Part shown: piece by piece, positions 1 through 34,441 of the stretch
Numbering within the stretch: the stretch's first letter is position 1
Layout of the letters: every line of letters starts with the position of its first letter
Origin: Planctomycetota bacterium
GTDB taxonomy: Bacteria > Planctomycetota > Phycisphaerae > Phycisphaerales > SM1A02
Length of the DNA stretch: 34,441 nucleotides
Assembly (NCBI GenBank): GCA_016873115.1
Contig: VGYB01000022.1
Span: forward strand, 1-34,441
Reading direction: 5' to 3'
Made by a program: the position numbers and the translations under genes
The notes under the pieces: model-generated
The model's input: the letters and a program-made list of their open reading frames with translations, nothing else
Told to the model about the DNA's origin: nothing
The model's database searches: none

Positions 1-346
1 GCTTCTCCTTCAGGAGTAGCGCGTTCGTGCAGAGGTAGATGTACTTGCCGCGCTTGACGAGCTCACGCACGAGCTCGGCGATCTGCGGGTGCAGGAGCGG
101 CTCGCCGCCGGGGATGCTCACCATGGGGGCGCCGCATTCATCGACCGCCTTCAGGCACTCCTCGACCGAGAGGTCCCGCTTCAGGATGTGGGCCGGGTAC
201 TGGATCTTGCCGCAGCCGGCGCAGGCCAGGTTGCAGCGAAAGAGCGGCTCCAGCATGAGGACCAGGGGGTACCGGGTGCGTCCACGGAGCCGCTGACCCA
301 GCACATAGGTCGCCACGGTCCACATCTGCGAGATCGGCACCGCCAT
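1..346 (-). CDS. hpnH: HpnH-type adenosyl-hopane transferase, radical SAM (partial, 3' end outside window)
   Basis: The minus-strand frame starts at ATG 346 and runs off the left edge, giving the first 115 residues. It opens MAVPISQMWTVATYVLGQRL, then LMLEPLFRCNLACAGCGKIQ, which contains the radical SAM CxxxCxxC cluster motif (CNLACAGC). Next come VSIPGGEPLLHPQI (the GGEP SAM-binding stretch) and YLCTNALLL. This order and wording match HpnH, which adds the 5'-deoxyadenosyl group to diploptene as the first step of C35 hopanoid side-chain synthesis; that role is family knowledge. An AGGAG lies 11 bases before the ATG. A TACGAT hexamer at 395-400 (minus strand) could be a -10 box, and the leader contains a 7-bp inverted repeat. 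No other hopanoid gene is visible here. The C-terminal half cannot be checked. Confidence 0.88.
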   Translation of the reverse strand, partial: MAVPISQMWTVATYVLGQRLRGRTRYPLVLMLEPLFRCNLACAGCGKIQYPAHILKRDLSVEECLKAVDECGAPMVSIPGGEPLLHPQIAELVRELVKRGKYIYLCTNALLLKEK

Positions 347-661
347 TTTGGGCTCAACTCCTGTTCCTGCGTCCGAACCGGACGGGGTTCGGAATCGTAG
401 CGACCCCTCGTGGGCGCCATGTTTGTTCCATCCCTGCTCTGCCCCTCCGCCGCTGGCGTCGGCGCGATCGGTGGGCTAGGCCTCGGGTTGGACCTTGCAG
501 GGCTCTTGGGCGGCAGCGGCTTGCCGCTGTCACCCAGGGGAGCCAGCAATGGCCATCCGCACGCAGGGTCGGCAAGCGGCCCTCGACAGGCCTCGTCCAC
601 GCGAATCGGTGCACAGAGCCCTGGCACGCAATGCGCGAACGGCGTTGTTCGTTCCACTAGC
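347..661. promoter_or_regulatory. Divergent intergenic region between hpnH and the ECF sigma gene
   Basis: This 315-bp gap holds no convincing gene. The plus-strand frame is open upstream of the sigma factor back to 410, but that stretch is low-complexity Gly/Ser/Ala and unlike any sigma factor N-terminus. Two inverted repeats are visible. CCGAACC / GGTTCGG lies at 373-379 and 386-392 with a 6-base loop, inside the hpnH leader. CAGCGGC / GCCGCTG lies at 514-520 and 523-529 with a TT centre. Either could be an operator. No confident -35/-10 pair was found for the sigma gene. Confidence 0.4.
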
Positions 662-1279
662 ATGGCGGTTCCCATGGAGGCTTGGGAGTCACAGACCGAC
701 GAAGCGCTGCTCAAGGCGCACCTTGATGGTCATGACGGCGCGTTTCGCGTGCTGCTCGAACGCTACCGGGCCGAGCTCCACCGTTTCCTGAACATGTTCA
801 TGGGCTCCGCGTCGGCGGCCGACGATGTCTTCCAGGACACCTGGGTGCAGGTGCACCTGTCCGGCAGCACCTTCGATCAGGAGCGCACCTTCAAGCCGTG
901 GCTCTTCACGGTCGCCGCGAACAAGGCCCGCGACCACCTTCGCCGCCGCAAGCGCCACGCCATGACCTCGATCGATGCCCCCATGCGCGGAACCAACGGC
1001 GAGGTCGCCCTGGCCGAGACGATCGCCCGCGACGATGAATCACCGAGCGACCCGATGGGTTCGCACGACGAGGCGCAGATGGTCAAGACCGTGGTGGACG
1101 GACTCCCCGCCCACCTTCGCGAAATCCTTCTCTTGGGGTACTTCCACAAGATGCCGTACCAACAGATCGCCGAAACATTGGGCATTCCGCTTGGGACCGT
1201 CAAGAGCCGCCTGCATGCGGCCGTGGCTGCCTTCGCCGATGCATGGAAGCGCACCCAAGCCGGACAGGACGCCGCATGA
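662..1279 (+). CDS. ECF-family RNA polymerase sigma factor
   Basis: The protein is 205 residues, the usual ECF size. Residues about 12-100 form sigma region 2, with the typical ADDVFQDTWVQV and FKPWLFTVAANKARDHLRRRKR segments that bind core polymerase and the -10 element. A linker rich in Asp and Ser follows. Region 4 comes near the C-terminus (LPAHLREILLLGYFHKMPYQQIAETLGIPLGTVKSRLH, quoted in pieces: the helix-turn-helix is MPYQQIAETLGIPLGTVKSR). ATG 662 was chosen because upstream codons look non-coding; ATG 674 is an alternative. Its stop overlaps the start of the next gene by four bases (ATGA), so the two are co-translated. The neighbour has one membrane span and is the likely anti-sigma partner. 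Target genes and signal are unknown. Confidence 0.9.
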   Translation: MAVPMEAWESQTDEALLKAHLDGHDGAFRVLLERYRAELHRFLNMFMGSASAADDVFQDTWVQVHLSGSTFDQERTFKPWLFTVAANKARDHLRRRKRHAMTSIDAPMRGTNGEVALAETIARDDESPSDPMGSHDEAQMVKTVVDGLPAHLREILLLGYFHKMPYQQIAETLGIPLGTVKSRLHAAVAAFADAWKRTQAGQDAA

Positions 1280-2196
1280 ACCACAACGAACCGAACCTCG
1301 ATCCGCGCGATGCGCACATCGTCGACCAGCTGGTGCAGGCCGGCTGGGATCCATCCAAGGTCACACCCACATCATCACAGGATGCCGATGCCCTGCGTGC
1401 GCTGGTGCGCATCGGCACGCTCCTGAACCGCTACCCCACGCCCGCACCCGATGATGCACTCATCGATGCCACCCTGCTCTCGGTCGAGCGCGCCGATGCT
1501 GACCGCACCGAGCGCATGGCGCTCACGGACACGCCGATCGCACGATCGCGCTGGCGTCTTCCCGACTTCATCAGCGTGGCGGCGTGCCTCCTGCTCCTGA
1601 TCGGCGTGGCGGTGCCGATGGCGAACCAAGCGCGAAACAACAGTTCGCGCGCGCTCTGCGCCGACGGCTTCCGTGAGCTCGGCTCTGCATTCACCGCCTA
1701 CAGCACCGACAGCAAGGGCAACCTGCCGATGGCGGCTGGCCTGGGCTCGATGCTCAGCGCGGGGACCTCGGGCGACCTGCCCACATCCATGCCCGCCGAC
1801 AATGCACAAGCGGTCCGTGTGCTGGCCGAGAAGGGCTATTGCCGCCCGGGTTGCCTGCACTGCGCGGGCGTGCGGCAATTGTCGTTCCGCGTCCCGCTGC
1901 ACGCCACGCACATACGCATCACCACGCTGGTGCTCTCGCCGCTGGCCGCCGATGCCAATCCACTGCTGCTCACCCCCAAGGTGGGCATCCAGTCCGCCAG
2001 CCCCAACCATGGCGGCGAAGGACAGAATGTGCTCTTCAGCGATGGCGCCGTGGTCTGGATGCCTCTTCCCTTCATCAACATCGGACCCCAGGGCCGGTTG
2101 GACAACATGTGGACCCTGCGCGGCGTGTCGGGCGGCGAAGGCGTGGACTTCAAGGGCGTGAAGTTCGATCCGTACGAGGTGTTCCTCGGCCAATAA
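1276..2196 (+). CDS. Single-span membrane protein, putative anti-sigma factor with a DUF1559/pseudopilin-like C-terminal part
   Basis: The 306-residue protein starts at ATG 1276, overlapping the sigma factor stop. Residues 1-95 are hydrophilic and would be cytosolic, where an anti-sigma domain would sit. About 98-115 is a strong membrane helix (ISVAACLLLLIGVAVP). The outer part (116-306) has FRELGSAFTAYSTDSKGNLP, similar to the region after the helix in planctomycete DUF1559 or G-type pseudopilins. It also has two Cys pairs near 189-196 and 'NVLFSDGAVVWMPLP', like the H-x9-DG ending of DUF1559. The gene order and single span suggest an anti-sigma factor. No zinc-binding HxxxCxxC anti-sigma motif is visible, so that role is inferred from context only. 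Confidence 0.6.
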   Translation: MNHNEPNLDPRDAHIVDQLVQAGWDPSKVTPTSSQDADALRALVRIGTLLNRYPTPAPDDALIDATLLSVERADADRTERMALTDTPIARSRWRLPDFISVAACLLLLIGVAVPMANQARNNSSRALCADGFRELGSAFTAYSTDSKGNLPMAAGLGSMLSAGTSGDLPTSMPADNAQAVRVLAEKGYCRPGCLHCAGVRQLSFRVPLHATHIRITTLVLSPLAADANPLLLTPKVGIQSASPNHGGEGQNVLFSDGAVVWMPLPFINIGPQGRLDNMWTLRGVSGGEGVDFKGVKFDPYEVFLGQ

Positions 2197-2241
2197 TCGT
2201 CCGGGCACTCTGCGCAACCAACCTGCGAACGAACCGTGCCC

Positions 2242-2270
2242 TTGCGGTACATGCGGGTTGCCGATACCCT
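2242..2270 (+). promoter_or_regulatory. Candidate housekeeping promoter for rpmI-rplT
   Basis: TTGCGG (2242-2247), a 17-base spacer and TACCCT (2265-2270) fit a sigma-70-type promoter. Transcription would start near 2277, leaving a leader of about 21 bases before rpmI ATG 2298. Confidence 0.4.
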
Positions 2271-2297
2271 TGCGGATCTCCCCAAAGCGGGTGCACC

Positions 2298-2555
2298 ATG
2301 CCGAAGAACAAGAGCCACAAGGGCCTCCTCAAGCGCGTCAAGATCACCAAGAGCGGCAAGATCAAGTTCAAGCCGCCGCGGGGCCACCACTTGAAGAGCA
2401 ACAAGACCGGCCTGCAGGTCCAGTCGTACCGCAAGTCGCGCCACGCACGCTCGGGCGACATGGGTGCCTACGAGAAGCTGCTGTTCCGCGGGCTGCGTTC
2501 GCAGGAGCAGCACCAAGCCGATGATGCCAAGGCTGCCGCCAAGGCCAAGGCCTGA
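2298..2555 (+). CDS. rpmI: 50S ribosomal protein bL35 with C-terminal extension
   Basis: The 85-residue basic protein begins MPKNKSHKGLLKRVKITKSG and continues through KIKFKPPRGHHLKSNKTG, the bL35 signature. Most bL35 proteins are about 64-66 residues. This one carries about 20 extra residues ending in an Ala/Lys-rich tail (DDAKAAAKAKA). It binds 23S rRNA in the large subunit (family knowledge). The start is fixed by the conserved MPK opening. It is followed by rplT, the usual partner, but the usual upstream infC is absent: a sigma-factor pair lies there instead. A promoter candidate sits directly upstream. Confidence 0.95.
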   Translation: MPKNKSHKGLLKRVKITKSGKIKFKPPRGHHLKSNKTGLQVQSYRKSRHARSGDMGAYEKLLFRGLRSQEQHQADDAKAAAKAKA

Positions 2556-2575
2556 CTGAATCGTCTGACCAGACC

Positions 2576-2598
2576 GCCTCGGCCACGGTGGCCGAGGC
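2576..2598 (+). promoter_or_regulatory. 10-bp hairpin between rpmI and rplT
   Basis: GCCTCGGCCA (2576-2585) and its exact complement (2589-2598) flank a CGG triloop. No T-run follows, so it is not an ordinary terminator. Its place in the rplT leader suits an mRNA-processing or L20-autoregulation element, but no L20-binding pseudoknot was demonstrated. Confidence 0.45.
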
Positions 2599-2668
2599 AC
2601 TCGCACAACGACCGACGGGAACGAAGCCTGGCTCAGCCAGCCCCGATCGGACAAGCAAGGAGTGAACC

Positions 2669-3040
2669 ATGCCCCGTGCACGCAAGGGCGCAGCCCGTAC
2701 CCAAGCCCGTCGTCGCGTCCTCCGCGAAGCCCGCGGATACTTCGGCACCAAGAGCCGCCTGAAGCAGCAAGCCAAGGTCGCGCTGATGCGCGCCGGCCGC
2801 TTCGCCTGGCGTGACCGTCGCGCGCGCCGTCGCGAGTTCCGCAGCCTGTGGATCACCCGCATCACGGCCGCCTGCCGCATGCGCGGCATGCGCTACAGCG
2901 TGTTCATCAACGGCCTGTCGCGTGCCTGCATCCTGCTGAACCGCAAGATGCTCAGCCAGATCGCGATCGAGGACCCCACCACCTTCGACACGCTGGTCGA
3001 AACGGCCAAGAAGCACACCACCTGCACGGTGGCTGCCTGA
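2669..3040 (+). CDS. rplT: 50S ribosomal protein bL20
   Basis: The 123-residue protein begins MPRARKGAARTQARRRVLRE and includes ARGYFGTKSRLKQQAKVALM, RDRRARRREFRSLWITRI and RYSVFINGL, all standard bL20 segments. Length is normal for the family (about 118). It is needed early in 50S assembly and in some bacteria represses its own operon (family knowledge). An AAGGAG lies a few bases before ATG 2669. It is separated from rpmI by 113 bp that hold a strong hairpin. A strong intrinsic terminator follows at 3070. The usual downstream pheS is not present. Confidence 0.97.
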   Translation: MPRARKGAARTQARRRVLREARGYFGTKSRLKQQAKVALMRAGRFAWRDRRARRREFRSLWITRITAACRMRGMRYSVFINGLSRACILLNRKMLSQIAIEDPTTFDTLVETAKKHTTCTVAA

Positions 3041-3069
3041 GCCGGATCGACCCAATCCAAGCCATCCAG

Positions 3070-3100
3070 CCGCCCCGCTTGACGCGGGGCGGTTGTGTTT
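3070..3100 (+). terminator. Intrinsic terminator after rplT
   Basis: CCGCCCCGC (3070-3078), loop TTGAC (3079-3083), GCGGGGCGG (3084-3092), then TTGTGTTT. The 9-bp GC stem and following T-rich tract fit a Rho-independent terminator. Its loop also supplies the start of a -35 box for the next gene. Confidence 0.85.
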
Positions 3101-3107
3101 CTGCAAT
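3079..3107 (+). promoter_or_regulatory. Promoter nested in the rplT terminator, driving the gene at 3114
   Basis: TTGACG (3079-3084, 5 of 6 to consensus), exactly 17 bases, then TGCAAT (3102-3107), then 6 bases to ATG 3114. Transcription would begin at or next to the start codon, giving a leaderless mRNA. There is no Shine-Dalgarno in these 6 bases. Confidence 0.5.
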
Positions 3108-3113
3108 GCCCTG

Positions 3114-5258
3114 ATGCCGCAGCCCACCCGTGCACCCTCGTCCCGCTTGGCGTGGCTCGCCGCCGCCCTTGCGGCCGCAGCCTGCGCTGCATGGTGCGCC
3201 ACGCGCACGGGCGAGCAAGGACCGGCGCGGACGCCGGAACTGCTTCGCGTGGCCTTCCTTTCGGCGTGGCTTCCGTGCCTGTGGTTGCTGTCCTCGGCGG
3301 GATGGGGACGGCTGGCCTGCCGCGTGCTTCAGTTGCGTCGCGGCGATCCAGTCGAGCACGCGGCACTGGTGATCGGGCTAGGTGTGTCGATCCACCTGAT
3401 CATCGATGCCTGGTGCGCGTGGCTCGGCGTGCTTGCGTGGCAACGACCGATCGGCGCATCACTGCCGCTGGTCGCGGGTCTCATCGGACTCGTGGGTGCG
3501 CCACGACGCGTGACCATCTCGCCGCCGCGCTTGACCTGGCTCGTGGCTCTGGCACTCCCGGTTGGCGTGCTGGTCGCGGCGGCATCGACGGCACCCGGCT
3601 GGCTCTGGCAAACGGAGTTCGGCGGCTACGACGCCCTGACCTACCACCTGCTGCTGCCCCGCGAATGGCTCGACGGCGGGCGCATGGCCACGCTCGATCA
3701 CAATGTCTATTCCGCGCTGCCCTCCTTCATGGAGGCATCGTTCATGCAGGTGCTGGCCTTCGCACCGGATGTCAAGCTCGCGGGGACCTGGGCACAGTGG
3801 CTGCATGCCGTGATCACGCTGCCGGCGGCACTGGCTTGTGCCGGTGCGGCGCGATCCGTGGCTCGTGAAGCGGACGCATCGGCCGAAGTCATCGCTGCAT
3901 CGGGCTGGCTTGCGGCGATTGCCCTGCTGTCGACGCCGTGGATCGTCGCGACGGGCTCGCTGGCCTACACGGAACTGCCCGTGGTCCTGGCGACGGCGCT
4001 GGCGGTGATGCTCCTGATCGATCGCAGCGCGCCGGCCGGGACGAAGGTGGTGGCGCTCGCCATCGTGTGCGCCGCGGCAGTCGGTGCCAAGGGCAACGCA
4101 GCGGGCGCACTGGTGCTTCCGGCGCTGGTGCTGGTGGTCGCCGCCGGGCGAGAGCGTGTGCGCTCACTCCTGGGGCCATGCGCGATCGGCATCGTGATCG
4201 GTGCCGTATCGCTCATGCCGTGGTGGCTGCGCAATTGGATCGATGCAGGCCAGCCCTTCTTCCCGTTCGTCCCGGTGCTTGGGCCCGGCGACTGGTGGAC
4301 GGTCGAGCAGCAGCGCACCTTTGCTGCTGCCCACGCGGCGCCGCCCGGCTTTGGCCTCGCTGCCCTCTGGAACGAGTGGCTGCGCTTTGGCATCGGCACC
4401 GCACCCGATCCAGCCGAGCCCTGGCGACCGCAATGGCTGCTGCTGCCGTGGCTGGGATTGATCGGTGTCGTCGCGAGTCTTCGCCCGCGCATGGGCCGGG
4501 TGCCGTGGGGCGGCATCGTGCTGACCGTGCTCGTCGTGGCGAACCTGGTGCTCTGGATCGGATTCACCCACCAGAAGTCGCGCTTCATGGTGCCGAGTGC
4601 GGCACCCCTGGCGATCGCAGCGGGCGTGCTGCTCGGGTCGCTCGCCGCAGGGTCTTCAGGCTCGACGGCGGCTGGAAGCACGCAGGTTCTCGTGCGCGCA
4701 CGGCGTACCGGCGTGAGCCTGCTGGCGATCGGCATGGCCTGCGCCGTGCCATGGTGGTACGCCACCGATGGTCGCCTGGGTGCGCCGGCTGCAGCCATCG
4801 GTGCCGAGGGCGTCTTCACGGGCGAGGCGCTGGGTCTGGAGCTGCGTGCAGCCGGTGCGGACGACGAGGCGTGGCTTGACACGGCGCGCAGGGCATCGCC
4901 GGCATTCGTCCTCAACGAAATGCTCGCGGAAGACGACCGTGTGATCGCGCTCGGCGAGAGCCGAGGCTGGTACTGCGATCGCATTCCTGACTACCACACC
5001 GTCTGGGATCGAGGACCGCTCGAACGGATGCTCGCCAGCGGCGTGCCTGCAGCGGAGTGCGTGCGTGACCTGCGTGCGACTGGCTTCTCGCATGTGGTTG
5101 TCGATCACTCGATGCTGCGACGCTGGCGCGCGAGCGGCTGGCTCGATGCCGGCATCACGGACGAGCGCGTGCGCGCCTTCCTCGACCTCCTCGATCCGGT
5201 GGCCGAGACGGCCGGGGGGTGCTCCATTTGCCGCATTCCAAGGGACGACACACCATGA
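3114..5258 (+). CDS. Polytopic membrane protein, GT-C (PMT/ArnT-like) glycosyltransferase family, putative
   Basis: The 714-residue protein has roughly a dozen hydrophobic helices between about residues 12 and 560, then a soluble C-terminal part of about 150 residues. The motif FGGYDALTYHLLLPREWL (169-186) follows a first outer loop. This resembles the loop-1 Asp region and 'YHLP' wording of GT-C enzymes, which use polyprenyl-phosphate sugars as donors. The C-terminal part (RVIALGESRGWYCDRIPDYH) resembles the outer domains of bacterial PMT-2-type proteins. Donor and acceptor cannot be told. ATG 3114 is chosen over upstream TTG 3093, which lies inside the terminator tail, because a well-spaced promoter ends 6 bases before it. 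Its stop overlaps the next start (ATGA). Confidence 0.65.
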   Translation: MPQPTRAPSSRLAWLAAALAAAACAAWCATRTGEQGPARTPELLRVAFLSAWLPCLWLLSSAGWGRLACRVLQLRRGDPVEHAALVIGLGVSIHLIIDAWCAWLGVLAWQRPIGASLPLVAGLIGLVGAPRRVTISPPRLTWLVALALPVGVLVAAASTAPGWLWQTEFGGYDALTYHLLLPREWLDGGRMATLDHNVYSALPSFMEASFMQVLAFAPDVKLAGTWAQWLHAVITLPAALACAGAARSVAREADASAEVIAASGWLAAIALLSTPWIVATGSLAYTELPVVLATALAVMLLIDRSAPAGTKVVALAIVCAAAVGAKGNAAGALVLPALVLVVAAGRERVRSLLGPCAIGIVIGAVSLMPWWLRNWIDAGQPFFPFVPVLGPGDWWTVEQQRTFAAAHAAPPGFGLAALWNEWLRFGIGTAPDPAEPWRPQWLLLPWLGLIGVVASLRPRMGRVPWGGIVLTVLVVANLVLWIGFTHQKSRFMVPSAAPLAIAAGVLLGSLAAGSSGSTAAGSTQVLVRARRTGVSLLAIGMACAVPWWYATDGRLGAPAAAIGAEGVFTGEALGLELRAAGADDEAWLDTARRASPAFVLNEMLAEDDRVIALGESRGWYCDRIPDYHTVWDRGPLERMLASGVPAAECVRDLRATGFSHVVVDHSMLRRWRASGWLDAGITDERVRAFLDLLDPVAETAGGCSICRIPRDDTP

Positions 5259-6211
5259 TCGATCCGCAGCAGTCATCAGGCCGAACCATGCTCGTGGCGC
5301 TCATTACCCTGGCGATGCTCGCAGGCTGCGCGAGCGAACCGGTCGCCACCACCGCACCTGCGGCCGCACCTGCATCCGCCCCGGTCGCCGTGATCGATGG
5401 CCGCGTGCTCGATTGGCGCGCCTTCGGACCGCTCGTCGCCGAGGCAAGCGGTGGCCCCGTGCTGGAAGAGGTCGTGCTCGAGTGGCGCTGCGAGACCGAG
5501 TGCGCCAACTCGGGACTGGCCGTTGGCCCGGAACTGGTGCTGGCCGAGGAGCGTCGCGTGCTTGAATCGCTCGATCAGGATCCGGAGCGAGCGACGCGGT
5601 TGCTGCAGTCCCTGAAGGCCAGGCAAGGTCTGGGGCCGCTGCGCTGGCAGGCACTCCTGCGGCGCAACGCCATGCTTCGCGCCTTGGTCGCCAAGGACAT
5701 CGTGCTCGATGAAGCCATCGTCGAGCAGGCCCGTGATGCGCTGGTCGGTCCGCGGCGTGATGCCCGGCTGATCGTGGTCGCCGATCTCGTGGCAGCGGAG
5801 CGCATCCGCACCGCGCTGCGCGATGGAGCATCCTTCCCCGAGCTTGCGGCACAGGAGAGCCTCGATGCCAGCGCACCGCGCGGAGGGCTGGTGACCGGGG
5901 TCACGCGGCGTGATGTCGGCTACCCGAGTTCGTTCCGTGAGTCCCTCTTCGCGCTCGCCCCCAAGGCGATCAGCGATCCCCTGCTCGTCGAGGACCGATT
6001 CATGATCGTCCAGATGCTCTCCGAGAGCACGCCACCTGCGATCGACGCGGACGAGCTCGACCGGCGTGCGCGCGGGCGCGCGCGCATCGCGCAGGAGCGC
6101 GTGGCGATGGAGCGGCTGGCCGACCGGCTGCTCCGAACGACCTCATTGAGCATCTTCGATGAGGCTGCCAAGAGCAGCCTCGATCGCATGCGCACCGAAC
6201 GAGCGCGCTGA
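5255..6211 (+). CDS. Parvulin-type peptidyl-prolyl isomerase lipoprotein
   Basis: The 318-residue protein starts at ATG 5255, overlapping the previous stop. The N-terminus is a lipoprotein signal: LVALITLAMLAGC, with Cys25 as the predicted lipidated residue (ATG 5288 would give a shorter but still valid signal). An Ala/Pro linker and a helical SurA/PrsA-like segment (about 50-165) follow. A PpiC rotamase domain lies at about 168-258 (ARLIVVADLVAAERIRTALR, then FPELAAQESLDASAPRGGLV and FRESLFALAPKAISDPLLVE). It would help fold exported proteins at the cytoplasmic or outer membrane surface. Coupling to the membrane protein upstream suggests a shared envelope role. The His and Cys typical of some parvulin active sites are not obvious, so isomerase activity is uncertain. 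Confidence 0.75.
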   Translation: MIDPQQSSGRTMLVALITLAMLAGCASEPVATTAPAAAPASAPVAVIDGRVLDWRAFGPLVAEASGGPVLEEVVLEWRCETECANSGLAVGPELVLAEERRVLESLDQDPERATRLLQSLKARQGLGPLRWQALLRRNAMLRALVAKDIVLDEAIVEQARDALVGPRRDARLIVVADLVAAERIRTALRDGASFPELAAQESLDASAPRGGLVTGVTRRDVGYPSSFRESLFALAPKAISDPLLVEDRFMIVQMLSESTPPAIDADELDRRARGRARIAQERVAMERLADRLLRTTSLSIFDEAAKSSLDRMRTERAR

Positions 6212-6252
6212 GCTCGGCGTCACGGACGGCTCCGATGGGCCACCGGGTCGCG

Positions 6253-6271
6253 ACGGACCGATCAGGTCCGT
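6253..6271. terminator. Weak hairpin at convergent gene ends
   Basis: ACGGACC / GGTCCGT (7 bp) with loop GATCA. The loop contains the stop codon of the minus-strand permease gene. No T-run is present on either strand, so a bidirectional terminator role is only a guess. Confidence 0.25.
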
Positions 6272-7377
6272 ACGCCGCTCATGCGCCAGACCGCCAGCGG
6301 GATCAGGACGGCGATCGGGATCAGGACGCCCGCCGTGGGGCCCAGGCCTGAAAGCGGCACGGTCATCGCCACCATGGCGCCCAGCGACATCGGAACGGCG
6401 AAGGCTGCGCACCTGACCGATTGCGCGAGCAGGTTGGCCGGTTCACGCAAGAGGAAGAACGGCAGGCAGGCCACAAGCACCAGCACATTGGCGAGGATCG
6501 CACCCCAACGACCGATGACGAAGCGTCGGGCATCGGCGGCAGGCAGACTCCCCTCGTCGGCCATCGACACGATCTGCCGGGACGACATCATGTGCGCGAA
6601 CATGCGGTTCTGGCGCATCACGAGCGCACTGGGCGAGAGCGACGAGGGGAGCTCCTCCACGGGCGTGGTGCTGGTGAGCTGCTGGGCGCGCTGATCCCGC
6701 GCATCGGCCGTCTTCACGCGGCGGCCATCCTTGAGCACCCAGGCCTGGCGCGCTTCGTCCCAGGTCGCCGACGACGCCTGCACCCGCGACTGCAGCGTGC
6801 CCTCGGAACCACGCTCAAGGGCCACGAAGCCGCGCATGGTCGAGGTGGAGCGATCGAACGCCTCGGCATGGAGCAACGCGCCACGGTCATCGGGGACGAG
6901 CTGGACCGGCAACTGCTTGGGACCCTTCTTGATGAGTTCGGAGTGGTCGCGCATGAGCTCCGCCGCGAGCCGTGGCACGATCACCTCGTTGTCCAGGACC
7001 TGAATCGAGCCGAGCAGCGCACCACCGATCACGATCGGCAGCGCCACGCGTGGAAGGCTGATGCCCGCTGCCATCATGGCGACGAGTTCGCGGTTGCGGT
7101 GCAACTGGGCAAGCGTGAAGCCCATCGCCCCCACCGCCACCAGGCCAGCGAGGTACTGGTACATCTGGAAGATGCGCGGACCGTGGAAGTCGAGGACCGC
7201 CTTGAGGATGCCGAGGATGCTGGCCGCGCCATCGGGGCTCGCCGCACGGGCTGCATCGACGAACTTCTGGGCCTGCACGATCGTGTCGATCGACACGGCG
7301 AAGACATACAGCAACAGGAAGATCACGGCGAAGTTGCCGAGGAACCGCATGAGGATGAACCGATCGAGGATCCGCAT
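6262..7377 (-). CDS. LptF/LptG family (YjgP/YjgQ) lipopolysaccharide-export permease, LptG-like
   Basis: The 371-residue protein is the normal size for LptF/LptG. Three N-terminal helices (RILDRFILMRFLGNFAVIFLLLYVFAVS, quoted start; then LVAVGAMGFTLAQLHRNREL) include the family signature LHRNRELVAMMAAGIS. A periplasmic beta-rich domain follows (about 150-265), then three C-terminal helices. In the Lpt machine such permeases pair with the LptB ATPase and pull lipid A-type lipids from the inner membrane toward the outer membrane. The gene starts 7 bases after the stop of the second permease gene, so they form one operon. No lptB or lptC is visible. It could transport another lipid. Confidence 0.85.
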   Translation of the reverse strand: MRILDRFILMRFLGNFAVIFLLLYVFAVSIDTIVQAQKFVDAARAASPDGAASILGILKAVLDFHGPRIFQMYQYLAGLVAVGAMGFTLAQLHRNRELVAMMAAGISLPRVALPIVIGGALLGSIQVLDNEVIVPRLAAELMRDHSELIKKGPKQLPVQLVPDDRGALLHAEAFDRSTSTMRGFVALERGSEGTLQSRVQASSATWDEARQAWVLKDGRRVKTADARDQRAQQLTSTTPVEELPSSLSPSALVMRQNRMFAHMMSSRQIVSMADEGSLPAADARRFVIGRWGAILANVLVLVACLPFFLLREPANLLAQSVRCAAFAVPMSLGAMVAMTVPLSGLGPTAGVLIPIAVLIPLAVWRMSGVRT

Positions 7378-7384
7378 GGCTGCC

Positions 7385-9028
7385 TCAGTGCACCGCCACC
7401 TTGCGCCAGGCCCACCAGACGATCCCCGCGACCGCGGCGTTCCCCGACCACATCAGCATGAATCCCGAGACGAGCTGGCCATCACGCATGAAATGTCGCC
7501 CCGAATTGATCAGCAGGATGTCGATGATCGCGGGCACGAACGCAATCGCATAGACGAGCAGCGGGCTCGATCGGCGCATCAGGACGGCGAGGACCGCACC
7601 CATGAGCAGGAGCAACGGTGCACAGGCGGCCTGCGCGAAGCGCATCCAGGCGTGCGCGGTCGCCTCCCACACGACCTCGCGCCGCAGCTCGGCCCAGACA
7701 CCGGACATCGATCCGATCGATGTGGCGATGGGACCGAGGAGCGCCGTGTTCCGGGATGCCGCGAAGGCTTCTTCCTCGAGCGCGTCGGGTGTGATGGCTG
7801 CGATCGGCAGCGTCAACTCAGGGCGCACCCCATCCAGCGTCTCCGGCCAGCTCGATGAAGGGCCCTCGATCATGGGCTCGATGAGACTGATGGTCAGACG
7901 GACCGCCGTGGCGGGATCATCACCTCGTTCGAGCGGTGCGAACTCCAGACGCGCCGAGGGACCCCGGCCGCGCCGAAGCAGTCGTCCATCCTGGCTCTCC
8001 TCGATGATCACTGCACCACCCGGTGCACCAACCGCCTGACCGCCCTGGATGCCGGCCGCGCGCAGTTCGTAACGGCGGCCGGAACGGTCATCCACGAAGG
8101 GTACGGCTATGCCGCGCCGCAACTGGGCGTCCGCGAGCGCCAGGGCACGCGCACTGCGCACCATGCGGGCGATCTCTGCGCGACGCTGTGCACTGTCGCC
8201 GCTCACATCCGGGTTGCGCATCATCGACACGAGGTCGATGAGGTTGGCCATGTTGGGGCTTCGTTCGGAGCCGCTCTGCACCTCGACGGCATCCGGGCTG
8301 GCCTCGGGCACGAACGCCACCGTCCCATCCAGCAGCCGTACCACGCTGACCTCGCGCATCGACGCCTTCATGAGCAGGCGCGATTGTCCAGCCCGACCCT
8401 CGACGCGGTAGAGATCAACGACCGCCGATTCGGCCACGAACTCCGTGTCGGGCACGCCGCCAGGTCCAAACTCGACCGCCACCACCCCCCGCATGCCGAT
8501 CCGATCGCTCACGCCATCCGGCGCACCGAGCAACTCAGCCTCGTCGGCGTAGACGAGCATGCGACCGGCGTCGAAGGCCCTCCCGTCGCGTATGGTCGAG
8601 ACGAAGACGGCAGCGGCATCCTGCGTGATGACCGACTTCATCGCCACCCAGAACGGTGGGATCACCGCGTTCACCAGGATCGCCATGATGACCGCGAGCG
8701 CCACACCCAGGATCAGGTGCGGCTTGAAGATGCTGCGATAGCTCAGGCCGGACACGCTCATGGCCAGGAACTCGTTGTCCGAGACCATGCGGTGCGTGAC
8801 GAGCGTGGCCGCCAAGCCGCCGGCGAAGGGCAGCGCGAACTGCATCATGGGCACCGTTGCCAGCGCCACGTACTTCACGACCCCGACCGGACCGAGCAGG
8901 TTCTGCGCAAGCGGCCGGATGACCGCCCCGAAGGCCACCACGATCACCATGACGGCCGTGGTGAGGACGAGCACCTTCGTGATCTCCGCGATCACATGCC
9001 GGACCAGGATGCTGGAGTCGGTACGCAT
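7385..9028 (-). CDS. LptF/LptG family permease with enlarged periplasmic domain
   Basis: The 547-residue protein has the same plan as its neighbour. N-terminal helices include MQFALPFAGGLAATLVTHRM and SDNEFLAMSVSGLSYRSIFK, the LptF/G signature region. Three helices close the C-terminus (from about residue 455). The middle soluble part is about 330 residues, well over the roughly 150 of E. coli LptF/G. It appears to carry an inserted second segment (ARALALADAQLRRGIAVPFV onward). The gene lies 8 bases after the NtrC-type regulator stop and 7 bases before the partner permease start, so the three genes form one operon. The two permeases probably form the LptFG heterodimer. Confidence 0.8.
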   Translation of the reverse strand: MRTDSSILVRHVIAEITKVLVLTTAVMVIVVAFGAVIRPLAQNLLGPVGVVKYVALATVPMMQFALPFAGGLAATLVTHRMVSDNEFLAMSVSGLSYRSIFKPHLILGVALAVIMAILVNAVIPPFWVAMKSVITQDAAAVFVSTIRDGRAFDAGRMLVYADEAELLGAPDGVSDRIGMRGVVAVEFGPGGVPDTEFVAESAVVDLYRVEGRAGQSRLLMKASMREVSVVRLLDGTVAFVPEASPDAVEVQSGSERSPNMANLIDLVSMMRNPDVSGDSAQRRAEIARMVRSARALALADAQLRRGIAVPFVDDRSGRRYELRAAGIQGGQAVGAPGGAVIIEESQDGRLLRRGRGPSARLEFAPLERGDDPATAVRLTISLIEPMIEGPSSSWPETLDGVRPELTLPIAAITPDALEEEAFAASRNTALLGPIATSIGSMSGVWAELRREVVWEATAHAWMRFAQAACAPLLLLMGAVLAVLMRRSSPLLVYAIAFVPAIIDILLINSGRHFMRDGQLVSGFMLMWSGNAAVAGIVWWAWRKVAVH

Positions 9029-9036
9029 GGGTACGG

Positions 9037-10422
9037 TCAGCGCAGACCGTAGTCCTTGATCTTGCGGTAGAGCGTGCGCTCGCCGATGCCCAGGAGCTGG
9101 GCTGCCTGCTCCCGGTTGCCCTGCGTGCGCGCCAGGGTCTGGCGGATTGCCTCCTTCTCGAGCTGTGCCATGTCGATCCCCGCGAGTGCGCCATCGGGAG
9201 CTGCCGCGCCGCCCTCGTCCCGATCGCCGGCGCGGATCTCGTCCGGTACATCGCCCACATCGATCCCATCGCCCATCGCCGTGACAACCATGCGGTGCAC
9301 GACCATCATGAGCTCGCGCACATTGCCAGGCCAGTCATAGGCGACCAGGCGCATCATCGCAGCCTGCGAGACCGGCATCGGTGCGCGACCGAGTTCCTTG
9401 GCGTACTTGCCAATGCCGTGGTTGACCAGGAGCGGAATGTCCTCGCGACGCTCACGCAGGCTCGGCAGGCGGATCTCGACGCCCTTGAGCCGGAAATAGA
9501 GGTCCTCGCGGAAGCGGCCCGCCGCGATCGAATCGCGCAGATCGCGGTTGGTCGCGCTCATGAACCGCACATCGACCTTGCGCAGGTCGTTGCTGCCCAG
9601 GCGGATCACATCGCCCGACTCGAGCACGCGAAGGAGCTTGGACTGCATCGTGACCGGCATGTCGCCGATCTCGTCCAGGAACACGGTGCCCTTGTCGGCA
9701 AACTCGAAGACCCCTTCGCGGTCCCGGTCCGCACCCGTGAAGGCGCCGCGGACATGCCCGAAGAGCTGGTCCTCGAGCAGGCTCTCGGCCTGGCCGGCCG
9801 CGTTGAAGGTGACATAGCGCTTCTCCTTGCGCTTGGAGTGGCGATGAATCGCCGCCGCCACGAGTTCCTTGCCGGTCCCGCTCTCACCGGTGATGAGCAC
9901 CGGGATGTTGGACGGGGCGACTTGGTGGATCGTCCGCAGCACCTGCTGGATCGCAGCCGACTGACCGACGATGCCATCGACGCCGTAAGCCGCATCGAGT
10001 TGGGTCTTCAGGCTGCGGTTCTGCTGGCGCAGGGCCACGGTCTGGGCCGCCCGCTGGACCAGGTTGCGGAAGACCACCAGGTCGAGCGGCTTCTCGATGA
10101 AGTCGTAGGCCCCACCCTGCAGTGCCGCCTTGGCGGTGGGCACATCGCCGTGGGCGGTCACCAGGATGGTCTCGGCCTGCGGCTGGCTGGCCTTGGCCTG
10201 CGCCAGGACGGCCAGTCCCGCATCAGGGCGCTCCATGACCAGGTCGGTCACGATCACGTCGTACATCCCGCCCTGCAGCTCCTCGGCCGCGGCAGCCGCC
10301 GAGTGCACGACCGTGCACACATGGCCCGGCTTGCGCAGCGCATCGGCCATGGTCTTGGCGTGCTCGGGTTCGTCGTCGACGATGAGCACCTGCGCGCGCA
10401 CCGTTTCGTCGTCCTTCGGCAT
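9037..10422 (-). CDS. NtrC-family sigma-54-dependent response regulator
   Basis: The 461-residue protein has three parts. The receiver domain spans 8-125, with the acidic pair DD at 16-17, phospho-acceptor Asp60, Thr89 and Lys111. The AAA+ domain (about 150-385) has Walker A GESGTGKE (179-186), the sigma-54 contact loop GAFTGA (226-231) and Walker [11 protein letters not shown] (245-254). A Fis-type helix-turn-helix closes the protein ([20 protein letters not shown]). It would remodel sigma-54 polymerase after phosphorylation. No histidine kinase is adjacent. ATG 10422 is preferred to the longer open frame to 10518, because the receiver begins just after it and a TACACT box lies 6 bases upstream. 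It leads the operon with the two Lpt-type permeases, which suggests control of envelope lipid export. Confidence 0.92.
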
Positions 10423-10616
10423 GGGTGGAGTGTATGGACTCCGGCGAGGGACAATCGTCGATGCACGGCACCCGAGCATGCCGATGAACCTCTGTCGGGT
10501 GCGCAGAAGGCCCGGCACTTGGGTAGGATCGAACGCCGTCGGGAACGGATGCCCGGCGGTTGCAGCGAAGGCTCGGATCGTGGCTCGGAAGGCGTGGCCA
10601 GGAAGGCGTGAATCGC
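10423..10616. promoter_or_regulatory. Divergent region between the NtrC-type regulator and murC, with leaderless -10 box and short upstream ORF
   Basis: On the minus strand TACACT (10429-10434) lies 6 bases before regulator ATG 10422, a leaderless-type arrangement; its -35 is poor. On the plus strand TAGGAT (10524-10529) could be a -10 for murC. A 20-codon frame from ATG 10549 to TGA 10611 ends across GTG 10608, which is in the murC frame, so a coupled leader peptide is possible. Confidence 0.35.
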
Positions 10617-12125
10617 ATGCGGAGCGAAGCAGTTGGGCAGTGTGGCTCGGGCACGGCGCCCTCGGCGTCGACCGACCCGGTCTTCGGGGGCAAGCACATC
10701 CACTTCATCGGGATCGGCGGCACCGGCATGAGCGGGCTGGCTCAGTTGCTGCATCGACGCGGCGCGCGCGTGAGCGGCACGGATCAGTCCTGGAGCGAGG
10801 TGCTTGATCGGCTCGGCGGTGATGGCATCACCGTCTCGGTCCATGCGCAGCCCACCGAACTGCCGGAGTGCGACCTCGTGGTGGCCAGCGCGGCGGTCAA
10901 GGATCACCACCCCCTGCTCCAGGCCGCCCGCCGCCGGGGCATCGAGGTCCTGAACTACGCGCAGGCGCTCGGCCGGGTGATGATCGGCCGGACCGGCATC
11001 TCGATCGCCGGCACCCATGGCAAGAGCACCACCACCGGCATGCTGGCGCATGCACTCATCACGGCGGGCATCGATCCGAGCTTCATCGTCGGTGCGACCT
11101 GCAGCCAGATCGGCGGTGGCAGTCGCGTGGGCGCCGAGCGGATTCCCGCCGGATCGCTCGCAGGCGCGCCGGGCGTGATGGTCGCGGAAGCGTGCGAGTA
11201 CAACCGATCGTTCCACAGCCACCGTCCCACGCTGGCCCTGATCAACAACATCGAGGAAGACCACCTCGACTTCTACACGGGCGGCTTGGACGAGATCATC
11301 GCCTCATTCAATGGGTTCGCCGCGCGGCTTCCTGATCGCACGCAGGGAGGGCGCCTGCTCATCGCACACGAAGGCGCCCATCGCCGCCGCGTGACCGCAG
11401 GACTGTCCTGTGCCGTGAGTTCGTTCGGCTTCGCCGCGCTTGCGGATTACCGTGTGCAGTTCGATGCCGAAAGCCGCGAGTGCAGCGTGTCGCACCGGGG
11501 ATCGGAACTGCTGCGCTGGACGAGCCGGCTCCTGGGCGACCACAATGTGCTCAACTCCGCAGCCGCGGGGATCCTGGCCACCTGGGTCGGTGCCGAACGC
11601 ACCCGCATCGAAGAAGGCCTGTCGACCTTCGGCGGCGTGGACCGCCGGCTCCAGCACATGGGCGACCGTGCGCCGGCGCATGGCGGCACGGTGCGCGTGT
11701 ACGACGACTACGGCCACCACCCCACCGAGGTCGATGCGACGCTGCGCGCCATCCGTGCGGGGCTCGCGCCGACGCGCTTGGTGTGCGTCTTCCAGCCGCA
11801 CCAGCACAGCCGCACACGCCACCTGCTCGAGGAGTTCGCGCAGTCCTTCGGTCACGCCGACATCGTGCTCGTGCCCGACATCTACTTCGTGCGCGACAGC
11901 GCCGAGGACGCGCAGAGCGTGTCCAGCGCCGACCTCGTCGCCAAGTTGCGCGAGCGGGGTGCGCAGGCGTGGCACATCCCCTCGTTCGAGGGCATCGTGG
12001 ACCACCTTGAGCGGATCACGCATGATGGTGACCTGGTCGTCGTCATGGGTGCTGGCCCCGTGTGGGAGATCGGTCGCGATTGGTTGGCGCGAGCGGCCGC
12101 CCCCACCGCCGGGTCGCAGCCGTGA
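10617..12125 (+). CDS. murC: UDP-N-acetylmuramate--L-alanine ligase
   Basis: The 502-residue protein carries all Mur ligase landmarks. The Rossmann loop is IGIGGTGMSG (31-40). The ATP P-loop is AGTHGKSTTTG (131-141). EACEYNRSF and NNIEEDHLDFYTGG lie near 191-223. DHNVLNSAAA and DDYGHHPTEVDAT lie in the C-terminal domain. It adds L-alanine to UDP-MurNAc, the first peptide step of peptidoglycan synthesis in the cytoplasm. ATG 10617 has GGAAGG about 10 bases upstream. GTG 10608, which overlaps the stop of a short upstream frame, is an alternative start giving three more residues. It heads a tight set, murC-murB-ddl-ftsQ-like. Confidence 0.96.
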   Translation: MRSEAVGQCGSGTAPSASTDPVFGGKHIHFIGIGGTGMSGLAQLLHRRGARVSGTDQSWSEVLDRLGGDGITVSVHAQPTELPECDLVVASAAVKDHHPLLQAARRRGIEVLNYAQALGRVMIGRTGISIAGTHGKSTTTGMLAHALITAGIDPSFIVGATCSQIGGGSRVGAERIPAGSLAGAPGVMVAEACEYNRSFHSHRPTLALINNIEEDHLDFYTGGLDEIIASFNGFAARLPDRTQGGRLLIAHEGAHRRRVTAGLSCAVSSFGFAALADYRVQFDAESRECSVSHRGSELLRWTSRLLGDHNVLNSAAAGILATWVGAERTRIEEGLSTFGGVDRRLQHMGDRAPAHGGTVRVYDDYGHHPTEVDATLRAIRAGLAPTRLVCVFQPHQHSRTRHLLEEFAQSFGHADIVLVPDIYFVRDSAEDAQSVSSADLVAKLRERGAQAWHIPSFEGIVDHLERITHDGDLVVVMGAGPVWEIGRDWLARAAAPTAGSQP

Positions 12126-12127
12126 GC

Positions 12128-13078
12128 ATGACGATGGATCGCCACTGGACGAGCCTCTTCAGCGACCTTGATGTCCATGTGAAGGCCGATGCCCCGCTGG
12201 GACCCCTGACCTGGTTCGGCGTCGGGGGCCGAGCCGACGCGCTGGTCAGGCCGCGCTCGCCCGAGGCACTCGCCGAGCTCGTGCGCCGCTGCGGGCACAA
12301 CCAGATCCGCATGCGCGTGCTGGGCTCGGGCGCCAACCTCCTGGTCGATGATGCCGGGGTCGAGGGCGTGGTCATCAGCCTGAACGATCCTTCGTTCGCG
12401 ACGCTTGAGGTGAACACCCAAGGCGGTATCGAGCTCATGAAGGTCGGCGCGGGGCATGACCTGATGAAGCTCGTGACCGAGTGCGCCCGCCGCGGGCTCA
12501 CCGGGATCGAGGGCATGACGGGCATTCCCGCCCAGATCGGCGGCGCACTGGCGATGAATGCAGGCGGCCGTTACGGCGAAATCGGCGATGCCGTGCATGC
12601 GGTGGCGATCGTGCGCCCCGATGGCGAGCTTCGGGTGTACGCCAAGGGCGAACTGCACTTTGCCTACCGCCATGCCACGCTGCCCGAAGGCGTGATCGCC
12701 TGGGCCACCTTCTCGATGCGCGAGGAGGATCCTGTCGTGGTGCGCGCACGCGTGCAGGAGTACATGGCCTACAAGAAGTCCGTCCAGCCGATGTCCAACA
12801 GCGCTGCGGGCTGCATGTTCAAGAACCCGGTTGATCCGTCGACGGGCCAGCGCGTGAGCGCGGGCAAGCTCATCGACGAGGCGGGGCTCAAGGGACACAG
12901 CGTGGGCAAGGCGTTCATCAGCGACCGTCACGCCAACTTCTTCACCTGCCAGCCGGGGGCCTGCACCGACGACCTGCGCGAACTCGTGCGGGTCGCCCAG
13001 CGCACCGTGCTCGATCGGACCGGGTTCGACCTGGAGACCGAAGTGGTCTTCTGGAGCCGCCACGGAGATGGCGCATGA
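12128..13078 (+). CDS. murB: UDP-N-acetylenolpyruvoylglucosamine reductase (type II MurB)
   Basis: The 316-residue FAD enzyme reduces UDP-GlcNAc-enolpyruvate to UDP-MurNAc with NADPH. Visible marks are TWFGVGGRADALVRP (28-42), LGSGANLLV (65-73), GIEGMTGIPAQIGGALAMNA (126-145), YRHATL with the substrate Arg181, and LETEVVFW with Glu303/305. The stretch between FKNP and AGKLIDEAGL is short and lacks the Tyr loop, which indicates type II. The catalytic proton donor, normally Ser in G-S-x-F-K-N-P, is Cys229 here (SAAGCMFKNP). GTG 12122, which overlaps the murC stop as GTGA, is an alternative start. The gene overlaps ddl by four bases. Confidence 0.95.
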   Translation: MTMDRHWTSLFSDLDVHVKADAPLGPLTWFGVGGRADALVRPRSPEALAELVRRCGHNQIRMRVLGSGANLLVDDAGVEGVVISLNDPSFATLEVNTQGGIELMKVGAGHDLMKLVTECARRGLTGIEGMTGIPAQIGGALAMNAGGRYGEIGDAVHAVAIVRPDGELRVYAKGELHFAYRHATLPEGVIAWATFSMREEDPVVVRARVQEYMAYKKSVQPMSNSAAGCMFKNPVDPSTGQRVSAGKLIDEAGLKGHSVGKAFISDRHANFFTCQPGACTDDLRELVRVAQRTVLDRTGFDLETEVVFWSRHGDGA

Positions 13079-13983
13079 GCCGAACGGGCGTGCTGGTCCT
13101 GAAGGGTGGCCCGGATGCCGAGCGCGAGGTCAGCCTGCGCAGCGGTGGCCGCGTCGCCCAGGCGCTGCGCGACGACGGGACCTTCGAGGTGATCGAGTTC
13201 GCGATCGAGGCCCCGACCGCCCATGAACTCGCGCAGTTGCCGGGCGAGGTGGTCTTTCCCGTGCTGCACGGGCCGTGGGGCGAGGGCGGGCCGCTGCAAG
13301 AACTGCTCGAGGCAGCCAACCGACCGTTCGTCGGGTGCGGCTCGAATGCTGCACGCATCGCCATGGACAAGGCCGCCACCAAGACCATGGCCGCACGGGC
13401 CGGCGTGCCCACGCCGCGCGCCCGAGTGCTCCGCCAGGGCGACGAACTGGACCTTGAGCCACCGGTCGTCATCAAGCCCAGCAACGATGGCTCGAGCGTC
13501 GATCTCTTCGTCTGCAAGGACCGCAGGGCGGTGGACGAGGCCCTGGCCACCGCCTTCACCCGGCGCGAGCACATGCTCGCCGAGGAGTTCATCTCCGGAC
13601 GGGAAATCACGGTCGGATGGCTCAACGGCCGCGCGCTGCCGATCGTGGAGATCGTGCCTGCCGATGGGCTCTACGACTACGAGGCGAAGTACATCCGCAA
13701 GGACACGCGCTATGTGCTCGACCCCGAACTGCCGGCCGGCGTTGCCGAGCGAGCGCAGGCCGCGACCATCGAGGTCTGCAGGGCCCTCGGCTGCCGTCAT
13801 CTCTCGCGCGTCGATTTCATGGTCGACGATCGTGGCCCGTGGATGCTCGAAGTCAACACCATGCCCGGCATGACGGACACGAGCCTCGTGCCCAAGGCTG
13901 CAGCCCATGCCGGACTGCCCTTCCCGGCGCTCTGCCGGCAGCTCGTCGAGTGCGCGTTGGCCGATCGATCGCGACGGCCCTGA
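13075..13983 (+). CDS. ddl: D-alanine--D-alanine ligase
   Basis: The 302-residue ATP-grasp enzyme joins two D-Ala for the peptidoglycan pentapeptide. It opens with a GVLVLKGGPDAEREVSLRSG loop (the family's GG-x-S/A-E-E/R motif). It has VFPVLHGPWGEGGPLQELLE, MDKAATKTMAARAGVPTPRA, VVIKPSNDGSSVDL, YDYEAKYI (the omega loop) and WMLEVNTMPGMTD with the metal- and substrate-binding residues. Length is typical. ATG 13075 overlaps the murB stop (ATGA). Tyr in YDYEAKY is the usual Ddl wording, so a normal D-Ala-D-Ala product, not D-Ala-D-Lac, is expected. Confidence 0.96.
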   Translation: MSRTGVLVLKGGPDAEREVSLRSGGRVAQALRDDGTFEVIEFAIEAPTAHELAQLPGEVVFPVLHGPWGEGGPLQELLEAANRPFVGCGSNAARIAMDKAATKTMAARAGVPTPRARVLRQGDELDLEPPVVIKPSNDGSSVDLFVCKDRRAVDEALATAFTRREHMLAEEFISGREITVGWLNGRALPIVEIVPADGLYDYEAKYIRKDTRYVLDPELPAGVAERAQAATIEVCRALGCRHLSRVDFMVDDRGPWMLEVNTMPGMTDTSLVPKAAAHAGLPFPALCRQLVECALADRSRRP

Positions 13984-14024
13984 ATTCTCGCCCAGCCCGC
14001 ATCGATCGGCCGATAGTCCCCTCC

Positions 14025-14861
14025 ATGTCGCTTCGCTCGTCGTCGTCCAGGGCCCCCGAAGCATCCTGGCGGGCCACCGCCGAGCGCGTCGCCGGCATTC
14101 TGGCCTGGGTCGGTTGTGCCGCCGTGATCGTGGTCCTGGCCACGGTGGTGCTGCCGCGGCTGCGAGCCACCGCGTATGGCTCGGCATCCACACGCATCGC
14201 CATCCGCTTCCCCAATGCTCCACGCTGGATGACCGCCACCGAGATGCAGCCCATCGAGGATGCGGCCCAATCGATCGTCACCCGCGGCCGCGGTCGGGAC
14301 ATGCTCCAGACGCTGCAGCGCTACCTTGCGTCAACCGGTTGGTTCGAGTCGGTCGAACAGGTGCGCCTGGTCGACCATGACGGCATCGAGGTCATCGCGA
14401 CCTACGCCACCCCCACGGCACTTGTGGCTGATGGGGGCATCGACCACCTCTGCGATTCGCGCGGCCACCGCATGGCACGCGACTACCGCGCGAAGGATGG
14501 ACCATCACTCGTGCGTGTGCTTGGGGTGCCCGGACCGACTCCCGCGGTGGCGGCCGCATGGAATGGCCCAGCCCTGAAGGATGCGATCAACCTGCTCCAG
14601 ACGATCGAAGCACAACCTTGGCGAAGCCAGATCGCGGCAATCGGCGTGGGCCGTCACGCGAAGGAGGGTTCGCTCGAACTCGTCACCACCGGCGGCAGCA
14701 CCATCGTGTGGGGCAGGGCTCCCTCGGCCGCATCACCGGCGGAAGTGCCGACGGGTCAGAAGCTGGAGTACCTTGCCTTCCTGTATGCCAAGCACGGACG
14801 CATCGACCACGGCCACCCCACGAGCATCGATGTCCGGGTGGACTGCGCCAGCGCCCGTTGA
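14025..14861 (+). CDS. FtsQ/DivIB-like division protein, divergent
   Basis: The 278-residue protein has a basic N-terminal tail, one membrane helix at about 22-44 (VAGILAWVGCAAVIVVLATV) and an outer domain. That domain has a POTRA-like run: MLQTLQRYLASTGWFESVEQ, then VRLVDHDGIEVIATYATPTA, then a 'D.GHRM' turn. This resembles the FtsQ pattern of a helix, P-W-V-x-x-A-x-V, and an E-R-x-P-V-A strand. Its position directly after ddl is the usual ftsQ site. Sequence identity to known FtsQ is low by eye, so the call rests on architecture and order. A weak GATAGT box ends 7 bases before the ATG. No ftsA or ftsZ follows, which is notable for a presumed planctomycete. Confidence 0.55.
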   Translation: MSLRSSSSRAPEASWRATAERVAGILAWVGCAAVIVVLATVVLPRLRATAYGSASTRIAIRFPNAPRWMTATEMQPIEDAAQSIVTRGRGRDMLQTLQRYLASTGWFESVEQVRLVDHDGIEVIATYATPTALVADGGIDHLCDSRGHRMARDYRAKDGPSLVRVLGVPGPTPAVAAAWNGPALKDAINLLQTIEAQPWRSQIAAIGVGRHAKEGSLELVTTGGSTIVWGRAPSAASPAEVPTGQKLEYLAFLYAKHGRIDHGHPTSIDVRVDCASAR

Positions 14862-15516
14862 GCGCATCGCCACGCCCCTGCCCCGCTGGCTGGCGCTCGC
14901 GGCCTTCTGCTGGCTCGCCGCGTCGTGGGCCATCAGCACGGGCTTCATGACCCCATCCACCGCAACGCGCGCGAGCGTGGCCCACGCTGTGCAGACCTTC
15001 ACGCTGATGGTGGCCGCTGGCGCCGTGGTCGCCTGGCCCCTCGCACGCCTGAGCCTGCGGACGCCGGGCTCCATCGCGAGGGCGGTCCTCCTTGATGCGA
15101 TCACGATCATCGTCCTGGTGCATGTCACGGTCTTTCCGCTGCGGGCGATCTCCGGATGGAGCCGCGACCGACTGCTCCTTCTGGATGCAAGCCTGATGTC
15201 CGCGATCGCCATCGCGGCCAGCGTGCTGCTGGTCGGGCTTCGCACCGATCGAACACTCCGACGAGCGCTGGCCGCCATGGCCATCGTGCTGCTTGCTGTC
15301 GGCCCTGAGGCACCGTGGATCGCGCTTGGATTCCAAGCACCAAGCGTGGCTCGCGCCTTGCCGGGTGCACTCTCGGTGGCGTGGTCACTGTCCGACCCGA
15401 GCCCTGGCCCGGTGAGTGCTGCCATGACGAGCGATGCGCTGGCGACCGCCATCATCGCCGGGGCCGTGCTCTGCACGGCATGGATATGGTCGCGCCGCGC
15501 CGTCACGCTTGCATGA
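14830..15516 (+). CDS. Hypothetical integral membrane protein
   Basis: I do not recognise this 228-residue protein. About six hydrophobic segments are visible: WLALAAFCWLAASWAISTGF, TFTLMVAAGAVVAWPLARLS, AVLLDAITIIVLVHVTVFPL, LMSAIAIAASVLLVGL, ALAAMAIVLLAVG and a final TAIIAGAVLCTAWIW. Loops are short and no catalytic motif stands out. The start is taken at ATG 14830, which overlaps the ftsQ-like gene by 32 bases in another frame; no other in-frame ATG precedes the first helix. It sits where ftsA would lie in a standard cluster. A link to cell-wall work is suggested only by position. Confidence 0.65.
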   Translation: MSGWTAPAPVERIATPLPRWLALAAFCWLAASWAISTGFMTPSTATRASVAHAVQTFTLMVAAGAVVAWPLARLSLRTPGSIARAVLLDAITIIVLVHVTVFPLRAISGWSRDRLLLLDASLMSAIAIAASVLLVGLRTDRTLRRALAAMAIVLLAVGPEAPWIALGFQAPSVARALPGALSVAWSLSDPSPGPVSAAMTSDALATAIIAGAVLCTAWIWSRRAVTLA

Positions 15517-15537
15517 CCTGACCGATCGGGCTACCTT
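15509..15537 (+). promoter_or_regulatory. Promoter for greA giving a leaderless start
   Basis: TTGCAT (15509-15514), a 17-base spacer and TACCTT (15532-15537) fit sigma-70. Six bases (TTGGGC) then separate the -10 box from ATG 15544, so transcription should start at the start codon. The -35 overlaps the last codons of the upstream gene. Confidence 0.55.
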
Positions 15538-15543
15538 TTGGGC

Positions 15544-16008
15544 ATGGAACTCGTGACGCGGGCTGACAAGGAGCGCCTTGAGGCGCAGCTGGCGGCGCTT
15601 CGTGCGCTCGACAGGCAGCTCGTGGAGCGCATCGCTGACGCGCGCGCCCAAGGCGACCTGCGCGAGAATGCCGATTACCACGCTTCTCGCGAGGACAAGT
15701 CGATCAACGACACCAAGATCCGGGAACTCGAGGCCCGCTTGGCTGGCGTCCAGGTCGTGGACCAGTCGGAGATGCCCAGCGACATGGTCTTCCTCGGCGC
15801 TGAGATCACCATTCGCGACGAGGCCTCGGGCCGCGAGGATCGCTACAAGATCGTGAGCAGCCTGACCGACGCGGACGACCTGCCGTATCGCGAGGTCACC
15901 TCCACCGGCCCGATGGGCCAAGCCCTCATGAAGGCACGCGTCGGGGACACCGTGCGCGTGAACCTGCCCAAGGGCGAGAAGCGCTTGACCGTGGTGGTCA
16001 TCCACTGA
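15544..16008 (+). CDS. greA: Transcription elongation factor GreA
   Basis: The 154-residue protein has an N-terminal coiled-coil hairpin (RADKERLEAQLAALRALDRQ) tipped by GDLRENADYHASREDKS. The tip carries the acidic pair Asp38/Glu41 that reaches into the polymerase secondary channel and stimulates cleavage of backtracked RNA. The C-terminal FKBP-like domain includes ITIRDEASGREDRYKIVSS and RVGDTVRVNLPKGEKRLTVV. Length is normal. ATG 15544 is preferred to TTG 15538 because a well-spaced promoter predicts transcription starting exactly there. It converges on the CRTAC1 gene, with four palindromic repeats between them. Confidence 0.95.
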   Translation: MELVTRADKERLEAQLAALRALDRQLVERIADARAQGDLRENADYHASREDKSINDTKIRELEARLAGVQVVDQSEMPSDMVFLGAEITIRDEASGREDRYKIVSSLTDADDLPYREVTSTGPMGQALMKARVGDTVRVNLPKGEKRLTVVVIH

Positions 16009-16120
16009 TTGAGTCGCGGCCCCCAGGCCGCGAAGGTTGAGTCGCGGCCCAATGGCCGCGAAGGTTGCGTCGCGGCCCAAAGGCCGCGAAGGTTGAGTCG
16101 CGGCCCAAAGGCCGCGAAGG
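16009..16120. repeat. Four tandem 28-bp units, each a perfect 8-bp hairpin
   Basis: Units lie at 16009-16036, 16037-16064, 16065-16092 and 16093-16120. Each contains TCGCGGCC and GGCCGCGA around a 4-base loop, then AGG. The loops are CCCA, CAAT, CAAA and CAAA, so arms are constant while loops vary. The outer bases TTGA are TTGC in unit 3. The array begins right after the greA stop and ends 13 bp before the stop of the opposing gene. A convergent-gene terminator or REP-like element is likely. There are no unique spacers as in CRISPR, and no long T-run. Confidence 0.9.
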
Positions 16121-16133
16121 TTGCACGACGACC

Positions 16134-17807
16134 TCAGGGAGTGCCGCGATCGAGGACGAGTCGCCGCCCGGGCGCGGTCGTCGCGACCTGCTCGAAGCCG
16201 TCGGGCCAACGCACGGTGACCTTCACCGGGCCCTTGCCGGGCAACCCCACATGGGCCTCGGGAGAAAAGGTCGATTGGAACGGCCCGCCGCCAGCGAGCC
16301 AGCGACGCTGCGAAAGCCCATCCTGCTCGACCGTGATCATGGCCCCGACCGCACGATGGTTGCGCGATCCCCCACGCGTGTCGCGCAGACTCACCACCAG
16401 CCAGTCCGCGGTTCCATCATGATCGTTGCGCAGGACGCGGAGCGGACCGTTGAGCTCGCCGATCACCGCATCGAGGTCGCCGTCACCATCCAAATCGCCG
16501 AACACCGCCGTGCGATCGCGATGCGGCGAAACCAGCCACGCGGCATCGCTGCGCAGCGGCGAGAACCGGCTCCCCTTGCGCTCGAGCACAAGCCTCGGTT
16601 GCGCGTAGTCGCTGTCGAAGGTGGCCTTGGTCGCGTTGGGATAGACATGGCCGTTGACGGTGAACAGATCCTCGTCCCCGTCGTGATCGAGGTCGGCAAA
16701 GATCGACGCCCAGCCACAGAGCGAGCGCGATGGTGCACCGGTCCCGTACTGGCTCGAGCGGTCATCCCAGAAGCCGTCGGAACGATTCAGGAAGAGCGTG
16801 TTCGTATCGCTCGAGAAGACCGTGGTGTGCAGGTCGGGCCGGCCGTTGCCATCGACATCGCCGAGGGCGACCCCCATGGTCGCCTGCTCGATGCCCTCGA
16901 GGTTCGTGTTGCACCCCAGACGCCGAGCCCGCTCGGTGAACCGAAAGCCGCCCTCGTTCACGAGCAGGTGATTCCCGCTGGAGTCATTGCCCACGAAGAG
17001 ATCGACGAGCCCATCGCCGGTGAAGTCGCACGCGACCACATTGAGGCCGAACCCAGGGGCCACCCCACCGACACCGCACGCGTCGGTCACCTCGGTGAAA
17101 CGGTCGCCATCATTGCGCAGGACCACATCGCGCATCGGCACGAGGCCCTTCGGACCATTGATGACCGGCTGTCCCTTGAACATCGCCGGCAAGAGCGGCT
17201 TGGTGGGGTCATAGTCGACATAGCGAGCGACATAGAGGTCCAGATCGGAGTCGCCATCGAGGTCCGCCAACGCGCACCCCGTGCTCCAGCCACCGGGTCC
17301 CGCGGCACCCCAAGCGTCGGTGGCATCGACGAAGCGGCCATCGCCACGATTGAGCCAGAGCGCGTTGCGGCCGAAGCCAGCGATGAAGAGATCATCGCGA
17401 CGGTCGCCATCGACATCACCGGCCGCAACGCCGAACGACCAGCCGCGGTGCGTGATGCCGCTCGCTTCGGTGATGTCGGTGAAGCGCCATCCACCGTCGT
17501 TGCGCCAGAGCCGGGCGCCGGGCCCCTTCGCGGGATCGGCGAGCGTGGCCCCGTTGGGCATGAAGAGGTCGAGGTCGCCGTCGTCATCAACATCGATGAG
17601 CGCCAGCCCCCCGCCCTTCACCTCGAGGATCTGCGAACTGGGCTGCGTCCCGCTGGTCATGATGGCCTGGATGCCCGACGAGGCCGTGATGTCGGTGAAA
17701 GAGATCGGCTTGGTGGGCGGTGTTGGCGCGGGTGACTGGATGGCGTGGGCCGGGCACAGCACGCTGCCCGCCACGATCATTCGGGCCGTCAGCGCCTGCG
17801 CCTTCAT
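16134..17807 (-). CDS. Exported FG-GAP beta-propeller protein with C-terminal ASPIC/UnbV domain (CRTAC1 family)
   Basis: The 557-residue protein begins with a Sec signal peptide (likely cleavage after AHA at residue 22). At least seven calcium-binding FG-GAP/VCBS blades follow, for example DVDDDGDLDLF, DVDGDRRDDLF, DLDGDSDLDLY, DFTGDGLVDLF, DVDGNGRPDLHT and DLDHDGDEDLF. Residues about 466-557 are an ASPIC/UnbV domain (NHRAVGAMITVEQDGLSQRR, then VTVRWPDGFEQVATT). The family's biochemical role is not established; propellers of this type usually act as binding scaffolds at the cell surface. ATG 17807 overlaps the stop of the TPR lipoprotein gene by four bases (ATGA), so the two are made together. 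Confidence 0.88.
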   Translation of the reverse strand: MKAQALTARMIVAGSVLCPAHAIQSPAPTPPTKPISFTDITASSGIQAIMTSGTQPSSQILEVKGGGLALIDVDDDGDLDLFMPNGATLADPAKGPGARLWRNDGGWRFTDITEASGITHRGWSFGVAAGDVDGDRRDDLFIAGFGRNALWLNRGDGRFVDATDAWGAAGPGGWSTGCALADLDGDSDLDLYVARYVDYDPTKPLLPAMFKGQPVINGPKGLVPMRDVVLRNDGDRFTEVTDACGVGGVAPGFGLNVVACDFTGDGLVDLFVGNDSSGNHLLVNEGGFRFTERARRLGCNTNLEGIEQATMGVALGDVDGNGRPDLHTTVFSSDTNTLFLNRSDGFWDDRSSQYGTGAPSRSLCGWASIFADLDHDGDEDLFTVNGHVYPNATKATFDSDYAQPRLVLERKGSRFSPLRSDAAWLVSPHRDRTAVFGDLDGDGDLDAVIGELNGPLRVLRNDHDGTADWLVVSLRDTRGGSRNHRAVGAMITVEQDGLSQRRWLAGGGPFQSTFSPEAHVGLPGKGPVKVTVRWPDGFEQVATTAPGRRLVLDRGTP

Positions 17808-18745
17808 GGCTGCGCTCCCTTGGGTGGATCCATGACGCGCCCCATGCGTTCGCGTGCGTTGAGTTCCTCCACGCGCGCGCGGTCGGCCGCCCCGGCATCG
17901 CCAAGACGGTCATAGCAGCGCGCAACCTTGGCCCAGACCTCGTAATGGTCAGGCCACGCTCGCAAGGCTCGCCGATAGAGATCGACCGCGTCCTGCACAC
18001 GGTCCGCACGCAGCGCGAGATCACCCTGACGGGCGAGGATCTTGCCGCGATCGCGGCTGCGCGAGTCCTCCATGCGCTCCGCTTCGGGCAGATACGCCAT
18101 CGCACGCTCAAGTGCGGCCCCCGCGGCGTCGATCTGGTCCTCGTCGATCTCGACCAAGGCAAGGCCGTACCAGGAGTCGCCCGCCGTCGGCACCGTCGCC
18201 ACATGAGAGGCGAATGCACCGCGTGCACCATCGAGATCACCGGCGTAGTAGCGCGCCCAGCCAAGGAAGTGCGACACATGGACATGCTCAGGGAACTGCT
18301 GCGCTCGCAGCGCGGCCTCGATCGCCCCTGCACCCGCCAGGGCCTGCTCGAAGTATGGCACCGCATCGCTGTAGCGCTTCTGCTTGTGCAGGCTCAGGCC
18401 GAGCACGAAGGCCGCACGCGGCTGGTCGGGGTACGCCGACACCAACGCGCGCGCCACGGGCTCGGCCTGTTCGGGATGATTCCGACCGATGAGCTGCAGC
18501 GCCACCCGTGCCTGATCATCGCCCGGAGGCGGTGGTTGCACATCGGCATTCGCGCGATTGAGGGCCTCGACGACCTCCGGCGGAAGTTCTGGCTGTGCGA
18601 TCTTGACCGCTGCGGCTGCCGGATCCCCCGCCTCTGATCCTGAACCGGGCTCGGACCCGGAACGGGGCGGCCGACCCCCGGGGTCACCCGCTGGATCGGA
18701 GCAGCCAGCGATCATGATGACCAGGGCGGTGGGCAGAGCGCGCAT
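17804..18745 (-). CDS. TPR-repeat lipoprotein
   Basis: The 313-residue protein has a short lipoprotein signal (MRALPTALVIMIAGC, Cys15). A Ser/Gly/Pro-rich linker of about 45 residues follows, then TPR-like helical pairs from about 85 to 300: AYPDQPRAAFVLGLSLHKQK, RYSDAVPYFEQALAGAGAIE, FLGWARYYAGDLDGARGAFA and GDLALRADRVQDAVDLYRRA. These pack as a scaffold for protein contacts on the periplasmic face. It is co-translated with the CRTAC1 protein downstream, its probable partner. Upstream, TAGGAT lies 6 bases before the ATG and overlaps an 8-bp hairpin. Confidence 0.82.
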   Translation of the reverse strand: MRALPTALVIMIAGCSDPAGDPGGRPPRSGSEPGSGSEAGDPAAAAVKIAQPELPPEVVEALNRANADVQPPPPGDDQARVALQLIGRNHPEQAEPVARALVSAYPDQPRAAFVLGLSLHKQKRYSDAVPYFEQALAGAGAIEAALRAQQFPEHVHVSHFLGWARYYAGDLDGARGAFASHVATVPTAGDSWYGLALVEIDEDQIDAAGAALERAMAYLPEAERMEDSRSRDRGKILARQGDLALRADRVQDAVDLYRRALRAWPDHYEVWAKVARCYDRLGDAGAADRARVEELNARERMGRVMDPPKGAQP

Positions 18746-18751
18746 GGACTC

Positions 18752-18776
18752 ATCCTACGGAGCAGAAATCCGTAGG
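18752..18776 (-). promoter_or_regulatory. Hairpin overlapping the -10 box or ribosome site of the TPR lipoprotein gene
   Basis: On the minus strand CCTACGGA / TCCGTAGG (18769-18776 and 18754-18761) form a perfect 8-bp inverted repeat with a 7-base loop. TAGGAT (18752-18757), 6 bases before ATG 18745, overlaps its end. If TAGGAT is a -10 box the mRNA is leaderless and the repeat may be an operator. If a leader exists, the hairpin would hide the AGGAT ribosome site. Confidence 0.45.
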
Positions 18777-18877
18777 GTCGACCCGGTTTTTTTGTCCTGA
18801 GACTCCCGTTGCGCTTGCTCCAACGCCTCACCCGTTGAATACTTACGCGGGTTCCCATGACGTCCTTTCATGTGTTA

Positions 18878-18906
18878 TTGAAATGTTTGGTTTGGGGATC
18901 TACATT
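18878..18906 (+). promoter_or_regulatory. Sigma-70-type promoter for the dockerin-tailed gene pair
   Basis: TTGAAA (18878-18883), exactly 17 bases, then TACATT (18901-18906), in a locally AT-rich stretch that stands out in this GC-rich window. Transcription would start near 18913, giving a leader of about 63 bases with AGAGAGG 8 bases before ATG 18976. Confidence 0.65.
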
Positions 18907-18975
18907 GTCAGCGTCCGATCCTGTTGTCCCTGCCGTACTCCGAGCAAGGTTCAGGTCCACAGAGAGGTTCGATCG

Positions 18976-20625
18976 ATGCCACGCATGATGCTTCCCACGG
19001 CCACGCTCCTCCTGGTGGTGCCACTCGCGACTGCCCGGGCCATCGACATCCAGCCCAAGGCTGGCGCCCCGCTCGCTGGACTGACTACTGCCCAGTTGGA
19101 GCTCTTCTGGGCCGGGCACGAGGCGTACTCGACGCCGATCACGGTCGCGGGCGGTCTTGGCCCAATCATGAACAAGAGCAACTGCATCAGTTGCCACACC
19201 AATCCGATCGGCGGCTGGGGCAGCATCGCCGTCAATCACTACGGGATCGAGAAGAAGGGCGAGTTCATGCTGCTCCCGGGTGAGACGCAGTCGCTGCTGC
19301 AGACGCTGGCCGTCTCGCCGCTCTGCGCCGAGGTCGTTCCCGAAGACGCCACTGTGTTCATCCAGCGCATCACGAACTCTTCGTTGGCCTTCGGCCTGAT
19401 CGAGGCGATTCCTGATGCGTCGATCGCAGCGAATGCCGACGCGACCGACGCCAACGCCGACGGCATTTCCGGTCGAGTGCACTGGGTCAACCTGCTCGAG
19501 GATCCCACGGGACCGCTTCGCGCCGGTCGGTTCGGCTGGAAGGCCCAGGTCGCGAGCACGCTGAGTTTCTCGGGCGATGCTGCGCGCAATGAGATGGGCC
19601 TGACGAACGCCCTCGTCCCCGGCGAGAACGCACCGAACGGCAATGCGTCGATTCTCACGGAGTGCGATTCCGTTGCGGACCCCGAAGACGCCCCCGACTC
19701 CGAGGGCTTCCGCTTCATCGACCGCGTGACGCATTTCCAGCGCTACTTGGCCCAACCGCCGCAGACGCCCAAGAGCGGCATGACCGGAGAAGCGGTGTTC
19801 AACGCGATCGGCTGCAACGCGTGCCACATTCGCGACTGGACGACCTCGAACTCACCCTCGCTCGAGGACGCGATCCGCAACAAGGCGATCAAGCCGTACA
19901 GCGACTTCCTGCTCCACAACATGGGTGGCTTGGGCGACGGCGTCCAACAGGGTGACGCCGACGAGAGCGAAATGCGCACCCCGGTCTTGTGGAACCTGCG
20001 CACGCGCGACCCGATGCTTCACCATGGTGCCGCGGCTGGCGGCACCTTCGCGACGCGGGTGACCAAGGCCATTGAACTCCACGGTCCGTTCGGCGAGGGC
20101 GCTGCTAGTGCTGCGGCCTTCATGGCACTGGGGGGAACCCAGAAGGCCCAGCTGATCGCCTTCCTGGGCTCACTCGGCAAGCTCGAGTTCGATCTTGATC
20201 CCGACAACCAGGTCGATGCGTTCGACTTCACGCTGTTCCAGCCCTGCTTCGCGAACGGAGCGGCATCACCCGATACCAACTGCGGCGTGGCCGACTTCAA
20301 CCAGGACGGTCTCATCAACATGGTCGATGCCGACGCGTTCATGCAGGCCTACGAAGGTGCTGAGGGCACCGGCGACTGCGACCGGGACGGCCAGATCGAC
20401 CTGATGGAGATCCTCCTGGGGGCACCCGATGCCGACAGTGACTTCATCCCAGACGATTGTGTAGGCTGCCAAGCCGACTTCAACGGCGACGGCCATCGCG
20501 ACGGCGTCGATCTCGGGATCCTGCTCGCCGGTTGGGGAACGGCGGCGGCCGATGCGAACGGCGATGGCGTGACCGACGGGGTCGACCTCGGCATCCTGCT
20601 TGCCGGCTGGGGCACCTGCGGCTGA
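18976..20625 (+). CDS. Di-haem oxidoreductase (DHOR, putative peroxidase) with C-terminal dockerin-like repeats
   Basis: The protein has 549 residues and starts with a Sec signal (MMLPTATLLLVVPLATARA). It has two c-type haem sites, CISCH near 70-74 and CNACH near 280-284, in the DHOR setting WAGHEAYSTPITVAGGLGPI and MRTPVLWNLRTRDPMLHHG. This family (once DUF1111) is related to MauG/CcpA-type di-haem peroxidases. From about 405 on are EF-hand/dockerin-like segments. The last 50 residues hold two copies of a D-x-N-G-D-G-x-x-D-G-x-D-L-G-I-L-L-A-G-W-G unit, ending WGTCG. That tail recurs in the next gene. ATG 18976 was chosen over the open frame back to 18835, which crosses the promoter and has no signal peptide. 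The substrate is unknown. Confidence 0.88.
   Translation: MPRMMLPTATLLLVVPLATARAIDIQPKAGAPLAGLTTAQLELFWAGHEAYSTPITVAGGLGPIMNKSNCISCHTNPIGGWGSIAVNHYGIEKKGEFMLLPGETQSLLQTLAVSPLCAEVVPEDATVFIQRITNSSLAFGLIEAIPDASIAANADATDANADGISGRVHWVNLLEDPTGPLRAGRFGWKAQVASTLSFSGDAARNEMGLTNALVPGENAPNGNASILTECDSVADPEDAPDSEGFRFIDRVTHFQRYLAQPPQTPKSGMTGEAVFNAIGCNACHIRDWTTSNSPSLEDAIRNKAIKPYSDFLLHNMGGLGDGVQQGDADESEMRTPVLWNLRTRDPMLHHGAAAGGTFATRVTKAIELHGPFGEGAASAAAFMALGGTQKAQLIAFLGSLGKLEFDLDPDNQVDAFDFTLFQPCFANGAASPDTNCGVADFNQDGLINMVDADAFMQAYEGAEGTGDCDRDGQIDLMEILLGAPDADSDFIPDDCVGCQADFNGDGHRDGVDLGILLAGWGTAAADANGDGVTDGVDLGILLAGWGTCG
20476..20622 (+). repeat. Two dockerin-like tail repeats in the DHOR gene
   Basis: Two tandem coding units (DFNGDGHRDGVDLGILLAGW and DANGDGVTDGVDLGILLAGW) are joined by GTAAA and end with GTCG. 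Calcium-ligand Asp/Asn spacing (D-x-N-x-D-G-x-x-D) is kept in both. The same design ends the neighbouring FG-GAP protein. Confidence 0.85.
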
Positions 20626-20689
20626 GTTCACCGATCCGCTCAGGCTTCACCAGACACGACGGTTCACTACACTGCACCAGGAAAACATC

Positions 20690-23176
20690 ATGAAGACCCG
20701 CAGTGTCATCCTCGCCGCTCTCGTGACCGCTTCGGCGAACGCACAGTGGGCGACCTTTCAGAAGCAGACCTCGACCCGCATGGTCGCGAGTGCTTCGCTC
20801 ATCGTGAACACGAACCTGGAGCACGATTTCGCGGTCGGCGACTTCGATCGGGACGGCGACCTTGACCTGGTGTGCATGCGCAAGTTCCCCGGCTCGGTGC
20901 AGGGCGGCTTCCGCGACATCCTGTTCATGAACGAGAGCGGTGTGCTCGTGGACCGAACCGTCGAGTTCGGCTCGGCCGCGGACGCTGTCGGTTCGCAGGG
21001 CATGCTCGATCCCACCAACGACCGCGATGTCGAGGCATTCGATGTTGACAACGACAACTGGCTCGACCTGATCACCGTGACCACCATGAGCGATCATGTC
21101 AGCACGATGCTCGGCCAACCCCGCGTCTACCGGAATCTGGGCAACAATGCGCAGGGCCAGTGGCTGGGCTTCCGCTTCGAAGACAACCGCATTCCCACCC
21201 TGTTCAGCAAGACCGGCGTGGCGGCGAACCCGCGCGCCTGCGACGCCGCGGTGGCCGACTACACCGGCGACGGCTATGTCGACATCTACTTCGTCGACTA
21301 CGACACGCCCGAAACCGCAGGCCAAACGATCTGCTACGACCTGAACTCCGACGGCGACACCTCGGACTCGGGCGAGTGCCAGCAGTCCCCTTCCGAAGAC
21401 TCCGCGAAGGACTACGACAACAAGTTGCTCATCAATCAGGGAGCCTCGAATCCCGGCTACTTCACCGACTCCTTGACCACGCGGATGACCGCGTCGCAGC
21501 TCGCCAGTGAGTTCGGCAACATGTGCGAGCCCGGCGACATCAATCTGGACGGGCGCATGGATGTGGTCCGCGTGAATACGCTGACCTCGGGCCAGGATGT
21601 CGCGATCTTCTACCCCAACGCGACCGGCACGGCCTGGACCAAGGACATCGTCTACCCAGGCCTCGCCCCGTACGGTCTGGGCGTGAATGACCTCAACGGC
21701 GATGGCAAGCTTGACTTCATCGTGGCCGACGACGGCCAGGACCGCTACTGCCTGAACTCGGGCAACGGCACCGATGGCCTGGCCAACTTCGTCACCTATG
21801 TGATCTCGGGCAGCCCCTCGGAATTCGGCAACTCCATCGCGATTGCCGACCTCAACAACGACGGACGCAAGGACGTGATCGTGACGGATGTCGACAGCGA
21901 CCTTGGTCCCTTCTGCCCGAGCAGCGGCCGAACGACCAAGTTCTACCGGAACACAGGTTCCGACGGCGCACTGCTCGTCAACGAAGCGAGCACCGTGCCG
22001 TCCACCGAGCAAACCGGTTGGACGGATGCTGCGCTCTTTGACATCAATGGTGACGGCTGGCGCGACATCGTGTCGGGTACCTGCGGCGGGATCAACGTCT
22101 ACATGAACACGCCCCCGATCAACATGAGCTGGTCGATCGTGGGTGACGTACCGTCGACCGTGCCCCCGGGTCAAGCAACCGTGCTGACGGCCAACGCATC
22201 GATCCTGGGCGGTGGATCCATCGTGTCGGGCAGTGCGAAACTGTTCAAGCGCATCAACAACGGCGCGTGGTCGGAGTCAGCACTGACGCCGGTTTCGTCA
22301 ACGCAGTTCCTCGTGAACCTGCCGGGCCTCGACTGCGGTCAGAGCCTTGATTGGTACATCTCAGCGCAGTTGTCGAACACCGGGACCGCGACCTGGCCCC
22401 TGCCGGCTGGCGGCGCGACGGCGCCGTTCGGGCTCGATCCGGTTTCAGGCACGGAGGTCATCTATTCGACCGAGTTCGAGAACGGCACCGAGGGTTGGAC
22501 GATCGAGAACACCTCGGTCACCTTTGGCGCATGGGAACTCGGTGACCCGATCGGCACGAACAGCGGATCGACGCCCGTTCAGCCTGAGGTCGATTACTCG
22601 TCGACCGGCGTGAACTGCTGGTTCACCGGTCAGGGAGCGGCCGGAGGCACGGCTTCTGCCGGCGACCTCGACGGTGGCCCCACGACACTCGTCTCGCCGA
22701 CCTTCACCAACAGCGGTAACGATGTGACCATCTCGTACGCACGGTGGTTCGCCTGCGTCGAACCCACCGCTTCAGAGGTTGACTCGCTGACCGTCGAGGT
22801 TCGAGTGGATGGAGGCACGTGGCGTAACTTCGAGACCTTCACGTCGAACACGGGCGCCTGGATCCTGCGGTCGGCCAACCTGAGCTCCGCAATGGCCCCG
22901 GGCAACACGCTGCAGATCCGCTTCGTCGCGCGTGACAACCCGAACAACTCCACCACCGAAGCCGCGATCGATTCGGTTCGTATTGAACGTGTGATCTGCA
23001 CGCAGACCCCTGCCTGCGTCGGTGACCTCGATGACAGCGGTGTGGTCGATGGTGCCGACCTTGGCGTACTGCTCGGCCAGTGGGGCACTGCGGCGGCAGC
23101 GGACCTCGATGGCAACGGTCTGGTCGACGGTGCCGACCTGGGCATCATGCTCGGTGCTTGGGGCGCTTGCCCCTGA
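20690..23176 (+). CDS. Secreted acidic FG-GAP/VCBS protein with C-terminal dockerin-like repeats
   Basis: The 828-residue protein has a Sec signal (MKTRSVILAALVTASANA, cleavage after residue 18) and is rich in Asp. FG-GAP blades are clear over the first 500 residues: DFDRDGDLDLV, DVDNDNWLDLI, DYTGDGYVDIY, DINLDGRMDVV, DLNGDGKLDFI, DLNNDGRKDVI and DINGDGWRDIV. Two beta-sandwich-like regions follow: a choice-of-anchor-like strand set, then EFENGTEGWTIENTSVTFGA through the Cys pairs near ARWFACVE, typical of carbohydrate- or anchor-type modules. The last about 50 residues are two dockerin-like units ending WGACP. AGGA lies 7 bases before ATG 20690. It is 64 bp after the DHOR gene and probably in the same transcript. 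Confidence 0.85.
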   Translation: MKTRSVILAALVTASANAQWATFQKQTSTRMVASASLIVNTNLEHDFAVGDFDRDGDLDLVCMRKFPGSVQGGFRDILFMNESGVLVDRTVEFGSAADAVGSQGMLDPTNDRDVEAFDVDNDNWLDLITVTTMSDHVSTMLGQPRVYRNLGNNAQGQWLGFRFEDNRIPTLFSKTGVAANPRACDAAVADYTGDGYVDIYFVDYDTPETAGQTICYDLNSDGDTSDSGECQQSPSEDSAKDYDNKLLINQGASNPGYFTDSLTTRMTASQLASEFGNMCEPGDINLDGRMDVVRVNTLTSGQDVAIFYPNATGTAWTKDIVYPGLAPYGLGVNDLNGDGKLDFIVADDGQDRYCLNSGNGTDGLANFVTYVISGSPSEFGNSIAIADLNNDGRKDVIVTDVDSDLGPFCPSSGRTTKFYRNTGSDGALLVNEASTVPSTEQTGWTDAALFDINGDGWRDIVSGTCGGINVYMNTPPINMSWSIVGDVPSTVPPGQATVLTANASILGGGSIVSGSAKLFKRINNGAWSESALTPVSSTQFLVNLPGLDCGQSLDWYISAQLSNTGTATWPLPAGGATAPFGLDPVSGTEVIYSTEFENGTEGWTIENTSVTFGAWELGDPIGTNSGSTPVQPEVDYSSTGVNCWFTGQGAAGGTASAGDLDGGPTTLVSPTFTNSGNDVTISYARWFACVEPTASEVDSLTVEVRVDGGTWRNFETFTSNTGAWILRSANLSSAMAPGNTLQIRFVARDNPNNSTTEAAIDSVRIERVICTQTPACVGDLDDSGVVDGADLGVLLGQWGTAAAADLDGNGLVDGADLGIMLGAWGACP
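23024..23173 (+). repeat. Two dockerin-like tail repeats in the FG-GAP gene
   Basis: Two coding units (DLDDSGVVDGADLGVLLGQW and DLDGNGLVDGADLGIMLGAW) are separated by GTAAAA and end GACP. They align unit for unit with the tail of the DHOR protein, although the two proteins are otherwise unrelated. Confidence 0.85.
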
Positions 23177-23201
23177 GCCGAACTCAATGGTGATTCCCCA
23201 G

Positions 23202-23229
23202 CGGCCCCGGCCCTGCGCCGGGGCCGTTT
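23202..23229. terminator. Strong terminator hairpin between convergent genes
   Basis: CGGCCCCGGC (23202-23211), loop CCTGC, GCCGGGGCCG (23217-23226), then TTT. The 10-bp GC stem lies between the stop of the secreted FG-GAP gene and the stop of the opposing CRTAC1 gene. It may serve both, though the T-run is short. Confidence 0.7.
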
Positions 23230-23239
23230 CAGAGTGGGG

Positions 23240-25123
23240 TCAGCGACCCGGTGCGCGGATCTTGATCGTCCTGCCCGTGCCGTCCACCACGATGCGTGAC
23301 TCCTCAAGCGCGCCGCTTCCCGCGGGCCACCTGACGCTGATGACGGTCTTGGACTGTCCTTCGGGAAGACCAATCGTGAACGCGGGGTCGCACGCACTCA
23401 GGTAACTGCGGGCGCCACTGACGATGCTCGCGGCCGTCGGAGCAGGCACCGACGCGAAGGGCGCCACGGTCACAAGTGCACCGATCCCCTGCGGATTGCC
23501 TGGCGGTCCCTCGAGCACGATGCGCAGCCAGCGGTCGTGCGATGGGAGGTCGTTGCGCAGCAGCATCGGCGCGCCGCCGGCCTGCGTCAGGGCCAGATCA
23601 AGGTCACCGTCGCCGTCGATGTCGGCGGTCGCCAGACCACGACCCACCACCGGTCGCGCAAGATCACCGATCATGTGGGCGGGAAGTTCGCGCCACAGCG
23701 GGCTCGGCGCGCCGGACCCTGCATTCAGGAAGAGCTGCCCGCGCTGGCGCCAGCTCTGGCTTGGCTGCACCCGTGCGATGCGCTCTTCGATGTGGCCGTT
23801 GGCCTGCACGAGATCGGCATCGCCATCGAGGTCCATGTCGGCCATGACCAGTCCAAAGGTGAGGAACGCCCGCGACGCCGGACCAAGACCCTCGATGATG
23901 GCGTCGTCGCTGAAGGCCATCGTGGAACCACGCTCGACATACAGCGAACTCATCTCGTTGGCGAAATTGCCGATGGCGATCGCCCATTCCTGCGGACGCA
24001 ACCACGCCGTGTCGATGCCCATGGCACCAGTCGCGCTGCCGTTGCGATCAAAGGCGATGCCACTCGCGCCCCCCACCTCGACGAAGCTCGCGCGGCCCGG
24101 CGATCCCTCGTTGCGGAAGAGGAAGTTGGCCACGGTGTCGTTGGCGATGGCCACATCGACCCGGCCATCGTCGTTCCAGTCGCCGAGCACCACGCCGAGC
24201 GCCTTGCCCACGGGCTTGCCGGTGCTGGCGTTGGCGACCGTGAAACCGCTGACGGCCGTGGCATCCACGAGGCCCGCCGCGCCATCGTTGCGCAGGTAGG
24301 TCAGGTCGACGCCCTCGAACCCCGTGGGCGAGCCGTACGCGCGGCCGAGGCCGGTGAGCCGGTAGTCAACCGCCAGGTCGATCTCGCGCGACCAGCGCAC
24401 ATAGTTGCAGACCAGGAGGTCGAGGTCGCCGTCCTGGTCAGCGTCGAACATCGCCGCGCTCGTACCCCAGCGTGAGGCGCTGGGGACCTTGAGGCGATCC
24501 GTGGCATCCTCGAAACGCGGCGCGCCGCCCGGCTCGGTCCGGTTGAGATAGACGGCATTGCGGCCGACCGCGGTCACGAACACGTCGGTTCGGCCATCGC
24601 CATCGAGATCGCCGGTCGCCATGCCCATGCCGTAGCGCGGCCCCTCGAGCCCGCTGCCCGTGGTCGCGTCGCGAAACTGGCCGCGACCATCGTTGGTCCA
24701 CAGCCGCACGCTGTCGTGACCGGGCTCCGGTGCACTGGCGAATGGCTCTCCCTGCCAGCGGCAACCGTCGATCAAGACCATGTCCTGATCGCCGTCGCCG
24801 TCGACATCCAGGAATCCCACACCACCACCCATCGTCTCTGGCAGCAGGGACTCGCCGGTCGCGCCGGTCGTATGCGTGAAGTCGATGCCTGCGGCCTTGG
24901 CGACATCGGTGAAGGGCACCGGGGCGAGCGGCTGTTCGACCACGCGCGGCAGCGCTGGCGTGACGGGCGTTGGATCGGGTGTGCGAGCCGGAACCGGCTT
25001 GCGTGTGAGCAGCCAGACGCCTGTGCCGATCACACCGAGCGCGACGATGGCGACGAGCGAATGACGAGTGGCGCGACCGATGCTGCCATCGTCAGGTTGG
25101 GGGCCGGGCGCGGAGTCGGGCAT
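23240..25123 (-). CDS. Membrane-anchored FG-GAP/ASPIC-UnbV protein (CRTAC1 family)
   Basis: The 627-residue protein has an N-terminal helix at about 23-40 (SLVAIVALGVIGTGVWLL) that acts as anchor or uncleaved signal, then a Pro/Thr linker. The family opening is FTDVAKAAGIDFTHTTGATG, and FG-GAP blades follow: DVDGDGDQDMV, DLDGDGRTDVF, DADQDGDLDLL, DWNDDGRVDVA, DMDLDGDADLV and DIDGDGDLDLAL. An ASPIC/UnbV domain occupies about 529-627 (GIGALVTVAPFAS, then VISVRWPAGSGA). The role is unknown; it is probably a surface or periplasmic scaffold. The gene lies 85 bp after the pentahaem cytochrome gene. That gap holds its own promoter candidate and two hairpins, so it may be expressed both with and apart from the cytochrome. 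Confidence 0.88.
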   Translation of the reverse strand: MPDSAPGPQPDDGSIGRATRHSLVAIVALGVIGTGVWLLTRKPVPARTPDPTPVTPALPRVVEQPLAPVPFTDVAKAAGIDFTHTTGATGESLLPETMGGGVGFLDVDGDGDQDMVLIDGCRWQGEPFASAPEPGHDSVRLWTNDGRGQFRDATTGSGLEGPRYGMGMATGDLDGDGRTDVFVTAVGRNAVYLNRTEPGGAPRFEDATDRLKVPSASRWGTSAAMFDADQDGDLDLLVCNYVRWSREIDLAVDYRLTGLGRAYGSPTGFEGVDLTYLRNDGAAGLVDATAVSGFTVANASTGKPVGKALGVVLGDWNDDGRVDVAIANDTVANFLFRNEGSPGRASFVEVGGASGIAFDRNGSATGAMGIDTAWLRPQEWAIAIGNFANEMSSLYVERGSTMAFSDDAIIEGLGPASRAFLTFGLVMADMDLDGDADLVQANGHIEERIARVQPSQSWRQRGQLFLNAGSGAPSPLWRELPAHMIGDLARPVVGRGLATADIDGDGDLDLALTQAGGAPMLLRNDLPSHDRWLRIVLEGPPGNPQGIGALVTVAPFASVPAPTAASIVSGARSYLSACDPAFTIGLPEGQSKTVISVRWPAGSGALEESRIVVDGTGRTIKIRAPGR

Positions 25124-25133
25124 GGCTGCGAGA

Positions 25134-25163
25134 AGCCTACGCGCACGGGTGCCGAATCGTCAC
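25134..25163 (-). promoter_or_regulatory. Promoter for the membrane-anchored CRTAC1 gene
   Basis: Minus strand: GTGACG (25158-25163), an 18-base spacer and TAGGCT (25134-25139), 10 bases before ATG 25123. The leader would be only a few bases, with no Shine-Dalgarno. Confidence 0.4.
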
Positions 25164-25203
25164 GGATCATCGCATGATCCTTCAAGCGACTCCACGGGAG
25201 TCG
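25164..25203. promoter_or_regulatory. Pair of adjacent 7-bp inverted repeats between cytochrome and CRTAC1 genes
   Basis: GGATCAT-CGC-ATGATCC (25164-25180) and CGACTCC-ACG-GGAGTCG (25187-25203) lie back to back, each with a 3-base centre. The first abuts the -35 box of the CRTAC1 promoter. They could be an operator pair, or mRNA hairpins that end or process the cytochrome transcript. No T-run follows. Confidence 0.5.
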
Positions 25204-25208
25204 GCTCG

Positions 25209-28124
25209 TCACTCCCGGCGCGAGCGGCTGAGCGACTTGCCCGGAGTCGGATCGGCGATCGAAGCCTCGAAGCGTCCCTCCCGCTGCAGGTCGTAGATCA
25301 CGATCGGCTCCGCAGCGTGGTTCGCCGCCGGGTAGCGCGCACGGGCGGCGGTGATGGCGAAGTCGCGAGCGTTGTCATCGAGCTTGTAACGGGCGTGCTC
25401 GGTTCGGGCACGCTCGGCGAGGGCGGAGTCCCCAAGCTCGGTTCCCACCTGCGAGAGGACATACCACGCGCTGGCACTCTCAGGGTCGAGCGTGAGCGCC
25501 GCATCGAGGTTGGCCCGTGCGCTGGCGAGCAGGTCACGCGCCTTCCCAGGGTCGGACGCAGAACAAGAACGCGCCCACTCGTACTGCACTTGGGCCAGGT
25601 CCACCAGCAGGCGGTCGTCGCGGCTGAAGTCGAAGCCCCGATCGATCGCCAGCGGGAAGGCGCTGGCCTTGACGGCCTCCATGTTGCGCACGGCGGCCTC
25701 GAAGTTGCCGTTCTGGCGATCGACCTGTGCGCTGAACCACGCAATCGACCATGGGTACGCGGGTGTGGAGCCCTGTCCAGCACGGCCGAGCGCCGCCACC
25801 GCATCGTCAAGGCGCCCCTCCTTCAGATAGGCCCGGGCCAGACCGAGCGCGCCCTCGCCACGACCGAGTTCCTCGACCTTGAGGAAGGCGACCTCGGCAC
25901 CGCGAAGATCGCCCTTCTGGCTGCCACGATTGCCTTGGCGGAAGAGGCCGATCGCGTAGTCGTACCAGCGCTGCCACTCGGGGAAGGTGGGCGACGGGGC
26001 AGCCGGCATGGCGCCAGCAGGCAGCGGCTCCCTTGGACCGCCGGCAGCCTCGCCCGACGGGCGGTCGATGGCTTCCACGGTAGTCATTGGTTCGCTGGCC
26101 AAGGGCAGCGTGATGGAGTCCGTCGCGAGCGTCAGCACCGGCAGGGTGTTGGGATCGCTTCCCGGGTAGACGAAGTGCATGTAGGTCGTGTCGAACTTGC
26201 GATAGCGGAGCGCCACCTCGATCGTGACCGGGGCGGCCAGGTCGCCGGGCAGCGTCAGACCGAAGTGGGTCACATCCCCGGCCCCGGGCGGGATCTGGTT
26301 GTTGTAAAGCGGGACGAAGATGTCCTGCGCATTGCGGCGATCGATGCGGTTGCCCATGCGGTCAAGCATGAAGGAGTTCAGGAACTTGCTCCACGGATCG
26401 ACGGCGCGCTCCCCGTCGACGCCCCCGCTTCGGCCGATGATCCGGTCACCCGAGCGCACGGTGACATCGAGCCAGACCTCGTTGCTGTCCGCGGTGCCCT
26501 GCGTGAACTCGTGGCCGAGCTTGAGGGTTCGGGTGACCACCTCGACCAGCAGCGATTCGCCGGGCGAGACGGCAGGCCGCATGGGATCGAGGGGCGCCTC
26601 CAGCGGGGCATCGATGTCAGTGCCCCGACGGATCCCGAAGAGGTCAACGCGCATGGTGCCCTCGAGGAACGCCTCGCACTCGGCCTGCACCGTGTCGGCG
26701 CCCGCGAGGCCCGACAGCAGCGGCGTGGCTGGGTTGGCGCTGGCGAAGCCGTGGTCGAGGATCGCCAGCCGTCCGTCGCGAACCTTGGCGCCGAAGTCAT
26801 CACTCGGTCGCGCCGGCATGTGGCAACCATTGCAGTTCGACTCTGCCTTGGCCGGGTAGTACCAGCTCTCGACGCCGTGACCGCTCACGCCCGAGAGCCG
26901 GAACGAGTCATAGTGATTCTGGCCGCGCAACCAGCGATAGTCGTTCACGGCCGCAGGCAGGTTGACCTTGTGGCAGGTGCCGCAGAACTCGGTGCTCTGG
27001 TGGACTGCCGGCTTGAGGAAGGTCTGCTTGTGGAAGGCAGGCTTGGCCTTGATGAGCTGGCGATTCACCCACTGCAAGAAGGGGTTCTCGCTGAAGGTGA
27101 AGGGATAGTGCTGCGATTCCTCGATGGTGTAGTCCGCGTTGCCGCGCGGCGAATTCACCGCGACGATCGAGTGGCAGGATGTGCACGTGATGCTGGCGGC
27201 ACCCAGCGGATCCTTCGAGACGTCGTAGTTCGGATCATCGAAGCGCGCGTGCTCAAAGGCACCTGAGAAGAAGGGCACCGGGTCGTGGCAGCCGGCGCAG
27301 AAGCGCGCATCCTGCACGGACCCCTCGCGGGCATGCGCCTCGCGGCGCGTCTCGCGGACGCTGAAGGCGTACATCGGGTTGTTGAAGCTGCTGGCGGCGT
27401 GGACTGAATGGGCCCACGAGTCATAGGTGTCCTGATGGCACTCGAGGCAGTACTCGTTCATCATCAGGCTCTCGGCGGAGATGAAACCGCCGGACGCCGT
27501 GCGCGCAAGGCTGGGCTCGAAGTAGTCGGCGTTGCGTGGGCCGATCGTGGACCACGGCCGTGCATCGGCACCGTGCAGCGCGACCATGGCCACGGCGAAG
27601 GCCGCCGCGACGGCTCCCCACCACACGCCGACCTGCCACCTGATGCGCCGGCCCGCGAGCCGGTGCAGCACATAGAGCCAGATCGCAGCAATGGGCAGGA
27701 CCACATGCAGCCAGTAGACGATGCGCCGCGAGTCGGGACTGCGCAAACCCACATCACGGCCGCCGATCTCGACATTCGTCAAGAGGAATCCCGTGACCAG
27801 CACCCCGACCGAGGCCCACAAGAGGATCCACCCCGCACGCACGGCGCTGCGGTTGGGCAGGTCATGCGCATTGCGCAGGTGGACGGCCGCGAACACGATG
27901 AAGGGCAGCGTGAACGCAAGACCCAAAAGCAGATGGCCACCGAACATCCACTGGTAGAACTGATTCTGCAGCGACTGGCCCGACGCCCACTCCGCCACCG
28001 TGATGCCCGACAGGTAGACGCTGTTGACGACCAGGATCGCAAAGAGCCCAAGCACGACCGACAGGACGCGCGCCAGGCGTGGTGGAACGGGCTGCTTGAG
28101 CGGCTTTCCGCCGGGACCGGCCAT
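25209..28124 (-). CDS. Membrane-bound pentahaem cytochrome c with TPR-like C-terminal domain
   Basis: The 971-residue protein has three parts. Residues 1-186 hold about five membrane helices. His64, His82, His140 and His154 sit on helices 2 and 4, as in b-type haem four-helix bundles. The outer domain carries five CxxCH haem c sites: CLECH (226-230), CAGCH (276-280), CTSCH (314-318), CGTCH (381-385) and CNGCH (431-435). This resembles cytochrome c554-type proteins. A beta-rich region then a TPR-like tail (about 710-930: GALGLARAYLKEGRLDDAVA, SAWYVLSQVGTELGDSALAE) complete it. ATG 28124 is chosen over the longer frame to 28160, because a TAGACT box lies 7 bases upstream. Likely job: moving electrons from the quinone pool outward. 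Partners and acceptor are unknown. Confidence 0.87.
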   Translation of the reverse strand: MAGPGGKPLKQPVPPRLARVLSVVLGLFAILVVNSVYLSGITVAEWASGQSLQNQFYQWMFGGHLLLGLAFTLPFIVFAAVHLRNAHDLPNRSAVRAGWILLWASVGVLVTGFLLTNVEIGGRDVGLRSPDSRRIVYWLHVVLPIAAIWLYVLHRLAGRRIRWQVGVWWGAVAAAFAVAMVALHGADARPWSTIGPRNADYFEPSLARTASGGFISAESLMMNEYCLECHQDTYDSWAHSVHAASSFNNPMYAFSVRETRREAHAREGSVQDARFCAGCHDPVPFFSGAFEHARFDDPNYDVSKDPLGAASITCTSCHSIVAVNSPRGNADYTIEESQHYPFTFSENPFLQWVNRQLIKAKPAFHKQTFLKPAVHQSTEFCGTCHKVNLPAAVNDYRWLRGQNHYDSFRLSGVSGHGVESWYYPAKAESNCNGCHMPARPSDDFGAKVRDGRLAILDHGFASANPATPLLSGLAGADTVQAECEAFLEGTMRVDLFGIRRGTDIDAPLEAPLDPMRPAVSPGESLLVEVVTRTLKLGHEFTQGTADSNEVWLDVTVRSGDRIIGRSGGVDGERAVDPWSKFLNSFMLDRMGNRIDRRNAQDIFVPLYNNQIPPGAGDVTHFGLTLPGDLAAPVTIEVALRYRKFDTTYMHFVYPGSDPNTLPVLTLATDSITLPLASEPMTTVEAIDRPSGEAAGGPREPLPAGAMPAAPSPTFPEWQRWYDYAIGLFRQGNRGSQKGDLRGAEVAFLKVEELGRGEGALGLARAYLKEGRLDDAVAALGRAGQGSTPAYPWSIAWFSAQVDRQNGNFEAAVRNMEAVKASAFPLAIDRGFDFSRDDRLLVDLAQVQYEWARSCSASDPGKARDLLASARANLDAALTLDPESASAWYVLSQVGTELGDSALAERARTEHARYKLDDNARDFAITAARARYPAANHAAEPIVIYDLQREGRFEASIADPTPGKSLSRSRRE

Positions 28125-28131
28125 GGCACAA

Positions 28132-28137
28132 AGTCTA
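28132..28137 (-). promoter_or_regulatory. Candidate -10 box of the cytochrome gene
   Basis: TAGACT on the minus strand, 7 bases before ATG 28124, with no Shine-Dalgarno between. The -35 is not clear. The 126-bp gap to the upstream lipoprotein gene makes a separate promoter reasonable. Confidence 0.3.
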
Positions 28138-28250
28138 GGTGCGCCGCCTCCGATCAGCACATCAGGGCATGGCCAGCAGGTCGGGAGTCGATGCTGCCGG
28201 CTGGCGACCCACCGCGGCTGGTCGAGCGTGGAGCGGGTGACCCGTGGGCC

Positions 28251-31200
28251 TCAGCGCCCGCCTTGGAGACGCGTGTTGAAGCGCTCATCCAAGGCTTGCG
28301 CGGTCGGCGAGCGGACCGAGCCCCGCATGGGCTGCGGATCAAGCGTCTCGCCATCCTTGGTGAAGAGGTCCATGTCCTTGCACCAGCCATCCAGTTCGAG
28401 CACCCAGCAGCGAACGCGATCGGCCCGTTCCGGGGGCGCCTCGAAGGCCAGCTGCAGTTCCTCGCCGCCGGCGATGATCGCGCAGGCATCGTCCTGCGTG
28501 GCCGTGAGCGGCAGGCATTCTCCCAGTGCGGTGTACTGCCCCACCTGCACGCGGCAGTCCCACAGGGGCAACGCGCGGGCATCGTCGTAGTGCGGCAGGA
28601 ATTGCGGTCCGGTGGAGCGGCGCGCGTACCCGCGACGGACGACCACCGAGGAGCGTGGGTTGCACGCCATCGGACTGACCGGGGCTGGCTGGGCCTCGAT
28701 GACGGCCATCCGATCCCAGTAGATCTGGTGATTGGTCGACAGCCGCAGTGCGGTGGTCCCTGCGGGCAACTCGGGCAACGGCAGCATCGCGCGGCGCGGC
28801 ATGCCGGCGGGATAGCCGAACTGCTCGGCGACCATGACCCACGCTCCATCTGCGCCGCGGGCTTCGAGCGACGGTGCGCGGAAGGCTGCACCCGCCTGCC
28901 ACGCCGCGAACATCGTCTGGCAGTACGGGTACTCGACCCATCCATCCATGACGAGCCAGGCATCCTTGAGGGACGCCAGATCAAGACCGAACTCAAGCTC
29001 GAACGAATGATCTGCCGTCAAGCGTCCAATCAGACGATGGTCGATCGGACCGGGATCAAGCGCAACGCGATCGGCACGGGTCACGGCCTCAAGCGCTGTC
29101 TGCGTGCGCGTGGCGTCGACTCCACCCTGTGCGCGATCGGATGCCTCCTTCCCACCGTGACGGTTCATCACTGCCGTCGGGAGGTGTTCCGTCCGCCAGA
29201 AGATCGGTGCCCCCGTCGGCTGCGGTCCGTTGATCCCCATGCGTTCATCGACTGCCATGGACCAGCCAGCGGGAAGGTCGTAGGCCAGCAGCCGAGCGCC
29301 ATCGATCCAGCAGGCCTCTTCCATGGGTTCGGCGAGCTTGAGGCGATAGACGCCACGGTCTGCAACCAGCGAACCTGGTCCAAGCAGGACATGCTCCCAC
29401 GGCCGCGGCGGCGCGTAGACGCCGGGCTCGATGAGATAACCAAGTCCACCCACGCCAAGGCAATCCGTGAGGAAGGCATGCTCGCGACCATTCCAGCCAA
29501 AGATCACGGGACAACTGCTGATCTGTCGCTGTGTCTCCACCAGCGTGCGTCGCGAGCCAGCCATGAGCCAGAGCTCGCTCTGCGTCACGCCGTCGCTCCA
29601 ATCGATGGCGAGCGCATCGACATGCGGTGCCGGGCCAAGGCCGATCGAGACTGGCTGCAAGCTCTGGCCCGGGCCCGAACCGATGCGCCAGGTCGTGGTG
29701 CTCGACCACTCGTTGCCGATGCGCGCAATGAGCCTCGTGCCGATGCCGCTGGCGTTGGAGCGCATGCTTTGCGCCGGATCGATGCGGCCGCGAGGCTCGA
29801 CGGCCGCGAAACCGCCACGACCCGAGCCGGGCCCAAAGATGATCGGCGGTCCGCCGGGCTGCGTCGCGAGCATGCTCGGCCCCGCTTCGGGCTTCAGGTT
29901 CACGACCGCCCAGGCCGTCGCAGGCTTGGGAGCACGCTCGCTCCAGACCTGCTGACCGGAGGGATCCATCCCGATGAGCGCTGAGCCCTCGCCGCAGAGC
30001 ACCTCGTGGTGCAGGTCGCCGTTGAGATCAGCAAGCGTGAAGAGGCTGCTTGTTCCGGCAGCCGTGCCGGGTTCGAGCGAGCCCTGCGCGAGCACCTCCC
30101 ACGGTCCGGACCAGTTCGCACCGCGCTCGGGCGTCGTCGGCGCCAGCACGACGAGCGAACCGCCGATCGTGGGCGCTGTTCCCGGCGCCTGACGCAGCAT
30201 CACCAGCGGCGTACCGTCGATCGAGCGCTCGGTGCAGGCGATCCACTGCGCCGCGCGGGACTCGATCGCACTGCATCGCGGCTGTCGCGTCCACGACCAG
30301 AGGCGATCATTGCACCAGACCGTGCAGCCTTGTGGCCCCGCGAGCAAGAGGTCGACATCGCGGTCGCCGTCGACATCGCCCAGGGCGATCTGCGTCGCCG
30401 GCTTGGCCGCATCGCCTTGCAGTCGATCGGTGATCTCGCGCATGGGCGCGCCGTCGATGCCCGCGAAGAGCCGCAGCGATCCGGCGCCATCAAGGAACGC
30501 AAGATCAAGGTCACCATCGTGATCGAGGTCGGCCATCACACCATCGCGTGCCGCAGGGATCGTGGTCAGGCCGAGTGCCTCCGTCCGATCCTGCCAACCA
30601 TCGGCGCTCTGCATCCACGCACGCACGCCAGCAGTGCCCAGAGAGACCAGATCCACGCGGCCATCGCTGTCGAGATCGCCAGCCAGCACACCGAGCACGC
30701 TCGGTGCCGCTGCCAAAGGATGTGCGCCATCATGGCTGAAGCCCTCGGCTGTCGAGCGCAGGATCGCGTTGGGGCGCTCGCCCTTCAGGGCGCCGGGAAT
30801 GATCAGATCCAGCCCACCATCACCGTCCAGATCGGCTGCGCACACGCTCACCCCACCCGAGTCACTCCAGTCGAGCTCGGTGTGGGAGCCTGCAAGCGTG
30901 ATCGGGGCTGGTGCGGTCAGCACCGGACCGCTGGCGGGCTCAGGCATCGAGGGTGGCGGCAGGATGCACATGCCAAGACGACCCATGCGGGTGTACTTGA
31001 ACTCGGCAAGCGTGCTGCGCGGGTTCATGGCCAGGCGCTCGAAGGTCTGCATCGCAGCATCGGCGGCTGCCTGGTCACCCGTGCGCGAGGCCATGCGCTG
31101 AATGCCGAGCTGCGCGCTGCGGAGGAACGGGTCGAGCTCCGCGGCGCGGCGATACCACGCGAGCGCATCCTGTTCGGCCCCGGTCAGCTCGAGGCACTGC

Positions 31201-31697
31201 CCGACGTAGAAGCTCGCATGCGGATCGCCCGGTACGGCCTCCGCACAGCGGCGGAAGTGCATCAGTGCCTGGTCCGGTTTCCCGAGAAAGAGCTCGCACA
31301 GTCCCACACAGTAGGTCGCAGTGCCCCAGATCTCGACGCCGGGCGCACTGTATGCACGAAGGATCGAGCGGAACTCCTCGATCGCGCGCTCCTGTGATCC
31401 CTCGACGGACTGGTTCATCAGCGCAATCGCGGCGTTGGTCAGGCCCCATCGGTTGCCGTGGACCTGTGCGCTGCCTTGGAACTGCAGGCGTGCGGCCTCG
31501 AACTCGAACTGCCCCATCAGGCCGATGCCGTGATTGAGCGCACCGATCTGGACGGCACTCAGTGCGGGTTCGTCGGTGGCGGGCTTCGAGCAGCCACTCA
31601 TGGCCACCGCGATCGCGAGCAGCGCGCCGGCCGCTCGTGCGGCGCGGATCGAGGCGAGCGCTGCCAGCGATGCGATGGCACCCCCCGCTGCGCTCAC
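28251..31697 (-). CDS. Large lipoprotein with TPR, FG-GAP and ASPIC/UnbV domains
   Basis: The 1148-residue protein has a lipoprotein signal (RAAGALLAIAVAMSGC, Cys36). TPR-like helices occupy about 55-225 (ALMHFRRCAEAVPGDPHASF, DALAWYRRAAELDPFLRSAQ). FG-GAP blades run from about 285 to 575 (DLDGDGGLDLI, DLDSDGRVDLV, DLDHDGDLDLA, DVDGDRDVDLL). An ASPIC/UnbV domain spans about 646-725 (NASGIGTRLIARIGNEWSS, DALAIDWSDGVTQSELWLM). The last about 420 residues, from FGWNGREHAFLTDCLG onward, I do not recognise. The start is GTG 31697, overlapping the nitrilase stop as GTGA; no ATG lies before the signal sequence. It combines in one chain the TPR and CRTAC1 modules that are separate genes at 16134-18745. 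Confidence 0.85.
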   Translation of the reverse strand: MSAAGGAIASLAALASIRAARAAGALLAIAVAMSGCSKPATDEPALSAVQIGALNHGIGLMGQFEFEAARLQFQGSAQVHGNRWGLTNAAIALMNQSVEGSQERAIEEFRSILRAYSAPGVEIWGTATYCVGLCELFLGKPDQALMHFRRCAEAVPGDPHASFYVGQCLELTGAEQDALAWYRRAAELDPFLRSAQLGIQRMASRTGDQAAADAAMQTFERLAMNPRSTLAEFKYTRMGRLGMCILPPPSMPEPASGPVLTAPAPITLAGSHTELDWSDSGGVSVCAADLDGDGGLDLIIPGALKGERPNAILRSTAEGFSHDGAHPLAAAPSVLGVLAGDLDSDGRVDLVSLGTAGVRAWMQSADGWQDRTEALGLTTIPAARDGVMADLDHDGDLDLAFLDGAGSLRLFAGIDGAPMREITDRLQGDAAKPATQIALGDVDGDRDVDLLLAGPQGCTVWCNDRLWSWTRQPRCSAIESRAAQWIACTERSIDGTPLVMLRQAPGTAPTIGGSLVVLAPTTPERGANWSGPWEVLAQGSLEPGTAAGTSSLFTLADLNGDLHHEVLCGEGSALIGMDPSGQQVWSERAPKPATAWAVVNLKPEAGPSMLATQPGGPPIIFGPGSGRGGFAAVEPRGRIDPAQSMRSNASGIGTRLIARIGNEWSSTTTWRIGSGPGQSLQPVSIGLGPAPHVDALAIDWSDGVTQSELWLMAGSRRTLVETQRQISSCPVIFGWNGREHAFLTDCLGVGGLGYLIEPGVYAPPRPWEHVLLGPGSLVADRGVYRLKLAEPMEEACWIDGARLLAYDLPAGWSMAVDERMGINGPQPTGAPIFWRTEHLPTAVMNRHGGKEASDRAQGGVDATRTQTALEAVTRADRVALDPGPIDHRLIGRLTADHSFELEFGLDLASLKDAWLVMDGWVEYPYCQTMFAAWQAGAAFRAPSLEARGADGAWVMVAEQFGYPAGMPRRAMLPLPELPAGTTALRLSTNHQIYWDRMAVIEAQPAPVSPMACNPRSSVVVRRGYARRSTGPQFLPHYDDARALPLWDCRVQVGQYTALGECLPLTATQDDACAIIAGGEELQLAFEAPPERADRVRCWVLELDGWCKDMDLFTKDGETLDPQPMRGSVRSPTAQALDERFNTRLQGGR

Positions 31698-32674
31698 GGC
31701 AGCTCCCGCTTGGCGTGGGCGATGCGCTCGTTGGTCGACTCGATCGAGATCGCGCCGGTGCCCGAGGGCGCCAGGTACGGCCGCTCCATGTACGGGTGCG
31801 CACTCGTGCGCAGGTGCGCCCGCATGTCGTGGCCGCGCGAACGCGCGCGTGCTGCACGCAGCGCATCAAGGTCGATCGGCGCCACGACGACCTTCTCGCC
31901 GGGACCGGGATCGGCCTGCGCGAGGATGCGACCCTCAAAGTCGACGACCATCGATCCGCCTGGCCAGGAGAACGGCGGATAGTCGCGGAAGCTCGCGCCT
32001 TGGTTGGCTGCGACGACATACGCGGTGTTCTCGGCAGCCCGCGCGCGGTTGAAGAGCGTCCACCAGTCCATGGGTTGCGTGGCACCCCACGGATCCATGT
32101 AGGCGCTCACGCGCACCAAGACCTCGGCGCCGTTGAAGGCGAGCTGGCGGATCGTTTCGGGGAAGAGCCAGTCGTAGCAGATGGCGCACCCGATGCGGCC
32201 GATCGGCGTGTCGGCGACGGGGAACATGGGCAGGTCGTAGTCAGCCAGGTCGTGCGGGCTCGCGTGGACTTCCCACGGGATCCACGGGTTCACCTTGCGG
32301 TAGGTCGACAGGATCCCATCCGGGCCGATGAGCATGGTCGTGTTGAAGACCGCATCCGGCCATCGAGGATGCCGCTCGAGGAAGGTCCCGGTCTGGATCC
32401 AGCAGCCGAGCTTCTTGCAGACGCGCGCGTAGGCGTCGGTGTGCTCATTCGGCAGCTCGACCGCCAGGTGCTGCTGCAGTTCCTTGACCGTCAGGTAGCA
32501 CGGCGGCGTGTGCGCGAACTCGGGGAACGCGATCAAGCGCACATCGAAGAACGGCTCGTAGCCGCCGACGGTCGACTCGGCCATCGCGCACATGCGTGCC
32601 ACGCGATCGGCGATCGCGCTGCGGTGCTTCGGCGACTCGAACGCCGTCTGGATGGCCGCGGCGTGGTACCTCAC
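31694..32674 (-). CDS. Nitrilase-superfamily carbon-nitrogen hydrolase
   Basis: The 326-residue protein has the Glu-Lys-Cys triad: Glu52 in IAFPEFAHTP, Lys127 in STYRKVNPW and Cys166 in GCAICYDWLFPE. It has the family's GDxxRxGxxICYD-like wording (TPIGRIGCAICYD). It would hydrolyse an amide or nitrile through a thioester intermediate in the cytoplasm. The substrate is not evident; aliphatic amides or N-carbamoyl compounds are options. It starts at GTG 32674, overlapping the iscX stop (GTGA), and its own stop overlaps the lipoprotein start. This sets an unusual chain of couplings fdx-iscX-hydrolase-lipoprotein. Confidence 0.88.
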   Translation of the reverse strand: MRYHAAAIQTAFESPKHRSAIADRVARMCAMAESTVGGYEPFFDVRLIAFPEFAHTPPCYLTVKELQQHLAVELPNEHTDAYARVCKKLGCWIQTGTFLERHPRWPDAVFNTTMLIGPDGILSTYRKVNPWIPWEVHASPHDLADYDLPMFPVADTPIGRIGCAICYDWLFPETIRQLAFNGAEVLVRVSAYMDPWGATQPMDWWTLFNRARAAENTAYVVAANQGASFRDYPPFSWPGGSMVVDFEGRILAQADPGPGEKVVVAPIDLDALRAARARSRGHDMRAHLRTSAHPYMERPYLAPSGTGAISIESTNERIAHAKRELP

Positions 32675-32880
32675 GCGCGCTCCTCGATCCAGAGCTGCTG
32701 GATCGTCTCGAGGATGCGTTCGTTGCAGGGGTGGCCCGGCTGCTCGGCGAATCCGGGCAGTGCCGTGACGAGTGACCGCAGCCGCGGAAAGCTCACCGCA
32801 ACGGGATCGATGTCGGGGTGGCGGTCAGCCAGCTCCTCGGCGATGCGCTGGACATCGAGCCAATGGAATCCGGCGGCCAT
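32671..32880 (-). CDS. iscX: Fe-S cluster assembly accessory protein IscX
   Basis: The 69-residue acidic protein reads FHWLDVQRIAEELADRHPDI, then DPVAVSFPRLRSLVTALPGF, and ends NERILETIQQLWIEE. This is the full IscX pattern: a W near the start, I-A-x-x-L, P-D-x-D-P, F-x-x-L, L-P-x-F, N-E-x-I-L-E-x-I-Q-x-x-W. In proteobacteria IscX binds the cysteine desulfurase IscS and tunes cluster assembly. The ATG overlaps the ferredoxin stop by one base (TGATG), and its stop overlaps the hydrolase start. No iscS, iscU or hscA is in the window. Confidence 0.92.
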   Translation of the reverse strand: MAAGFHWLDVQRIAEELADRHPDIDPVAVSFPRLRSLVTALPGFAEQPGHPCNERILETIQQLWIEERA

Positions 32881-33278
32881 CAGTGCGGCACTTCCTTGAC
32901 GGCGTTGCGGTTCCAGCTCGGCACACGGATGACGATGCGCCCGGCCTTCTTGATCTCGCACTGGCAGGCGAGCCGGCTGTTGCGCTGGATGCCGGGGGCT
33001 TCCTCGACGCGGTCGTCCTCGGCCTCGGTCGACTCGCTCAGGCAGTCCATGCCTTCCTCGACATAGATGTGGCAGGTGCTGCACGCGCAGACGCCGCCGC
33101 AGGCGTGCTCGATGTTGATGTGCTGGTCAAGCGCAAGTTCGAGCAGGCTCTCGCCGGTGGCACCCTTCAGGTTCCACTCCTTCTGCTCGGTGCCAGTCGC
33201 GCCTTCCGGATCCTCAAGGTGGATGGTGACCGGCACAGTGCGCTCACCGCGCGGACCTTCTGATCGCTTGAAGCTCAT
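32880..33278 (-). CDS. fdx: Adrenodoxin/Isc-type [2Fe-2S] ferredoxin
   Basis: The 132-residue protein has the C-x5-C-x2-C...C cluster pattern: Cys60, Cys66 and Cys69 in HACGGVCACSTCHIYVEEG, and Cys105 in SRLACQCE. The C-terminal PSWNRNAVKEVPH matches the end of Isc ferredoxins. There is an N-terminal extension of about 12 residues and two extra Cys (64 and 107). It supplies electrons for Fe-S cluster assembly in Isc systems, and pairing with iscX supports that. ATG 33278 has TACACT 9 bases upstream and no Shine-Dalgarno. It leads the coupled chain of four genes. Confidence 0.93.
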   Translation of the reverse strand: MSFKRSEGPRGERTVPVTIHLEDPEGATGTEQKEWNLKGATGESLLELALDQHINIEHACGGVCACSTCHIYVEEGMDCLSESTEAEDDRVEEAPGIQRNSRLACQCEIKKAGRIVIRVPSWNRNAVKEVPH

Positions 33279-33317
33279 GGGGCATGAAGTGTAGCCCTGC
33301 GCCCCTACCATGGCGGG
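33279..33317. promoter_or_regulatory. 39-bp divergent promoter region between fdx and rlmN-like gene
   Basis: TACACT on the minus strand (33288-33293) lies 9 bases before fdx ATG. TACCAT on the plus strand (33306-33311) lies exactly 6 bases before ATG 33318. Both genes would have leaders of 0-3 bases. The -35 elements would lie inside the opposing genes and are poor matches. Confidence 0.4.
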
Positions 33318-34441
33318 ATGCCCGGTGCGCCCGATCCCCTTGCCCTGACCAGCGTTGCGTTCGTGGATGCCGCCAAGGCGGCGGGCATCGCGCGAGGCGT
33401 GGCGCTCGAGGCCTACCGGGCGGTGCATCGGCGCGGCGAGTGGCTGCCGTGGATGGCTCCCCCGCCGCCGGCGCCCGTGCGTGAACTCATCGATGGCAAG
33501 ACGGTCAAGTTCCTGCTGGCAGTCGAGGGCGACTACGAGACCGAGAGCGTGGTGATCCCCATGCCGCACCGCACGGGCTGGTTCAGCCGCACGCTCTGCG
33601 TGAGCAGCCAAGTCGGGTGCGCGATGGGCTGCCGCTTCTGCGAGACCGCACAAATGGGCTTGCTGCGCCATCTTTCGGTGCGCGAGATCGTGCAGCAGGT
33701 GCATCAGGCGATCTTCACGGTCGCCAACCCATGGGATGACGAACCCGCGACGGCCGGCCCTGGGCGCGCGCCGGCGCCGGCCTTGATCGGCGAGGGCGAG
33801 ACGAATCCGCGCGGGCCGGGGCACGGGTTCCCGGTGAAGAATCTCGTCTTCATGGGGATGGGCGAACCGATGGACAACATCGAGGCGGTGCTCGGCGCGA
33901 TCCGCATCATTGCGGACAAGAACGGTCCCGGGCTTGCGCCTCGGCACATCACGATCTCGACCGTCGGTCGCACCGATGGGATCCGTCGACTCGGCGAGTT
34001 CATCGGCGAGCGTGGGTTCCACCAAGTGCAGCTCGCGGTCAGCTTGAATGCACCCAACGACGAGGTGCGCAGCTCGATCATGCCCATCAACCGTGCCGAG
34101 CCGATGGCCACGCTGCGCCAGGCGATGGTGGAGTTCCCCAAGCGGCCGAGCGCGGCGCTGTGCGTGGAATATGTGCTGATTCCCGGCGTGAACGACTCGA
34201 TGGCTCACTGCGACGAGGTCTGCGCGTTCCTGAAGGGCATGCGCTGCAGCCTGAATGTGATCCCCTACAACCCGCGGCGCGACAGCCCGTGGCCTGCGCC
34301 CACGGATGAGTCCGTGGATGCGTTCGTCAACCGCGCCGTCGCCAACGGCCAGTTCACCAAGATCCGCGGCACCAAGGGCCGCAGCGCGATGGCTGCCTGC
34401 GGCCAGCTCGGCAACGAGCAGATCCGCGCCCGCAAGCGGGT
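33318..34441 (+). CDS. rlmN: RlmN/Cfr-family radical SAM rRNA (adenine-C2) methyltransferase (partial, 3' end outside window)
   Basis: 374 codons are visible before the right edge. The radical SAM motif is CAMGCRFC (Cys101, Cys105, Cys108), preceded by the conserved Cys94 (LCVSSQVG). FMGMGEPMDN is the GGE-like SAM loop. ISTVGRTDGI, QLAVSLNAPNDEVRSSIMPI and VEYVLIPGVND follow. The methyl-carrying Cys is Cys361 in AACGQL. All catalytic residues are present, so it should methylate A2503 of 23S rRNA (family knowledge), and RlmN often also modifies tRNA. The N-terminal domain is short. About 33 Gly/Pro-rich residues (139-171) are inserted before the SAM loop. ATG 33318 fits the TACCAT box; ATG 33310 is out of frame. 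Confidence 0.9.
   Translation, partial: MPGAPDPLALTSVAFVDAAKAAGIARGVALEAYRAVHRRGEWLPWMAPPPPAPVRELIDGKTVKFLLAVEGDYETESVVIPMPHRTGWFSRTLCVSSQVGCAMGCRFCETAQMGLLRHLSVREIVQQVHQAIFTVANPWDDEPATAGPGRAPAPALIGEGETNPRGPGHGFPVKNLVFMGMGEPMDNIEAVLGAIRIIADKNGPGLAPRHITISTVGRTDGIRRLGEFIGERGFHQVQLAVSLNAPNDEVRSSIMPINRAEPMATLRQAMVEFPKRPSAALCVEYVLIPGVNDSMAHCDEVCAFLKGMRCSLNVIPYNPRRDSPWPAPTDESVDAFVNRAVANGQFTKIRGTKGRSAMAACGQLGNEQIRARKR

What the first reader, a model, noticed from the sequence alone, without database searches (positions are those of the whole stretch)
16134..31697. Clustered exported redox and beta-propeller proteins: a candidate undescribed surface electron-transfer system
Within 15.5 kb lie a five-haem membrane cytochrome, a di-haem peroxidase-like protein, three ASPIC/UnbV FG-GAP proteins, a secreted FG-GAP protein and a TPR lipoprotein. 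TPR and CRTAC1 modules appear as separate coupled genes (16134-18745) and fused in one lipoprotein (28251-31697). The cytochrome itself carries a TPR tail. This suggests TPR-mediated assembly of a complex in which propellers scaffold or cap haem proteins. The families are known; this combination as one system is my inference.
Basis: partly seen in the sequence, partly recalled or inferred. Interest (0 to 1): 0.72.

Follow-up and report, generated by a model that had tools for sequence, protein, structure and literature searches.

The report
Haem cytochrome with dedicated propeller partner
In many planctomycete-like bacteria a membrane electron-transfer protein with five c-type haems is encoded beside the same propeller-shaped CRTAC1 protein, which points to an undescribed respiratory complex and gives this propeller family a testable role.

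Summary
Module A: amidase, TPR-CRTAC1 lipoprotein, cytochrome, CRTAC1-b. Its core, cytochrome plus CRTAC1-b, is tight. Of 246 phylum genomes, 37 have a top-tier cytochrome; 32 have CRTAC1-b downstream, 3 lie at or near contig ends, 2 keep both genes unlinked. In the class all 17 CRTAC1-b orthologues lie downstream of the cytochrome, 16 as next gene. The pair also occurs in records titled Acidobacteria and Verrucomicrobia. Besides five CXXCH the cytochrome has four invariant membrane histidines (90 of 90), so probably two b haems; its haem domain resembles pentahaem c552. Module B: TPR lipoprotein and CRTAC1-a beside di-haem DHOR and an FG-GAP protein, the last two fused in 5 of 12 loci read. 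It accompanies module A in 11 of 20 close-relative loci and 0 of 17 others with both flanks. Surface electron transfer is not supported: no MtrB/PioB match, probable ACIII and oxidase present. Best reading: a quinone-linked b2c5 cytochrome with a dedicated propeller subunit; direction and substrate unknown.

The parts
16134..17807 (-). CRTAC1-a (module B): secreted FG-GAP protein with ASPIC/UnbV domain
   Evidence: FG-GAP_3 2.4e-39 with seven stretches, UnbV_ASPIC 3.5e-11 over cut-off; signal-peptide-like N-terminus read from the sequence
17804..18745 (-). TPR lipoprotein (module B), lipobox IAGC read by eye, 4-bp overlap with CRTAC1-a
   Evidence: TPR_16 5.5e-17; sequence
18985..20625 (+). 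Di-haem oxidoreductase (DHOR family), two CXXCH, dockerin-type stretch (module B)
   Evidence: DHOR 3.1e-39, Dockerin_1 4.9e-9; start chosen by codon score
20690..23176 (+). Secreted FG-GAP protein whose C-terminus resembles that of DHOR (module B); fused to DHOR in other genomes
   Evidence: FG-GAP_3 1.9e-28; shared C-terminus; fusions in L167, L215-L218
23240..25123 (-). CRTAC1-b (module A): one N-terminal hydrophobic anchor, FG-GAP propeller, ASPIC domain; dedicated partner of the cytochrome
   Evidence: Pfam; anchor by hydropathy; profile matches mouse CRTAC1 9etn E 1.4e-31; orthologues track the cytochrome
25209..28124 (-). Membrane cytochrome (module A): five TM helices with four invariant His, five CXXCH, beta domain, TPR tail; GTG start at 28160 possible
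   Evidence: Conservation; model pLDDT 89, pTM 0.87; pentahaem c552 5ze8 Z 15.9
28251..31697 (-). TPR-CRTAC1-like lipoprotein (module A), lipobox MSGC read by eye, long conserved C-terminal beta region
   Evidence: Model: propeller matches 9etn Z 32.4; within four genes upstream of the cytochrome in 38 of 90 loci
31694..32674 (-). CN-hydrolase (amidase-like), 4-bp overlap with the lipoprotein gene; usual upstream neighbour in close relatives
   Evidence: CN_hydrolase 1.8e-38; 24 of 30 loci with room

Best explanation
The core is a two-protein respiratory unit. The cytochrome sits in the inner membrane. Its five helices probably hold two b haems that exchange electrons with quinone. A bis-histidine pentahaem wire on the outer face of that membrane carries the electrons, and a beta domain and TPR tail provide docking. 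CRTAC1-b, anchored in the same membrane by one helix, is its dedicated subunit and most likely forms the docking face or cap through which a soluble redox partner reaches the haem wire. In the window's relatives a TPR-CRTAC1 lipoprotein is added. The likely direction is quinol to haem wire to a periplasmic or surface acceptor, which in some relatives could be the adjacent di-haem DHOR. Shown: gene content, conservation of ligands, tight co-inheritance of cytochrome and CRTAC1-b, and the fold match of the haem domain. Inferred: haem b, bis-histidine ligation, quinone reactivity, physical contact, direction, and partner.
For: Adjacency: 59 of 69 named-record loci with at least 500 bp downstream have a same-strand CRTAC1 as the next gene; 18 of the 59 overlap by 4 bp and 12 by more. 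Class sample: 17 of 17 CRTAC1-b orthologues (326 bits or more; the next hit is 256) lie downstream of the cytochrome on the same strand, 16 as next gene and one (G084) after two other genes. Phylum sample: 37 genomes with a top-tier match to the haem-domain profile (686 bits or more); 32 have CRTAC1-b downstream, 3 (G339, G376, G364) lie at or near a contig end with the orthologue, or in G364 a fragment, on another contig, and 2 (G220, G280) keep both unlinked. Distance matrices of 66 pairs correlate at r=0.83; the maximum of 2000 shuffles was 0.39 (shared descent contributes). Ligands: membrane His 76, 94, 152, 166 in 90 of 90; five CXXCH in 90 of 90; distal candidates His 254, 377, 470 in 90, His 387 in 89, His 416 in 86 of 90. 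In the model the membrane His fall on helices 55-86 and 130-156 (numbering 12 lower). Haem domain: 5ze8 Z 15.9, 345 aligned. A second cytochrome subfamily has a CRTAC1 of 250 bits or more downstream in 17 of 30.
Against: No Pfam or PDB family confirms the membrane domain as a b-type cytochrome; Ni_hydr_CYTB and DUF4405 appear weakly in 2 of 25 members each. No complex was modelled. Foldseek's 50 listed rows held no cytochrome; c552 appeared only in the second look. One genome (G278) has a CRTAC1-b-like hit (413.6 bits, in a 1611-aa protein) but no cytochrome hit. Of the 69 named loci, 10 lack an immediate CRTAC1: in L116, L124 and L135 it comes after other called genes, in L153 a truncated one is seen at the contig end, and L131, L136, L146, L149, L156 and L160 show none downstream (no genes were called downstream in L131, and only 2.2 kb exist in L136 and L149). 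In the second subfamily 13 of 30 lack a counted CRTAC1, 9 of them from family f80; two others, G257 and G322, are split over contigs and show it beside the other fragment. Two of the five haem motifs were part of the search patterns, so their conservation is partly by selection.
Confidence: 0.58

Rival explanations
1. Electrons flow inward: a periplasmic or secreted dehydrogenase hands electrons through the pentahaem domain and b haems to quinone, and CRTAC1-b docks the dehydrogenase.
For: Same anatomy; the genome has a probable ACIII and a haem-copper oxidase to use quinol.
Against: I recognised no periplasmic dehydrogenase by eye among the neighbour clusters found in four or more loci; those clusters were not searched against profiles.
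Confidence: 0.22
2. CRTAC1-b is an assembly or quality-control factor for the cytochrome and not part of the mature complex.
For: Co-inheritance and frequent gene overlap; TPR proteins often act in assembly (general knowledge).
Against: CRTAC1-b has its own membrane anchor (hydropathy) and many conserved columns; this does not exclude the rival.
Confidence: 0.2
3. Surface or mineral-directed electron transfer, possibly with nanowire-like pentahaem cytochromes.
For: The haem domain resembles T. tepidum c552; PMC11976967 (passages read) reports that ExtKL-like cytochromes of cable bacteria resemble c552 and discusses a tie to archaeal cytochrome nanowires. DHOR bears a dockerin-type stretch.
Against: The pentahaem domain is tied to five membrane helices; no MtrB/PioB match in the genome (other barrels not tested); 3 of 91 loci hold another gene with two or more haem motifs besides DHOR; probable ACIII and an oxidase present. 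Isolate names such as Baikal-deep, ALOHA and M_surface_10 suggest lake or ocean water for several relatives.
Confidence: 0.1
4. All genes of the 15.5-kb interval form one complex with DHOR as terminal peroxidase.
For: Both modules are side by side in the window and in 11 of 20 loci of its kind with both flanks; DHOR co-occurs with the cytochrome in 16 of 18 class genomes; L154 has DHOR and the FG-GAP protein directly upstream of the cytochrome.
Against: 0 of 17 other loci with both flanks have DHOR or the FG-GAP protein; no cytochrome lies in any of 12 DHOR stretches read away from it; 13 of 29 class genomes with DHOR lack the cytochrome.
Confidence: 0.12

Closest known systems
Pentahaem cytochrome family PHC: T. 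tepidum c552 (5ze8), Geobacter ExtKL, MccSep (9wt8)
   Same: Five CXXCH with haem domain plus beta domain; fold match to 5ze8 Z 15.9 over 345 residues; weak sequence matches to 5ze8 (1.3e-4) and 9wt8 (0.004) and to NCBIfam ExtKL (29.9 bits against cut-off 250).
   Different: Here the domain is fused to a five-helix membrane part with four invariant His and to a TPR tail, and is paired with CRTAC1-b.
CbcL of Geobacter (inner-membrane quinol dehydrogenase)
   Same: Works-like comparison only: a membrane part with probable b haems joined to a multihaem c domain. CbcL as quinol dehydrogenase: PMC7096707, passages read; its b-c fusion is recalled.
   Different: Sequence relation not tested; different haem domain family and no known CRTAC1 partner (both recalled).
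CRTAC1 / ASPIC-UnbV propeller family (mouse CRTAC1, 9etn)
   Same: CRTAC1-b profile matches 9etn at 1.4e-31.
   Different: Bacterial, membrane-anchored, and tied to a cytochrome; biochemical role not known.
Hydrazine synthase homologue clusters (PMC12758564, abstract and sections 7 and 8 read)
   Same: There too a CRTAC1-family gene lies between or beside haem-protein genes, and a propeller is fused to a di-haem peroxidase-like domain, as FG-GAP and DHOR are fused in 5 of 12 loci here.
   Different: No hydrazine synthase chain was among the 60 rows listed of 106 for the DHOR profile; the FG-GAP propeller is a different repeat type (inferred).

Membership tests
Pentahaem PHC / c552 / ExtKL family | Five CXXCH haem sites in the characteristic fold | tested here: met
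   Five CXXCH in 90 of 90; 5ze8 Z 15.9, rmsd 3.5, 345 of 385 residues
Pentahaem PHC / c552 / ExtKL family | Score above the curated ExtKL model | tested here: not met
   29.9 bits against cut-off 250: related fold, not ExtKL itself
Di-haem b quinone-reactive membrane cytochrome (CbcL-like) | Two pairs of conserved membrane histidines | tested here: met
   His 76, 94, 152, 166 in 90 of 90, on helices 2 and 4 of the model
Di-haem b quinone-reactive membrane cytochrome (CbcL-like) | Recognisable cytochrome b family profile | tested here: inconclusive
   Ni_hydr_CYTB and DUF4405 each in 2 of 25 members, weakly; no convincing PDB match
Di-haem b quinone-reactive membrane cytochrome (CbcL-like) | Quinol oxidation | not testable with these tools
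   needs purified protein
CRTAC1 / ASPIC-UnbV | FG-GAP propeller plus ASPIC domain above Pfam cut-off | tested here: met
   P0001 and P0005 over cut-off; P0007 below cut-off but with the CRTAC1 fold
Porin-cytochrome surface conduit (MtrAB/PioAB type) | MtrB/PioB barrel in the genome | tested here: not met
   No PF11854 match in a genome 95.9% complete; other barrel types not tested
DHOR family (putative di-haem peroxidase) | PF06537 above cut-off and two CXXCH | tested here: met
   135.2 bits against cut-off 22, profile positions 211-499 of 499; two CXXCH
Hydrazine synthase | Sequence match of the di-haem part to hydrazine synthase chains | tested here: inconclusive
   Not among the 60 rows listed of 106, mostly dockerin and calmodulin matches

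The most novel reading that the evidence does not exclude
A new class of respiratory complex, b2c5 cytochrome plus CRTAC1 propeller, spread over several phyla, in which the propeller forms the docking or substrate chamber for a pentahaem wire. Alongside it is a second, independent propeller plus di-haem enzyme (FG-GAP-DHOR), built on the same plan as the beta-gamma fusion of hydrazine synthase.
Probability: 0.3. Interest if true: 0.8.

Novelty: new variant of a known kind. Interest (0 to 1): 0.6.

Why it matters
CRTAC1-type propellers occur in many bacteria (63 of 198 genomes of this class) without an assigned role that I know of, and animals carry one too. A near one-to-one tie to a probable quinone-linked cytochrome gives a concrete handle: delete or purify one and look at the other. 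If the complex is real, it adds an electron-transfer unit to the respiratory chains of widespread planctomycetes and relatives. The fusion of FG-GAP propeller and di-haem enzyme is a second testable case of propellers paired with haem enzymes.

Tried and rejected
One conserved 15.5-kb system: rejected, because modules A and B part company. One search counted DHOR and the FG-GAP protein only downstream on the opposite strand (11 of 21 and 11 of 24); one search recounted them in either orientation (11 of 20, both genes), with L154 as an exception outside the room limits.

CRTAC1 proteins in general sit beside haem proteins: rejected in this sample. 2 of 20 CRTAC1 loci against 1 of 20 shifted controls have any haem-motif gene, and 2 against 0 have one with two or more motifs. 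Both hits coincide with DHOR matches, and one is the FG-GAP-DHOR fusion itself. I chose the 20 by hand from rows far enough into a contig. The gene caller was trained on one ORF per locus and called as few as 0 to 3 genes in some 12-kb stretches, so sensitivity is limited.

Metal-enzyme role of CRTAC1-b: looked for conserved His/Cys clusters. Only one His (444) and no Cys reaches 95% conservation.

Third, shorter group of cytochrome relatives: in the phylum sample 2 of 30 have a counted CRTAC1, and both are fragments of second-subfamily genes. That count is not fair to them, since only CRTAC1 rows of 250 bits or more were entered; in the class sample 5 of 7 shorter relatives have an ASPIC gene directly downstream, scoring 256 bits or less to CRTAC1-b.

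Literature: among the papers listed none describes this cytochrome-CRTAC1 pair as far as titles and abstract starts show; only PMC12758564, PMC7096707 and PMC11976967 were opened. The library lacks most subscription journals. A recalled link of UnbV to redox genes in enediyne clusters could not be checked (no papers). Baquero et al. 2023 was not held and is known here only through PMC11976967.

Genome-wide haem-motif scan: 233 pattern matches against 83 in the reversed-pattern control. Only 100 places were listed, so it could not rule out other multihaem proteins.

Weak points in my counts. Fisher values ignore phylogeny. The mirror-tree correlation includes shared descent. Loci L093, L107, L108, L109 and L125 were dropped from most counts as duplicates of unnamed-genome loci (equal contig lengths; L108 stayed); one search also dropped L094, L096 and L106. 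The 90-row alignment kept only genes of 850 aa or more with 600 bits or more. One search read DHOR loci from 12 of the 29 genomes with a match. Phylum names come from record titles, some of which look misassigned.


Full report
What is there. The window is one whole 34.4-kb contig of a 2.36-Mb, 95.9% complete genome. Its closest records in the named collection (86-91% identity in the cytochrome) are titled Phycisphaerae or Planctomycetota MAGs or uncultured bacterium. Reading along the minus strand from 32674: an amidase-like CN-hydrolase overlaps by 4 bp a TPR plus CRTAC1-like lipoprotein (28251-31697). Then come the cytochrome (25209-28124) and CRTAC1-b (23240-25123). On the plus strand lie the di-haem DHOR (18985-20625), with a dockerin-type stretch, and an FG-GAP protein (20690-23176) with a similar C-terminus. 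Beyond them, on the minus strand, the TPR lipoprotein (17804-18745) and CRTAC1-a (16134-17807) overlap by 4 bp. Two ASPIC domains pass Pfam's cut-off and the third does not, but its model has the CRTAC1 fold (Z 32.4).

The cytochrome. Ninety sequences keep five CXXCH motifs and four membrane histidines without exception (His 76, 94, 152, 166). Two of the motifs were part of the search patterns, so they are partly conserved by selection. Five further histidines that could be distal ligands are kept in 86 to 90 of 90. The model (pLDDT 89, pTM 0.87) puts the four membrane histidines on helices 2 and 4. This arrangement would hold two b haems; that is inference, since no profile confirms the membrane part. 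Residues 216-673 of the model match the pentahaem c552 of Thermochromatium tepidum (Z 15.9, rmsd 3.5, 345 aligned); Foldseek's own 50 listed rows held no cytochrome. PMC11976967 (passages read) reports that ExtKL-like pentahaem cytochromes of cable bacteria resemble this c552. A TPR tail follows and is conserved.

Neighbourhood test. In the class, 30 of 198 genomes have some match to the cytochrome at E up to 0.001; I count 18 with a long one, of which G098's is a fragment. All 17 CRTAC1-b orthologues in the class (326 bits or more; the next hit 256) lie downstream of it on the same strand, 16 as next gene and one, in G084, after two other genes. Among named records, 59 of 69 loci with at least 500 bp downstream have a same-strand CRTAC1 as next gene; 18 of the 59 overlap by 4 bp and 12 by more. 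Of the ten others, three have it after other called genes and one has a truncated copy at the contig end; six show none downstream. The pair is seen in records titled Acidobacteria (L151, L152), Thermoanaerobaculia (L127) and Verrucomicrobia (L157, L163); in the Latescibacterota record L148 the contig ends too soon.

Phylum sample. 37 of 246 genomes have a top-tier match to the haem-domain profile (686 bits or more). In 32 the CRTAC1-b hit is downstream, 801 to 1414 bases from the end of the profiled domain, a space that the TPR tail largely fills. Three lie at or near a contig end, and in G220 and G280 both genes are kept but unlinked; in G220 they are 552 kb apart on one contig. G278 has a CRTAC1-b-like domain in a 1611-aa protein without a cytochrome hit. 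A second subfamily (276-413 bits) has a CRTAC1 of 250 bits or more downstream in 17 of 30, and two more when split contigs are considered. For a third, shorter group the phylum count is not informative, because low-scoring CRTAC1 rows were not entered; in the class 5 of 7 such relatives have an ASPIC gene directly downstream. Distances of 66 pairs correlate at 0.83.

Two modules. In 38 of 90 loci analysed (72 have at least 3.5 kb upstream) the TPR-CRTAC1 lipoprotein lies within four genes upstream of the cytochrome. Of these 38, the amidase is present in 24 of 30 with room and a CRTAC1 downstream in 32 of 32 with room. With both flanks available, DHOR and the FG-GAP protein are present in 11 of 20 such loci and in 0 of 17 loci without the lipoprotein; L154, with less room, has both directly upstream of the cytochrome without the lipoprotein. 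Twelve DHOR loci away from the cytochrome were read, from 12 of the 29 class genomes with a DHOR match. All 12 have the FG-GAP protein, 5 as one fused ORF and 7 as neighbours. Nine have a CRTAC1-like ORF within the stretch and four the TPR lipoprotein. So DHOR and the FG-GAP protein form their own module, and the two modules meet in some relatives.

What it is not. A general rule that CRTAC1 accompanies haem proteins fails: 2 of 20 other CRTAC1 loci against 0 of 20 controls have a gene with two or more haem motifs (limited sensitivity). A surface conduit of the MtrB/PioB type was not found, and 3 of 91 loci contain another gene with two or more haem motifs besides DHOR. The genome encodes what reads as an ACIII operon with a haem-copper oxidase a few kilobases away. 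An aerobic chain is therefore likely.

How it most likely works. Quinol is oxidised at the probable b haems, electrons pass to the pentahaem domain, and CRTAC1-b, anchored beside it, forms the docking face or cap for a periplasmic partner. The gene pairing, ligand conservation and haem-domain fold are shown; the rest is inferred. Inward flow of electrons and a pure assembly role for CRTAC1-b remain open.

Known and new. The parts belong to known families. The fusion of a pentahaem domain with a probable b-type membrane part and a TPR tail, and its tie to a CRTAC1 protein, were not seen in the listings, from an open-access library that lacks most subscription journals. The nearest published parallel is a CRTAC1 gene between hydrazine-synthase homologue genes (PMC12758564, abstract and sections 7 and 8 read). 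I rate it a new variant of a known kind, interest 0.6.

Noticed in passing
L082:4237-5898 (+) and 2303-4135 (+): Beside a shorter relative of the cytochrome lies a 4Fe-4S membrane protein that also ends in TPR repeats (Pfam; NapH-like by eye), and a second five-haem gene: TPR tails recur on redox membrane proteins.
   Followed up: partly
L073:2168-5301, also L116 and L135: Two same-strand genes lie between the cytochrome and CRTAC1-b in a few relatives; in L073 they read as a MoxR-like ATPase and a VWA protein (by eye, no profile search).
   Followed up: no
L118 and eight other loci: An ArgR-like regulator gene (by eye) recurs directly upstream of the cytochrome in five loci and two genes downstream in four.
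   Followed up: no
L207:6622-11457 (+): A 1611-aa protein with a CRTAC1-b-like domain in a genome without a cytochrome hit, followed by another FG-GAP gene.
   Followed up: no
L166:8186-10033 (-), contig C31 of the same genome: The fourth CRTAC1 gene of the genome stands beside what reads as succinyl-CoA synthetase (by eye), with no haem-motif gene called in the 14.7-kb stretch.
   Followed up: partly
window 2298-16008: The left part holds ordinary genes: ribosomal protein L35, two Lpt-like permeases, a sigma-54 response regulator (Pfam), MurC/MurB/Ddl-like genes and GreA (Pfam); the others by eye.
   Followed up: no
window 28251-31697, residues about 720-1148: A strongly conserved C-terminal beta region of the TPR-CRTAC1 lipoprotein (for example W920, E922, Y923, P924, Y925 in all 33 rows) that the fold search barely tested.
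   Followed up: partly
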